Shown piece by piece: positions 1-64,000 of a stretch of 64,000 bases of DNA. Positions within the stretch are counted from its first letter, which is position 1; every line of letters begins with the position of its first letter. The translations under genes and the position numbers were made by a program. Under the pieces are notes generated by a model. The model searched no databases. It worked only from the letters and a program-made list of their open reading frames with translations, and was not told the DNA's origin. The stretch spans positions 1-64,000 of the forward strand of contig NC_083377.1 of assembly GCF_029542785.1 (NCBI RefSeq), written 5' to 3'. The DNA is from Malassezia japonica. Lineage: Eukaryota; Basidiomycota; Malasseziomycetes; Malasseziales; Malasseziaceae.

Positions 1-360
1 CTAATCCTAATCCTAATCCTAATCCTAAAATCCTAATCCTAATCCTAATCCTAATCCTAATCCTAATCCTAATCCTAATCCTAATCCTAATCCTAATCCA
101 ATCCTAATCCTAATCCTAATCCTAATCCTAATCCTAATCCTAATCCTAATCCTAATCCTAATCCTAATCCTAATCCTAATCCTAATCCTAATCCTAATCC
201 TAATCCTAATCCTAATCCTAATCCTAATCCTAATCCTAATCCTAATCCTAATCCTAATCCTAATCCTAATCCTAATCCTAATCCTAATCCTAATCCTAAT
301 CCTAATCCTAATCCTAATCCTAATCCTAATCCTAATCCTAATCCTAATCCTAATCCTAAT
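1..360. repeat. Telomeric hexamer array (C-rich strand, unit CCTAAT)
   Basis: About sixty head-to-tail hexamers begin at the first base. The top strand carries the C-rich strand, so the strand running toward the end is a TTAGGA-type repeat (permutation GGATTA), one base different from the common TTAGGG. Two irregular units are visible, near 25-33 (extra A residues) and near 95-103 (a shortened unit). The terminal position, strand asymmetry and near-perfect tandem organisation identify a telomere. The outermost end may be truncated by assembly. Confidence 0.95.
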
Positions 361-562
361 CCGACATCCTAATCCGACATCCTAATCCGACATCCTAATC
401 CGACATCCTAATCCTAATCCTAATCCCATCCTAATCCGACATCCTAATCCGACATCCTAATCCGACATCCTAATCCGACATCCTAATCCGACATCCTAAT
501 CCGACATCCTAATCCGACATCCTAATCCGACATCCTAATCCGACATCCTAATCCGACATCCT
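361..562. repeat. Telomere-derived 13-bp tandem array (CCGACATCCTAAT)
   Basis: Thirteen full copies of CCGACATCCTAAT follow the hexamer array directly: four at 361-412 and nine at 436-552. They are separated by a short return to plain telomeric units (413-435), and a degenerate copy ends near 562. Each 13-mer is one telomeric CCTAAT plus a 7-base CCGACAT block. It is either a subtelomeric satellite that grew from telomere sequence or a fossil of variant telomerase products. There are no unique spacers, so it is not a CRISPR array. Confidence 0.9.
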
Positions 563-644
563 TACGACTTCCCACTTCCCACTTCCATTGTGCATAAGAA
601 CTCTAGCGAAATGCGCAAGGCGTTATTACAGAGTCCGACGTTAG

Positions 645-1508
645 CTATAACAAATTTCTATAATCGTACCCCCACCAGCCCCAGCCCCATGCTCGATACG
701 GTTTGCTTATCCGCATCCCCGGGTAAATGGTCCTATACGACGCTGATCTTTTCATATTTTCAATCATTTGTAGTTTCTCTTCTTTTGAAGCGGTAGCAGA
801 GGGAAGCCCCGTGTTTGCAGGGTTACAGTCCGCCTTTTCAAACATCCTCCATAAGATCCGGTCTTGTTTCCACGGAGATAATTTTGAGTATTGTCTCTCG
901 AGCCCTTCCATCTGTTCCTCGACAAAGCTTTTATATGCCTTTTCCAATGCGCATTCAAACTTCAAAGGCCACGTTAATGTAGTCCAAATATGTTCTGGAA
1001 GTGATTTTAAATTAACCACTGCCTCATGGAATGTCAAAGCCCTCAATGTTACAGCATGTATCTCCAGTTGGTCCTTGACATCGCGGGGAGCACAGGAGGA
1101 AGCAAAGCTGTGATAGCGAGGTCCAAACGGCCCGAATGTTTTGGTTGGTTCTAGCGTGTCTTTCTCATCTTGCGACGTGATTTGAGCTAACTCCTTCTTC
1201 TTCTTCAGCCTTCTTTCTCTTCTTTCTCTGCGCTCATCTGTCGCAGTCTTGCCTTTTGCACCTTGTTGCCACTTAGCTTCCTCTTCGGCTTCCAATGCGG
1301 CTGCTTCCTCCGCCTCTTTTTGCTCGGCTCGGGCTGCTTTCCTTGCCCGTCCAGCAAGAGCCTTTTCGCTTACTACATCAGTCAATTCAGGTACACACCT
1401 TTGATCCGCATACTTCAAGAGACAGCTACAAGGACTCGGCAATTGTTTAACAAGTAGAATACCTGATCTGCTAGTTGCCGATGATATATGGGTCGATTGT
1501 GTTGCCAC
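645..1508 (-). CDS. Hypothetical subtelomeric protein with a charged coiled-coil segment
   Basis: This is the longest open frame next to the telomere, about 287 residues read toward it. The first third is rich in Ala, Glu, Lys and Arg (roughly residues 45-115), with the composition of a coiled coil or a charged single helix. The second half is a mixed, probably folded region, and the C-terminus is rich in Trp, Tyr and Gly. I recognise no catalytic motif or family. The N-terminal part lacks a convincing start, and other open segments continue upstream on the same strand, so this may be only the last exon of a longer or degraded gene. It lies in AT-richer DNA than the core genes. Confidence 0.4.
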   Translation of the reverse strand: MATQSTHISSATSRSGILLVKQLPSPCSCLLKYADQRCVPELTDVVSEKALAGRARKAARAEQKEAEEAAALEAEEEAKWQQGAKGKTATDERRERRERRLKKKKELAQITSQDEKDTLEPTKTFGPFGPRYHSFASSCAPRDVKDQLEIHAVTLRALTFHEAVVNLKSLPEHIWTTLTWPLKFECALEKAYKSFVEEQMEGLERQYSKLSPWKQDRILWRMFEKADCNPANTGLPSATASKEEKLQMIENMKRSASYRTIYPGMRISKPYRAWGWGWWGYDYRNLL

Positions 1509-2196
1509 CTGCCTCCTGTGGATTGCAACGCCACAGCCACTGCACGACTACGGATAATTAGCTCAACTACATAGATCCCTGTGGCGTAGTCCAATGATCT
1601 CTCGCCGTGCCAAGACTGTTTGAGAAGAGATGCAATATTAAGGGCGAATTTGACCCTACACTGCGCCACGCTAATGAATGGCCAATTACATGTGCCAATT
1701 CTGGATTTATGCACGCACAAGCCAAGATGTTGGAAATGACTCAGAATGGAGGATTTTCATGAGATGGTCTTCAGTAGGCCTGCATATAGTCCGTGTTAGG
1801 CGGTGAATATTTGGTTTGTCCCGGACGCAAATGATGGCCCTGTGTTTTGGTGACAGGAGTTTGCCCAAGTAGCAATCGCATTCATAACAGTGTCCAATAT
1901 TCCAAGGCAACTTTAAAAATGTGGTTATGCTGCTGGTCGAACGGCCAAAGTCCGCTCTGAATTGAACCCCTCGGAATACCTCCAATGAAGGTTATAGAAT
2001 ACGAAGCTAAACTCCATACCATATGATCGAGAGCCCAATCTACAGCTGTCTTAAATCCGCGGAGATTTGCTTTTTAAGACTTACTCCCGTGAACATTACG
2101 GAATTAAAACCACGTTTAAATATAGATATGAGGTACTCGTGACGTCATGTGGCCCATGCGTTTAACATTGCGATGGGAACTTGATCATACATATAG
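1509..2196 (-). other. Gene-poor stretch with open fragments upstream of the telomeric ORF
   Basis: Two overlapping open segments on the minus strand (about 1707-1985 and 1415-1720) precede the 645-1508 frame in transcription order, each in a different frame. They could be exons of one gene whose introns I could not place, or remains broken by frameshifts. No motif is recognisable. The rest of the interval, up to the transporter start at 2197, is AT-rich and holds nothing else I can support. Confidence 0.25.
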
Positions 2197-3747
2197 GTGT
2201 GCATACTTGGTCCAAATCAAGAGGCCATCAAACACACTCCGCTTATGAGGATGGGTCCAGGCCCAAAACCATCGCAATATATCCAAGACCAGAATGTTTC
2301 CTATAAACACGAGCAAACAAAGGAATCGCAATCCTCATTGCTGAAGCGCTTCTTTTTCGTCTACCTCATTGCTGTTCAGTTCGGTATTGACAGTACACTA
2401 TGGCTGCCAACAGCTTTTTCGTATATTTCCACTCTGGTCACGCCTTCAGATGCACATTACTATCTCAGCGTCACCCAGCTATTGCCCGCAGCCATCCAGT
2501 TCTTGGTGTCCATCCTGGTGGGCCCTACAGTGGCATACTTCGGATGTTCATTGAAATGGCCCATGGTCTTTTTCATCATGTGCTCTTCCATTGGGAACTT
2601 TATATATTCATGTGCTGGTACCCATGCTATCGGCAATGTCTGGGCAATGATCGGGGGCAGAATGCTTTCTGGTCTAGCGAGCGGATCGTCATCTTTATCA
2701 ATGACATATATTGTTGTCTCATCAAGCACCGAGGAAAGACTAAAAGCACTTTCTAATTACCGAACTTTTGCTGGGATTGCACTTGTTGTTGGACCAATTT
2801 TGAGTCTCGCACTAACAACATTCACCTTCATGATTGGCAACTTTGAGGTGAGCGGGAACAACGCCCCTACATTTGTATCGTCCGGTATTTCACTGTGTAT
2901 TGCCATCATAACTGCGATCGCTGTACAAGATAAGCAGGCAAACCAATTGAATTTCCTGAAAGTACTATGCAGTCACCAGGATGCAATGTTCCAGGGAGGA
3001 AGATTGGTTTGGCTAATTCCGCTGCTTGGGCTTTCTTTGCTGTTCATCTCATCATTTCTCATGGCGGACGTACTGTATCTAATGTCTGACCTTATGCGCT
3101 CTCCTGATCACTGGGGACTTGGTTTAACCCTCATATCCGGGTTACAAGCTGCTGTATTCTTAGTCGCACTTATTGGAAGCATTTTCACGGAAACGATGCG
3201 CAAAACCATTGGAAAGCATACGAAAGAATGGTTTCCAGCTCAAAGCCTAGTACAACTGAAAGATACAGAACTTCAAACCAAGAACAAGCCATATTCGCTT
3301 GCTCAAACCCTTGTACCAGAGCTCCTCCTTTCAGTGCTATCATTTTGCACCACAATTCTTGGTGCAATATTGGTCATTATTGGCCTCGCTATATTGGACA
3401 AGGAAAAGTCAATGCGCAGCGGAATTGCTGGTTCAGTTGCATGCTTCTTAATTGGTTGCGCAGTAACGATGATTGCTTACAACATACAAGCTGCGTCATT
3501 ACCATCACTATACTCAAAAAGCCTTCCAGTAAAGCTTCGAGCTGTCCTCACACCATGGTATGGAGCTACAGTCGCTTTGGGCAAGCTTGCCGCACCACCA
3601 ATTGTAGAAAGGATTGGTGCTACGCGGACCGATAATAAGGGGTGGATTGGGACGCAAGCACTGTGCATTGCAATGGCTTTTCTTGCTGCTCTTACCCTTT
3701 CTTGTACAGTACGGAAGTTCGTCAATTCAATAATATATCAAAACTAG
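2197..3747 (+). CDS. Major facilitator superfamily transporter (MFSD8/CLN7-like)
   Basis: The 516-residue intron-free frame has about twelve hydrophobic segments after a polar N-terminus of about 45 residues. The segment reading GGRMLSGLASGSSS, followed by a loop with STEERLKALS and the helix RTFAGIALVVGP, matches the region between TM4 and TM5 of MFSD8-type and SPX-MFS-type carriers. These proteins act in vacuolar or lysosomal membranes, and the substrate cannot be read from sequence. A long hydrophilic loop near residues 325-365 separates the later helices. The first ATG was used; in-frame Met residues a little downstream are possible. Subtelomeric placement suggests a copy-number-variable, niche-related transporter. 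Confidence 0.75.
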   Translation: MCILGPNQEAIKHTPLMRMGPGPKPSQYIQDQNVSYKHEQTKESQSSLLKRFFFVYLIAVQFGIDSTLWLPTAFSYISTLVTPSDAHYYLSVTQLLPAAIQFLVSILVGPTVAYFGCSLKWPMVFFIMCSSIGNFIYSCAGTHAIGNVWAMIGGRMLSGLASGSSSLSMTYIVVSSSTEERLKALSNYRTFAGIALVVGPILSLALTTFTFMIGNFEVSGNNAPTFVSSGISLCIAIITAIAVQDKQANQLNFLKVLCSHQDAMFQGGRLVWLIPLLGLSLLFISSFLMADVLYLMSDLMRSPDHWGLGLTLISGLQAAVFLVALIGSIFTETMRKTIGKHTKEWFPAQSLVQLKDTELQTKNKPYSLAQTLVPELLLSVLSFCTTILGAILVIIGLAILDKEKSMRSGIAGSVACFLIGCAVTMIAYNIQAASLPSLYSKSLPVKLRAVLTPWYGATVALGKLAAPPIVERIGATRTDNKGWIGTQALCIAMAFLAALTLSCTVRKFVNSIIYQN

Positions 3748-4371
3748 TCCTCCATAATATTTTAAATGCCGCATCCTCGTTTATGTGATTTTGGCCTAAT
3801 TTGGCCATTTTCTTACAGCCTCCACCTGTTATGCTCAGGCCGGGCGATCATTATATTCCACCCCGAGCAATAAAGCGAATATGCGGTCATCACTAAGGAC
3901 TTTGGTCCTCCGCGCCTTGACACACCTTGTGTACTAGGCCGCCATTCTTCCCATTGGTCTTCATAGTAAAATGATAGGGTATGATGAGTTGAACATGCAA
4001 CTATGAATATAATGGCTTCTATTGTACAACTCACGTTGTGAATACAGGGGATGACTTGATGAAGCAATCCAGGCCTGAATTCTCGAGTAAAATTAGTAGA
4101 GCAAATCTTGACATGACATATTTGCGCAAATTTTTGAAAAGTTGTAAAGGTGAATAACCCCTAGCCCACCCTCATCGGAGTCACACTCCTACACATGGTA
4201 GTACACAATGAAAAATACCCCGTGCAGTTGTACACAATCTGGGCTGCACTGTTGGCCAATTGCGGCGGTCATCCTGCCCCAGGATGCTCTGCTAAGATGG
4301 GGTGTCCGGGATTAAGCTGCCCGGACGCAGCTTGTGTACGCTAGTGTGACTTCCGATTACCGTCTTCGCCT
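3748..4371. other. Intergenic region, two short inverted repeats
   Basis: No convincing gene lies in these 624 bases, between the convergent transporter and the DIP1984-family gene. The only structure noted is a pair of short inverted repeats at 4271-4326, annotated separately. Confidence 0.5.
4271..4326 (-). terminator. Two short inverted repeats just 3' of the DIP1984-family gene
   Basis: The first repeat is ATCCTG-CCC-CAGGAT (4271-4285). The second has 7-bp arms GTCCGGG (4304-4310) and CCCGGAC (4320-4326) around a 9-base loop. Both lie 45-100 bases downstream of the stop codon of the minus-strand gene ending at 4372, where an RNA hairpin could form. No T-run follows, so this is not a textbook intrinsic terminator. 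It may simply be chance. Confidence 0.2.
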
Positions 4372-4827
4372 TTACAACAGATCAGCCTCCCAGTTCAGTC
4401 GTTGGATCTTGGTGTCCAGCTCCCTGTACTCCTTTGCGAGCTGGTCGACTCTTGCTTGCATGTCCTTGACCTTTACCGTGCTAACGTAGCGCACCTCGGT
4501 GCGCGTGTAGCGGTCCTGTGACGTGCTGGCCCTAGTGGCGAGATCCGAGTAGAGCTTTCTCCGCTTCAGAGCCATGTCCCTGAAGGCGATGGCATCCGTA
4601 AGCGAGTACTTCTCGTCAAACTTGGTCTCGGTGTTCGTCTTGTTGATGCGCCGGATGAGGAGGTCCAGGCGGTCGAGAACCTTGTTGGCCTCGGTGAGAA
4701 GCTCCTCGGGGTCCTCTGCAGGCTCATCGCCCTCTTGCACACGGGCGACTCGAAGAATACGTTGCTGGAGTTGCTCATATTGCCGCTGCGCCTCAGCGCG
4801 CTCTGCTAGGGCCTCTGCTAGCTTCAT
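4372..4827 (-). CDS. DIP1984/septicolysin-family protein, probable bacterial acquisition
   Basis: A 151-residue intron-free protein, almost entirely helical and rich in Glu, Arg and Leu. Residues 1-30 form a charged helix; then come an acidic linker and the motif LLIRRINKTNTETKF, followed by LTDAIAFRDMALKRR, both hallmarks of the DIP1984 family (about 150 residues, otherwise known from bacteria such as Corynebacterium). Some family members are annotated septicolysin, but that is a homology label and toxic activity is not implied. Length and motif order fit a complete, intact gene. The coding sequence is visibly more GC-rich than its AT-rich flanks and lacks the short introns common elsewhere in this genome. 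Bacterial origin is inferred from known family distribution. Confidence 0.75.
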   Translation of the reverse strand: MKLAEALAERAEAQRQYEQLQQRILRVARVQEGDEPAEDPEELLTEANKVLDRLDLLIRRINKTNTETKFDEKYSLTDAIAFRDMALKRRKLYSDLATRASTSQDRYTRTEVRYVSTVKVKDMQARVDQLAKEYRELDTKIQRLNWEADLL

Positions 4828-5276
4828 TGTAAGATCGCCCTGTGTATGAAGGAAAGGGGGAGGTGAGATGGCGCGTTAATATAGGTTTAGCGCGAACTAT
4901 CGTCGAGTCATCCACGCCACAGTGACTCAAGACTGTGTAAAGGATTGTGATTCAACGCGACAAACGGTGTGCAGTGCCTGCAGCTGGCCCTGAAATCTAG
5001 CCTGCTACTCGTCAAGAAAGGGGCAAATTTTTCTCTCTTACGCTTGCATGCAGCACACCTGAAGAGGTCCGTTCCTGATTTGTTCACTGCGTGCATCACG
5101 TGGCAGTTTCACTTTTCCTCCGAGGCCCTCTGTCGAGTGGAGGAGCTCGGCCCAAGCCCTCGCTATGATTCTGACGAAATTCCCACCGATAGCGCCATCT
5201 GTTAAATTACTCGCACGGTCCAGCAAATCAATACGAGCGCTATTTTGGTGCATACAACCGATTAAATTCATTACTT
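4828..5276. other. Intergenic region, no gene recognised
   Basis: These 449 bases separate the 5' end of the DIP1984-family gene from the 3' end of the secreted-protein gene. Short open frames occur on both strands, but none has recognisable protein character or plausible splice partners. The part next to 4827 should hold the promoter of the minus-strand gene. Confidence 0.4.
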
Positions 5277-5891
5277 CTAGTTCTTCTTGATATTCTTCAC
5301 ACGCAGGTTGTTATAGTGGCTAAAATGGACTTTGTCGCTCGTCAGAGCAAGTACTTTCTTGTTTCCCTCCTTCTTGTAGCGCCACTGCGAATGAAGCGTC
5401 TTGCCGTCCTTTTCCAGAACATTAAGCCCTGACACATCACTCTTGCCGTCCCAGATAGACCTGAATGCCTGCTTGTCACTCTTATGCTTCAGGTTCTCGT
5501 AGTCGCACTTCTGCACGCCAAGCGCCACCAGCTTAGCGTCGTCCGTCGGCAGATGTTCAATGCACATTCCTTTGTCCTTGACAAGTTCCAGGCGACCAAA
5601 GGTCGCATCAGAATCACCATTGTTATCCTTGCCCTTCACGTTGCATTCCACAAACTTCACACCAGGGAAGTCCTTCGATTCCTCGTCAAACAGCAGCATC
5701 GATTTTCCATACGGCTTGATCGGCTTGTTGCTCACCACTGGGCCAATCGACTTGTCAGGTTTGTTCATCCAGAGCTCCAGCTCGCCCTCGTATGCCACCT
5801 TGCACTTCACATCATTCGAGCGCTCCTCAAGAGGAGCAGCCATAGCACCCGCGGCAAGCGTAGCGAAAAGTAAAGCAACGTTCTTCTGCAT
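5277..5891 (-). CDS. Small secreted protein of unknown function
   Basis: 204 residues. The first 18-19 residues form a textbook signal peptide (basic start, hydrophobic core LLFATLAAGAM, small residues before cleavage near AMAA-P). The mature part is hydrophilic, Lys- and Asp-rich, with four cysteines (near residues 30, 83, 109 and 128), enough for two disulfides. No transmembrane segment, GPI signal or known enzyme motif is visible. I do not recognise the family. It looks like a lineage-specific secreted protein, a class common in subtelomeres of host-associated yeasts. The ATG at 5891 is the natural start because it heads the signal peptide. Confidence 0.7.
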   Translation of the reverse strand: MQKNVALLFATLAAGAMAAPLEERSNDVKCKVAYEGELELWMNKPDKSIGPVVSNKPIKPYGKSMLLFDEESKDFPGVKFVECNVKGKDNNGDSDATFGRLELVKDKGMCIEHLPTDDAKLVALGVQKCDYENLKHKSDKQAFRSIWDGKSDVSGLNVLEKDGKTLHSQWRYKKEGNKKVLALTSDKVHFSHYNNLRVKNIKKN

Positions 5892-7378
5892 TGTAAATGA
5901 TCTTGGTTGGTCTCTTTAGCTTAGACTAGCTGTTGGGTCTCAAAGCACTGGTATAGAAAGCTTCACTTTTGGGTAGTTTGACCAAGCTTCTGCAGTCATT
6001 TATTCCTTGGCCATTCATCAAAAGTTATCGGAATCCCGAGGCATCTGTAGGGTCCTGGCCGAAAATCTGACAATACTGAAATTAATTGGGTATGTCCGCG
6101 CAGTCATTGTGTTATAGCTCGCTTGATGCGAGGGGTCGGGTATATTGGTCCATTACATTATCCCGCATTGCTGTGACCAATACGTGGGTGAAATAGACAT
6201 CCGTTTTTATAAGTCTTTCTAAAACGATCGAAAACGTCATGGCAATTTGAGCGCAGCGTCATGGCTGTCCTCATGACGATTTCGTACAGAAGTTGCCAGT
6301 ATTGATGAGGTCTTGTAATTGGAAGGTGCACTTAAATAAACTGATAGCGGCATTACTGCCTGTGTTGGTTAATAGGTGCGCCGCCTTGTATGTTTAGTTA
6401 CACTGAATATCCTTCGCAACAGCCCTAGACTAGTTTGGTCCAATTTGAACGTATTGGGTAAATATATTTTAGGTAGGCCTTTTTTATGCACGGTTCTTGT
6501 ACAACATGTTTCTGCTTTCTCCTGTCTAGTACTCCTTCTATGCTAATATGATATCACGAACGACCACTCTATACGTGTATTCGTACATAATCGTAACTTC
6601 CAGTAGAACAAAACCCTCCTCTCGTTGCGTGTCTGTTAAAGTCGCAAGAAAGAGCATGACCGATACAGAATCCTTGGCAAGAAGGATATTTGCTATTACG
6701 TCTGGATTCCACGAACCTCGGACTGCCAATGTCTGAACCCTACCGAAGAAAATTGTTGGAGATCACCGGTTAGTCAGCGTCACTATTGTTCATCAGTCCT
6801 CCCACAATTCACTCTCGATATGCTCCCCAATCCGGGTTCTTGATAATAATGACGCTGTCCCTTATGCGGCGGTATGTTTAGGCCATCTAGAACTGATGGG
6901 CCGTCGGAGCTCCTTTCCGGTCATTTGGAATCATTATGCTTGTAAGGACAAGTTGGAACAGCGTGAAGGTAGCTTAAGAATCGATCCCATACGATCGCAC
7001 ACATGAATACCCTTGAGACAAAACCCTCTTTGCTTGAGATTAGCGACAATAATGTTTCTTATGCAACGTAGCGAAAAGAGAGCAAGTCAAACAGAAAGTA
7101 AATACTATCCCATATCTCTAATGCTCAGTATTGGGCGCTTAGTATTGGTCTGCAAGTACGTCAGTCACAGAGTTCCCGCGTGGTGATACGACCTAACGTA
7201 TGTGGAGGGATAGCCGATACACCTTCACGAAAGCATCGGCGTACCAGCGAGCATGGTGATTATTCGTCTCATATCACTGCGTATTGACGCGCGAGACAAA
7301 CACGGGAGCTAACTAGTATATATATATAGTACAATCAACTATTTTGGCGCCTAGTACATTATCTTTAGCCTGTTCGAT
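5892..7378. other. AT-rich intergenic region of 1.5 kb
   Basis: No supportable gene. A few frames of about 60 codons exist on both strands near 6540-6740, but they mirror each other and have no protein character. An alternating TATATATA tract at about 7317-7329, some 50 bases before the dead lipase start, looks like a leftover TATA element of that gene. Confidence 0.4.
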
Positions 7379-8751
7379 ATGATTTCCCTATCTCGGTATA
7401 TTGTCCTCGTTACATTTGCAGTAACGGTTACTTCAGCTCCGGAATCTAGAGCTGAGTACCTTACTTCTGAATACGACCCATTCTTCAAGCCGGAGAAAGG
7501 CAAGAAAAAAAAGGAGCCTGTCGACATATTGCGCACACGTTCGCTTGAACCCAAGGTTTTTGGGACGGGATTCAATGTTAAAGAGGCCTACCAAATATTA
7601 TATCGGACAAGCCACAACACGCCTGAAGAATCTTCACATGTAGTGACTACTGTTCTTGTACCATACAATGTATGATCCAATACTCTTATTGTTCTGGCCG
7701 AGGAACAAGATGCTAACGCCCTTCAATGTGCACCAAGCTATGGATATGGGGCTGACTCGCTAGAGAGCATCGCGTTCGCATTGGATGAAACAATGTTCCT
7801 TCCTTATCTCAAACAAGGGTATATTGTTACCATCCCGGACCACCTTGGTCCTCTTAATGCATTCGCTATAGGTCGTACGGAAGGATACATGACTTAGGGC
7901 TCTGTCCGCGCGACTCTCAACTATGACACGCTTAACCTCAACAAGAATAGCAAAGTCGCCGGCTATGGTTACTCGGGTGGTGCATTAACTCTGGGATGGG
8001 CTTCCTCTTTGAAACGTCTCTATACACCTAAACTGAACGTGGTAGGATGGGCGTAGGGGGGTAATGCAACAACATATCATCCACTATGGATTTCACTTCC
8101 AGATCTGCATTTCCCGGGCGTGTCGCCGCGGGAATTGTAGGAATATTGGAAGCATGTCCTGAGCTACGAGAGGATGTTCAGCCTTACTTCACAGATGAAG
8201 GGTGCAAGTTAATCGAATATGCTCGACATAACTGCTTGGATGATACACTCCTCAAGCTGGCCTTCTCTGATACCCACGACAAGAAGTACACAACTTTAGG
8301 CTCAAATAACGTTGAACTCCCTATTGTGAAGTAAGTGATTAGATCGTTGGCAATGGGAACAAAGTCGAAGGAGTATCCAGATGCACCGGTGTTTATGTAT
8401 CATGGAAAACATGACGAAACTACACCATACCGCTCTGCCTTTTAAACAGCCCACGGGTGGTGTAGTGGGGGAGCGCAGATCAACTTCATGACCTGTGAAG
8501 ATCATTTGATGGAACATCTTATAACGGAGATCACGGAAAACATCCCTGCCTTTGAATTCTTGCGTGATAGGATTGAAGGCCATGAGCTCTCCCAAGGTTG
8601 CAATGCCAAGAATGAGTACTCGTCAATATTCCTGCCAGAGATTCTAGGTGGCAATGCTAACGAGGTTAAGCACTATTCATGGCGTTTTTGGCAACAAGAC
8701 CGGGTCTGCTACCTCCATTATAGCATCCAAGAGGACCATCAACAAGGGTAA
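7379..8751 (+). pseudogene. Secretory lipase pseudogene (LIP family, PF03583 type)
   Basis: Conceptual reading recovers a recognisable secretory lipase: a signal peptide at the start, the N-terminal region of the mature enzyme, an APSYGYG segment, the nucleophile elbow GYSGG, the acid-loop region MYHGKHDE and the C-terminal His region with WCSGG. The frame is destroyed. In-frame stops are at 7673-7675 (TGA), 7895-7897 (TAG), 8054-8056 (TAG), 8332-8334 (TAA) and 8443-8445 (TAA). A frameshift near 8085-8110 is required to keep the homology. Intact relatives hydrolyse triglycerides outside the cell and are central to lipid scavenging in lipid-dependent yeasts. The homologous part ends near 8640; the remaining codons to 8751 are tail or chance. 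No intron explains the stops. Confidence 0.85.
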
Positions 8752-9636
8752 CGCCACCAGTGTTAGGTCTCTCGCAACTGGACAAGGACAGACAAGGGCG
8801 CTATCACCAGAACTCAATGCTCAAATCGGCAGCCAATCGGAGGACCCAGCTGCACCATATGTGATACAACAACCTGCCCACACTACTCACATGTGGTCAG
8901 GAAAGCTACCCACATAAATGCAACCCCAAAGTTTGAATGAGAAGAGCCATTTTAGAACCGATGAGTTTTCCATTTCGAGCACCGCCACATTGCAACCTTT
9001 AAGCTGAGCTCAAGACTGGATATTGACGCTGGTATCCTCTATCACTAGCCGTGATGCAAATACATGAAATGATGACTCTCATATTGAACTCATGCTATTG
9101 TAATAGAGGCATAGTAATGCATTGGCCGTTTTACTAGACAAAGCACGTACTGCTGACTCCCATGTGAGCTATAGTTTCGGATATAAGCCCGTTCTCCGGC
9201 TTTATGGTTATTTAAAGTTGAACTCGCTCGTCCTGCCCACACACATTTCAACCTAGCCACGGGCAGCAAGCTCTATCCCCGCTCCTAACGTATTTGTGCA
9301 GGTAAATCCGAGATCCTACTGGATGTAAGCAAAAATAGAGCACGGACCTTTAATATTGTGTCCCCAATTCCGCAGCACGTTTTTGTCCGTCTAGGTGACC
9401 TAGGTGCATCTGACCAGTAATATGCTGCGTTGACTCTATATGTTACAAATTTGCCAAGGAATGGTCATTGACACATATGGTACCCTATTCTTGATGCGCA
9501 TGAGCCCACTATGATGAAACGTCTATTCCTGGAATGCACAGCCCTCCATAATTAGCTCAATAATGCCCGACGCTATCAGCTGATTTGGGAATCTCAACCA
9601 TTCTCTTGAATCACTATACTAAGTATTGAAGCAACA
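8752..9636. other. Intergenic region of 0.9 kb, no gene recognised
   Basis: This AT-rich stretch lies between the lipase relic and the 9637 gene. An open frame overlapping its left part (about 8648-8917) continues out of the pseudogene and has no family character. Nothing else is supportable. Confidence 0.4.
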
Positions 9637-11069
9637 ATGAGTATATACCAACCGCTTCTTTTCACAAACAAACTTCAGGACATGATCGATCGCGTAGGTC
9701 AGCCGAGTGCATTCGGTTTGCCACCACAACTCGTCACTCTTCAGGACGACTTGGAGGATATGGCTGATATCTATCAAAGTTTGGGTACAGGTAATAAGTT
9801 CGGTACTGAGTTCTTACAACCCATTGAAGCCCCATACAATATGTCCCGCAACGCCACAGCACAAGCGCATGGTTATAATACCTCCCCACTGGCTCCTGAT
9901 ACACCCTCAGTCTATCTGTCGTCACATAATGCTCCCTATTTTTCGGGACTGACGCCTGGTATGACCATCGAAGGCTTCATACCAAACATCATGGGCACAG
10001 AACAGCAGATTAAGCCCTCTAATTCCATGCAAATACCCTATACCACAACCACGAATACGCAAAGCAACCAGTCTGCTGCAGAAGTCACTGGCGTGCATAC
10101 TGTCTTTGAAAACGGAACGAACGCAAACCAGGCTCCATGTCTGAGTCCATGTCTGAGCGATAAACCTACGGCAGGTACCTATGAGCCAACTCTACGAAAT
10201 TTAAGAGAAATTCCCGTGCCGCACAATGAATTTTCACGCAGATATCATACCCAGGAAGACCAAATAATGCTTCCGGGTGAACTACCGCGTGTACACGAAA
10301 CCCTCTCACATGACGACCCGAGTGTTTTACGAGCCCCGAATATGACACCCCAAGGTTTTACAACCAACCTGACAAATCCCATCCCTCCGTTAGGAGCCAG
10401 CACTTCTGAAACAAGGCCTAAGGACAATACATACTTAACGCAAGTCTTTAATACAAGGGATACAGTGACTTCACACCCTTATTCGTCTAACCTGGATGGA
10501 ACAGACTCAGAGAACACTGCGAGTTGTAAATGCGAAAACAACATTGAATGGTCTGATACGATTCCAAATATGGGCGAAACCGAAGATCACACTATTGCGC
10601 ACCCAGAAAAACTGAAATTTCAATACAACAATATTGACACAATGGCCACCGATTTGTCGTCAGAAGATACAAGGTCCACCAACTTCTGGTATTTCTCAGA
10701 TGCTCAATGGCACTATCGGCAAAGACTTCACAATCCCGCTGCCCGAGCCAGCAGGCTGCCCCTTAAAGACTACCTTGGCACATCGAGGGGGGAGTATTTA
10801 AAAATCCGTGTACGTCGCACCAAAAAAATGAGAACTAACCTAAATAGCAGTTTGCCAGGAAACTGGTGAAGGAGAGGTTCACCAATGGGAACAGAATGTC
10901 CAGTCAGCCGCAAGAACTTGTTATGGACGCTTGCTACCGCATTGAACAAAGGTTTCCGCATTTGGCGCAGTGCAATCAACACTGGAAAGCAAAAAAATTG
11001 CTCAAGCAGGTCGTCGACAACAGGGAAGATCGCCAACGCAGACACAATGAGAATCACCAGTATTTGTAG
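9637..11069 (+). CDS. Uncharacterised protein, two exons, basic C-terminus
   Basis: Exons 9637-10809 and 10851-11069 (or 10848-11069) are joined by an intron of 38-41 nt with donor GTACGT, branch box CTAAC and acceptor TAG or CAG. Removing it carries the reading phase-0 into a Lys/Arg-rich C-terminal segment ending at TAG. The protein is about 463 residues. The first 330 residues are low-complexity, rich in Thr, Asn, Ser and Pro and probably disordered. The last 120 (from FWYFSDAQWHYRQRL onward) are charged and helical, with a HWKAKKLLKQ motif. I do not recognise the family; a DNA- or protein-binding regulator is one possibility, but nothing shows it. Confidence 0.6.
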
Positions 11070-11461
11070 CTAATTCTAAAGTTGGTAAACAGACGGTACG
11101 CCAGTCTTTTTGCAACGAGCGTGTTCTATTCACGGGAAACGAATGAGAATGAAACTATTGAAACCCAAACAGGATATCGATTGTTTTGGTAATTGCGCGG
11201 AATCGAATGCCAAAAAGTTTTGCTTCAATCTGTTAAAGCAGTGAAGTTTGGCAATGACTGATACTCTTCTATCTGCGGGCATGTCCGCTGTCGGCCACCG
11301 TGCGCACAGATGGCATGCCCGGAACTGTCACATGCCTCGATTACGTAAGACCACTTTGCGTCTTTCACGCGGCGACACCCCTCAACCCCTCCACTCGCTG
11401 TTTTGGCTGTGGGGTATTCCAATGTCAGCCTTTAACAACTGACAAGTCAACGAGAACTGTC
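11070..11461. other. Intergenic region, no gene recognised
   Basis: A 392-base spacer between two same-strand genes. The frame of the next gene stays open back to 11300, but that stretch is Cys- and Pro-rich without family resemblance and is taken as 5' UTR or promoter. Confidence 0.4.
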
Positions 11462-12505
11462 ATGGCTGCGACCCGCGACTATCCGCGACCATTCGCTGAT
11501 GCATGGAAATTCAAGCGCCCTTCTGAACTAACTTTAGTCCAGAATATTCTTGTGCTGGGCAATGTCTTGATTCCTTCGGTACGTGAATTCAAGTATCCTC
11601 AGGAAACTGGCAAACTGCCTGTGGTGCTTGAATGGGATCAACATATCCGTTGGTTTCCATTATTCATCCTCCCAATCCTGTTTAGGGGGGTATATATGCA
11701 CTTTACAGGGAACATCATTCCCCCCGTTGTCATGTATGGCATCTCTAACCTTTTTACCTTTGCGACTTTGATGTTGTATATGCAACATATTAAAAGCTAT
11801 GCGAAAAAGTACGGGTTTTTGGACAGCCAAGCTAGCCGTGATTCTGTACCAGAGTCGCTGGCCCAGAAAGTATTTGGCTCTCTAATCACTGCTGTCTTCA
11901 TTCGCCCGCTTGTGGTATTCCTTCTAGCTTATGACGAGAACAAGGCCCCCAGCCTTGATTTGTGGCTCCCTTTCCAACTTTTTGTTTTTACTGCGATTAG
12001 CGATTTCATCTACTATTGGGTACACCGAGCCACACATGAGGTGCCTCTTTTGTGGAAGTATCACCAAAGGCACCACACAACCAAGCACCCAACTCCTTAC
12101 CTAGCAGCATTCGCTGACGAACCTCAGGAGGTCTTCGATGCAATTGGGTCCCCTATCATCGCGTTCATGCTTTTCCCTATTGGATTTGACGCCTTCTACA
12201 TTTGGTCGGTTTACATGGTGACCTCTGAAGTTCTTGGACATTCAGGGCTCCGCCTGTATATGTCCGCTGTTTTGGTACGCAACACAGAGTGATAGATGGC
12301 TAACACTTGACAGACCTCAACATTTTTGCGACCTGTGGGTTGCGAGATCGTGATTGAAGACCATGATCTACACCACCGCTATGGCTGGCGCTCCAGCTTC
12401 AACTATGGAAAACAGTCGATGCTTTGGGACACTCTGTTCGGAACAAGGATGGACCGTATTGAAACCCACAAGGATAACCTTGATTGGAACAACCGAGTCC
12501 ATTAG
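11462..12505 (+). CDS. Fatty acid hydroxylase / sterol desaturase superfamily protein
   Basis: Exons 11462-12274 and 12314-12505; the 39-nt intron begins GTACGC, has a GGCTAAC branch box and ends ACAG. The protein is 334 residues. Several membrane helices precede the diiron histidine clusters: HRATHE (HxxxH-like), HQRHH, and, only after splicing, DHDLHH in exon 2. These are the three His boxes of the PF04116 superfamily, which hydroxylates or desaturates sterols, sphingolipids or alkanes at the ER using O2. The conserved WDTLFGTRMD tail is also in exon 2, confirming the splice. The ATG at 11462 is preferred over the earlier in-frame ATG at 11300 because family similarity begins there. The exact substrate is unknown. 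Confidence 0.85.
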
Positions 12506-12813
12506 TGATTGTTGAGTTTGACGTTTTTCTTGCTTGCCACTGGCAACATACTAGTTCATTGAACCTCTCATTCCAATGTATAGATTGTTTTTTTCGTCAG
12601 CCAAATGGCTATTACCACTGTCACACAAGCCACCACTTTATGGGAAATGCGCTCCGTGAAACCGAGATTTTTTCTAGCCGGCCGGAAGCAATTACCCCAC
12701 ATTTTCCAAAAAAAAATTGCTCGTGATCCGTGCTCACCGCTTTCACGTGCGCCAAAGACGAGCATATGAAGTGAAATCGAAACCCTCGTCAAAACTGAAC
12801 AACTTGCGCCACT
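12506..12813. other. Intergenic spacer, no gene recognised
   Basis: About 310 bases between two plus-strand genes, including an A-run near 12710. Nothing beyond probable 3' and 5' untranslated sequence is supportable. Confidence 0.4.
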
Positions 12814-13710
12814 ATGTCTGATCGTGAAGATATTACTATTCCAAGCCACAACGAAGAGCTTTCTGGTTGGCTATACCCTGCGGCCGGTGCGGCTCCAGGC
12901 TCGAAATTTCCCGTGATTGTTATGGCGCACGGACTTGGCGGCACGAAAAAGATGCGCCTTGATGCCTATTGTGAGCGATTTAGTAGAGAAGGATATGTCT
13001 GCGTGGCTTTTGACTACCGCTACTTTGGTGACAGCACTGGAAAACCTCGAGGTTTGGTGGATGTAGGTCGCCAGATTCAGGACTGGGACGCTGTCATCGC
13101 TTTCACAAGCAAGCTTCCTCAAGTTGACCCGGAAAGAATCGCGATCTTTGGCACCAGTTTCAGTGGTGGCCATGTAATTCGTATCGCAGCAACAAACCCC
13201 CTAGTAAAAGCCGCTGTGAGCCAGTGCCCATTTACAGATGGAATGGCATCATCTTCCACGCCTGGGCTTTGGAACGTGCCTCGAATGGCGCTCCTCTCCC
13301 TGTGGGACACACTTTTTGGAACAGATGATAACCCAGTGCGCATTCCCCTTGTGGGAGAGAATGGCAAAGCAGCGATGATGAATGCACCTGATGTTTATAA
13401 TGGTCTTCTTGCAATTCTTCCCGAAGGAACAAAGAAGCTCGAAGTGGAAGCTATTCCCGCTCGTCTCATTCTCCAAATGCCATTCCTCTATCCTGGAACC
13501 TATGCAAAGAAGGTCCAGGTGCCCATCCTCTTTGCAATTTGTGGAAAAGACACGGTTGCACCTCCTGGCCCTACGCTACGCTATGCAAAGCAAGCACCCA
13601 AAGGTGTTATCAAGATGCATCCAAACGAGGGGCATTTCGACATTTACGTGGGTGAAAATTTCGAGCGCGCTGTCGCCGAGTACCTGGAGTTTTATCGAGC
13701 CAATTTGTAA
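12814..13710 (+). CDS. Alpha/beta hydrolase (dienelactone-hydrolase-like)
   Basis: 298 residues, single exon. The oxyanion-hole segment VMAHGLGGTK lies near residue 35. The nucleophile elbow GTSFSGG (Ser about 115), an Asp in the CGKDTVAPP turn (about 248) and His in NEGHFD (about 273) complete a Ser-Asp-His triad in the expected order. The architecture resembles bacterial and fungal dienelactone-hydrolase or YcjY/UilS-type esterases. The substrate is undetermined. There is no signal peptide, so it is probably cytosolic. It sits between two metabolic genes in the subtelomere-core transition. Horizontal origin is possible given bacterial-like relatives, but I cannot test it. Confidence 0.8.
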   Translation: MSDREDITIPSHNEELSGWLYPAAGAAPGSKFPVIVMAHGLGGTKKMRLDAYCERFSREGYVCVAFDYRYFGDSTGKPRGLVDVGRQIQDWDAVIAFTSKLPQVDPERIAIFGTSFSGGHVIRIAATNPLVKAAVSQCPFTDGMASSSTPGLWNVPRMALLSLWDTLFGTDDNPVRIPLVGENGKAAMMNAPDVYNGLLAILPEGTKKLEVEAIPARLILQMPFLYPGTYAKKVQVPILFAICGKDTVAPPGPTLRYAKQAPKGVIKMHPNEGHFDIYVGENFERAVAEYLEFYRANL

Positions 13711-14016
13711 ATGGATTTCGGCGTGCTTACCGTGAAACTATGAGGGGACTTGAGGGTGGATCCTTAGCCAATCCCTGCTCTGGTGCTTCATTGCGCCTCC
13801 TTCCAAACCTATCAGTTTGGGGTCTTATTAGATAATATGATTTCATTTGTTCACAAGATCTTGTTTTACAGGCTAAATTCCCAGATGTGACTCGCCTGAT
13901 CTGTGCGCCATGCCAGAGGGGCGCCCGGGACCCTTGACCAATACATTTCAATGAGACCCGCTCCCATAGCGTATATAGACCCGCCCCACCCCGGTAAATT
14001 TGCCACGCTTTGCATC

Positions 14017-15051
14017 ATGTCTACCGACAAAGTCACTTTCCTGCTCAACTGGCACGCCACGCCTTACCATGCTCCCATCTTTTTGGCTCAGTCGAAGGGA
14101 TTCTTTGCTGCTGAAGGGATCAAGGTAGCCTTGCTGGAGCCTAATGATCCGTCGGACGTCACCGAGATCATTGGTTCGGGTAAGGTGGGCATGGGTACTA
14201 AGGCCATGATCCATACCATCGCTGGTAAGGCCCGTGGGTTCCCAATCCAATCGATTGGAACGCTGCTGGACGAGCCCTTCACTGGTGTAGTTTACCTTGA
14301 AGGTTCCGGGATCACGACTGATTTCCGCAGCCTGAAAGGCAAGCGTATTGGCTACGTGGGCGAGTTTGGCAAGATCCAGATTGACGAGCTTACCTCGCAC
14401 TTTGGCATGTCCAAGTCGGACTACACCGCCGTGCGTGTCGGCATGAATGTCACTGATGCCATCAAGCGTGGTGACATTGATGCTGGCATTGGTCTGGAGA
14501 ATGTCCAGATGGTTGAGCTGGAGGAGTGGTGCAAGACTCAGGGCCGCCCCACTACCGATGTCAAGATGCTGCGCATTGACGAGCTCGCAGAGCTTGGCTG
14601 CTGCTGCTTCTGCTCTATCTTGTACATTGCGAATGAGTCGTTCCTTGCGCGCCACCCAGAAAAGGCCCTTGCCTTTATGCGCGCTATCAAACAGGCAACA
14701 GATTTTGTGATCAATGAGCCCACCAAGGCTTGGAACGAGTACAAGCAGTTCAAGAAGTCGATGAACACGGCTGAGAACGAGAAGGTATTTGAGCGCTCGT
14801 ACGTCTACATGAGCCGTGACTGTGCCAATGTCCCCCGCGATTGGAATAAGGTCACGAACTACTGCAAGCGTCTGGGTGTGGTGGAGCCCAACTTCCAGCA
14901 GAATATGACCAACAAGTTCCTTTCGTGGCAGCTTGAGCCGGAGAACCCCAATCCCTCTGCGAAGCAGGTGGCCGTTGCGCAGTACCAGAAGGAAGTGGCC
15001 GCTGAGGGAGGCGTTCTCAAGCATCACTCGACGCCTTTGATTGTTGGATAG
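14017..15051 (+). CDS. THI5: 4-amino-5-hydroxymethyl-2-methylpyrimidine phosphate synthase (THI5/NMT1 family)
   Basis: 344 residues, close to the usual 340. The protein makes the pyrimidine half of thiamine from PLP and an active-site histidine, so it is a single-turnover suicide enzyme. His66 falls in AMIHTIAG, exactly the position of the donor His in the yeast enzyme. The N-terminal NWHATPYHAP motif and the iron-binding CCCFC motif near residues 194-198 are intact. The ATG at 14017 gives the canonical N-terminus; an in-frame ATG at 13903 would add unrelated residues. Such genes are normally repressed by thiamine. The 306 bases upstream (13711-14016) contain only a weak partial likeness to a TPP riboswitch, which I do not accept. 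Confidence 0.95.
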   Translation: MSTDKVTFLLNWHATPYHAPIFLAQSKGFFAAEGIKVALLEPNDPSDVTEIIGSGKVGMGTKAMIHTIAGKARGFPIQSIGTLLDEPFTGVVYLEGSGITTDFRSLKGKRIGYVGEFGKIQIDELTSHFGMSKSDYTAVRVGMNVTDAIKRGDIDAGIGLENVQMVELEEWCKTQGRPTTDVKMLRIDELAELGCCCFCSILYIANESFLARHPEKALAFMRAIKQATDFVINEPTKAWNEYKQFKKSMNTAENEKVFERSYVYMSRDCANVPRDWNKVTNYCKRLGVVEPNFQQNMTNKFLSWQLEPENPNPSAKQVAVAQYQKEVAAEGGVLKHHSTPLIVG

Positions 15052-15631
15052 ACGATAGACTACGCACTGACAATGATACACGCATGGCTCTGGGCGCCAT
15101 CGACAAGCGCTGTCGGTACTTTATGCTCTCGCTCGAATCCAAATAAACCCCATAAATTATGTCCATACGCCAAGATCAAATTTAGCTGACCTCACGTGTG
15201 CCTGGCGTGCCCAAGCGACGAATGTTTGCACCCATTCCTATTGAAGTACCTGAAGCAGATCAGGGCCACAAAGGCACAATTGTAACAACGGAGCCAATCA
15301 GATTTGTCGCGATTCCGGCCATCGGATGTCACTTACACCGTGGTCCGGCTCCGTGTTAAAGCGGCAGTAGCTGCGATTGGAAGCGTCGTGACAGGACTCC
15401 GTCTGACACGAGGCCCTCTGTCAATTTCCCCGCAAATGCCTCCGGTTGCGAAGAATTTATTTCAGTTGTCCCTGCTGCACTCTGCGTAAGCACCACGGTT
15501 GCGTGTCACCGGACCCAGGTCCGGTACAAAGGAATATATATTCCATATTCGGAGCAAAAATGACCCCAGTGTTTCGCCAGGCACGATAAAAGGCACGCGA
15601 TCAAGGCACCGAAGTGGCTCGACTCTTTCTT
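15052..15631. other. Intergenic region, probable promoter of the amine oxidase
   Basis: 580 bases without a recognisable gene between two plus-strand genes. A GGAATATATATTCC-like AT palindrome at about 15531-15545, some 90 bases before the amine-oxidase ATG, may serve as a TATA element. Nothing else stands out. Confidence 0.4.
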
Positions 15632-17077
15632 ATGAAGCTTTTTAATCTCCTTGTCGGGTGTGTGTTGGTAGCCCCCGCTGCGCTTGCCTCGACGTACGAT
15701 GCCGTGATTGTTGGTGGTGGTCTCTCTGGCCTTTCTGCTGCCAAAGAGCTCGTTTCGAAAAACAAGACATACGTGGTTCTTGAGGCACGCGACCGTGTCG
15801 GTGGCCGTGTGTACAACAAGCCTCTTCAGCACCAAGATGGTGTGGTGGAAGTCGGTGCAGAGTTTGTCGGTCCTACGCAAGACGTCGTGCTTGCGCTTGC
15901 CAAAGAGCTTGGACTGAGCACCTTTTCGACGTACAACAAGGGCGACAACATCCTTTGGCAGAACAACAAGCTCAAGACCTTCCCCGCTGATGGCTTGTTG
16001 GGTGCCGTGTCGCCCGAAGATCCCATTACGCTTCTCCAAATCTCTCAGTTACAGTCTGAGCTTGACAAATATGCCAAGAAGATCGATATTAATGCTCCTT
16101 GGGACTTTGAAAAAGCAGAAGAGTTTGACGCCAAGAGTGTCCAAGACTGGATTAACGAGCACCACGTTACAAAGGCAACCAAAGAAATCCTGACTTTGGC
16201 GCTTGCCGAGATCTTCTCTGCTGCGCCTGCCGACCTCTCGCTGCTCTACGTCATTTTCTACGTTGCTTCCGGTGGAGCGCCCGGAAACCCTGGTACTATG
16301 GAGCGTTTCACGCAGGTCAAGGACGGCGCGCAGATGTACCGTATTGAGGGGGGCACGGGCCTCCTTCCCGAAAACCTCGCGAAAAAGCTCGGCAAGCACA
16401 ATATCCGGCTCAACTCCCCCGTCTCTTCTATTGAGCGGGCTGGAAAAAACACGAACGACACCTATACCGTAACGACCAGAAGCGGCAAGAAGTACGAGGG
16501 CAAGCACGTCATTGTGGCCATGTCGCCGCCCATGGCCGACAAGATTTCCTTTTCCCCTTCTCTCCCCCACGCACGTCAGCGGATTCAGAAGAAATTGAAG
16601 ATGGGCTCCATTGGCAAGGGTATCGGCATTTACAAAGAGCCGTTTTGGCGGAAGAAGAAGTACTCGGGCCAGGTTCTGAGCGACGACTTTGCGGTTCGCG
16701 CTTCGTTCGACTCGACGCCGAAGGACAAGTCGTTTGGCGCGATGATGGGCTTCATCCAAGACGAGCAGATGCGCGCGCTTGATGGTGCGAGTGAGGAGGA
16801 GCAGGAAGAGGCCGTGGGCTCTGCGCTTCGCCACTACTTTGGCGCGGAGGCGGAGCAAGTGAGTGAGTGGGTTTTTATGCGCTGGGACAATGAGGAGTAC
16901 TCGGGCGGCGGCCCAACGGCTAATGCACCTGTTGGTGTCCTGTCCAAGTATGGAAAGGCGCTGCGCGAGCCCGTGGGCAACCTGCACTGGGCCGGCACCG
17001 AGTCGGCAGACTACTGGGTGGGCTACATGGACGGTGCGCTGCGCTCCGGCAAGCGCGCTGCTTCTGAAATTAAGTAG
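15632..17077 (+). CDS. Secreted flavin-containing amine oxidase
   Basis: 481 residues, single exon. The start at 15632 begins a signal peptide (MKLFNLLVGCVLV, cleavage near ALAS). The dinucleotide-binding motif VGGGLSGLSAAKEL, a Glu at the end of beta-2 (VVLEARDRVGGRVYN) and the C-terminal FAD motif WAGTESADYWVGYMDGA are all intact. Together they define the monoamine-oxidase family (PF01593), which oxidises amines to aldehydes with release of H2O2. The signal peptide and absence of a C-terminal anchor suggest secretion or a vacuolar location. Its last 8 bases overlap the 3' end of the convergent OPY2-like gene. The precise amine substrate is not readable. Confidence 0.9.
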   Translation: MKLFNLLVGCVLVAPAALASTYDAVIVGGGLSGLSAAKELVSKNKTYVVLEARDRVGGRVYNKPLQHQDGVVEVGAEFVGPTQDVVLALAKELGLSTFSTYNKGDNILWQNNKLKTFPADGLLGAVSPEDPITLLQISQLQSELDKYAKKIDINAPWDFEKAEEFDAKSVQDWINEHHVTKATKEILTLALAEIFSAAPADLSLLYVIFYVASGGAPGNPGTMERFTQVKDGAQMYRIEGGTGLLPENLAKKLGKHNIRLNSPVSSIERAGKNTNDTYTVTTRSGKKYEGKHVIVAMSPPMADKISFSPSLPHARQRIQKKLKMGSIGKGIGIYKEPFWRKKKYSGQVLSDDFAVRASFDSTPKDKSFGAMMGFIQDEQMRALDGASEEEQEEAVGSALRHYFGAEAEQVSEWVFMRWDNEEYSGGGPTANAPVGVLSKYGKALREPVGNLHWAGTESADYWVGYMDGALRSGKRAASEIK

Positions 17078-17963
17078 CTTCCATACAAACACTACTTGAA
17101 AATGGATCGTCCATCACCGCATCTGGCGTACGCACCTCGGACTGGGGACTTGGACGTGCTCGTGTCTGATCCCGCTTGCTCGACGGCACCTGCACGAGCT
17201 CGACACGCCCTTTGCTGAGCGGGACACGCGCCGCGTGCCCTGGCGTGCCCATCGGCGACTCCACCATAGCGGTGCTAGAGATGGGGCGTGGCGATAGCGT
17301 GACCGTCTGCACCGATTCACAGTCCGGGTGGTCGTACTCGTCCACGAGATGGTTCCAGAAAGCGTAGTAGGCACTCGTGCGTGCTGCATCGAGGTCCGTG
17401 TTGGGCGAGCCAAACGCCTGTCCCGTCCCCCCGACGGGCCCTCGGCGTGCGAGGCCTGCCGGGGTGCTGGCCACGTTTGGCTTGGGGCTGGACGTTGCCG
17501 AGGCCGGAGCGCCACGGATGTTTGGGAGGCGGTGGCGCATGGGCTCGGGAGGTTCGACCTGCTCCGAGATGCGCCACAGCTCGCGCGACGATGGCGCTCC
17601 GCTACGCTCTGGCATTGGGGAGGAGATGGACTGCATGGGGACCTCGTCCTGGGGTACCTCGTGTGTCTCGTTCAGCATGGGGGGCATGGGCGGGATCGGG
17701 TCCACCTTGTCATCCACCGAAGGCCTCACAGGTAGTGCGCAGCGCAGGCGGCGGTACAAGACATACAAGAGAATACAAAAGAATCCCGCGCCGAGACTCC
17801 CTCCGATCGCGACGCCGTACAGCTTGCCCGGTGCCTTGGACGGATCTGCGACGCATACGTTCGCCGGGCACGTTTCGCAGTCGTTCGGGTACGACTGCTG
17901 ACACACCTGCCCCCCCGGACACGGTGGGCACGGTGGGATACTGTTACATGGTGGGCAGACCAT
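17070..17963 (-). CDS. OPY2: OPY2-like single-pass membrane signalling anchor
   Basis: 297 residues. The N-terminal 45 residues form a Cys-rich ectodomain with CPPC, CPPCPGG and CETC spacings typical of the Opy2 domain. One transmembrane helix follows (about residues 49-70), then a Pro- and Ser-rich cytosolic tail of more than 200 residues. In S. cerevisiae Opy2 anchors Ste50 and so the MAPKKK Ste11 at the plasma membrane in the HOG and invasive-growth pathways. There is no N-terminal signal sequence, so the single helix acts as the membrane signal, as in the yeast protein. The 3' end overlaps the amine-oxidase stop by 8 bases. An undetected upstream exon is possible. Confidence 0.7.
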   Translation of the reverse strand: MVCPPCNSIPPCPPCPGGQVCQQSYPNDCETCPANVCVADPSKAPGKLYGVAIGGSLGAGFFCILLYVLYRRLRCALPVRPSVDDKVDPIPPMPPMLNETHEVPQDEVPMQSISSPMPERSGAPSSRELWRISEQVEPPEPMRHRLPNIRGAPASATSSPKPNVASTPAGLARRGPVGGTGQAFGSPNTDLDAARTSAYYAFWNHLVDEYDHPDCESVQTVTLSPRPISSTAMVESPMGTPGHAARVPLSKGRVELVQVPSSKRDQTRARPSPQSEVRTPDAVMDDPFSSSVCMEAT

Positions 17964-18076
17964 GCTGGACTAGGCAGCGCCCCAACGCCGCTGTCCTGTG
18001 TCTCTACCGCATCGCGGTCCGTGCATGCTGCACGAAGGCATCGGCCGATGCCTCCACCTGCTTTGTTCTCGCGGCG

Positions 18077-18617
18077 ATGGCCGCCGAGCGGTACGTGCAG
18101 CGACTGACACAGCCTCACGGTTCATGCGCGTGCTACGGTCGTGGCCGATGCGGATCTCTGGGGCGAGATTGAGATCGGGTCTGGCACGGTGATCCATCCT
18201 CGCTGCAAGATTGATGCGAGCCTCGGGGCGATCCGACTTGGGCAGAACTGCGTGGTCGAGGAAGGGGCCGAGCTGATCAGCACGCCGTCCGGCATGACGG
18301 TCGGCGACGGCAACGTGTTCCGCGCGCGGTGCCACGTCTCTTCGTCAACGATTGGCAACAACAGCACGTTTGAAAGCGCGTGTCGCGTGTGGGCCAACGT
18401 GACGGTCAGCGACTTTTGTACGGTTGGCGCGGGCTGCCATGTCGGTGCCGACGGCGTGCCCGACGCGCTCTCCGAGCGCACCGTTGTCTACGGATACGGT
18501 GCGCGGCGTGTATGGAGTGGCGAAGGCGTTGGGCAGCAGCTGGCGCTCCATGCCAAACACCTCGTCTACCTGCGGGACACGCTGCCCCGCGCACACAAGT
18601 TACGTATCGTTCGATAG
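18077..18617 (+). CDS. Dynactin subunit 6 (p27), left-handed beta-helix protein
   Basis: Exons 18077-18090 and 18113-18617, separated by a 22-nt intron (donor GTACGT, branch CTGAC, acceptor ACAG). Joining restores a start ATG and the N-terminus, which runs into TVHARATVVADADLWG. The body is a hexapeptide-repeat beta-helix, with rungs such as IGSGTVIHP, LGQNCVVEE and VGDGNVFRA, matching DCTN6 of the dynactin pointed-end complex. The protein is 172 residues. It would help couple dynein to cargo and to kinetochores. The stop codon is followed after a single base by the stop of the convergent gene. Confidence 0.85.
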
Positions 18618-18618
18618 T

Positions 18619-19350
18619 CTACAGCTCAAACCCTACATCGCGCGGCGCGTCACGCAGGTACGCCTCGGCCTGCGAGGCAAGTTTGTCGGCGCGCACGCGG
18701 CGGCCCGGTGCCGGGCGTGGCGCGCGTTTTTCGCCCGCTTGCGCCGTATCGAGCGCCGGGAGCGGCGGCACGTCGACTGTGTCGAGGACCGGGAGCGGCG
18801 TGCTGTCCGAGGGCCAAGCGACCGACGCGAGCATCTGGCCGATTTCCTTTGCGCTCGGCATCCCGTCGAGTTCCGGGGGAAAGACGTACGGTGCGCTTGG
18901 CCCCTGCGGCATCGTCTCAATCTCTGGGTACATTTCCTCCTCCGACATGAGCGCTGTTGGCGCCTCGATCTGGGTATCTTGTTCGACCTGTGCGTCATGC
19001 ATTTCGCCGAGGCGCGCCTTGATCTGGCCGGCGCGGCCGATGTTGGCGGCGGGCGTGACAAAGCTGTCGCTGCGCACAAACGGCCTGCGCACCGTCTGCG
19101 GTGCCTTCTTGGACGGGCTTCCGAGCTTGCTCGGCGACGCGGCGTGGCGTGCGGGCGACGGCGACTGGTTCGTCTTGTCGGAAAAGGCTGCGCGCCCGAT
19201 GCGCGACGAGGTCGCCTTGCCCTCCTTTTTAAATGGCGACGTGCTCTGAGTCTGCTTCTCTAGGCCTTGGCGCCGCGCGAGGCCCGGCGTGCGGGTCGGC
19301 GATGCGCCGTACGGCGCATTCTCCTGTGCGTACGCCCGCGAATGGAGCAT
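18619..19350 (-). CDS. Securin-like (Pds1/Cut2-type) candidate
   Basis: 243 residues, mostly disordered, with basic N-terminal and acidic or Pro-rich C-terminal halves, the general layout of securins. Suggestive motifs are RQGLEKQ (RxxL destruction-box-like), the RAAFSDKTNQ segment reminiscent of securin and cyclin N-termini, and an acidic MYPEIETMP motif resembling the separase-binding DIEYMP segment of Cut2/Pds1. Securins evolve fast and these similarities are short, so the call is an inference. The ATG at 19350 is the first on this strand. It shares a 52-bp intergenic region head-to-head with ARP4. Confidence 0.4.
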   Translation of the reverse strand: MLHSRAYAQENAPYGASPTRTPGLARRQGLEKQTQSTSPFKKEGKATSSRIGRAAFSDKTNQSPSPARHAASPSKLGSPSKKAPQTVRRPFVRSDSFVTPAANIGRAGQIKARLGEMHDAQVEQDTQIEAPTALMSEEEMYPEIETMPQGPSAPYVFPPELDGMPSAKEIGQMLASVAWPSDSTPLPVLDTVDVPPLPALDTAQAGEKRAPRPAPGRRVRADKLASQAEAYLRDAPRDVGFEL

Positions 19351-19402
19351 AAGCAAGCCGTGTCGCGCTCACGTGATTTGCCGAACGCTGCGCCCTGCGA
19401 CG

Positions 19403-20815
19403 ATGCCTGGCGTGTACGGCGGCGACGAGATCAATGCGATTGTGCTCGACCCTGGAACGTCGCTGTTCCGGGGTGGCTGGGCCGGTGAGGACCAGCCTCG
19501 GGCGCTTTTCCCGTCGCACTACGGCTGGCTTCCGATGAACGACGAGGACCGCAAGCTGGCGGCGGACAGCGCGCCTGCCGCGTCGAACGGCGACGTGTCC
19601 ATGGCCGAGGCTGACGAGCCTGCGGCGGCGAAGCCGTCACTCCCTCGTGGTGTGTCGTACGATACTGGGCGCGAGCGCAAGCGCTTTGTGGGCGACGCGG
19701 GTGTGTCGTACTGGCGCAGTGGCCTCGAGATCGACACGCCGTTTGACGAGGGCATTGTGCGCGACACGTCTGCGTTCGAGGCGCTGTGCAGCCATGCGAT
19801 GGACGTGCTGTCGGTGGACGCCAGCGAGAACCCGCTGCTCTTGACCGAGCCCCCGACGAACCCCAAGTCGGTGCGTGCGTCGATGGCGGAGGTCGCGTTC
19901 GAGGGCCTGAACGTGCCTGCATTCTACCTCGCGAACCGCACCGTGCTAAGCTCCTTTTCGAGCGGCCGCCCTACGTCGCTGGTGGTCGACGTCGGCGCGT
20001 CGCACATTTCGGCGATCCCCGTGGTCGACGGTTTTGTTTTGCGCAAAGGCATTCATACGCAGCCGAATGGCGGCGACTCGGTCTCCCGTGCCCTGCTCTG
20101 GGAGCTGACGCATGGCCAGGGCGACAAAAACATGCACGGGTGGCTCTCGGACAGTTTGATTCCCCAGTACCTCGTCAAGTCCAAGTCGCCGGTTGACCCC
20201 GGCATGCCCCCTCACTGCACGCTGCGCGACGACCGTCTGCAGCACACGGCCAAGTCGTTCCGTGCCTACCACACGATGCGCCTTTTGGACGACATGAAAG
20301 AGGCTCTGTGCCAGAACCTCGAGGCGCCGTGGGACGCGGCGCAGGCCGCGGCGCGCCCGACCAAGATGTACGAGTTCCCAGACGGGTACAACGATGCATA
20401 CGGCACGCTGCGCTTCAAGGCGCCCGAGACGGTGCTCACGCCGTCGCTGTACACGGCCTCGCCCGAGGTGCTTCCGCCCCGCGAGCAGGGCTACGTCGGC
20501 CTTACCGAGATGATCCTGAACGCGGCCAAGTCGGTGGATGTCGACTCGCGCGCGGCCATGTTTAGCAACATTGTGTGCGTCGGCGGCGGCTCGTTTGTGC
20601 CGGGCTTTATCGACCGCCTGAGCTACGAGCTGAGCGTCGCTGCGCCGAGCCAGCGCATCAAGATCCACTCGCCGGGCAACTACACCGAACGCCGGCACTC
20701 TACGTGGCTCGGTGGCAGTATCCTTGCGAGTCTCGGCACCTTCCACCAGCTCTGGATCAGCAAGCAAGAGTACGAGGAGCACGGCAGCGCCATTGTCCAC
20801 GCCCGGTGCAAGTAG
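19403..20815 (+). CDS. ARP4: Actin-related protein 4 (chromatin remodelling / NuA4)
   Basis: 470 residues, single exon. The actin fold is evident: N-terminal INAIVLDPGTSLFRGGWAGEDQPRALFP-type phosphate loop, VVDVGASHISAIPVVDG in the second phosphate loop, and NIVCVGGGSFVPGF in the adenosine motif. The family-specific features of Arp4/BAF53 are the WAGED motif, an acidic insertion after residue 55, and the conserved TEPPTNPKSVRASMAE segment. Arp4 is a shared nuclear subunit of NuA4, SWR1 and INO80. The ATG at 19403 matches the family start. Confidence 0.92.
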   Translation: MPGVYGGDEINAIVLDPGTSLFRGGWAGEDQPRALFPSHYGWLPMNDEDRKLAADSAPAASNGDVSMAEADEPAAAKPSLPRGVSYDTGRERKRFVGDAGVSYWRSGLEIDTPFDEGIVRDTSAFEALCSHAMDVLSVDASENPLLLTEPPTNPKSVRASMAEVAFEGLNVPAFYLANRTVLSSFSSGRPTSLVVDVGASHISAIPVVDGFVLRKGIHTQPNGGDSVSRALLWELTHGQGDKNMHGWLSDSLIPQYLVKSKSPVDPGMPPHCTLRDDRLQHTAKSFRAYHTMRLLDDMKEALCQNLEAPWDAAQAAARPTKMYEFPDGYNDAYGTLRFKAPETVLTPSLYTASPEVLPPREQGYVGLTEMILNAAKSVDVDSRAAMFSNIVCVGGGSFVPGFIDRLSYELSVAAPSQRIKIHSPGNYTERRHSTWLGGSILASLGTFHQLWISKQEYEEHGSAIVHARCK

Positions 20816-20848
20816 TTCATAGCTCCACATTCTCGGCCGGCAGTCACC

Positions 20849-21598
20849 ATGGCGGGCAGTGAGAACGGCGTCTCGGGCGTGCTGGGCAAGCTGATGCCGA
20901 CGCAGAGCGAGGACAGTGGTGCGCCGAAGAAGAAGATGAGCCGCCAAAAGGCGCGGCTTGCGCGCCGCGACGCGGCCGCCGCGCAGATGCGTGCGGACGC
21001 CGAGCAGGAGGTTGTTGACGAAAACAACCAAGAGGCCGCGGACGAGGCCAAGGCGCTGAAGGAGGCGTGCGACGAGCTGGATGTGACGCTGTGCGAGGTA
21101 CGTGGTTTCACTCACACAGATTGCGCCGGATGGGCACTGGTATGTGGACGCACTGACCCAGTCTGTACGCGGCGATCGCCGATCAGCTCAATGTGCGGTA
21201 CCCTGCGCAGGAGCCGTACACGTACGACATGCTGCGCATGGCCGCTGCGCGGTACATGCGCCAGCACAGTGCCGACTTTATGCCGTTCATCTCGGACCTG
21301 GACGAGTCGCAGGCAGGCGTCCAGGGCGAGAACACTGCCGAGTCCAAGTTCCTGCAGTACTGCGACGCGATGGAGTCGACGTCCGCATGGGGCGGCCAGC
21401 CCGAGATCCTCGCGCTCTCCAAGGTGTTCCACACGCCGATCCACGTCATGCAGCCGGGCATGCCGATGGTCAAGATCGGCGACGAGTTCGACAAGGCGCC
21501 GCTGCTTATCTCGTACCACATCAAGCTCTTTGGCTTGGGCGAGGTACGTGCTTTGACTAATACAGCATTACAACTCGCTGCGCCCTGCTTCGCACTAA
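20849..21598 (+). CDS. OTU2: OTU-domain cysteine protease (OTUD6B/Otu2 type)
   Basis: Exons 20849-21097, 21120-21139, 21162-21543 and 21566-21598; all three introns are 22 nt. The product is 227 residues. An N-terminal Lys/Arg/Ala coiled coil (MSRQKARLARRDAA) precedes the OTU domain. Splicing builds the catalytic motif PDGHCLYAAIADQL, with the active-site Cys codon split TG/T across the second intron. The final 11-codon exon supplies HYNSLRP with the catalytic His. This family removes ubiquitin and, in yeast, acts on ribosomal protein ubiquitination in translation. The splice solution is supported by uninterrupted family motifs on both sides of every junction. Confidence 0.92.
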
Positions 21599-21662
21599 CT
21601 ACTTTCCATAGGGCGTCGGACTCGGCTGCGAATAGGTATCGTCGCTGCGTCAGACACGCAAC

Positions 21663-23091
21663 CTACCGCTCGGTAAGCGACCGGCCGCGGTGCACGGTGC
21701 CCATCGCATCCACCTGCCCTAGCAGACGCAGCTCCTCGCTGGTGCGCCGCACCGCACCAGACAGCGAGCGGTTCGCCTCTGCACGCTCGCTGGGCGTGCG
21801 TCGCGCGAGGCCAAACAAGGTATCGTCGTCAATCGAACGGCTGTTGCCGGATTGCTGCGCAGAGGTGTTTGGCATCGGCGCACTCGCCATGTCTTCGTCG
21901 GACTCGTTTGAGTCGGACTCCGACTCGTTCTCCTGCATCAGCTTGAAAACATACCTCGAGGTCCAGCATCTTGTCGAGCATACCGGGCAGCTCTCCCTCT
22001 GCGCCCGGGCGCACCGACTTGGTGATCGTGGGGGGGGTCGGCAGCGAGTCGCGCCGGCTGCGCCCGGGCGTGCGCTTCGTAAGCGGCGTCCCAACAACGC
22101 TCTTGCGCCGCCCAGAGCGCGCTGGCGTCGGCTGGGACGGCACCTCGTCGTGCACGGAGCGCAGCACGTCGTCGACCACGAGCCGCGCGGCCTCTTTCGC
22201 AGGTGTCTGCCGGTACTTTTGCTTCGGCATCGAGTAGGACGCCGCAGCGGGCGGCGACATGCCTTCGGGCAGCGACTCGTCATCGCCCGCCGCCCGGCTG
22301 ACATGGTAGGTGTGCGCGTTGCGCAGCGGCGTCTTGCGCAGGTCCGCAATGCCGTTCCAGTCGCGCTTCTCATCGGGGGCAAAGGGATTGATGGTCTGTT
22401 CGCCGCCGACGATACTCACGCGCGGACGCGCCGAGGAGCGCCGGCGTGTCCGCGCAGGATCCGATGGGTGCCGCCACTTGAGGGGGCTCGACGACGTCGG
22501 CACCTCGCTCAGCGCAACGGATGGGTCGTTGGCCATGGATACAGACAGGTCGCTGGCATGCATACGCTGCGTCTCGTCTTCGATCCGGCTGCGCTCGACA
22601 TCGCGCTTGAGCCGCTGAAACGGCGACTCGAGTTCAGGCGCAGGCACGGGCGACGAATCCTCGTTCGGCGCGTAAATGCTGTAGCTGAGGCGCGGCGGCG
22701 TCTGCATCGGATGGCTGTCTTGTGCGCTGTCGTCGTCGTCGGCCTCGACGTGTGTATCGTGCACGGATTCGTCTTGTGGCTCTTCCACGTACTCTTCCAC
22801 CTCGTCCAGCGGCTGCTGCGACAGCGAGACCTGCGCCGAGGCCTCAAAGAACTGCTTCCAAAAGCGCGCGCCGACCCACGTCTTGGCGCACGACGCTTCG
22901 TACTCGCGGATCGCGGGGAGGATCCGCGACGTGATTACTTGGTGCGCCTGTGAAAAGTTCTCGTCAATCTCCTGCAGTGTAAGAGTGATGGCCTGGTCAA
23001 GCTGCATCAGCTGCTCGCCCACGGCGATCGGCTCGCCCGCCGGAGCGCCTGCCATCGTGTTGCGGCGCGACGCGTCGCGCCGATTTGTCAT
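21663..23091 (-). CDS. ASK1: DASH/Dam1 complex subunit Ask1
   Basis: Exons 23091-21955 and 21932-21663 with one 22-nt intron (21933-21954). The product is 468 residues. The conserved Ask1 domain lies at about residues 27-95: LDQAITLTLQEIDENFSQAH followed by SRILPAIREYE and FWKQFFEASA. It binds other DASH subunits that ring kinetochore microtubules. The remainder is disordered and rich in SP and TP sites, consistent with Cdk1 regulation known for Ask1. Translation may begin at 23091 or at the Met codon at 23055. The 95-bp gap to the divergent chitin synthase must contain both promoters. Confidence 0.88.
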
Positions 23092-23186
23092 GCTTACCTA
23101 CACCAACGCCTGGGCGCGCGCCGGAGGTCCGGCGGCAGTGCGCCATAAAGTTCTCCCCCGCAGCGCAGGGTACAGCTCTTCACGCA

Positions 23187-26091
23187 ATGCGAGGACCGCG
23201 CGCTCCGCCCGGGCGCCAGAATGGCCTCTACCAGCAGGTGCAGGACGCAATCGACCCTGAACCCGGGCTCCCCCCGCCGCAGGGCCCAATGCACCCTGCC
23301 CAGCAGCCGCACGCACCAAGTTACGATGCAGGTCCAGGCTACCCGCCGCTCCAGCCGGCGTACGCTGGCGACGCCGTGCCGGGGCGCCCGCGCATTTTTT
23401 CTGAAACGAGCGCGACGAGCGGCACGACAGACGCACACCACGCACTAGTCGACTCCTACATGGACAACGGCATGGATCCCGCATATCCCCACTATTCCGA
23501 AGAACTGCACGAGCCGCGCTACATTACGGCCGCCGACGCAGTCGACCCGCTGACATCGATGGGGAATGTGTACAGCGAAGACGAGCTGCGTATGCCGCTC
23601 ACAGACAAGGACTATGCCTCGTCGTATGGGCCGCACGGAGGTCGTGGCAGTTTTCAAGACCCCCGCTTTGGCATGCACCGTCCGAGCGCGTCGATGATCG
23701 ACTTTAATCCGGACGACCAGAGCAGTGGGCTGGGATGGGTCGAGCGGCAGCAGCCGCCGTCGCACGGCCACAAGCGCCAGGTCGAGCTGAAAGGCGGCAA
23801 CTGGATTGTGGACTACCCCGTTCCCTCCCCAGTCTCGAACGCGGTCGAGCAGCAGTACCGTGCCGAGGGCCAGCCGAAAGAGTTTACGACCATGCGCTAT
23901 TCGGCTGTGACGTGCGATCCGGACGAGTTTACGCGCGAGAATGGATGGGGACTGCGTGCGTCCACCGAGTACGGCCGTGCGACCGAGTTATTAATCTGCC
24001 TCACGTACTACAATGAGGACCGCAATCTGCTTACGCGCACGCTCTATGGCGTCATGCAGAATATCCGCGATATCTGCAAGAACCGCTGGTCCAAGTACTG
24101 GAGCCACTGCTCGGAAGAAGGGCGGCCGGCCTGGCAGCGCATTGTCGTGTCGCTCGTCTACGACGGCATCGACCCGTGCGACAAGGAGACACTCGACGTA
24201 CTTGCGACGATGGGCGTGTACCAGGACGGTGTAATGAAGCGCAAGGTCGATGACAAGGAGACGGTCGCGCATCTCTTTGAGTACACGACGCAAGTCGCCG
24301 TCGATTCGACACCCAAGCTCGTGCAGCCCGCGCAGGGAAGCGACAGCAACCTCGTGCCGGTGCAAATGATCTTTTGCATGAAGCAGAAGAACTCGAAAAA
24401 GATCAACTCGCACCGCTGGGTCTTTAATGCGCTCGGCCACCATCTGGACCCCGAGGTGTGTGTGCTGCTCGACGTCGGTACCAAGCCCGGCACCCGCTCC
24501 ATCTACCACCTCTGGGAGGCGTTCCACAACAACCCCAACCTCGGCGGTGCTTGCGGCGAAATTCACGCAATGATCAAGCGCGGCGCCAAGCTGCTCAACC
24601 CCCTCGTTGCCGCGCAAAACTTCGAGTACAAGATCAGTAATATCCTGGACAAGCCGCTGGAGTCGACGTTTGGGTACGTCAGCGTCCTGCCCGGTGCATT
24701 CAGTGCGTACCGCTACCGCGCGATTTGCGGCCGGCCGCTGCAGCAGTACTTCCACGGCGACCATACGATGGCCGCGCAGCTCGGCTCCAAAGGCATGGAC
24801 CAGATGAACATCTTTAAAAAGAACATGTTCTTGGCCGAGGACCGCATCCTGTGCTTTGAGCTCGTGGCCAAGGCGGGCGACAAGTGGGTCCTCTCCTATG
24901 TCAAGCCGAGCAAGGCCGAGACGGACGTGCCCGAGCACACGGCCGAGCTCATCTCGCAGCGCCGCCGCTGGCTCAATGGCTCGTTCGCGGCGTCGATCTA
25001 CTCGTTGGTGCACTTTTACCGCTTCTACCGCAGCCGGCACAATTTTGTGCGCATGTTCTTTTTCCACGTCCAGGCGCTGTACAATCTGTGCCAGCTGGTG
25101 CTTTCGTGGTTTGCGCTCGGCAATCTGTGGCTCACCTTTGCGATCATCATCCAGTACCTGCCCGATGTGCTCCTGCGCGATTTCCCCGACGTGTGGCTCA
25201 TTGCCTTCCACTGGATCAACCTGGTGTTGATGTGGGTATATGGCTTTTTCCTTGCACTGCAGTTTGTGCTTGCACTCGGAAATCGACCCAAAGCAGAGCA
25301 CATCACGTATGCACTATCGATCCTCATCTTTGGTCTGCTCGGCACCTATGTCATGGGCGTCTCGCTATGGCTCACGATCCACTCGTTACTCAATATGCGC
25401 GTCAAGGACGGGAATTATACTGAGGTGATCTTTAGCAGCACCACGGCAGTGCTCATTGCGTCACTCGCTGCCATGTTTGGCATCTACCTCATTGCCTCGA
25501 TCCTCTATGCAGACCCCTGGCATATGGTGACCAGCGTCGGGCAGTACTTTTTCCTCGCGCCCTCGTTTGTGAACGTGATCAATGTGTACGCCTTTTGCAA
25601 CCTGCACGATGTGAGTTGGGGCACAAAGGGCTCCGACAAGGCCGATGCACTACCCTCTGTCGATACCTCCAAGAAGGCCTCGGAGGGTGGCGCGGTGGAG
25701 GAAGTGGCCTATGACCAAGCGGACCTCGACGAGCGTTTCCGCGGCGTGGTGAGCCGTGCTATCAAGCCGTACGAAAAGGAGCACACGGTCGATCGGCCGA
25801 CACCAGACGACAGCAACAAGACGTTCCGTACGCGTCTCGTGGCATTTTGGCTCTTTACGAATGCGATCTTGGTCGCGGTCGTGATGAATTTGTACAGCTA
25901 CACCCCTCACGAGAAACTCGACAAGGAAGCTTCGCAGGGCCAGCAGAACCAGCAGTACTACTTCAAGGTCATCCTATGGTCCACCTTTGGCGTACGTACC
26001 CCCGCTCACCCAGATCGCCTTCTTCCGCTTTGTAGGCTGCCTGATCTACTGGTTCAAGCGCCAAACCACGCGCTGGTTCCACAAGACCTAG
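23187..26091 (+). CDS. Chitin synthase (division 1, Chs1/Chs2-like)
   Basis: Exons 23187-25991 and 26014-26091 with one 22-nt intron near the 3' end. The product is 960 residues. A disordered N-terminal region of about 200 residues precedes the GT2 catalytic domain: TYYNEDRNLLTRTLYG (UDP-GlcNAc binding), a DVGTKPG motif, LPGAFSAYR, EDRILCFEL and the processivity signature SQRRRWLNGS near residue 590. Seven or so membrane helices follow. The last exon adds the conserved IYWFKRQTTRW-type C-terminus. The enzyme extrudes chitin at septum or bud tip. The first ATG in the frame is 23187; the frame is open further upstream without a start. Confidence 0.92.
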
Positions 26092-26167
26092 TATATATTA
26101 TGTAAGCATTTTGTCCCAGCACGTCATTCGCACGGACGGCACGGGTGGCCAGCCGCCCGCCGCTACC

Positions 26168-27247
26168 ATGTCCGGCAAGTCGGTCGAGACGTGTACCGCC
26201 CTGTGCAAAATGCCTGGGATATTGTATGGTACCGCCTGGAAAGACACCCAGACGACCCAGCTCGTGTTTACTGCGTTTCTGTATGGCTTCCGTGGCGTAG
26301 ACACGGCGGCGCAGCGCAAGCACTACCGCGAAGACTTGGTCGGCGAGGGTGTGTTGCAGGCCAGCAAGCAGTTGGGCCTTTCCCGTGGCGATGTGTGGCT
26401 GCAGACCAAGTACGTCTATGCACTGACCCAGATTCACGCCCGTGTCGGGTCAGGATACCAGTGGCCCCCTTCCGTACGACCTGCATGCGCCGGTTGCGGA
26501 ACAGGTCTGTGCGAGCTTCCAGAGCAGTCTAAAGAACCTGCATCCCGAGTCAAAGATCCCCTCGGTGACCGATCTCGTGGCCAAGTACGCAGTCACGGCG
26601 CGTGGCAACCAAGGCAAGAATCTCGGCCCACCCCCCAAGCAGGAGGTGTACATTGACAGCTACCTGTTGCACTCGCCGCTGAGCACGCTCGAGAGCACGC
26701 TCGAGGCATGGCATGTGCTCGAGGCGCTTGTCGACACTGGGCTCGTTCGCCAAATCGGCCTGAGCAGTACGTTTCCCCTGCTAACCCAGATGTCTATGAT
26801 CCCCAGATCTTTCAGACGCTGTTCCAGCTTGCACGCATCAAGCCGAGTGTCGTGCAGAACCGCTGGCACAGCTCTACTGGCCACGACGTGTCGCTCCTTC
26901 CCCTTCTTTCGCCGACGCTCTCGCCGAACGCGTTCCCCCCCGCGGCGTCGGTCGGCGACGAGCCGCCGCACGGCGTGACCTACCAGCCGTTCTGGACACT
27001 CACTGGAAACCAACGCCTGGTTGAGTCGGACACGGTCGCGGTGCTCGCGATCAAGCACAGCCTGACGCCTGCGCAGGTCATTTATGCGTACGTGCACCAA
27101 GGCCTCGGCATCCCTGGCCTGTCGACGTGCGTGCTGAGCGGCACGAAAGACGAAAAGCATATGGAGGAGGCCGTGCGTGCCGTCTCCCTGGACCCCTGGG
27201 AGGAGGACGATCTGACCGCGCTCCGGTCGGAGCTCTATGGCGAGTAG
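26168..27247 (+). CDS. Aldo/keto reductase family oxidoreductase
   Basis: Exons 26168-26409, 26432-26766 and 26790-27247; introns are 22 and 23 nt. The product is 344 residues. The AKR barrel is recognisable: GILYGTAWKD in strand 1, GFRGVDTAAQRKHYRED (catalytic Asp and Tyr), WLQTKF (catalytic Lys), YLLHSPL (His) and VRQIGLSNVY. The second splice creates the GLSN motif from ags-a and at. It should reduce aldehydes or ketones with NADPH in the cytosol. The substrate is unknown. The next gene begins only a few dozen bases downstream on the same strand. Confidence 0.88.
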
Positions 27248-27272
27248 TTTGGTAGGCGCCTGTACTTTAGCC

Positions 27273-27802
27273 ATGTGGAGGTGCGTTCCTCCCCCGGCCA
27301 CGATGCTTGTCCCGCCGCCGAACTTTGGCATGGTGGAAGAGAGTCTGTACCGCTCAGGGCAGCCGGATCAGCTCAACTTTCCTTTTCTCGAGAAGTTGGG
27401 CTTAAAGAGTGTCATCTGGCTCGCTCCGGAGGAGCCCGAGATTGGATTGTGCGTCGCGCGACTGACCCCAGCCAGCACTTTTGTGCGGACCAAAACATCG
27501 AGGTGCACCACCTCGGCGTGCTGTACAGCACCAATGCGTGGGACCCGATTACAGAAGAGATTGTGCTCCAGGCGCTGCACCTCCTCGTGCAGCCGAGCAC
27601 CTACCCCTGCCTGGTGATGTGCAACCTGGGCCGGCATCGCACCGGCACCGTGATCGGCTGCCTGCGCAAGCTGCAAAAGTGGAACTTGAGCGCGATCCTC
27701 GAAGAATACCGTCGGTTTGCCGGCCCCAAGGTCCGTGTAATGAACGAGCAGTTCATCGAGCTCTTTGACGAGGAACTCGTCTTTGGCGATAATGATGCAT
27801 AG
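27273..27802 (+). CDS. OCA1: Oca1-like dual-specificity/tyrosine phosphatase
   Basis: Exons 27273-27448 and 27472-27802 around a 23-nt intron with donor GTGCGT. The product is 168 residues. The N-terminus VPPPNFGMVEESLYRSGQP matches the Siw14/Oca family. The phosphatase loop is CNLGRHRTG, a proper Cx5R signature, preceded by Met rather than the His of Siw14, as in Oca1. Family members hydrolyse inositol pyrophosphates or act in oxidant-induced cell-cycle arrest. An ATG at 27303 is equally plausible as start because it lies directly before VPPPNF. It is only 25 bases downstream of the reductase stop. Confidence 0.85.
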
Positions 27803-27835
27803 GCCCCTTTTGCTATATACCCTAGACTACAATTG

Positions 27836-28974
27836 CTACCGCGACCCCAGCATGAGCACCAGTTCGTAGATCGAGAACGTGACGATCGCGTTCGGAATCA
27901 CGCGCATGAGGTGCGCGCTGAGGCCGCCGTACAGCGCCGCGAGCCCCTCTTCGCGCCAGACCAGCGCACAGGTCTGGACGAGGCCGGTGTACTTCAGCCG
28001 GCCGTGCTCGGGCTGCTGCCGCAGGCGCGTGCGGATCACCTCGTGGGGATACGTAATGACGGTCGCGACGAGCTTGGCGGTGCCCGCCGCAGAGATCGTG
28101 TGCACCCACCGCGAGCCGGGGGCGTCGGCAGGCGGGGGGTCCCAGCGCTTCAGCTGCTCGTACAGCACCCACTGGATGGTGCTTTCCGAGACGCCGAGGT
28201 ACGATGCGCTGAGGCCCTTGTACAGTCCCCGCACGCCTTCTGTGCGCAGGATGCTCATGGTCATGCTCAGCGCATTTGTGCCCGGGTGCTGCGGCGGGCG
28301 CGTCTGGAAGAAGCGCGACGGCCGCAAGGGCGACGTGACGATCGAGCGGCGGGCCTGGCTTACTGCCGGGTCGACCGTCTTGGGCACTGGCCGTGCGCCG
28401 CGGTGTATGCCGACAGCTTCGGCGCGCGCCGCGCGTGAGCGTGCCTCGACCTGCTGCGACTCGAGCTGGAGCCGCGTCTTGACTACCCAGATCGGGTTGG
28501 TGGCTGTGGCCGTAATGACGCCGGCGAGCGCCGCGGCGCTGAGGTGCACCATCGCCGACTCTTGGCCCTTATTAAAGGTATCCGCAAGGATCTGCTTGCC
28601 GTTGCCGTAGGTGTAAAAGTTGATGGCGCGTGCGGGAATGACGCCGACGAGCGTCGGCCCGAGTCCCTTGAAGAGCGCCGGCGTGCCCTCGCGGCGAGCG
28701 ATTTCACTGCGTGAGAATAGCAACGTACACTAGCAAGCTCCCCGTATCCGCAAAGTGCATGCAGCCGCGCATAATCACCCCCGTGACGCCCCGCTGGGAC
28801 ACGGCGATCTCGGCGCGGTGGCGGTAGAGGTCCGACTGCAGGCGCGTCTTGACGACGTCGAGTGGCGACGTAATAATGGCTCCGCACATGCCGCCCGCAC
28901 TGTGTTAGCCTATCTACGTACCCTCCTGCGGCAAAGTGCAGCCATCCCGGGGGGGTGCGTTGGCGCTCGCTCAT
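27836..28974 (-). CDS. RIM2: Mitochondrial pyrimidine nucleotide carrier (Rim2 type)
   Basis: Exons 28974-28922, 28899-28729 and 28706-27836; both introns are 22 nt. The product is 364 residues. Three repeats of the mitochondrial carrier family are seen, with signatures SPLDVVKTRLQ, NPIWVVKTRLQ and YPHEVIRTRLR. The Trp in the second-repeat signature (PIWVVKTR) is typical of the pyrimidine nucleotide carriers Rim2/SLC25A33/36. The extended matrix loop between repeats 2 and 3 also fits. It imports UTP/CTP-type nucleotides for mtDNA and RNA synthesis in the inner membrane. It is head-to-head with ADE4, 83 bp apart. Confidence 0.9.
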
Positions 28975-29057
28975 CACCGTGCTTTCCACACGAAGAACCA
29001 AAAAGTCGGCACGTGGCCTAAAAAATTTCGTCCCCCCGTCCGTTGCTTTCCATCGCG

Positions 29058-30703
29058 ATGTGTGGGATTATTGCGATCCTGCAGCAGCAGGGCCACGCAG
29101 CCAGCGAGATCCACGAGGGACTCGGACTTTTGCAGCACCGCGGACAGGATGCGGCGGGTATTGTGACGTGCGGCAAAGGCGGCCGCTTCTACCAGTGCAA
29201 GGCGAACGGGATGGTGCGCGACGTTTTCGAGCCGCACAACCTCGCGAACCTGCACGGCTCGATGGGTGTCGGTCATGGTGCGTATTTCTGTTTTCTGATG
29301 CAGTTCGTTACCCCACCGCCGGCTCGTTTGCGCACTCCGAGGCGCAGCCCTTCTATGTGAACAGCCCGTATGGCATTGTGTTTGCGCACAATGGCAACAC
29401 GGTGAACCAAGACGACCTCCGCCGCACGCTCGACACCGAGGCGCACCGCCACATTAACACGGACTCGGACTCGGAGCTGCTGCTGAACGTCTTTGCGTAC
29501 CACCTGCAAAGCACCGGCAAGTTCCGCATCAACGAGGAGGATATCTTTACCGCCGTGCAGGGTCTGATGAAGGAGGCCGTCGGTGGCTACGCCTGTGTGG
29601 CAATGATCGCCGGCTTTGGCATTATCGCATTCCGGGACCCCCACGGCATCCGCCCGCTCGGCATGAGCACGCGCAAGTCGGAGACGCCCGCGCCGAACGG
29701 CCACGGCCTCGACTACTGCTTCGCGAGCGAGAGCGTGGTCGGCGACGCGCTCAACTTTGAGCACTTTGAGGACGTGCGTCCGGGCGAGGCGATTATCGTC
29801 ACCAAGACGGCCATGACGCGCCGCATTCTGCACTCGGCCCCCGCGCCCAACACCTTTACGCCGGACATTTTCGAGTACGTGTACTTTGCGCGCCCCGACA
29901 GCGTGATCGACGGGGTGAGCGTGTACCGCAGCCGCATGGCGATGGGCGACAGCCTTGCGGAGCAGGTTAAGCGTGAGCTGATCGACCAAGGCGAGGAAGT
30001 CGACGTGGTGATTCCGGTGCCGGACACGTCGCGCGTCGCCGCGCTGCAGCTCGCGCAGCGTCTCACCATCCCCTACCGCGAGGGCTTTGTGAAGAACCGC
30101 TACGTGGGCCGCACCTTTATCATGCCCGGCCAGAGCGTGCGCCGGAAAAATGTGCGCCGGAAGCTGAACGCAATGGCGCTCGAGTTTGCGGGCAAGAGCG
30201 TGCTGCTCGTCGACGACTCGATTGTGCGCGGCACGACCTCGCTCGAGATTATCCAAATGGCGCGCGACGCGGGCGCGAAAAAGGTCTTTATGGCGAGTTG
30301 CGCGCCGCCGATCCGCTTCTCGAACGTGTACGGTATCGACATGCCGAGCCGCAACGAGCTTGTGGCGCATAACCGCTCGATCCAGGAGGTGGCGGACACC
30401 ATCCAGGCCGACGCGGTGGTCTACCAGCCGCTCGACGAGCTGATCAAGAGCGTCCAGAGCCTGAACCCCAAGCTCACCAAGTTTGACTGCTCCATCTTTG
30501 ACGGCGAGTACGTCACGGGCGGCGTCGACGAGGCCTACCTCAGCCGCCTCGAGAGCGCGCGCGCAGACAACAACAAGGCCAAGAAGGCCGCGCAAAACGT
30601 GGGCAGTGCCGCCGTCGCCGCCGAGACCGAGGCGCAGGTGTCGTGCAGCGGCCCGATGAACGGCGCGGAGGATATCGGCCTGTACAATGGCTGGACACGC
30701 TAG
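29058..30703 (+). CDS. ADE4: Amidophosphoribosyltransferase, first step of purine synthesis
   Basis: Exons 29058-29277 and 29304-30703 flank a 26-nt intron with donor GTGCGT. The product is 539 residues. The initiator Met precedes Cys2, the nucleophile of the Ntn glutaminase (MCGIIAIL). The splice restores GVGHVRYPTAGS, the glutamine-site loop. The phosphoribosyltransferase half carries LLVDDSIVRGTTS, the PRPP loop. It transfers glutamine amide nitrogen to PRPP. Sharing a short divergent region with a nucleotide carrier (RIM2) is notable, though co-regulation is only a guess. Confidence 0.96.
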
Positions 30704-30724
30704 GCGTAGCTTGTATACATGGTT

Positions 30725-32579
30725 CTATTTTTCACACTTGTCCCACCAGCCCTGGTCGTTGCGGTCGGCGAGCGAGGCGAGGAAGTCGCTCAGGGGGCAC
30801 AGCCCGTCCGCGCGCTCGGGGCACTTGGACAGCTGGCCGAGCGGCACGATGGCGTCGTTGAGCTTCATGCGCATGTACGACGTCGCGTCTCGCTTCCCGA
30901 GCGGCGCCGCGCAGTCGTACTTTTCAAAGATCATGCGCGCAGAGAAGGGCACGACGTGCGACGTGCGGAACGTGCGCTTCTTGTCGGCCAGCACCGGCGG
31001 CTTGGCAAACTCCTTGAGGCGCAGCGCCGCAAGGACGCTTGTCAGCACCGAGTCGTGCGTAAAGTCGGCGTAGATCGCACGGTCCACCGGGAAGAGCTTG
31101 GGGTCGCGGTTAAAGGTCGCATTCTCCGACGTCTGTGTCGCCGCGTTCCATGGCGTGTGCGTCAAGCGGCTCACAAACTCGTTCACCCACCCGAGGCCCA
31201 TCGCGGCGCCGGCCTCGGCGCCGGGGCCGTAGTCGTAAAAGAAGCGCTGGTCCCACGCAAACTCGTAGCCACGCCAGTCCGCTTCGGAAAAGAGGCTGCA
31301 AAAGGGGCTCTGGCCAAAGGCCACCGTGTCGTACGAGCACAGCTGCTGCATGCCGTGCACGAGCATCGGCGTGAGCTTTACATTCTTGGCATGCTTCTGC
31401 AGCTCGGCGGTGGTGTGCGCCAGGTATTCGTTGACATAGTCCTGCACGGCAAACGACTCGGCCGCGGCGCTGCACGCAAAGTTGGGCGCGAGCGTCGTGT
31501 TAAAGTGGTTCTCCTCGATCTGCACTTCAAAGTCGGTCTTTTCCGGCCAGGGGTTGCCCCAGAAACCGGCCGACCAGGCGAGGGCGCTGTCGACAATGCG
31601 CTGCTGGCTGCCGGTGCGCACAAACAGCTTCTTGTTCTGCTTCAGATCACGCTCCGCCAGCGCGCCATAGTCGATCGCGGACTTGACGCCGGACATATGC
31701 AGCTGCTCGCGGCCGAGCGGCACGAGGAGCTCCTCGCCGACACGGTACTCGTACGTGTTCAAAAACGCCAAGGGACCAGAGAACTCGGCGTGCGTCTCGC
31801 CACGCTTCTTGACGAGATCGCGCACGAGCTGCGTCGGGGCGCCGCCGGTGGGGTACCGCGAGCCGTGGCGGTGCAGAATGTGCACCTGGGAGAGTGTGCA
31901 CACGCCGCTCGACATGCGCGGCGTCACGAGGTACTTGGCATTGTCGACCGAGCCCCACTGCGCAGAATAGTACGGCGATAGCGGCCCCATGTGCCGAAAT
32001 GGGTTGAACGACTCGCCAAAGCCGGGCACGCCGGTCTGGATCGGCGAGACGCCGCGTGTCTTGGACGGCGCAGGGTCCATCTCCTGCGCATATTCGGGGG
32101 GTACGCCGGTCTTGTACGTGCCAGGGTAACCGATGTACGTGCCGAGCGACGGCTTGGCGTGCGCCTCTTCTACGACGTTTTGCGGCGAGGCGTGCGTCGT
32201 TTCGTGCGGTGGCGCGTGCGGCCCGAGGGCAAAGTAGAACACGCCAAAGAGCAGGAGCAGGAACGCGGCTGCCGCCGCCGCCGCGACGACCCGGCGAAAG
32301 GGACGCGGAACGCTCTCGAGGCTCACCTTGCTGAGCCACTCGGGGCGCCCCGTCTTTTCAATATCGTCGTCGTTTGCCTTGCGCCCCTGCATCTTGGCCT
32401 CGACCGAGCGGCTCGGATCGTACGGCTGGTCCTCGTGACCGCCCGCGGTCGGCACAGAGTGCACTACCGGACGCCCGTAGTCGTCTGCATCGATATGGTG
32501 AAGGCTGCGTTAGCCGCGCGACGTACATCAGCTGCTGGGCCTCCGCCTCGTCCAGCTCTCCACTGGGCCGGTCCCGCAT
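30725..32579 (-). CDS. Histidine acid phosphatase, membrane-anchored (phytase/MINPP-like)
   Basis: Exons 32579-32527 and 32504-30725, with a 22-nt intron. The product is 610 residues. A cytosolic N-terminus of about 90 residues is followed by one hydrophobic helix (Ala/Leu/Phe-rich, about 90-112) and no cleavable signal peptide, predicting a type II membrane protein. The catalytic RHGSRYP motif lies at about residue 229 and the proton donor motif FTHDSVLTSV late in the domain. Several Asn-x-Ser/Thr sites and paired cysteines fit an exported enzyme. Relatives release phosphate from phytate and other esters. It is head-to-head with MOB1, 63 bp apart. Confidence 0.88.
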
Positions 32580-32642
32580 GGTGGTGTTGGTCACGTGAGT
32601 ACGCGTCGGCACGTGTGTTGCTCTCGCGTTGCTCTGCCCAAC

Positions 32643-33385
32643 ATGGCGTCGCTGCTAGGGTAGGTGCCAAAGCTCACGCAGCATCTCGCGCCCGTCCATG
32701 TTTCTTCCCCGGCGTGCTGCCCCGGAGGGCAGTCGTCCTTTGTACGTGCCCCTGCTAATGTCAGCCAGCTCAAGAAGCTCGCCGAGTCGACGCTCGGCAG
32801 CGGCAACCTGAACGTGGCCGTGCGCCTCCCAGAGGGCGAGCGCCCGGAGGAGTGGATTGCCGTGCACAGTACGTGGTGGGGCTAATGCAGCGGTCGACTT
32901 TTTCAATCACCTCAACATTCTCTACGGCACAATCACGGAATTCGTACGTACCGCGTCTCACACAGTGCACGCAGCGCGAATGCCCGGTGATGTGTGCCGG
33001 ACCCCGCTTCGAGTACCACTGGCAGGACTCGACCTCGACCAAGTACCGCCGCTCGACGCGCCTGTCCGCGCCGGACTACATTGACTGCCTGCTGAACTGG
33101 ACGCAGGCGCAGATTGACGACCCGGCGCTCTTCCCAGTGAGCACCGACGCGCCGTTCCCGGCAAACTTTGTGGACCGCGTCAAGGCGATTCTGCGCCGCC
33201 TGTTCCGTGTGTACGCGCACATGTACAACCACCACTTTGCGCAGATCTGTGCGCTGCGCCTCGAGACGCACCTCAACACGTCCTACCGCCACTTTTTGTT
33301 GTTTGTTACCGAGTATCGCTTGGTCGACCCCAAGGAGATGATTCCCCTCGCGGAGCTCAACGAGGCTATTTTGGACGAGAACTAG
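32643..33385 (+). CDS. MOB1: Mob1 kinase activator
   Basis: Five exons: 32643-32659, 32682-32741, 32765-32868, 32891-32943 and 32966-33385. Introns are 22, 23, 22 and 22 nt, and the first exon is only 17 nt. The product is 217 residues, the size of Mob1. Conserved blocks are intact across the junctions: LAESTLGSGNL, VDFFNHLNILYGTITEF-C, ECPVM (zinc Cys), YIDCLLNWTQ, FRVYAHMYNHHF (zinc His) and HLNTSYRHFLLF. Mob1 binds and activates NDR/LATS kinases (Dbf2, Cbk1 type) in mitotic exit and septation. Removing all four introns is needed to obtain one frame. Confidence 0.95.
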
Positions 33386-33392
33386 ACATAGA

Positions 33393-34885
33393 TTACGCCT
33401 GCTCGCGCAACACATACAGACTGCTCTCTAGCACATCCATCGCCTTGTCCACTTCCTCTGCCGAGGCCGTGAGGCTGGGGACAAAGCGCAGCGTGTCGCT
33501 CCCGGCAGAGAGGATGAGCACGCCACGCTCGCGCGCGAGTGCGACGACCTTTCCTGCGTGCTCCGCCTGCTTTAGGGGCAGACCGACGAGCAGGCCCTGG
33601 CCACGGGGGCCGCCCTCTTGCACCAGGTCGTCAAACAGGTCGCGTACGCGCGTCAGGCGCGAAATGAGCTGCGCGGACCGCGCCTCGACATTGCGGATCA
33701 GCGTAGGCTCGGCAAGGCGGCCCAGCACATGGTGCGCGATGCGGCACGCAAGAGGGCCGCCGCCAAACGTCGTGCCGTGGTCGCCGACGGTGATTGCCCG
33801 GGCGACTTCGGGGCGCATCAGTACCGCGCCGATCGGGAAACCGTTGGCGAGCGGCTTGGCCATCGTCACAATGTCGGGGTGCGCATCCAGCGGCATCTCG
33901 GAATGGCACCACATCTTGCCCGTCCTAAACAGACCACACTGGATTTCGTCATAGATCAGCAGCGCGCCGACTTGGTCGCAGCGGCGGCGCAGCGCCTGGA
34001 GGAAGGACAGGTCGGCGGGGAGTACGCCGCCCTCGCCTTGGATCGGCTCGACAATCACACCGGCCACCGACTCGTCGATCAGCGCATCAAGGTTCTCGGT
34101 CGCATTCAGCGTGCCGACACGCGTGTTGCCAACCAGCGGCTCAAACGGCGCTTGGTACTTGGGGTTCGGCGTGACAGACAGCGCGCCCATTGTGCGCCCG
34201 TGGAACGCGTGCTGGAAACACACAAGGCCCGTCTTTTGGTTCGCCGCACCGACCTTGTTCATCGCGGCCTTGCGCGCAAACTTGAGCGCAGCCTCGTTCG
34301 CTTCCGTGCCGCTGTTGGAGATAAACGCTTTCAGGTCCTCGCCGTTGGGGGGGAGCGGCATGCCTTTGCGGACGCCCAGACCGCCGTGCTCGCGCGTCAT
34401 CGCAACGAGGCGGCTCACCATCTCGCCGCTCCAGTTGTTGTAGTACAGGTTGCTCGAGTGCACGAGCAGACCAGCCTGCTCGCCCGCGATCTTGGCGATC
34501 TGCTCATCGCCGTGGCCTAGCGAGTTGACGGCGATGCCCGCAGAAAAGTCCAGGTAGGTGCGCGTGGCCGTCGGCGCCCCAGGCTCAGTCGGCACCTCGG
34601 CATAGAGGTTCAGGCCCTTGCCGGACGAAAAGATGACTTGGGGGCGCGCGTACGTGCCAAGCGTCGTCTGCCCGAAACGCTGCAGCTGGTGCGCAACGTT
34701 GGAATCCGGGGGGGGGTGCACCAGGTCGGGGTGCGTCGGCGTCACGTACTCGGTGCACGGCGATGCTTCCTGCTGTGGTAAGTAGAGGAACGTACTTGTG
34801 CCGTGCTGTATGCACGCAGGACACGCAGTCCTTGCGTAGGGATACGCGCCCGTGCGCGGCATGCTCCTTGCCAAGTGGCCCACAT
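33393..34885 (-). CDS. ARG8: Acetylornithine aminotransferase, mitochondrial
   Basis: Exons 34885-34796 and 34772-33393 with a 23-nt intron. The product is 489 residues. Exon 1 (30 codons) is a textbook mitochondrial presequence: Arg-rich, no acidic residues, ending RVLRAYSTAQ with a plausible cleavage site. It uses a different frame from the long open frame that runs through the intron. The class III aminotransferase domain has SNSGTEANEAALKFAR, FHGRTMGALS, IYDEIQCGLFRTG and the PLP lysine in TMAKPLANGFPIG. It makes N-acetylornithine in arginine synthesis. It ends 7 bases from the MOB1 stop. Confidence 0.94.
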
Positions 34886-35141
34886 TGTGGAAGATAAGAA
34901 ACCTAATCGGTATGACTAGGAAAATCGGGCCAATTTCTCCACCTGTGCACGGACAAGAAGGAAGGGGAGGGGGAGGAGGGCCCAGAGCACCGTGGGCGTC
35001 GTTGCTCGCGGAAACTAGTACAACAGGGCAGGTAGAGGGAAAAGGCGACCATGCACCAAGCCACACGCCCCATCACACACGTCCGCACTCTATAGCTCAA
35101 CGACTCGCGCATTGTATTCAAGTCGCCGCTGACTACGGCCT

Positions 35142-35593
35142 CTACGCGTCCTTTGCATCGAGCCGACGCAGCACGCTCTCGCGCTTGCGCTGGTTTTCCG
35201 TCAGGCCCTGTGCCCAGTGCGCAGTGTCCTGTGAGCCGGACGGCTTGTCCGTGCGCGTGCCAAGGCGGATATCCGTCGCGATGCGCTCGACGCCCAGCGC
35301 GTGCACGGCTTCGTGGCATTTTTGCAGCGCCTGCCACACTGCCGAGATCGGTCCCTCGAGATTCGTTCCTTAGCCGCTGCATAAGTCGCGCAACATACTG
35401 CATCTGGGTTAGAAGAGAAACGCACCTCGTATCGAATACCCTGCTCGGCCATGCCGTCGAGCACACGCTGGCACTCTGTAATGTACTCGCCGACCGACGT
35501 CGTCGGCGTTCCCATCGGGATCACTGCGTCAGAAACAAGGACGTACGGCAAAAGTCCCTGCGTTAGTCATGGTACGTACGCCACAGCATACAT
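35142..35593 (-). pseudogene. ECM15: ECM15-like thiamine-binding family gene (MTH1187 type) with an in-frame TAA
   Basis: Five exons are needed: 35593-35580 (14 nt), 35557-35547 (11 nt), 35523-35426, 35403-35399 (5 nt) and 35376-35142. The introns are 22, 23, 22 and 22 nt, all with good donor, branch and acceptor. The product starts MYAVADFCLIPMGTPTTSV and continues with GTNLEGP, ISAVWQALQK and the family signature IATDIRLGTRTDKPS, matching Ecm15/UPF0045 end to end in about 120 codons. One codon spoils it: TAA at 35372-35370, between MHG and GTNLEGP, where relatives have a sense codon. Either this is a recent nonsense allele, a sequencing error or a readthrough case. The splice sites show no other decay. 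Confidence 0.7.
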
Positions 35594-35661
35594 CTCCGGA
35601 GTCGTCATCAGGGTCAGCCAGGGACCTCCACACGTGGCAAAAAAAGTTGTCTTTTGCTCCG

Positions 35662-37086
35662 ATGGACGAACGGCGGAGTGTGTCGAGCTTCTCCGCGCTG
35701 GGTATCTCCCAGGCGCTGGTACGTGCTCTCAAGATGCTTGCGATCACTGTACCCACCCCCATTCAAGCTGCGACGATCCCTGCGATTCTCGAGGGCCGCG
35801 ACGTGATCGGCGGCGCAGAGACCGGCTCCGGCAAGACGCTGGCGTTCGCACTGCCGATCCTCAATCAGCTCGCCAAAGATATGGCCGGCGGATTTGCGGT
35901 GATCCTCACTCCCACACGTGAGCTCGGCGTGCAGCTGCACGAGCAGTTCCTTGCCGTCGGGCAAGGCAGCCGCATGGGCCTCAAGTGTGCCTTGGTCCTC
36001 GGCGGGATGGATATGGTGAAGCAGGCGACCGAGCTGGCGGGTCAGCGCCCTCACATTATTGTCGCGACACCCGGACGCCTCGTGGACCTGCTGTCGTCGG
36101 GCGGCGCGCAGGAATGGGGCCTCGAGCGCTGCAAGTACGTGGTGCTGGACGAGGCCGACCGCCTGCTCTCGCCGACGTTTGCTAACGAGCTCGCGTACCT
36201 CTTTTCGATTCTTCCTCCTGCACGCATGCGCCAGACGCTCCTATTCACAGCGACGCTCACGCCCGAGATTGAAAAGCTGACACAAAAGAAGCCCGAAGGA
36301 GACAAGCTTCCCCCGCTCCTGCGCAAAATCGAGATGTCGACGACGACCCCCGCGACGCTCACGCAAGAGTACATCTTTTGCCCTTCGCACGTGCGCGAGC
36401 CGTACCTGGTGCATCTGCTGCACCATGCACCGTGCCAGCAGGCCAAGCCGCGCGCGGATGCGGCGCAGAGCGTCTACCGCAAAGGCGCGCGCAAGGAGGT
36501 GCCGGTCGAGGACGAGGTGCCGCTCCCCATGACGATCATTTTTGCGTCGCGGTGCCGCAGCGCCGAGCTCCTGTCGCGTATGCTCACAGAGCTCGGCATC
36601 CCGAACGTGTCGCTGCACTCGATGCTGCACCAGAGCAAGCGCCTCGAAAACCTGCAAACCTTTCGTGCGAAACGTGTGCCGATTCTCATCTCGACCGACG
36701 TCGGGAGCCGTGGTCTGGACATTCCCGACGTGCAGATGGTGGTCAACTGGGACGTGCCCGCAGCGTGGGAGGACTATGTGCACCGTGTCGGCCGTACCGC
36801 GCGTAAAGGCAAGCAGGGCTGGGCCGTGAGCTTTGTGACGGAGCACGACGTGGAGCTCATCCAGAGCATCGAGGAAAAGATCCAAACGCAGCTCACCGAG
36901 CGCGAGCTGCCGGAGAGCAAGGTGCTCGAGCGCCTTTCCGAGGTCACTGCCGCGAAACGCGTCGCGGCCATGGCCCTGCACGACGAGCACTTTGGCGAGC
37001 AGCGCGAGCGTAACAAGAAGAAAGCGCAGCTCGCCCAAGGCCAAGCGCCGCGGCCGAAGAAGCGCAAAGTTAAAGCAAGCGAGTAG
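35662..37086 (+). CDS. DBP8: DEAD-box RNA helicase Dbp8 (DDX49)
   Basis: 474 residues, single exon. All helicase motifs are present: the Q motif (VPTPIQAATIP), AETGSGKT (I), PTRELGVQ (Ia), ATPGR (Ib), LDEAD (II), TAT in LLFTATLT (III, instead of the usual SAT), STDVGSRGLD (V) and HRVGRTAR (VI). The Lys-rich C-terminus (RPKKRKVK) resembles a nuclear or nucleolar signal. Dbp8 acts in 40S ribosome subunit processing of the 35S pre-rRNA. The ATG at 35662 is preferred to one at 35569, which would overlap the divergent ECM15-like gene. Confidence 0.9.
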   Translation: MDERRSVSSFSALGISQALVRALKMLAITVPTPIQAATIPAILEGRDVIGGAETGSGKTLAFALPILNQLAKDMAGGFAVILTPTRELGVQLHEQFLAVGQGSRMGLKCALVLGGMDMVKQATELAGQRPHIIVATPGRLVDLLSSGGAQEWGLERCKYVVLDEADRLLSPTFANELAYLFSILPPARMRQTLLFTATLTPEIEKLTQKKPEGDKLPPLLRKIEMSTTTPATLTQEYIFCPSHVREPYLVHLLHHAPCQQAKPRADAAQSVYRKGARKEVPVEDEVPLPMTIIFASRCRSAELLSRMLTELGIPNVSLHSMLHQSKRLENLQTFRAKRVPILISTDVGSRGLDIPDVQMVVNWDVPAAWEDYVHRVGRTARKGKQGWAVSFVTEHDVELIQSIEEKIQTQLTERELPESKVLERLSEVTAAKRVAAMALHDEHFGEQRERNKKKAQLAQGQAPRPKKRKVKASE

Positions 37087-37124
37087 CGATAGATGTAAAC
37101 TACGTATACCCTATCGCGTGGGTA

Positions 37125-37679
37125 TCAGTGCGCCGGTGGGCGCGCGACGCTCGGCGGAGGCTGGGAGAAGTTGGGCGGCGGCTGGGCGAAGTTGGGCGGG
37201 GGCACGCTCATATTCGGCGGGGGCACGCTCATATTCGGCGGAGGCACCGTGATCGGCGGGCGCACTGACGGCGGGGGCACCGTCGGCACGGCGCCTGTCG
37301 GCAGCGGCGGCGGCGGCGTGGTGATCGGTCCCTGTCCCAGCGGCGGGCGCACTGCGTCAGACATGCAACGTACCCATCGGCGGCGGGCGCCCGTACGGCC
37401 CCAGGAGCTCAAGAGGCGGCGGGTATCCCCGCTTTTGGTAGTCCTTCATCAACGTATCCACCACTCCCTGGATCTCGTACGGCGGAAGGGCTGCGTAAGA
37501 AGAAAAAACGTACATGCATAATAGTCGCGCACATTCTGCAGATGGTTCCTGCCGCAGTTATGGGCCTTGCGCACTGCGTTAGTACTTTTGCGACCTACCC
37601 GACGTCGAGTCGTGCGTAAGGAACACGTCACAATAGTCTGGGGTCAGCTACGTCACGTACCGCAATAGTGCTTCCCCAT
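37125..37679 (-). CDS. U1 snRNP protein C
   Basis: Five exons: 37679-37661, 37637-37599, 37573-37514, 37490-37374 and 37351-37125. Introns are 23, 25, 23 and 22 nt. The 153-residue product begins MGKHYCDYCDVFLTHDSTSV and continues RKAHNCGRNHLQNVRDYY, the U1C zinc finger with its C2H2 ligands. A Pro-rich tail follows, with near-identical PPPNMSVPPPN units. U1C stabilises U1 snRNP pairing with the 5' splice site. No single open frame covers the zinc finger, so the gene is invisible without splicing. Its own transcript carries four micro-introns. Confidence 0.94.
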
Positions 37680-37751
37680 CGCTTCGTGGAGGTAGCAGAA
37701 AATGCACGTGGCGCGCCCGCCGGTTTTCTCCCCAGCACTGACCACTGGAGG

Positions 37752-39221
37752 ATGTCGCAGAGCCTACTGGCGCACCTGCAGCATGCGCTGATCCGCATTG
37801 CGACGATCTCCCCCCGCGTGCTTGCGAGTCCTCCGACGCAGCCGAGGCGCGCGAGTGTGGCGCTCATTGTGCGCATTCGTCCCGCTGCCGAGGACGAGTC
37901 GTGGCTCCAGTCGAAATGGCGGCATGGCGAGGTGAAGGAGGAGGATGCGCACTACTTCCCCTCGATGACACGTACGTCTCTATGCTTACACAGAACAAGA
38001 CGCAAACGGCACGTTGAGTACCGAGGCGCGTCTGCGGCAGTTCTTCTCCCTACCGTGGGTGCAGCGCGGCACGGCCGAGCTGTTGTTCATCAAGCGCGCT
38101 GCGCGCGAGAACGACCAGTGGTCGTCGCACGTCGCGTTCCCTGGTGGCCGTCGTGACGAGGAGGATGAAAGTGGCCTGTACACGGCGATGCGCGAAACCT
38201 GGGAGGAAGTCGGGATCGACCTTGCCGAGAAAGAATTCCTGCAGGTCGGTCACCTCGAGGACCGCGAAATTACGAGCAGCCTCGGAAAGCGCCTCTTGAT
38301 GATTTTGAGCCCGTATGGTACGTGCTGCTGCTCATCCAGTTTTCCTGCAGCTTTCGCCCTTCTCGCAACCGCCCCACCTGCAGCCGAGCGAAGTCGAGTC
38401 GGCGCAGTGGGTCCCGCTCAACCTGCTCTTTACGCCCAAGCCCAAGTGGGGCACCATCCACATCGACTTTGCGCGCCATGCGCCGAGGAGCTCTGCAGTG
38501 CGCGGCATGCTGCGCCTGCTCATCGGCAAGATGTCGTTCCGGTGCATTGAGCTCCCCAACCGCCCGACCGCCCTCGCGGAGATCAACGAGAACGACCCGT
38601 CGGTGTCGACTGCGGGCCTGATGCCTAAGGCGGACCTTCCCGATGCAAAGAGCGAGGACGACGACGGCGTCACGCGGCAGCTCACCGACTCGGAGCAGGA
38701 CTACATGGAGCAGTGCACGCCGCACCTGCAGCTGTGGGGCCTCACGCTCGGCATGACGCTCGACTTTCTCGCGCACATGTCGACGCACAATATGCACCTG
38801 CTCCCCCGCGACGCGCGCTCCAAGACGATTGTCGAGCGCGTCATGGCCTACACGCCCTCGAGCTGGTTGCTTGGCGCGCCCGACGGGGGCGTGCCCGTGC
38901 GCAAGGCGCCGAGCGTCGTCGAGGTGTTCCCGCGCTTCAGCTACCCCGATGTCAACTTCTGGATCTGGGTGTTTGGGTGGCGCTACCGCGTCATCCAGCG
39001 CGGCTGGGAGCGGAGTATCGGCACCGAGATGGAGCGCCGCGCGCACTGGTCGGGCCTTGCGCTCGCCGCATTCTAGTACGTCGCTATACTAACCCAGCTC
39101 GTGCGTCCGCCGTGCTCTCCTCGTCGCGATCGTCCTGCGCGCGCTCGGCCTCGTGAGCCTGACGGGCTTTGTGTCTTATATCGCCGTGCGCCGGATGCGC
39201 CGGATGCGCGCCACTGCATAA
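37752..39221 (+). CDS. Nudix hydrolase with C-terminal membrane tail
   Basis: Exons 37752-37971, 37994-38317, 38340-39075 and 39098-39221; all introns are 22 nt. The product is 467 residues. The Nudix signature is in GGRRDEEDESGLYTAM-RETWEEVGID, around residues 120-145, most like CoA/NADH-type pyrophosphatases of the NUDT8/PCD1 group but with a long C-terminal extension. The third intron begins inside what would otherwise be a TAG stop (TA from the exon, G from the donor). Splicing adds 41 residues with a hydrophobic helix and an Arg-rich end. Start codons at 37752 and 37668 are both in frame; the latter would overlap U1C. Confidence 0.85.
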
Positions 39222-39252
39222 TAGCAAGCTGTAGTCTATGCAAGAATCATGT

Positions 39253-39509
39253 CTACTTGTTCAGCTCCTCGGTGCGCTTCTGCAGCTCCTCTTTCGCTGC
39301 GTTAGACTCGCGACGTACACAGAGGCTTGTCGAGGTTGTTGGCGGTCTCTGCATCGAGCTTCTGGATGCCCGGCGTGGCGGGCGCACCCGACGCAAGCGC
39401 CGCGTTGCCACCCACTTTGGGGTCCGTGCTGGGGTTGTTGCTCGTCGCGGGGTGCGGCCTGCGTCAGATCAGCCACCTACTGGATCGAGATCTTCTGGTC
39501 GTCAGACAT
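39253..39509 (-). CDS. Small uncharacterised protein, 70 residues
   Basis: Exons 39509-39481, 39458-39319 and 39296-39253; both introns are 22 nt with GTAGGT and GTACGT donors. The joined frame starts MSDDQKISIQPHPATS, continues through an Ala/Pro/Gly-rich middle and ends KEELQKRTEELNK followed by TAG. The C-terminal helix is strongly charged. I do not recognise a family with certainty. The support is the perfect splice geometry, clean phase joining and a complete start-to-stop frame in a place where neighbouring genes leave just enough room. Confidence 0.65.
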
Positions 39510-39679
39510 GGCGGGTCTCGTGCAGCGCCACCGCGGGGATGCGCACGGGCAGTGGAGAGCCATGTGGCAAACCTCCACGTGCCTATGCGCGATCGGAACG
39601 CGCTGACTTGACGCATAGGGTAGGCCGAGGAAATCCGCCGAGCACGGGCGGTGTTTGGTCCCTGACGACGACGTTGAGG

Positions 39680-42106
39680 ATGCTGTACACCCGTACCGTC
39701 CTGGGCCTCCTGGCCCTATTTCACGCTGCGGGCGTGCTTGCCAACACGCCTATCCTTCCTCGTGACGACTCGCACGGACCCGAGCAGCCGGACACCGCGC
39801 CGAACCTGCCGGAAATCCCCCAGGTGCCGTTCCTGGGCAACGACTCGATGCCGTACAGCGCGCCGTTTTACCCTTCGCCCAACACCTCGACGCGCGGCTG
39901 GTGGAAGGAGGCCGTGGAGCGCGCGCGCAGCGATGTCGACAAGCTCAATGTGACGGACCTCGTGGCGCTCGTGACGGGCGTCGGCTACGGCAACGGCCGC
40001 TGTGTCGGCAACATTGCCGCTGTGCCCAAGATCGGCTTCGAGGGCCTGTGTCTGCAGGACTCGCCCGCGGGCCTCCGCCAGGTCGACCGCGCCACCGCAT
40101 TCCCAGACGGCATGACGACCGCCGCGACCTTTTCCAAGGAGCTCTTTTACGAGCGCGGCGTCGCCATGGCCCAGGAATTCCGCACCAAGGGCGCGCATGT
40201 GCAGCTCGGCCCTATGATCAACGTCGCACGCTCGCCGACGGCCGGACGCAACTGGGAGGGCTTTGGCGCCGATCCGTACGTGAACGGCGAGGCGGCCTTC
40301 TATACGACGCTCGGCATGCAGTCGCAAGGCGTCCAGGCTACGCTGAAGCACTACCTCGCCAACGAGCAGGAGCATTTCCGCAACACCGGCTCGTCGAACC
40401 TCGACGGCCGCACGGAGCGCGAGCTGTACCTGCACCCCTTTTTGCGTGGTATCCAGGCAGGTGCCGTCTCGGTCATGTGTGGCTACAATCTCGTGAACAA
40501 CTCGTGGGCGTGCCAGAACTCGGAGCTGCTCAATGCGCGCCTCAAGACCGAGCTTGGGTTCCAGGGCTACGTCATGACCGACTGGGGCGCGCACCGCTCG
40601 GGTGTCGCCTCGGCCAACGCCGGCCTCGACATGTCGATGCCGGGTGGCACGTCATGCTGCGAGTTCAATCTTACCTCGAGCTACTGGGGTCCGAACCTGA
40701 CCGACGCGGTGACCAACAGCACGGTGGCCAAGACGCGTCTCGACGATATGGCGACGCGCGTCCTCGCCGCGTACTATTTCCTGCACCAGGACAAGGAATA
40801 TCCCAAGGTCAACTTTGACTTTATCGACCACCTCAACCCCGCGACGAACGAGGCGGTGGATGCGACGCAGGACCACGACACGATCGCACGCACAGTCGGC
40901 GCCGCGGGCTCGGTCCTCCTCAAGAACGAGCGTAATGCGCTGCCGCTGCACAAGCCGCGCAAGATCGCCGTGATCGGTGCCGACGCCGCGCCGATGCTCC
41001 TCGGCCCGAACTACTACACGGACCGCATCGGTCCCCCGTCGAGCATTGTTGGCCAGGGCTGGGGCTCGGGCACGGTCGACTACAGCTACTTGATCTCACC
41101 GTACGAGGCGCTCCAGCACCGCGCACGCAAGGACCGCACCGCGATCAACTGGTCGCTGGATGACTACGACCTGAAGAATGCGCAGACGGTCGCCAACTAC
41201 ACGGACGCCGCGCTGGTCTTTGTCACGTCGCTTTCCGGCGAAGGCTACGGCACGGTGCCCCAGGCGCCGGACGGCAACATGGGCGACCGCAACAACATGA
41301 CGCTCTGGAACGGCGGCGAGGAGCTCGTCAAGGCGGTCGCTGCGATGCACAACAACACGATCGTCGTCGTGCACTCGGTCGGCGCTGTGCTCATCGAGGA
41401 CTGGATCGAGCACCCGAACATTACTGCGGTCGTGTTTGCCCACCTCGGCGGCTCGGAGAGCGGCAACAGTATCACGGACGTGCTCTACGGCGAGTACAAC
41501 CCCGCCGGCCGCCTGCCGTACTCGATCGCAAAGAAGCGCGAAGACTATGGCGCAGAAGTCTTGTACAATGACAAGGCGCCGCACCCCCAGGTCAACTATA
41601 CCGAAGGCCTGCTGATCGACTACCGCCACATTGACGCAAAGCGCATCACGCCGCGCTTCGAGTTCGGGTTCGGCCTGTCCTACACCAACTTTAGCTACGC
41701 CGACCTGGACGTGGACCGCGTCGACGGCAAGCACGGTGGCACCTGGAACGGACGCTGGCACGGCAAGCGTGCGCCGGACGGCCTGCCGGACTGGCTCTTT
41801 GAGCCCATGTACAACATCTCCTACTCGGTCAAAAACACGGGCGAGCGCGACGGCCACGAAGTCCCGCAGCTGTACCTCGCCTTCCCGCCCTCGAGCGGCG
41901 AGCCCCCCCGTGTGCTCCGCGACTTTGAGCGCGTGTGGGTGCCCAAGGGCAAGACCGTCTCTCTCTCTCATACGCTCAGCCACTACGACGTGTCAGTCTG
42001 GAACACGACCCAGCAGCAGTGGCTGCAGCCCGAGGGCCGCATCGAGGTGCTTGTCGGCGCGTCGTCGCGCGACATTCGCCTGAATGCGACTCTCTACGAT
42101 CCATAA
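39680..42106 (+). CDS. Secreted beta-glucosidase (glycoside hydrolase family 3)
   Basis: 808 residues, single exon. The signal peptide occupies about residues 1-21 (MLYTRTVLGLLALFHAAG). The GH3 N-terminal barrel carries GLCLQDSPAGLR, NWEGFGADPY, KHYLANEQEHFRN and the nucleophile Asp in YVMTDWGAH (near residue 300). The alpha/beta sandwich begins near VLLKNERNALPL, and a fibronectin-III-like domain closes the protein (VKNTGERDGHEVPQLYL). Many Asn-x-Ser/Thr sites indicate glycosylation. It would release glucose from cell-wall glucans or host glycosides. Unlike its neighbours it has no detectable intron. Confidence 0.95.
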   Translation: MLYTRTVLGLLALFHAAGVLANTPILPRDDSHGPEQPDTAPNLPEIPQVPFLGNDSMPYSAPFYPSPNTSTRGWWKEAVERARSDVDKLNVTDLVALVTGVGYGNGRCVGNIAAVPKIGFEGLCLQDSPAGLRQVDRATAFPDGMTTAATFSKELFYERGVAMAQEFRTKGAHVQLGPMINVARSPTAGRNWEGFGADPYVNGEAAFYTTLGMQSQGVQATLKHYLANEQEHFRNTGSSNLDGRTERELYLHPFLRGIQAGAVSVMCGYNLVNNSWACQNSELLNARLKTELGFQGYVMTDWGAHRSGVASANAGLDMSMPGGTSCCEFNLTSSYWGPNLTDAVTNSTVAKTRLDDMATRVLAAYYFLHQDKEYPKVNFDFIDHLNPATNEAVDATQDHDTIARTVGAAGSVLLKNERNALPLHKPRKIAVIGADAAPMLLGPNYYTDRIGPPSSIVGQGWGSGTVDYSYLISPYEALQHRARKDRTAINWSLDDYDLKNAQTVANYTDAALVFVTSLSGEGYGTVPQAPDGNMGDRNNMTLWNGGEELVKAVAAMHNNTIVVVHSVGAVLIEDWIEHPNITAVVFAHLGGSESGNSITDVLYGEYNPAGRLPYSIAKKREDYGAEVLYNDKAPHPQVNYTEGLLIDYRHIDAKRITPRFEFGFGLSYTNFSYADLDVDRVDGKHGGTWNGRWHGKRAPDGLPDWLFEPMYNISYSVKNTGERDGHEVPQLYLAFPPSSGEPPRVLRDFERVWVPKGKTVSLSHTLSHYDVSVWNTTQQQWLQPEGRIEVLVGASSRDIRLNATLYDP

Positions 42107-42132
42107 CGCCACAGACATTCGTTGCACTATCA

Positions 42133-43488
42133 TTACGCCATCTTTTGAAACTTGCGCGCGCCGAGCGTCGATTGGTCGGCGGCCATAGGAATGCTCACCG
42201 CCGATGCATGCCACGGTGCAGGCTGCGCTGGCGCTTCGTAGACTGGCGGGCTCGGTGTCGCCGGCGCACTCGTCCACGCACCGCCCACAAACTGCGCGGC
42301 GGAGCGGCGGGGGACGCTCGACGGCATGCCGGCTTGGTCGTACTTCTTGCGCGGCGTGCTCGACGCGGCGGGCGGGACATACTGGCTGATGGCCGGCGCG
42401 ACGTGCGCGACCAGCAACCGGCGGAAGCGTACCGTGGGCCAAAAGAGGGGAATACGCGCAGGGAGCAAGAGCGACAGCTCCTTGGAGCGATCCGCCTGCG
42501 GCGCAGTCGGCAGCACCGCGGCCTGCGACCCGAGTGCCGTGCTCTGTGGCTGGGGATCCGCAAGCAATGCGAGCACCGAACAGATCGGAAAGACGAGCAT
42601 AAAAAGCATCAAGTTCAAGAGCCCGCTCGGGTGGAAAAAGGACACGGCGGTCGACGGCACGCCGAAGCCGATCAGGTACGACCAGTGCGACTCGCTGAAG
42701 CGGAGGCGCTGTGTGAGTCTTGCAACGTACCTTTTCCAGCGACCATCCCCGCACCGCCCAGATCTGTTCGAAGCAAAAGTAGCCGTCGACCATCGACATG
42801 ACCAGGAACGCGAGCGGCGGCCCGAGGTAGGGAATGCACTGCAGGCCAAAGCACACCACCGAGTAGTTGACAATCAGCGCAAGGCGGCACACGTGCTCGA
42901 CCCACGTCGTCGCCTGCAGGCGCTGGCGTATGCCAGCGACCTTGACGTTCTGTGCAGAGTACGCGGCCTCGGCGACGCCCGTCGTCCAGGTCGAGGCCAT
43001 CAAGTAGCTCCCGGCAATCAGAGGGTATAACCAGAATGCACTCGAGACCGAGCCGACCCACACGGCGGAAGTATCCTCGTTCTCGAACGAATCTGCCTCG
43101 TCGTACCACGTCCGCGACGGAAGCATGGTGAGACGGAAAAAGTATACGAGCGCGCACACGGCGGTGCTGAGCAGCAGGCCCTTGAGCAGTCCCATCCGCA
43201 GTTCGGACGACCTGTGTGAGGAGAGCAAGAGACGTACATCTGTACCAGTCCCATGGCGCGCTTCCAGCGATTGGCATCCGTCCAGCCGCCGTACGCCCAG
43301 CGTGCGTGCAGCTTGGCGCTCCGGGCGAGGCTCATCCTCGGGGCGTGGATCGTGGGCCCCTTGGCGCTCCACAGACCCGGAGTCGACGAAGGCCACCCAG
43401 CATCGTAGTCCTCATCCAGCTGTGACGTAATGCTTGCGTCTGTGTCCAAGTCGACCGACTGTAGGACGACGCGATCGTGACGTCCCAT
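42133..43488 (-). CDS. EI24-domain multi-pass ER membrane protein
   Basis: Exons 43488-43238, 43211-42731 and 42708-42133; introns are 26 and 22 nt. The product is 435 residues. After a soluble N-terminus come about five hydrophobic segments. The motifs WSLEKRLRFSESHWSYLIGF and GVPSTAVSFFHPSGLLN, spanning the second splice junction, are characteristic of EI24 proteins. Animal EI24 is an ER protein linked to autophagy; fungal members are poorly studied. The Pro/Ala-rich C-terminal tail is disordered. It is head-to-head with NSL1, 79 bp apart. Confidence 0.8.
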
Positions 43489-43567
43489 GGCCCCTGCACG
43501 TCGAAAAGCTTGCCGTCGAAACCAAGGGCGTTGCTGACTAAGCACGTGTTGTTTACGGAGCGACACG

Positions 43568-44269
43568 ATGCCGAAAGAGCTGCCCAAGGTCGACTTGGAG
43601 CACCCAAGCGACCTGGACTATATCATCAACGCAGTACGAAAGTATGCGTTAGATGCAGGGAAAGAGCGCTTGCGGGCGCGTGGGCTGCACGGCGCCGCGT
43701 CCTCGCTCGAGGACACGCTCGAGCACGCGGTGGAGCGCGTACGTTGCCTGACTGACACAGTGGGTCTATGCCGCGCGCACACGGCTCATGCACAACGTGC
43801 TGATCAATGGCATGACCTTTTCCGAATACAGCAAGCAGGCAGCGGCTACGGAACCATTCGACGAGGCGCTCGCGAACAAGGTCGACACCTTGGCCGAGGA
43901 AGTCGACGAGCTCGCGGAGCGCGTCGTCTCTTGCCGCAAGGCGATCCCTACTGCCTATGCACAGGCGGTCCAGCGCCGCTCCGAGGCGCTTGGCACGCTC
44001 GCCGATGCGCGCGAAGAGCGGCGACAGCGCCGCCTGCGCACCGCGAAACCCCGCGCACGCTTCCCCGCGCTGGCCAAAGGCGAGCCTCTGAGTGTCGATC
44101 TCGAAGCCAAGGGCCGGTCTGAGGATGCGTTGCGCACCGTATATACCCAGCTGGAGCAGCTCCGCGTGGTACGTATGTCACCTTCTCATGGCAGAATCTA
44201 TTGGAGCGTGCATCTGCAGCCGAAGATCAGGAACGGCTGGTTCGGCGGCTTCGGCAAATGCCCCCTTAG
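43568..44269 (+). CDS. NSL1: Kinetochore MIND/Mis12 complex subunit Nsl1/Mis14
   Basis: Exons 43568-43738, 43761-44168 and 44195-44269; introns are 22 and 26 nt. The product is 217 residues, largely helical. An N-terminal LEHPSDLDYIINAVRKYA segment, the NVLINGMTFSEYSK motif and the helix FDEALANKVDTLAEEVDEL-AERV followed by R-K-A-I-P match the Mis14/Nsl1 family in order. It would link inner and outer kinetochore as part of MIND. The last exon supplies a short basic end (RLVRRLRQMPP). Another DASH-linked kinetochore gene, ASK1, lies 20 kb away. Confidence 0.72.
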
Positions 44270-44644
44270 CGCCTCCATTGGCCTACGCTAAACCGGGAAT
44301 AAAGGTTTGTGACGTTCGCCTGTCCAATCTGGGAGGCCCGATGCGCATGCGCCACTGCTGCCTCTGCGGAGCGCCGCCTGCGGTAGCTGCGGGACTTTGT
44401 GCTATAGGTCAAACATAATTGGTTGCGCCTGTCGATGAACCCTCATACAGGGAGGTGCTGACAAAGCAATTCCGAAAAACCAAAAATAATTTCGTCGGAA
44501 TCCGGCGCATTACCGGCTCAGCAGCGCGGTGCAGCCCGAAGTCGGTGCGAGCGCATGTTTCGTTGGCTTGGCTCAGCGACAGTGCAGCAACGACATTTGT
44601 TCACCGCTCCCCTCTCAGGAATCCATCGCACCACGACCAACATC
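44270..44644. other. Intergenic region, probable GPD promoter
   Basis: At 375 bases this is one of the longest gene-free stretches in the core part of the window. No ORF with protein character, RNA gene or repeat is seen. The unusual length compared with the 50-150 bp typical here suggests a stronger or more regulated promoter for the downstream glycerol-3-phosphate dehydrogenase. Confidence 0.4.
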
Positions 44645-45932
44645 ATGGCTATCGAGAAGCAGAAGGTCGCCATTATCGGCTCAGGCAACTGGTACGTTTA
44701 GAGCAAGCGAGCAAGCAGCTAACACTGCGCAGGGGTAGCGCCATTGCCAAGATTGCGGGTACGTACAGGCACAGCCTGTGGGGATTCGAGGTACTGACCG
44801 ACAGGCTACAACGCTGCGCGCCACTCGGACTCGTTCGAACGCCAGGTGAACATGTATGTCTACCAGGAGAAGGTAGGTGCTGCGCGCCCTGAGCGGAATA
44901 CTGACTTCTAGATCGACGGTCAGAACCTGACGGACATCATCAACGAGGAGCACACCAACAAGAAGTACCTCCCCAACGTGCAGCTCCCCGAGAACGTCGT
45001 TGCCATCTCGAACGTCGAGGAGGCCGCGCGCGACGCGACTCTTCTGATCTTCGTGCTGCCGCACCAGGTACGTTTTTGCTGCATGGAGAAGCTCACACGA
45101 CAGTTCATTCTTAATGTCTGCAAGTCGCTCAAGGGCAACATCTCGCCCAAGGCCCACGCCATCTCCATGATCAAGGGTGTCGACGTGCGCGACAACAAGA
45201 TTAGCATTTTTGCCGACGTCATCCAGGAGGCTCTCGGCATCCCTTGCGCTGCTCTTAGCGGTGCCAACATCGCCAACGAGGGTACGTTACTTTTTTTTGC
45301 TCACAGCAGTCGCCCGCGACAAGTTCTCGGAGACCACCGTCGGCTACCGCCCCAACCAGCGCGAGCTTGCCCTGTCCTACGTCAAGCTCTTTGACACCAA
45401 CAACTTCCGCGTCGGCATGATCGACGATGTTGCCGGTGTCTCGCTCTGCGGTGCCCTCAAGAATGTCGTTGCCATCGGCGCCGGCTTCTGCGATGGTCTC
45501 GGCTGGGGTGACAACGCCAAGGGTACGTTTCCACTGACTAACCTTAGCTGCCATTATGCGCATTGGTCTTATGGAGATGAAGAAGTTCTCGCTCGAGTTC
45601 TTCCAGAACGTCAAGCCCGAGACCTTTACCGAGACCAGCGCCGGTATTGCTGACCTGATCACGACCTGTACGTATGGCGACACGACTGACCTCCAGGCTT
45701 TGGTGGCCGTAACCGCAAGTGTGCCGAGGCCTTTGTCAAGACTGGCAAGCCCTTCTCGGTCCTCGAGGCGGAGCTGCTCAACGGCCAGAAGCTCCAGGGT
45801 ACCGAGACCGCCCGCGAGGTCTACCAGTATCTCTCGTCGCGCAACCGTGTCGATGCCTACCCTCTCTTCCGCACGATCTACAAGATCTCGTTCGAGGGCA
45901 TGCCCCCGGCCCAGCTCACTTCCGACCTCTGA
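44645..45932 (+). CDS. GPD1: NAD-dependent glycerol-3-phosphate dehydrogenase
   Basis: Eight exons: 44645-44691, 44733-44758, 44805-44872, 44912-45067, 45104-45281, 45310-45522, 45548-45667 and 45697-45932. Introns are 41, 46, 39, 36, 28, 25 and 29 nt, longer than those of the neighbours. The product is 347 residues. It has the Rossmann motif [38 protein letters not shown], the catalytic-lysine region [17 protein letters not shown] and [10 protein letters not shown]. The enzyme reduces dihydroxyacetone phosphate to glycerol-3-phosphate for osmolyte and lipid synthesis. Intron-dense 5' ends and longer introns are typical of highly expressed fungal genes. Confidence 0.95.
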
Positions 45933-46057
45933 GTCGTGCGTGAATCCCATGCTCTTCACTAGCGCTCTGCGCTGAGGCGGGCCTTTGTTGCATACTGTGA
46001 CGCTGGCACACGAGCATTCTAATGGACGTTTCACCGTGAATAGCTGCTCTATAGCGA

Positions 46058-46775
46058 TTATTTGCCTTCCCAGAATGCTTGTTCGCGTGCGCCTTCCACC
46101 GTATCGCTTGGCGTGGGGACAAAGGTACGGCAGCGCGACTTGAATACCTCGAGTGAGCGGCGGCGGATGATGGACTCTACTGCGAGCTCGTTGCGCAGCT
46201 GTCGCTCCGTGAACTCTGCGCGGTTCTCCGCGCGGCTCCACGCAGGAGCGGGGGCAGGCGCCGCGACATAGTCCTTGTCGAGGCGGCTGTCGGGGTTCGT
46301 CGCGCCCGCGGCAGGGTTGGCGGCCTGGCCGTTGACTGCAATGCAGTAGCGGATGGTATCTTCACGGCGCACCCATACGTCCAGCAGCTCGCGCCAAAAC
46401 GAGGCACAGACCGTGTCGTTGAGCGACGCGTAGGTCGACTTGCCGAGATCGGCCGCGGCCGCCGACGAAAAACGCTTGTCGTGCTGCTGCAGGAGCGACG
46501 GCGGCGCGGACGTGCCTGTATCACGAGAGCGTGCGGATGAGCGGTTCAGACGCAGCGTCACTCCATCGTCCAACGCACGGAACTGCCGCAAGAGGTCTGT
46601 GTGAGACGCACGCCGTACCTTTAAACTCCACGAGCTCCAAACAAATGCTCGGCGAGACGTCGCGCACGCTCGGGGGCGTGGGCACGGGCGCCGAAATCGA
46701 CGTACTGCTCGACTCGGGCCCCGCGTCCGTGGGCTGCGTGCGCATCGGTGGCGAAAAGTACACCTTCGGCACCAT
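46058..46775 (-). CDS. MIX23: MIX23/CCDC58-family protein (Cid2-like)
   Basis: Exons 46775-46619 and 46596-46058 with a 22-nt intron whose donor is GTACGG. The product is 231 residues. After a Pro/Ser-rich N-terminus the family core reads CLELVEFK-DLLRQFRALDDGV, across the splice, then CASFWRELLDVWVRREDTIRYC and SLEVFKSRC near the end. The paired cysteines and the RxLDD motif define the MIX23 (caffeine-induced death protein 2) family, intermembrane-space proteins imported through the Mia40 route. It is head-to-head with HNT1, 156 bp apart. Confidence 0.82.
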
Positions 46776-46931
46776 TCCTTCCAGCGTGGGTGGAGCCGGC
46801 CAAAGTGTTCCACGTGGCAAAGCACATGCACGGACGCAGCGGGCTCGGTGCGGGGCTGTCGTCTGACACGATCTCGGTCGTTCTTCACGATTTTCCGCCC
46901 TACTACACGTCTCCTTTTCCAAGCTACCAAG

Positions 46932-47410
46932 ATGGCCACTGACGAGAACTGCATCTTTTGCAAGATCATCGCTGGCAAGATCCCCTCGCGCAAGTTCCTC
47001 GAGACGGAGAAGAGCTATGCCTTCCTCGGTACGTTGCACGACTAACGCAGATATCGGACCTTGCTCGCGGGGCCACAGCCTGATTATCCCCAAGCATCAC
47101 GCTGCCAAGATGCACGAGCTTCCGGATGACAGCCTTGCCGACATTCTGCCGGTCGCCAAGAAGATTGCGATCGCCACGGGAGCGACCGACTACAACGTGC
47201 TGCAGAACAATGGCCGCATCGCGCACCAGGTCGTGGACCACGTGCACTGTACGTGTATACGCTAACGCAGTTCATGTTATCCCCAAGCCTACCGAAGAGC
47301 AAGGCCTAGTTGTCGGCTGGCCCTCGACCAAGCCTAACAACGAGGAGCTGGACGATGTACGTGGGGGGGTCTCACCACAGGTGTACAAGAAGATGATGGA
47401 GAAATTGTAG
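46932..47410 (+). CDS. HNT1: HIT-family nucleotide hydrolase (Hnt1/HINT)
   Basis: Exons 46932-47028, 47051-47248, 47271-47356 and 47381-47410; introns are 22, 22 and 24 nt. The product is 136 residues. It begins with the zinc-type motif CIFCKIIAGKIPS. The histidine triad VVDHVHFHVIPKP is built by the second splice, between HVH and FHV. Hnt1 hydrolyses adenosine 5'-phosphoramidates. The third intron is a multiple of three and has no stop, so its retention would insert eight residues without breaking the frame. Confidence 0.95.
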
Positions 47411-47431
47411 AGTATTGTACACACCTATAGA

Positions 47432-47761
47432 CTAGAGATACATGGAACTGCCCAGGTACGCTTGGGCATGGGCCTGGCGCTGGAGGGGGTCCACCGGCGG
47501 AGCGGGGAGGACAGCCACCGTGGATATCCACTTGCCGGGTATCATGACCATCGGGACGTGGCGCTCAGAGCACACTTCGTCGGTCTGGGGGTCGAGCGTC
47601 TGCTCCACGGCCTCGTTGAGAATGGCATTGCCTTGCGAGTCTATGCACACAAGCATGCCACAAATCGCGCGTGGGCTGTCAGACAGCCGTATCCGGAGAT
47701 GCTGCTCCAGGTAGCGGGTGCGGACGCGGTCTTCGGCCGCAGAGGCTTGCGGCGTCGCCAT
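47432..47761 (-). CDS. NAA38: LSM-domain auxiliary subunit of NatC (NAA38/Mak31)
   Basis: 109 residues, single exon. An Sm-like fold is indicated by LEQHLRIRLSDSPRAICGMLVCIDSQGNAILNEA (Sm1) and a terminal VPMVMIPGKWISTV segment (Sm2) in place of the RNA-binding IRG motif, as in NAA38/LSMD1. In yeast the protein (Mak31) supports the NatC N-terminal acetyltransferase. The ATG at 47761 is the only one before the domain. The gene lies 21 bases from the convergent HNT1 stop and 80 bp head-to-head from TLS1. Confidence 0.8.
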   Translation of the reverse strand: MATPQASAAEDRVRTRYLEQHLRIRLSDSPRAICGMLVCIDSQGNAILNEAVEQTLDPQTDEVCSERHVPMVMIPGKWISTVAVLPAPPVDPLQRQAHAQAYLGSSMYL

Positions 47762-47841
47762 CCGGGTGGTGGTGAGACGCTTCCCCGCATCTTTTTTGCT
47801 GAGATAAGCGCATGGTTCGTTCCTCACGCACTGTGTAGGCG

Positions 47842-48801
47842 ATGCAGCCAGACGGCGGGGAGCCTGCCGAGGCCTCGCCGGTCTTTAAGAAGCGGGGGCA
47901 CCGTGGAAAAGTGACCAAGATCTCAGCCACAGCCTTGCCGGACGATGCGGCAGATAACGCGTCGCCAGATGATGGAGAAAAATCGGCTAGGTACGTGCAC
48001 CGACTTACCCAGTCCGGCGGTCGACGAGCTCGTCACCCTGCGCAACCTCTTGCGCAAGCCAACAGGCATCGAGCTCAGCCAGCTCAACCAAGGTGACACG
48101 AAGAAAAAGGGGGGAGAGCAGGGGACAGCTGCGGGAGGAGACGCGCATGCCAATGCCATACACAAACTCGTGCACAAGGACCATTTTCAGGGCGAGACGC
48201 GCGCCATGGATGTGGACAAGCACATGTACGCACCTGCGCTTACCCAGGATGGACTATGTCGAGTCAGAAATGCGCAAGCGGAAATTGGGCGACGGGGGCG
48301 ACATGTCGAAAGAAGGGCTTCAAAAACGCATGGTAGACCCGGCAGACGAGCTCTTCCAAGTCGCGGAAAAGTACCGCAAGCTGCAGCGTGAGGCACAGAG
48401 CGAACTTCCTTCGCAGACATCTCGCCCTAGCGCCGAAGGCCACTCGACTCTAAGTGCTGCCATGCTCAGTAAGGTGCCCGAAATTGATCTCGGCATCAGT
48501 GCGCGCCTGCAAAACATTGAGGCCACAGAGAAGGCGAAGCGCGAGCTCTATGAAAAGCGACAGAGTGCGCCCAAGCCGGACGCGCCGACTGGGCCTTGTA
48601 TGTCCCTTGGCTAACCCAGTTTTCCGCGCCAACGCCCGCACGCCGTCGGCACGCGACGAGGCGGCGCTTTTGCGAGATGCGCGCCGCGAGGCCCACGGCG
48701 AGCCGATACCCCCCCGCCCCGAGCCGCGTCCCCGGCACGAGCAGGCGAGCGATGACCGGGTGCTGGGCCGCTTTAAGAAGCGGCAGCGCTCGTTTCGGTA
48801 G
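47842..48801 (+). CDS. TLS1: TLS1/C9orf78-family splicing-associated protein
   Basis: Exons 47842-47990, 48013-48225, 48248-48597 and 48620-48801; all three introns are 22 nt. The product is 297 residues, charged and mostly helical. Family hallmarks are AMDVDKHM-MDYVESEMRKR, formed by the second splice, and VPEIDLGISARLQNIEATEKAKRE. In fission yeast Tls1 controls splicing of shelterin transcripts, and human C9orf78 sits in the spliceosomal C complex. The C-terminus FKKRQRSFR is basic. It is therefore a second splicing-related gene in this window with its own micro-introns. Confidence 0.88.
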
Positions 48802-48827
48802 CATAGTGTACAGGACGACTACGATCA

Positions 48828-50988
48828 CTACGGAAGCATCGATTCTTCGTCGCGAGGCGGCCGCGCCCAGTCCCATAGCCGGACCGTGCCGTCGTCGGCA
48901 CAGCTGGCGAGCAGGCCTTGTACCTTGTTCCACACCGTGCTGTATACCACGACCTGCTTGCGGCTGTAGTAGGCGTGCGAGGCGGGCAGTGCATCCATCG
49001 ACGGCGCACCGAGACCCGTCGCAGGGCGGCGCAGCGTGCCGTCTGTATGCGAAGCTTCGAAGCCGTGTCCTTCGAGGGTCTGCAAGACATTTGACGACTC
49101 GCGGTCCCACACATACACGAGGCCGTCCTCGGAACCACTGATCAAGAGGCTGGGGTGCGCAAAGGAGCACCGGATAAAGTTCTTCGACGTGTTCTGATGG
49201 CCCTTGAAGCGCTGCAGAGGGCGGAGCATACGCATGTCCCAGAGACGGTTCGAGTTGTCCTTGGAGCTGGTCAGGAGCTGCATTCCGTCCTCGCTCATCT
49301 CCACCGAGGTCACCTCGCCTAGGTGGCCAGGGAGCGTGCGGATGCACAGGCCAGACAAAGTGTCCCAGAACCGGATCGAAGTATCTTTTGCACCGCTCAC
49401 AATCATGCGTCCTTGCGGCGAAAAGACGCCAGACGACACGCCGAGCTGGTGGCCCGGGAACATGCGGATCGCCGTGCCAGTGGCCAAGTCGTAGAGACGC
49501 ACGAGCTTGTCGTAGCCACCGCTGAGCAAGTGCCCTTGGTCGGGACTAAAGCGGCAACAGTACACATCGCCGTAGCCACCGCGCAGGGTAAGCTGGGCGA
49601 GCGTCGACTCGGTACTCCAAATCTTCACTGTCGAGTCGCCACTCGCACTCGCAACAAAGGCGCCGTTGAGGGTCGCATCCACATCCCAAATACGGCTTGT
49701 GTGCCCTTCGAGGAGCGCATCGCATTGTCCCGAATCGGTGTCCCACAGGCGCAGAGAGCAGTCGCTCGATCCACTGACCAGCTTGCGCCCGTCCTCGCCA
49801 ACAAAGCGCACGCACTTGACGTTCTGTGCATGCCCATAGAGTGTCTTGCGACACCGGTTCGGCACGACAAAGCCCGAGTAGTCTTGCAGCAAGCTGTTGA
49901 CCACAGGCACAGTGCGCTTCTGGTAGCGAGCAAACTCCACCTGGTAGGCCATCGACTGATGCAGCAGCGTGAGCAGGCGGCGGGGCGGGACGTGCACAGT
50001 GCTCTTCTTCTCCGTTTCAGAGTTACCATTGGTGCCGCTGTGCCCCGCTTCTGTCGCAAACGGAGCATCACAGCCGGCAATCGTCTCGCGGTCGTCGCGG
50101 TCCTGGTCGAGGATCGGCGAAAACTCGGCAACAAGGGCCTCACGAGCGGGCTGGATACCCTCCCAGGACCGGAAGGACGGTGCATCGGTCACCGAGCGAG
50201 CGGACAGCAGGTAGCACAGATCACCAAACTCGGCCGCATGGGGCTGGTAGTGCTCGAGCGGCTTGAGTCGCTTCATTAGGAACGTAAACGCCTTTTGGAA
50301 TTCACGGTGCTCAATATGCTCCAGGTACTGCTGCTTGTAAATCGCATAGAGGAACGCCTTGTGGTCCTTGAGCAGCGGCTTGGAGCACATCTTATCGACT
50401 TCCGACCAGTTTCCTTCCAAGAGGTAGTTGCGCAGCTTCCTGTGCTCTGCCATGGTATCCTCGCGCTCGCGAATCTTGATGCCTGCCTCCTCGAGTAGCG
50501 CCTGACGAGCGGCGCCAAAGCCTTCGTCGTAGAGCCACTGACTAATAATGCGCACAATGTCTTCCTTGATGCGCGGGCTGTTCCACGGCATGATGACCGA
50601 GTTCACTGTGTCGCCCACGTTTGTTGCACCGAGCGACGTTGATGTGTTTAGCGGGTTCGAATCTGAGGCCAGCGACGGGGTCACGCCGGTCTGCAGCGAA
50701 GGCTCGGTAAAGTAGGGGGTTGCCCGCTGGTTTTGGCGGTCAACCACATCCTGGTCATTTGCCTCGTGCCAGAGACTGGGTCAGTACGAGCACATACGCT
50801 TTCATGCGGTCGTTCCAGTTGGTGCCCGGGTGTCCATCGGCCCTCTCCGGCGACGCATTCACCAGAGCACCGTTCCTGCCCGTGTCGTCCGTACGACTCT
50901 TGCCTTGGTCGTAGGAAAAGTAGGGGGCAAGAGAATAGATCTCATTTAGGAGCGAGTCCTCTCGAGACCGATCGTCGGCATCCGTCAT
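48828..50988 (-). CDS. LisH-CTLH-WD40 repeat protein
   Basis: Exons 50988-50798 and 50775-48828 around a 22-nt intron. The product is 712 residues. The N-terminal 150 residues are polar. A LisH motif ([21 protein letters not shown]) and a CTLH-like helical region follow, then about seven WD40 repeats (for example [42 protein letters not shown] and [14 protein letters not shown]). The layout resembles WDR26/Gid7, SMU1 and Topless-type scaffolds, but I cannot assign an orthologue. It is probably an assembly platform in a nuclear or ubiquitin-ligase complex. The start at 50988 is the first ATG; the frame is open further upstream. Confidence 0.8.
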
Positions 50989-51113
50989 TGCGCTATTCAC
51001 CACAGGGGAGTTACTCCCCAATGCGCTGGACACGAAGGGCTGTCGGGAGCGGCGCGGCGATGTGGAGGTCCATCTTTTTCGCCGGTCCTGGGGTAGGTTC
51101 CTTACCTTTTGCC

Positions 51114-51820
51114 ATGGCCACGGACGAGACGCTGAAGCCCTACCAGTCGGAGTACATCGAAAATGCCCTGAAGTGGGATATCCTCCGCTTCGGTGGTCCC
51201 TTCACTCTCAAGTCGGGCCGCAAGTCGCCCTACTTCTTCAATGCTGGCCTGTTCAACTCTGGCATGAAGCTGCAGATGGTGGCCGAGTGCTACGCCAACC
51301 GCATTGTCGACAGCGGTGTTGAGTTCGACGTGCTCTTTGGTCCTGCGTACAAAGTATGTAATTTTGCTAACAGCAGGGTATCCCCCTTGTCGCTGCGACC
51401 GCGCTGGCGCTTGCCAAGAACCACGGCCGCGATGTGTCGTTTTGTTTCAACCGTAAGGAGGCCAAGACGCACGGCGAAGGTGGTAACCTTGTCGGAGCTC
51501 CTCTCAAAGGCCGCGTGCTTGTCGTCGACGACGTGATCACGGCCGGCACGGCGATTAACGAGGCGGTCGACATCATCAACGCGCAGCCTGATGCGAAGCT
51601 CGAGGGCGTCGTTATCGCGCTGGACCGGCAGGAGCGTGCTACCGAGGACAGCCCGGAGAGCGCGATCATGCAGGTGGAGAAGCGCCTGGGTGTCAAGGTG
51701 TACAGTGTGGTGACGCTCGGCCAGATCATCAAGCACATGGAAGTGACGCGCGGTGATGAGGCTCGCAAGGACATCGATAGCATGCGCGAGTACCGTGAGC
51801 GGTACGGCTGCAGCGCCTAA
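51114..51820 (+). CDS. URA5: Orotate phosphoribosyltransferase
   Basis: Exons 51114-51353 and 51377-51820 with a 23-nt intron (donor GTATGT). The product is 227 residues. The family motifs [31 protein letters not shown] (across the splice), [13 protein letters not shown] and the PRPP loop [16 protein letters not shown] are complete. It converts orotate and PRPP to OMP in pyrimidine synthesis. The frame is open a short way upstream of the ATG, but similarity begins at [11 protein letters not shown]. Confidence 0.95.
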
Positions 51821-51931
51821 GTAGCGATAAAAGCGTGCGCACGAGCAGAGTACCGGCGCGAGAAGATCGGCAGGACGCATTATAGCAGGAGGGCTTGAAG
51901 TAGACACGACAAACTGAGGATTACATCGCTT

Positions 51932-52011
51932 GGGGAATTAGCTCAGTGGTAGAGCGCTTGCTTAGCATTACTGATTGCATGAGGCCGTGGGTTCAATTCC
52001 CACATTCTCCA
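51932..52011 (+). tRNA. tRNA-Ala (anticodon AGC) with a short intron
   Basis: The cloverleaf can be drawn directly. The acceptor arms are GGGGAAT (51932-51938) and ATTCTCC (52004-52010), including the G3-U70 wobble pair that specifies alanine. The D arm is GCTC/GAGC, the anticodon loop is TTAGCAT with AGC, and the T arm is GTGGG/CCCAC around TTCAATT. An insertion of about 8 nt after position 37 acts as the intron. The anticodon stem has one U-U mismatch. The discriminator is A at 52011. Confidence 0.92.
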
Positions 52012-52018
52012 TTCTTTT

Positions 52019-52098
52019 GCTGAATTAGCTCAGTGGCAGAGCGCTTTTTTAGCATGATTGTCTGCATGAGGCCGTGGGTTCAATTCTCACATTTTCCA
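52019..52098 (+). pseudogene. Degenerate tandem copy of tRNA-Ala
   Basis: This repeats the preceding tRNA at an offset of 87 bases, including the intron position and the T arm. The acceptor stem is damaged: positions 2 and 3 become C-C and T-T mismatches and the G3-U70 identity pair is lost. The anticodon stem has a run of T with several mismatches. The AGC triplet and B-box region survive, so it might still be transcribed but should not fold or be charged properly. Confidence 0.75.
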
Positions 52099-52322
52099 TT
52101 TTATTGAGTTTTTAAGCCTCGCTCTTTTTTGGTTGGGACGTTGTAGGAGTGGTACATTGGAGGGCCTGCGATGGGTCCATGTTGCCTTTTCGTTGCCGGT
52201 TGCGCCGAGTGTCGTTCGGGGACAATTCCAGCTGCATGACACAGCGCTTCGATAGTCGGTGAGCTTCTCGCATTCACGCGCCGTGGTGATCTATATATAC
52301 TGTTCACCAGAGAGATACTATC

Positions 52323-52687
52323 TTACAGGAAAAAGAACCACAACGCCCACAGCAGCACCATGCCACCGACGATAGACACAGTGAGACGATGTGAGCGTGA
52401 GTACTTGACGACTTCGTTCGTCATTTTATTCGCCGTCAGGCGCATATTCGCACTGAACCGATCAAAAGAGGAGGACTATCACGTTAGATGCACGATCATA
52501 GCAACATACTGTCTCATCGATGAGCGATCGTTGCTGCTCGGCGTCGTTGTGGATATTAATGGTAACTTCACGCTGCGTCAGCCGTCTCTTTTTGAGCACG
52601 TACGAGTGAGTGAACCTTGTTAAACAGTCGATTCAGCGAATCTTCATTCTGTTGCTCATAAGTAGAGGGGTTTGCGTATCCCGCCAT
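52323..52687 (-). CDS. SFT1: SFT1/Bet1-like Golgi SNARE
   Basis: Exons 52687-52604, 52572-52510 and 52475-52323; introns are 31 and 34 nt, all junctions in phase 0. The 99-residue product begins MAGYANPSTYEQQNEDSLN. It has the Qc-SNARE heptads KVHSLREVTINIHNDAEQQ and RSLIDET-SSSFDRFSANM, and ends in a tail anchor, TVSIVGGMVLLWALWFFFL. Size and layout match Sft1 (97 residues) and Bet1, SNAREs of intra-Golgi and ER-Golgi transport. No single frame exceeds about 60 codons, so it escapes simple ORF finding. Confidence 0.85.
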
Positions 52688-52814
52688 TGCCCTCGTCGTT
52701 GTTCCTTGACACCAACACACGCCTGGGCCAGGCCCGGACGCCCCAATTAAATTTCAGATTTACCACCTGGAAGAAGCGTGCGATCGTTGTCGTCTTTCTG
52801 TACGGCGGTTCATC

Positions 52815-53499
52815 ATGTTCTTGCGCTCGCTGCTCGGAGGGGCGCGGACAACGCCGTCTGTACTCCAAAATGGGGCTGTGCTTCCATGGAGCATTGCGTC
52901 TCCCTTGATGCCGGTGGCTGGCCAGCAGCAACGGTATGCATCCAACTTGGGCCCTCGTCGCACCAAGTACCGCAAAGCACATAAGGGCCGTGTGTCGTTC
53001 CCTACCGGTGGCTCTGTGAAGGGCACCACTATTTCGCAGGGTATCTACGGTATCCGGACGCTGGAGCCGTGCCGTCTGTCTGCGACGCAGCTCACTGCAG
53101 CCGAGACGGCGCTGAAGCGCAAGCTCAAGGTCGTGCGTGGCTCGCAGGTGTTCATGCGCGTATTCCCTGACGTTCCCGTGTGTGTCAAGGGTAACGAGAC
53201 CCGTATGGGTAAGGGTAAGGGTTCCTTTGAGTTCTGGGCATGCCGGTACGTATCCTCCTGCGCTGATCCAGTGTTCCTGTTGGCCGCGTACTCTTTGAGA
53301 TTGGAGGCCACGTCGAGGTCCGTCAGGAGGTGGCCAAGGAGGGTATGTTTCTTTTCCTCACACAGCGCTCCGCCTTGCTGCGGCCAAGCTCCCCATCAAA
53401 ACCGAATTTGTGACTGCGTCCACGCCTCCTCGTCTGGGACGTGAGGTCGACGCGGCTCTGGCCAATAACGTGGCTATTCCCGAGGATAGCCAGCCGTAG
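52815..53499 (+). CDS. MRPL16: Mitochondrial ribosomal protein bL16m
   Basis: Exons 52815-53245, 53272-53342 and 53366-53499; introns are 26 and 23 nt. The product is 211 residues. An Arg-containing mitochondrial presequence (about residues 1-40) precedes the L16 core: RRTKYRKAHKGR, GIRTLEPCRLSATQLTAAE, VFPDVPVCVKGNETRMGKGKG and, across the first splice, WACR-VPVGRVLFEIGG. L16 helps form the peptidyl-transferase region of the mitoribosome. It is head-to-head with SFT1, 127 bp apart. Confidence 0.94.
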
Positions 53500-53548
53500 G
53501 AAAACTATGATACATGATATATATGTGTTTACTTGTTTGAAGCGCGCC

Positions 53549-53875
53549 TTAGGCGTCGTCTTCCTCGTCGTCATCCTCTTCATCCTCTTCTTCGTCGTTG
53601 CCCTCTGTAGTCGTCATCGAAGCCTGGTTGCTGCGGCCCATAGTAGAGTCCGGTTCCACGCCCACAGCGTCTTTCCAGCACGTCACGATCTCATTGAGGC
53701 GTGCGCGCGCAGCGTCCAAGCTGTCGGCCAGTGCTGCGTGGCCTTGCGAATTTTGGTCGATCGCGACACTTTCCGTCCCAGAAGCGGGCGGCACGTCGCC
53801 CGAGCCCCCCTGCATCGGCTTCGCTTCCGCTCCCTGCGCGTCGAGCGCCCAGCGGTAGGAGATCGCGCTCGCCAT
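53549..53875 (-). CDS. Small acidic-tailed protein, Gon7-like candidate
   Basis: 108 residues from the only ATG before the region. A disordered N-terminal half is followed by one amphipathic helix (ALADSLDAARARLNEIVTCW) and an extreme acidic tail of Asp and Glu. This layout recalls Gon7, the small disordered subunit of the EKC/KEOPS tRNA-modification complex, which has a single helix and an acidic C-terminus. The resemblance is structural rather than by sequence identity, so the function is unproven. It is head-to-head with OST3, 98 bp apart. Confidence 0.4.
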   Translation of the reverse strand: MASAISYRWALDAQGAEAKPMQGGSGDVPPASGTESVAIDQNSQGHAALADSLDAARARLNEIVTCWKDAVGVEPDSTMGRSNQASMTTTEGNDEEEDEEDDDEEDDA

Positions 53876-53973
53876 CGCGTTCCAAGACGACCTGCAATTC
53901 CACGTGGAGTACTGCCACGTGGGAAAGGTCGGAAGCCGTGGCTTGGGCCAGTCGGCGCCGCGTCTGAACGACG

Positions 53974-54968
53974 ATGCAGCTCGGTGCAACGCTGCTGTGT
54001 GCGCTTCTTGCGCTCGTGTCGCTCATTTCTCATGTGGCCGGTAACACAAAGAGCCAAGAGAAGCTTTTAGCTGAGGCGCAAAAAGCCCCGAACGGTATCC
54101 TGGAGCTCGATGAGAGCACCTACGACCGGCTCCTGGCGGCCCCCCGTGACTTTTCGGTGACGGTGCTGTACACTGCGCTGCACCCCCGCTACCGCTGTGC
54201 GGCGTGCAATCTCTTCAAGGAGCCCTACGAGCAAGTTGCGCTTGGCTGGCAGAAGAAGAAGAGCACCAAGCGCCATGTCTTTGCCAAGGTCGAGGCGGAC
54301 CGTGCGATGGAAGTGCTGAAGCGGGTACGTGACGCTACTCACCCCAGAATAAGTTTACGCACGTCCCTGTGATCTACAACTTCCCTGCTGCGCCCAGCAG
54401 CATTGCGGATGAGCCGTCCGAGTACGATGTGTCGCGCCAGGGATTCAGCGCGGACGACTTTGCAGATGTCATTTCCGAGTTCCTCCAGGTCCCGGTCACG
54501 CCCAAGAAGCCGCTGGTGACCAAAGCGACGCTTATCCAGCTCTTCCTTGGCGGTGCCGTGATCCTTGCGACTGCGTTTGTCGTGCCGCGTATCGACTTCC
54601 GTAACAGCACCCGCGCAGTGATGATGCTCATCTCGCTCGGCCTGATCTTTACCTTTACCTCGGGCTACATGTGGAACCGGATCCGCAACCCGCCGTTCAT
54701 GATGGCCAAGCCGAACGGCGATGCGGAAATCTTTAGCGAGGGCTTTCAGTCGCAGAACGGTGTCGAGTCGCCGATTCTCATTGCGCTGTACGCCGGTATC
54801 GCCGTCAGCGCGCTCGTGCTGAACAATGTCGCTCCCTACATCCGCTCGGGTCCCTTGCAGCTGCTCGTGGTGCTGGCCGGCGTTGCGGGGCTTCTGCTCG
54901 GGTTTAGCTACCTGATGGAGATCTTCCGTCGCAAAAACCCGATCTACCCCTTCCACCTGTTTATCTAG
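53974..54968 (+). CDS. OST3: Oligosaccharyltransferase subunit Ost3/Ost6
   Basis: Exons 53974-54324 and 54348-54968 with a 23-nt intron. The product is 323 residues. After a signal peptide (about 1-23), a luminal thioredoxin-like domain carries the redox motif CAAC (YRCAACNLF) and continues through NKFTHVPVIYNFPA after the splice. Four transmembrane helices follow, ending with a dibasic-rich tail. Ost3/Ost6 holds client proteins by mixed disulfides so that OST can N-glycosylate them in the ER. It ends 23 bases from the convergent NOP53 stop. Confidence 0.92.
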
Positions 54969-54991
54969 ACAGTGTCATAGCTAGCGAAGTC

Positions 54992-56327
54992 CTAGTCACG
55001 CTTAAACGTGTGCCGATCGTACTGCTTCGTCTTGAGCTTGCGCGATGGCAACACAGGACGACGCGCCTCGGCGAGGCCACGCGCCTGCAGGTTCTGGAAG
55101 CGGTCCCAGAACAGGTTGCCTTCGGGCTTAAGCTGGCGCAGGCTCTCGCTTAGCTCATCGCCAGTCTGCACGTCGATGCGCTGCTCCGGCACGGCATGCT
55201 TGCCGACGCGGAAGCCAGCCATGCCCTGGTTCTGCATGCGGTCGAGCTTGCGCGCACGGCGGTCGTCAACAAGCGCCTGGCGCGACTGCGCGAGATGGCG
55301 CATGCGCTTGAGGTGGCCCGGCAGCTCGGACACCATCGCACGCTGCTGGCGCTGGCGGCGGCGCTGCTCGGCCTGGTGGAACTGCTCCTTGGAGCGCGCC
55401 TCGCGACGGCGCTGCGCCGCCGACTTGCGGCCCGGCATCTTGACGTGCGGCGCCTCTTCGTCGTCATCCTCCTCTTCCTCTTCCTCGTTGTCCTCTTGCG
55501 GCTCGTCGATGGGCATGCCCATGTGCGACGTGCTGGTGCTCGGCTCCTGGGCAATGTTGCGCCATTGGCTGCGGAGCGCCGCATTCTCCTGGATCTCGTG
55601 CTCTTCTTCGCTCGCCTTCTGGATCGCCGATTGCAGGAGTGACTCGTGTGCGTCAAAGTCGGGGTTGTACGACATGCCGGCGTGGGGACGGGGAATCGCA
55701 GGCGCGGTCTTGGCTGGAGCCAAAGGTTCATGGGTCATTGACTTGGGGCGCTGGGTAAGTCAGGATACGTACAAGGATCGCATTCGTAGCGGCCTCCGAC
55801 ACCCACTCGTCGGACTTGGGTGCGGCGGGCGTGCTCCATAGGTCGTGCTTAGAGCTGAGCACCGCGTCGCTCTGCAGCTTGCCCGCGCTGCCGATCTCGG
55901 TATTTCCCTGCTGGCCCTCGTGTGGGCGCGAGGCAAGGATGCGCAGACGGCGCTTCACCTTGGCAGGGAGGCCGGCAGCGTGCGCCTTGCCAGCCGGGGT
56001 CTGGGTATCGAGCTGGAACGAGGAGCGCGCGCGCTGGTTAATGGCAGGCACGGCGCTGCGTGCCTCTAGGATCTCTTGGGACTTGAGCTTCCTCTTTTCA
56101 CGCGCTTGGCGTGCAAGCTGCGTCTCTTGTCCGCTGCGGTCTTCCACAAAGAGCTGGCTGTTTTTCTGGTCGTGGGCCGGCGTGCCCACCGCCCGCTCCT
56201 GCTCGCGGATATCCTCGAGCGCGGCCTCAGTGGCGCTCAGGTCAATATTCTTACGCCATGCATGCTTGCCTTTGCGCGACGCTTGCTTGTACTGCGCCGG
56301 CCGGCCACGGTCCGCTGCCTTGGTCAT
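54992..56327 (-). CDS. NOP53: Ribosome biogenesis protein Nop53
   Basis: Exons 56327-55773 and 55750-54992 with a 22-nt intron. The product is 437 residues. The diagnostic N-terminal motif SRKGKHAWRKNIDLSATE is followed by ALEDIREQER and LFVEDRSG. The C-terminal half contains MSYNPDFDAHESLLQSA, a long acidic run, and an Arg-rich helix ending LKTKQYDRHTFKRD. Nop53 (human PICT1) recruits Mtr4 and the exosome to 60S precursors in the nucleolus. It is head-to-head with USB1, 64 bp apart. Confidence 0.92.
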
Positions 56328-56391
56328 TGCGCGAAAGAAAGCGAAACTTTTTTCGGCGCCCTTTTCTCCACGTGGCTTGCGGCCGTGCGCG

Positions 56392-57159
56392 ATGGGGGGG
56401 CTGGTGGCCTATAGCGATTCGGAGGAGGAGGAGGAGCGGTACGCACTGCCTCCGGTGTGCTTGGATGATGGCGGATCGCGCGACGAATGGCTCAGTCATG
56501 TATATTTACCAGGTAGGTTCCCCATCTGACCCAGTGCCGAGCGACAACCAGCCGATGAAAAACCTGCTTCGGAGGGTCGTAGAGCAAGGGTGCACGTACC
56601 CCGGCTTTTGCATGTTGTCCGGCGAAGGTGGCCGTAGCTTGCACCTCTCGCTTACACGCCCCATTCTCATACGCAAGCACGAGCAAAAATCGTTTGTCGA
56701 CCAGGCAGCACAGTGCGTGCGAGAGAGCCAGGTCGAGCGGTACGTTGCGCAACTTATCCAGCTTCTCGGTCGGCTTTGCGCGCTTTACGAGCTTCCCAAG
56801 CGACACTTCGGATCGTGTGTTCTTGGCGCTCGAGACGAATGCGGGATGGCACGAGGTACGTGCCACGACTAATGCAGCTGCAGTCCCTCACAAAAGCACT
56901 GAGCCAGCGGCTCTATGCCCTATTCCGCGCACCTATGTACTATCAGCAGCCGCGCTTTCACGCAAGTGTGGCGTACTGTGAGCCGACTGAAGCGTGCCCC
57001 CGCGCCGCGCTCGAACGGATCGGCGAGGAACTCGCCTCGGCGTTAAATCGGTCGCTGGACACGTACCTGCGTGCCCTCCGCCCAATTTATGCACAGACAA
57101 TCACGGTACAGGTCGGCAAAGCAAGAGATAGTGTGACGATCCCTATTCGAAGTAAATGA
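56392..57159 (+). CDS. USB1: U6 snRNA 3'-end phosphodiesterase Usb1
   Basis: Exons 56392-56512, 56535-56739, 56762-56855 and 56878-57159; all three introns are 22 nt. The product is 233 residues. Two HxS motifs of the 2H phosphodiesterase fold are seen: LHLSLTRP and, near the C-terminus, FHASVAYCEP. Between them lies FSVGFARFTSFPSD, which spans a splice. Usb1 trims the oligo-U tail of U6 and leaves a protected end, keeping U6 stable for splicing. The acidic N-terminus (SDSEEEEE) is typical. Its stop lies 6 bases from the convergent RCF2-like gene. Confidence 0.9.
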
Positions 57160-57165
57160 GTGAAT

Positions 57166-58235
57166 CTACTTGGTGAGCTCCTTGGCCTCGCTCTCGGCGT
57201 CCTTGGCGAAGACCTTGGCTCCGCCCTCGGCATCCTTGACGATGACCTTGGCTCCGCCCTTGACATCCTTGGCGATGTCCTTGGCTCCACTCTCGGCGTC
57301 CTTGGCAAGGTCCTTAGCTCCGCTCTCGGCGTCCTTGGCGGCATCCTTGGCCTCGGCTTTGGCGTCCTTGGCAAGGTCCTTTGCTCCGCTCTCTGTGTCC
57401 TTGGCGACGTCCTTGGCCTCGCTCTTGGCCTTGTCAAACGCGCCTTTGGTCTCGGAGAGAATATCGGCTTCGAGCTTGCGGGCAGTGTTTTCTTCTTGCC
57501 GCGAGTATACCTGCTTATCGGACGAGTTGTCGTCGTGGAGGACTGTGTGAGAAAAGATACGTACTGTTACGCCACGAGTGGTCACCGCTCGTGCGCTCCT
57601 GCTCGAGGATCTTGTCACCGGCCGTGGGAATGTGCGTAATACCGGCCATGATCAGCAGCGAAGCGAGCGTAAGGCCCTGGGCCCACACACGAGCCTGGAC
57701 CAACTTCTGCGAGAAGGAAAGCGGCTGCGACTGGATGTAGAGCCACGAGCCGGTCATCGAGCTGAGCCAGCTGCCAATCACGACGCTGAACTTGTTGTCC
57801 TTGGCCCAGGTCAGAGCCTGGTCGCGAGGGGTGAGCTCGTCCCAGCGCTTGTCAAGCTCTGACATCCTACTACGCTTCGCCTTGGCAGCTGCATCCGAGA
57901 AGTGCGCCTCCTGTGGGTCAGCACGTCGCCTCAACGTACGTCAACAGCAATGCCGGCCTTTTCAGCGTAAATCATGGCAATGGCCAGACCACCAGACACA
58001 ACCATGGAAAACTTGATAGCGACAGGAAGGTTGCGGATCGTGGGAGACCTGCGCTGAAGGAAGGTGCCACCAAAGAGTGTAGCTACGCTGCCCAAGGCGA
58101 AGCCCTCCGCGCCGGCGGTGATCGAGGCTTTGTATTGCCTGTGCGGCGTGTAAGCATGTGCTGTACCAAGATCCAAGGTACTTACTGCTCACGCTTCTCA
58201 ACGTTTCCAACTTCGCGGTGAGTTCCGTAAGACAT
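57166..58235 (-). CDS. RCF2: Rcf2-like HIG1-domain protein fused to LEA-like 11-residue repeats
   Basis: Exons 58235-58186, 58138-57940, 57910-57565 and 57542-57166; introns are 47, 29 and 22 nt. The product is 323 residues. The N-terminal two thirds match Rcf2: two helices in ASITAGAEGFALGSVATLF and VAIKFSMVVSGGLAIAMIYAE, then the HIG1 domain (DNKFSVVIGSWLSS through QKLVQARVWAQGLTLASLL). Rcf2 modulates cytochrome c oxidase and supercomplexes in the inner membrane. The last 110 residues are unusual: seven or more 11-residue units of the type KDLAKDAESGA, amphipathic and LEA-like, encoded by 33-bp tandem repeats. Both parts are in one frame with clean junctions. Confidence 0.85.
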
Positions 58236-58340
58236 GGTACTACGAAAAAACAAGTCGGAATCTTTCGACACCGCTGTCCACAAATAAATTCGGAACGTTC
58301 GGGCCAGCTGTGGCGAACACCCGATGTGGAGGTTCCCTGC

Positions 58341-60010
58341 TCAATGGCTCGGCAGGTACTAAAATCGCGTCAGCGCCGCAAAAATGACGTACTTTGTAAG
58401 GGTTTAATAGGCCCTTGGGATCAAAAAGCTTCTTGATCTCCTTCATGTATTGAACAGAGAGGGGGTCCTTAGAATATCCGATTTTCTCCGCTTTCATCAC
58501 GCCAAGGCCGTGCTCGGCAGAAATCGAACCACTTTGTCAGTCATTGCCACGTACCGGACGCTGGCGACCCATTCGTAGATATACGGCTCGATCACCGCCT
58601 CCACGGCCGGATCGTAGGCCTGTGCGACAATATTGATATGGAGGTTGCCTGGCGTCAGCAGGAAAACGTACCGTCGCCGATATGTCCGTAGCCACACACG
58701 GCCTTCACCGGCCCTTGCCGCTCGGGCGTAGAGAGCATGTCGTACTCCATAAAGCGTGCGCGCAGGTCCAGCACTAGCTCGTACATCCGCTCGATCGGAA
58801 TACTAATGTCGTACTTGTACACCTTGCCGTAGTGGCCCAGCGACTCGGGCACACTCTCGCGAAGCGACCAAAGGCCCTTCATTTGGCTCTCGTCCTGCGC
58901 CAGTACACCGTCCGAGATCGTGCCGGACTCGAGGAGCTCCTCCAAAAGGCCTTGGAGCTTTTCGTCGTCATGGTCCTTGTTCGATCCGCTCGTCTCGACC
59001 AGCACGTACATCGGATGGCGCTCTGCGAACGGATCACGGGGCGCCGCCGAGGCGTTGTTCAGCACGATCCCAAACGACTCTTGGTCCACAAACTCAAACG
59101 CAGAGAGGATCTCGGCACAATGCTTCTTGGTCATCTGGAATGTGGCCTGCACCGCCTCGAAAGAGTCGACACCAAACACAGCCACATTCATCGCACTCGG
59201 ACGGCGCGGCGTCGCGATCGATACACCGGTAATCACGCCGAGCGTGCCTTCGGAGCCGATAAAGAGCTGCTTCAGATCAAGGCCGGTATTGTCCTTGCGG
59301 AGCGTCTGCAGGCCCGGGAGGATCTCGCCGTTGGGCAGCACGACCTCGAGGCCCAGGACGCTGCCGTGCAGCGAGCCGTAGCGCAGGAAACGCAGACCGC
59401 CCGCATTCGTCGCCACATTTCCGCCAATGTGGCAGCTGCCCTTTGCACCGAGGTCGAGCGGCATCATGTAGCCGTGCTCAGCGACGTGGTCGTCGAGCGC
59501 CTCGAGGATGCACCCCGCATCGCACACCAGCGTGCCCGACATTGCGTCAAAGCTGCGGATCTTGTTCAGCGCGCCGAGGTTCAAAATGACCTCGTCGTGC
59601 ACCGGCACGCCGCCGCCGACCAGACCCGTGTTGCCGCCCTGCGGGACGACGGCGAGGTTGTTCGCATAGCACACCTGCATCACGCGCGACACTTCCTCCG
59701 TGGTCTTGGGCCGGACCACACAGGCCGACTTGCCGAGGTACTTTCCCATCCAGTCGTTATTGTACCCATCGAGCTCGGACGCCTCCAGCTGGTTCCACGA
59801 GCCGCCCCCCAGCGTGCTCAGGAGCGAAGTCTGCGGCGTGGAGAGGGCGCCGGCAATCTCTTCTAGAATCGCAGGCGTGATCTGAGCGTACTCTGGCTTG
59901 CGAGGAATCGGCGCAGCATAGAATCGCACGCTCTGGTGTGTGGCGCGCGGCACGCGCGGCAGCGCCCGCGCAGCTTGGCGCAGCATACCCCGTCCCAGCA
60001 TTGACTGCAT
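58341..60010 (-). CDS. DLD2: D-lactate / D-2-hydroxyglutarate dehydrogenase (Dld2 type), mitochondrial
   Basis: Exons 60010-58672, 58648-58555, 58531-58393 and 58358-58341; introns are 23, 23 and 34 nt, and the last exon is 18 nt. The product is 529 residues. A presequence ([14 protein letters not shown]) precedes the FAD-binding domain with [19 protein letters not shown] and [14 protein letters not shown]. The C-terminal FAD-oxidase domain has [14 protein letters not shown], formed by the first splice, and [10 protein letters not shown] after the second. It ends LLNPYKYLPSH. This VAO-family enzyme oxidises D-2-hydroxy acids in the mitochondrial matrix. The second intron uses an AAG acceptor. 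Confidence 0.92.
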
Positions 60011-60129
60011 GGTGCAAGAGCCAAAATGGTGAGTCACGTTTACTAATCCATCGCGTGGATCGTCGCGCGCGTGCGCGGCGCGAGTGGCATCCACCCACGC
60101 GTATCGCCGAGCGGTGCGTGGGCATTACT

Positions 60130-61114
60130 ATGTCGAGCGACTTGGATCAGTGCGTGTTACTTGCTTATGCAGACAAATTGAGCAGCTCAAGCGATGCGAG
60201 CGGCTCACGGAAGCGCAGGTGAAGGTGCTCTGTGCCCAAGCGCGCGATATCCTGGTGGAAGAGTCGAATGTGCAGCGGGTCGATGCACCTGTCACGATCT
60301 GCGGCGATATCCACGGCCAGTTCTATGATCTTTTGGAGCTGTTCCGTGTAGGCGGTCCGTGTCCTGATACCAACTACCTGTTCCTGGGAGACTTTGTGGA
60401 TCGCGGCCTCTACTCGGTGGAGACTTTTTTGCTGCTGCTAGCGCTAAAAGTCCGGTATCCCGACCGGATGACGCTGATTCGGGGCAACCACGAGTCGCGC
60501 CAAATTACACAGGTATATGGTTTCTACGACGAGTGCACGCGCAAATACGGCAGCGTCAATGTGTGGCGGTATTGCTGCGACGTATTTGACTACATGTCTC
60601 TCGGCGCTGTGGTCGACGGCCGCGTGTTTTGTGTGCACGGTGGCCTGAGCCCGAATATCGTATCGCTGAACCAAATCCGCACTATTGACCGGAAACAAGA
60701 GGTGCCGCACGACGGGGCCATGTGCGACCTGCTCTGGTCGGATCCCGATGGTACGTCGAGCGACTCACGCAGAAATCACCGGCTGGGGCATATCTCCACG
60801 CGGGGCCGGGTTTCTTTTTGGCGGGGACGTGGTAAAAAGTTTCGTGCATACCAACAATCTGGACTTTATCGCGCGTGCACACCAGCTTATTTTGGAGGGC
60901 TACAAGCAAATGTTTGACGAGACGATCGTCACGGTATGGAGTGCGCCGAACTACTGCTATCGGTGTGGAAACGTGGCGAGCATTCTGCAGCTCGACGACG
61001 CCTTGAACCAGAAGTACCCCACCTTTGATGCGGCGCCGCAGGTGTACGTAACCGTGCTTACCCAGGGAACAAGGCGTACCTGCCAAGCGGCCGGCACCTG
61101 ATTACTTTTTGTAA
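60130..61114 (+). CDS. PPH3: Protein phosphatase 4 catalytic subunit
   Basis: Exons 60130-60149, 60173-60750, 60773-61043 and 61066-61114; introns are 23, 22 and 22 nt. The product is 305 residues. PPP-family metal motifs GDIHGQ, GDFVDRG and RGNHE are intact, and [17 protein letters not shown] plus EESNVQRVD place it with PP4 rather than PP2A or PP6. The final splice yields the C-terminus PAPDYFL, whose terminal Leu is the methylation site regulating holoenzyme assembly. PP4 dephosphorylates DNA-damage and meiotic targets such as gamma-H2A. Confidence 0.95.
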
Positions 61115-61225
61115 TCCCATACCCAATATAGCGCCGCCGGCACCGGGACAATTAGTAAAACCTTGCTGCGAAACCGCATTGGTGTGCAGCTGTGGCCCCG
61201 GCGCGGTGTATCACTCACACACACC

Positions 61226-62650
61226 ATGACTCAGGTAGGTGGCCGAAATAGCTAACCACTGGCGGCCGAGCGCGCTGTGCCATCTGTCCCCCCTCCCCAG
61301 GTGCACACTGTGGACAGCATCACGCACACAGTAGAGGCACTTTCCACCGAGGCGGTGCGTAGGCAAAACTCACACAGTACCCCGAGACCTCGTATGATGG
61401 GCTGCCTGAACTGATGAGCGCTGTCGAACAGTCGCCGAGCGGCACGGCCCGCGTGAGCCGTGCGATCCGTAAGCGTCTCAAGTACGGCACAGTCCATGAG
61501 CAAAAGCGCGCACTGACCGTATGTGTTTCTCGAGCTTACCCAGATTCTCGAGGGCCTGGTCGAGATGGGCTCCAAGGACTTTCAGCGTATGTCATTCTGT
61601 CTAATCCAGGCAATTTTGCGGACATCAAGCTAGTCGAGCGCATCAAGTACATTGCCAACAGCGTCACGTCGGACGCAGGCGTGCGCCGCAAGCTCATGTT
61701 GATTCTTTTGTCGTGGCGCCGCCACTTTGCGCATGATCCTAGCATGGTCTATGTCACCAGTTTGTACAGCCAGTGTGGTGGCGTGGACCGCGTTGCTCCT
61801 GTACAGACCGTCGGCCGTGGTGCGCCGCACGGGGAGCACAACACGGCCGTGCACCCCGATGTGGGTTCGGGCCTGACGCACAACATCAACTCGGTACGTC
61901 GCTTTGCTAACGCCAGGGCATGACCAGTGTCGACGGAACGATCGCTGTCGCTCAGAAGGAGTCGTCTCACCTGCTCCAGGCAATGGTCGACGCGCAGAAG
62001 CGGGGCATCTCGGTGCTGGACGACACCCGCGTCCATACGCACGTGAACAATGTGCTGGCGGAGCAGAAGGAGGTCGTCAAGTACATCCACTCGGTCAGCG
62101 ACGAGGAGTTCCTCAACATGCTCGTGCACGCCAACGATATCATTGTCGATGTCCTACAGCGCCTCCAGCTGGTACGTTTTTTATTTGTTTGCTGCTGACC
62201 CAGGCCGCATCTGGCGATCCCGTGCAGCAGCACCCGCTTGGTACGGACCCGCCGCCGAAGGAGGACATTGTTACGCAGGCCGCCCGCCGTCTCTCGGCCG
62301 TCGCGCATGGCGCCGAGGGTGGCTGGACGAACCTGTCGCACCAAGTGGACGCCTCGCTGGTGGCCAACTCGGGCTTTACGACTGCCGCGCCTTCGCGTGG
62401 CGCTCCGCCGGAGGACTACGACACGGACTCGGATGCGGACGAGATCGACCTGAACGTCGCCGCGCAGAACACGCGTGCGACCGAGGGCATAGCCCAAGGC
62501 GTGACCCCGGCCGATCGCGCCGCTGCGACCGAGGGCGTCGACCCATTCGATGTGGCGCCTGTGCCGGGGCTTGGGAAGCCCGCCCCGCCTTCCTCGGAGA
62601 CGCACCCGGGCGCTGCGCCGCCGATCACCAATCCGTTCCACTTGTCATAG
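61226..62650 (+). CDS. LSB5: VHS-GAT domain protein (Lsb5-like)
   Basis: Seven exons: 61226-61234, 61301-61354, 61378-61518, 61544-61586, 61610-61893, 61917-62171 and 62204-62650. Introns are 66, 23, 25, 23, 23 and 32 nt. The product is 410 residues. The VHS domain runs from VHTVDSITHTVEALSTEA to IKYIANSVTSDAG, and the GAT three-helix domain is at about residues 180-265 (LLQAMVDAQKRGISVLDD through HANDIIVDVLQRLQL). The acidic tail ends NPFHLS. Lsb5 links ubiquitin, Arf and the Las17 actin machinery in endocytosis. The first intron is uncertain: an alternative GAG acceptor at 61270 also keeps the frame. Confidence 0.82.
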
Positions 62651-62751
62651 AGCGCCGCTCGGTTTAGTCCGCAGCCTCCACACTGTGAATTCTCACGTGG
62701 CCGCCCAGTGCCCGTGGAAGTGGCCAAAACGCCGGGGTAACGTTGGACAAC

Positions 62752-63707
62752 ATGACTGCGAAACAGAACGGAAACGAGCTCCGCCAGCGGTTCAATTCTG
62801 ACCGCAAAAGCAGCAAGGATGACCTGCGTCAAGACGCCGAGGTCGAGCTGAAGCGTTTCATCGAGACGAACGGCCACTTTAGCCTGGTCCGGTACGTGGG
62901 CGCACTAACGCAGCAACTTTCACCTCGCTGACGCTTTTACGCTGATGAACGGCTTCTGTGGCGCGCAGTCGATTTTCATGTCGGGGCGCTTCCTTGTGAC
63001 CTCTGACCCGAAGTACATGTGGTACGCGCTGTGGTTCCCCTTCTTTGGCGCGATCTTTGACATGCTTGACGGCAAGATCGCGCGCTGGCGCCGCTCGAGC
63101 AGCATGCTCGGCCAGGAACTCGACTCGCTCGCGGACTCGGTACGTGTTCTTTCTAATGTAGATTTCGTTCGGTGTCGCGCCGACATTTGCCGCGTTCGCG
63201 CTCGGCCTGCGCTACCCGCTCGACACGGCGCTCCTCACGGTGTTTGTGTGCGCGGGCGTTGCCCGCCTTGCGCGCTTCAATATCACGGCTGCTAATGTTC
63301 CACACGATGCATACGGCAAGTCTCGCTACTTCGAGGGGCTGCCGATCCCGTCGAGCCTTGCGCTTGTCGGTCTGATGGCGCTCTCGATTCTCTTTGGCCG
63401 CTTTGAGACCTCGAACGGGCCATGGGTGCCGAGCACGACGACCTACCCGTACACTGGCCGCTTCCTGTCGTATCTGGGCGTGGCGAGCGGCGCGGGCGTG
63501 CCGTTTGGCGAGTTCGTCCTGGACCTTACCGTGCCGGTGTATAAGCTGCTGACGCTCGGCGACTTCCTGCCCCAGTTCATGAGTCTGCCGGACATTGCCC
63601 AGCTGGCCAACTCCTTCGGCTATATTGCTATGCACAAGGTTTCTATAATTTTCGCGCTGTGGTCGATGGCCATGGTCAGCAAGACGCTCCGCGTCCCGAA
63701 GCCGTAG
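62752..63707 (+). CDS. CHO1: Phosphatidylserine synthase (CDP-diacylglycerol-serine O-phosphatidyltransferase)
   Basis: Exons 62752-62891, 62914-63139 and 63162-63707; both introns are 22 nt. The product is 303 residues with about six membrane helices. The CDP-alcohol phosphotransferase signature is complete in DMLDGKIARWRRSSS and GQELDSLADS. NFHLADAFTLMNGFCGAQS and PIPSSLALVGL further match Cho1. The enzyme makes phosphatidylserine in the ER, the entry to PE and PC through the CDP-DAG route. The second intron uses a TAG acceptor. Confidence 0.94.
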
Positions 63708-63753
63708 CATGCGTTACATAGGAATTATGCTTGCGCTTGGGCCTTCCTCCATC

Positions 63754-64000
63754 ATGCCGACGCTTGCGCTGCAGCTCAAGGGCGACTTTCAGAACGTGAC
63801 GCGCCTTGTGCCTACGGGCGGCGTGGACGCTGCGCTGCTGCTCAACCTCGAGTGCAACTCGTGCCGCGAGCAGCACCCGAATGCCGTCGCGCTGGAGCCC
63901 TCTAATGTCGACGAGATGCAAAAGAGCCGCGGCGAGGCCAACCTCGTGATCAACTGCCCGGCCTGCCGCCGCGAGAACTCGGCCACGTTCATCGTCAAAA
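63754..64000 (+). CDS. CXXC zinc-binding DUF866 protein (CZIB/YCR090C-like), 3' truncated
   Basis: The start MPTLALQLKGDFQNVTRL and the two CxxC pairs, CNSCRE near residue 34 and CPACRREN near residue 72, match DUF866/CZIB, a small zinc-binding eukaryotic protein of about 160 residues with unclear function. Only the first 82 codons lie inside the window; the gene runs off the right edge. An ATG at 63727 is also in frame, but similarity begins at 63754. Confidence 0.85.
   Translation, partial: MPTLALQLKGDFQNVTRLVPTGGVDAALLLNLECNSCREQHPNAVALEPSNVDEMQKSRGEANLVINCPACRRENSATFIVK

What the first reader, a model, noticed from the sequence alone, without database searches (positions are those of the whole stretch)
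18077..63707. A genome of 22-nt introns with fixed geometry
I placed 79 introns by joining conserved protein motifs in frame. 40 are exactly 22 nt and 16 are 23 nt; none is shorter. In the 22-nt class the layout is nearly invariant: a GTACGT-like donor at 1-6, a spacer of about 7 nt, a CTNAC-like branch box with its A at position 17, then NCAG. That leaves 16 nt between the 5' splice site and the branch A, well below the 40-plus nt I know as usual for yeasts and other fungi. The sharp floor and 22-23 nt peak suggest a spliceosome tuned to a minimal length.
Basis: partly seen in the sequence, partly recalled or inferred. Interest (0 to 1): 0.88.

Follow-up and report, generated by a model that had tools for sequence, protein, structure and literature searches.

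The report
Malassezia introns piled at 22 nucleotides
A Malassezia skin yeast has about half of its sampled short introns at exactly 22 letters and none reliably shorter, which suggests that its ordinary-looking splicing machinery can work across a gap far smaller than human splicing tolerates.

Summary
The window is the telomeric end of contig 8 of an 8.43-Mb, 9-contig Malassezia genome. With a flat intron-length prior, my gene finder placed 187 introns in 264 kb (window plus ten 20-kb stretches). 86 are exactly 22 nt and, after fixing three double-CAG acceptors, none is shorter. Three decoy motif sets gave 0, 0 and 1 at 22 nt. Without gene models, the donor-to-branch spacer is 7 nt at 91 places, 8 nt at 12 and 0-6 nt at none. 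Smut-fungus MOB1 proteins force two DNA gaps of exactly 22 nt.

There are two walls: no branch A before position 17 where its place is unambiguous, and at least 5 nt after it in the introns checked. U2 and U6 snRNA, U2AF large subunit, SF1, a METTL16-family enzyme, SNRNP27 and U1-C are present and look conventional, so a rebuilt spliceosome is not shown.

I read these as conventional introns shortened by deletion bias down to a physical minimum. 'Very short introns' in Malassezia are in print; the 22-nt wall and geometry I did not find in ten searches of open papers. RNA evidence is lacking.

The parts
32643..33385 (+). MOB1-like gene, four introns: 32660-32681 (22), 32742-32764 (23), 32869-32890 (22), 32944-32965 (22)
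   Evidence: tblastn of smut MOB1 on raw DNA gives two 22-nt gaps
32869..32890 (+). 22-nt intron 3 of the MOB1-like gene, branch A at 17
32944..32965 (+). 22-nt intron 4 of the MOB1-like gene, branch A at 17
46932..47410 (+). HIT-family gene, introns 47029-47050 (22), 47249-47270 (22), 47357-47380 (24)
   Evidence: solved homologue aligns across the three junctions
37125..37679 (-). U1-C splicing protein gene, introns 37638-37660 (23), 37574-37598 (25), 37491-37513 (23), 37352-37373 (22)
20849..21598 (+). OTU-family gene, introns 21098-21119, 21140-21161, 21544-21565 (all 22)
62752..63707 (+). CDP-alcohol phosphatidyltransferase gene, introns 62892-62913 and 63140-63161 (both 22)
56465..57159 (+). 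HVSL-family (USB1-like, name recalled) gene, introns 56740-56761 and 56856-56877 (22); a predicted 39-nt intron 56513-56551 contains a full 22-nt motif
51354..51376 (+). 23-nt intron of the orotate phosphoribosyltransferase gene; the CAG 3 nt after the branch A is skipped
27303..27802 (+). tyrosine-phosphatase-family gene, intron 27449-27471 (23)
26168..27247 (+). aldo/keto reductase gene, introns 26410-26431 (22), 26767-26789 (23)
27836..28974 (-). mitochondrial carrier gene, introns 28900-28921 and 28707-28728 (both 22)
   Evidence: Pfam family matched but the junctions were not covered by the one stretch shown
37752..39221 (+). NUDIX gene, introns 37972-37993, 38318-38339, 39076-39097 (all 22)
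25992..26013 (+). 22-nt intron near the 3' end of a chitin-synthase-like gene
18091..18112 (+). 22-nt intron, first of the reported range
44645..45932 (+). glycerol-3-phosphate-dehydrogenase-like gene (name recalled) with seven introns of 25-46 nt and none of 22

Best explanation
These are ordinary U2-type spliceosomal introns of a Malassezia yeast that have been shortened to a physical minimum. Shown by sequence: donor GTACGT-like (1-6), seven free bases, branch box CTNAC/T with A at 17, then N-CAG; where the branch A can be placed unambiguously none has it before 17, and in the introns of 60 nt or less none ends closer than 5 nt after it once three double-CAG acceptors are read at the second CAG; longer values occur for both distances. 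Inferred: deletion bias in a compact genome shortens introns until one more lost base would stop splicing, so they pile up at the sum of two minima, 17 + 5. Inferred: the first minimum is the shortest RNA link that lets the 5' splice site (held by U1, then U6) and the branch helix (held by U2 with its SF3B proteins) be engaged together; the second is the shortest reach from the branch A to a usable AG. No pyrimidine tract is present, so recognition must rest on the strict donor, branch box and CAG.
For: Flat-prior gene finding and decoys; two-sided geometry (A at 17 in 103 of 187, at 14-16 in none; end 5 nt after A in 119, 4 nt in none); spacer 7 at 91 places, 0-6 at none; double-CAG resolved to the later acceptor by homology in one of three cases; counts fall from the wall, 86, 25, 7 at 22, 23, 24 nt after correction; protein evidence for junctions; U2, U6, U2AF large, SF1, U1-C and SNRNP27 present; some genes have only longer introns and lengths cluster within genes, p = 0.016, as expected if 22 nt is a limit, not a preference.
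Against: No RNA evidence. The finder requires a branch-like box, GT and AG, so introns without them are invisible and could be of other lengths. A preferred exact length is not excluded. One of 187 has its best-scoring box at 13 (it has a second at 17), and one intron above 60 nt is called with AG 3 nt after A. Intron length does not correlate with a codon-bias proxy (rho 0.08, p 0.50). Deletion bias was not measured, since no close relative's DNA was held.
Confidence: 0.68

Rival explanations
1. 22 nt is an optimum, not a wall: the machinery splices this exact length best and selection holds introns there, as reported for nucleomorph introns, where 18-20 nt are removed well and 21-27 nt less well (PMC5014332, passage).
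For: The peak is one nucleotide wide with a near-invariant layout.
Against: 83 of 169 introns of 60 nt or less are longer than 22 nt; all deviation is upward; some genes carry only 25-49-nt introns. None of this is decisive.
Confidence: 0.22
2. The 22-nt introns are recent copies of one mobile or template-derived element, so the fixed length is inherited from a source.
For: Identical length and shared donor; a mild G-C preference at positions 8-9.
Against: Spacer pairs with at most one mismatch: 22 against a mean of about 15 in column shuffles, reached by 10 of 200 shuffles, a slight excess; whole introns within two mismatches: 10, reached by 40 of 200. No two of the 86 are identical, and lengths run on to 23-50 nt. 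With only 7 free bases, old copies could not be told.
Confidence: 0.06
3. Not introns: frameshifts, pseudogenes, assembly errors, or removal by another route.
For: Only that no RNA evidence was available.
Against: Signals at fixed places, decoys nearly empty at this length, conserved genes whose frame is restored only by removing the segments, and annotated M. furfur and M. nana MOB1 proteins without the segments.
Confidence: 0.02

Closest known systems
Introns of other Malassezia (M. restricta, M. arunalokei, M. globosa)
   Same: Genus and very short introns (PMC7426719 passage; M. restricta median 30 nt, PMC9241646 table passage; gene prediction with minimum intron 15-20, PMC6473144 passage).
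   Different: The passages seen give averages (M. globosa mean 79 nt, PMC4634964; M. restricta 37), not a 22-nt mode, a floor or a branch geometry. Different annotation methods may explain part of it.
Short introns of Trichomonas vaginalis and Encephalitozoon cuniculi
   Same: About 25 nt and 36 nt on average, with strict donor and branch signals (PMC2483917, PMC3629993, passages).
   Different: Those genomes are intron-poor; here about 0.8 introns per kb of coding sequence in the sample.
Ultra-short introns of Paramecium, Bigelowiella nucleomorph and dicyemids
   Same: Length of the same order, high density.
   Different: Those lack a recognisable branch signal (PMC2483917, passage); here the branch box is near-invariant in the introns found, though the finder requires one.
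Human short introns needing Smu1/RED or SPF45
   Same: The same problem of bringing the two ends together; no or short pyrimidine tract (PMC6692369, PMC8363638, passages).
   Different: Human extract fails at 46 nt between 5' splice site and branch site; here it is 16 nt. U2AF large is kept although no pyrimidine tract is seen.

Membership tests
U2-type spliceosomal introns | GT...AG ends at gaps forced by homology alone | tested here: met
   The two 22-nt gaps forced by smut MOB1 proteins correspond to GT...AG segments. The finder itself requires GT and AG, so its 187 do not test this.
U2-type spliceosomal introns | Branch box complementary to U2 with a free A | tested here: met
   CTNAY at 14-18 in all 86 of the 22-nt class (a box somewhere is required by the finder, its place is not); U2 has GUAGUA.
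U2-type spliceosomal introns | U2 and U6 snRNA genes in the genome | tested here: met
   One match each above the gathering score.
U2-type spliceosomal introns | U1 snRNA in the genome | tested here: inconclusive
   No match at E 0.001 with Rfam U1 (41 of 132 candidates scored; control silent); pattern search gave five places, three read, none U1-like.
U2-type spliceosomal introns | Excision from RNA with a lariat | not testable with these tools
   No RNA data.
Degenerate-signal ultra-short introns (Paramecium, nucleomorph) | No recognisable branch signal | tested here: not met
   Branch box at a fixed place.
Smu1/RED-dependent short introns | Smu1 and RED genes present | tested here: inconclusive
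   No match for RED_N or for LisH_TPL, which I took from recall to mark Smu1; the controls were silent, so absence is not shown.
SPF45-dependent, U2AF-independent short introns | Short or absent pyrimidine tract | tested here: met
   Spacer 51% pyrimidine, 25% T; only N-CAG after the box.
SPF45-dependent, U2AF-independent short introns | SPF45 present; U2AF not used | tested here: inconclusive
   Six G-patch places, two looked at, none assigned; the U2AF large subunit gene is present.
Introner-derived introns | Near-identical copies in many genes | tested here: not met
   No identical pair among 86; similarity near column shuffles with a slight excess.

The most novel reading that the evidence does not exclude
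Malassezia carries an otherwise conventional spliceosome, with U2AF large subunit and SF1, that can bridge as little as 16 nt from 5' splice site to branch A, about a third of the human limit. Its intron-length histogram therefore reads out two physical constants of the machine (17 and 5). It does so with a +4C donor that should pair with neither a canonical U1 nor the U6 ACAGA box, although a METTL16-family enzyme and SNRNP27 are kept, so U1 may have changed with it; and perhaps it does so without RED and Smu1.
Probability: 0.3. Interest if true: 0.78.

Novelty: new variant of a known kind. Interest (0 to 1): 0.56.

Why it matters
Human splicing in vitro is reported to need roughly 50 nt between 5' splice site and branch site (PMC6692369, passage). 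A yeast with 16 nt, strict signals and conventional-looking factors makes the minimum spacing a measurable quantity. It also runs against the reported trend that genomes full of very short introns lose their splice signals (PMC2483917, abstract and passages). Transformation of M. furfur and M. sympodialis is in print (PMC5654937, start of abstract in the listing), so it can be tested. Practically, annotation with a usual minimum intron length would miss or break many genes in such genomes.

Tried and rejected
Considered and rejected: pseudogenes or frameshifts (conserved proteins intact after removal); a length bias built into the gene finder (flat prior, decoys); acceptors closer than 5 nt (three of three 20-21-nt calls are double CAG, one of them shown by homology to use the later CAG); recent copies; loss of U2AF as the explanation (large subunit found).

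Led nowhere: U1 snRNA; RED and Smu1 (controls silent); SPF45 through G-patch (six places; two looked at, in L012 and in L045, no firm assignment; the other four not read); correlation of intron length with a codon-bias proxy; the species name (not resolved).

Papers: 15 opened, all by passage search, none read whole. Three Malassezia genome papers (identifiers recalled: Zhu 2017, Gioti 2013, Xu 2007) are not held, so a prior description of the 22-nt mode there is not excluded. The statement that I found none in print rests on searches.
Full report
What the window is. The window is bases 1-64000 of contig 8 of a genome of 8,433,779 bases in 9 contigs and begins with telomere-like CCTAAT repeats. 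The MOB1 protein encoded at 32643-33385 is 88% identical over 97% of its length to a Malassezia furfur protein and 82% over 88% to one of M. nana; named hits below these are largely smut-fungus relatives (120 of 1537 hits listed). So this is a Malassezia; the species was not resolved.

Check of the observation. A plain motif scan of 16-64 kb gives 40 distinct 22-nt and 16 23-nt candidates against a mean of 0.25 per strand at 22 nt in Markov shuffles. Outside the window, 200 kb from six contigs gives 59 at 22 nt against 1.6 expected. To avoid building the length in, I wrote a codon-and-signal gene finder with a flat prior on length from 12 to 200 nt and on branch-to-AG distance. It returns 187 introns in 264 kb (3.1% of the genome): 86 of 22, 24 of 23, 5 of 24, 7 of 25, 5 of 26, then a thin tail. 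With letter-mapped decoy signals the same program returns 55, 54 and 46 introns of scattered lengths, with 0, 0 and 1 at 22 nt and 4, 2 and 8 at 30 nt or less against 136. So the short ones are nearly all real, while the few predicted introns above about 80 nt are no more frequent than in the decoys.

Independent evidence for the length. Smut-fungus MOB1 proteins aligned to raw DNA with no splice information give three blocks in three frames; for two of four queries the blocks are exactly consecutive residues with two gaps of exactly 22 nt, and for the other two (one of them M. furfur) the blocks overlap by a few residues at one end. Spliced MOB1, HIT-family and U1-C proteins align with solved homologues with no gap at the junctions covered. 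Over 19 proteins, 33 of 55 junctions fall inside the matched Pfam stretch shown: 14 of 27 for ten window proteins and 19 of 28 for nine sample proteins of the 14 printed. The other 22 lie outside and are not tested by it.

Geometry. Among 187 introns the branch A is at position 17 in 103 and 18 in 18, at 14-16 in none; one is placed at 13 but also has a box at 17. From A to the end there are 5 nt in 119, 6 in 20, 4 in none and 3 in four, of which three are the 20-21-nt calls and one is longer than 60 nt. The three short calls end in CAG followed by CAG. In the orotate phosphoribosyltransferase gene, stopping at the first CAG puts in a glutamine that the aligned homologues lack, so the second is used. 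Without any gene model, GTA[CTG]GT followed by CTNAY-N-YAG occurs with a 7-base spacer 91 times, 8 bases 12 times and 0-6 bases never. The 22-nt intron is thus the sum of two minima.

Signals. Position 4 of the donor is C in 143 of 187 and A in 4. The seven spacer bases are 51% pyrimidine with 25% T, so there is no pyrimidine tract; the upstream exon base is G in 42 of 86; spacer similarity among introns is near what shuffled columns give, with a slight excess (10 of 200 shuffles reach it), against recent copying. Introns fall in all three phases.

Machinery. U2 and U6 snRNA are single clear matches with the branch-pairing GUAGUA and the ACAGAGA box unchanged. Found and matched to solved structures by sequence: U2AF large subunit (below the curated cut-off of its NCBIfam model), SF1, a METTL16-family methyltransferase whose match to the U6 enzyme 9u47 covers residues 15-400 but whose best match is psilocybin synthase, SNRNP27 with the aligned methionine (a partly low-complexity match) and U1-C. 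Not found: U1 snRNA, RED_N, LisH_TPL, but the controls for these were silent, so this is not absence. SF3B1, Prp8, U2AF small, U4 and U5 were not searched.

How it most likely works. Introns are sparse (about 0.8 per kb of coding sequence), so exons are long and sites are presumably paired across the intron (inference). In human extract a 5'-splice-site-to-branch distance of 46 nt abolishes splicing (PMC6692369, passage); here it is 16. The simplest account is deletion-driven shortening that stops at the machine's limit, giving counts that fall from the wall (86, 25, 7 at 22, 23 and 24 nt after correction). An optimum at 22 nt is the main rival. Some genes have only longer introns (window 44645-45932; four others at the head of the list have all introns of 26-49 nt), several of which look like highly expressed housekeeping genes by names I recalled, and lengths cluster within genes (p = 0.016). 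That would favour a wall, but it was noticed after the fact, and a codon-bias proxy gave no correlation (rho 0.08, p 0.50).

What is known. Malassezia's 'very short introns' are in print (PMC7426719), with an M. restricta median of 30 nt (PMC9241646). U. maydis reaches 24 nt (PMC2219887). T. vaginalis (about 25 nt) and E. cuniculi have short introns with strict signals, while Paramecium, nucleomorph and dicyemid introns are short with weak signals (PMC2483917). The METTL16-to-+4A link of Saccharomycotina (PMC10581693) does not fit the +4C seen here. These are passages, not whole papers. The passages I saw do not state a 22-nt mode, two walls or the 17 + 5 geometry for Malassezia; three genome papers were not held. 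I therefore call it a new variant of a known kind.

Limits. No RNA data; 264 kb of 8.43 Mb examined; introns without a branch-like box, GT or AG are invisible to the finder; six of 38 introns of 28-60 nt contain a full 22-nt motif at their 5' side and may be misread or alternatively spliced.

Noticed in passing
window 51931-52099: tRNA-Cys and tRNA-Ala genes head to tail, 5 bases apart by ARAGORN (Rfam agrees on both).
   Followed up: no
window 1-240: Telomere-like CCTAAT repeats, i.e. TTAGGA-type and not TTAGGG; four telomeric repeat types are reported in Malassezia (PMC12506658, passage).
   Followed up: partly
window 1-16000: G+C 44-53%, then 57-66%; no 22-nt-type intron candidate in the first 17.5 kb, unlike the dense stretch beyond.
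   Followed up: partly
predicted introns, window and sample: Donor +4 is C in 143 of 187 and A in 4, although a METTL16-family enzyme and SNRNP27 are kept; should pair with neither canonical U1 nor U6 (recalled).
   Followed up: partly
window 44645-45932; C2 502062-502791; C2 509452-509924: Genes whose introns are all 25-49 nt and never 22; length clusters within genes.
   Followed up: partly
L030 1501-1605 (minus strand): U6 has one base more than the Rfam consensus just before the AAGGAUGA stretch.
   Followed up: no
protein P0002, about residue 178 of the MOB1 alignment: An unnamed relative has ten extra in-frame residues, perhaps a 30-nt intron read through, at a place where this genome has no intron.
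   Followed up: no
window 56513-56551 and others: Six of 38 longer predicted introns begin with a complete 22-nt motif followed by a later AG: alternative acceptors or wrong models.
   Followed up: no
window 37125-37679 (minus strand): The gene for the U1-C splicing protein itself carries four introns of 22-25 nt, so the splicing machinery depends on splicing them.
   Followed up: no
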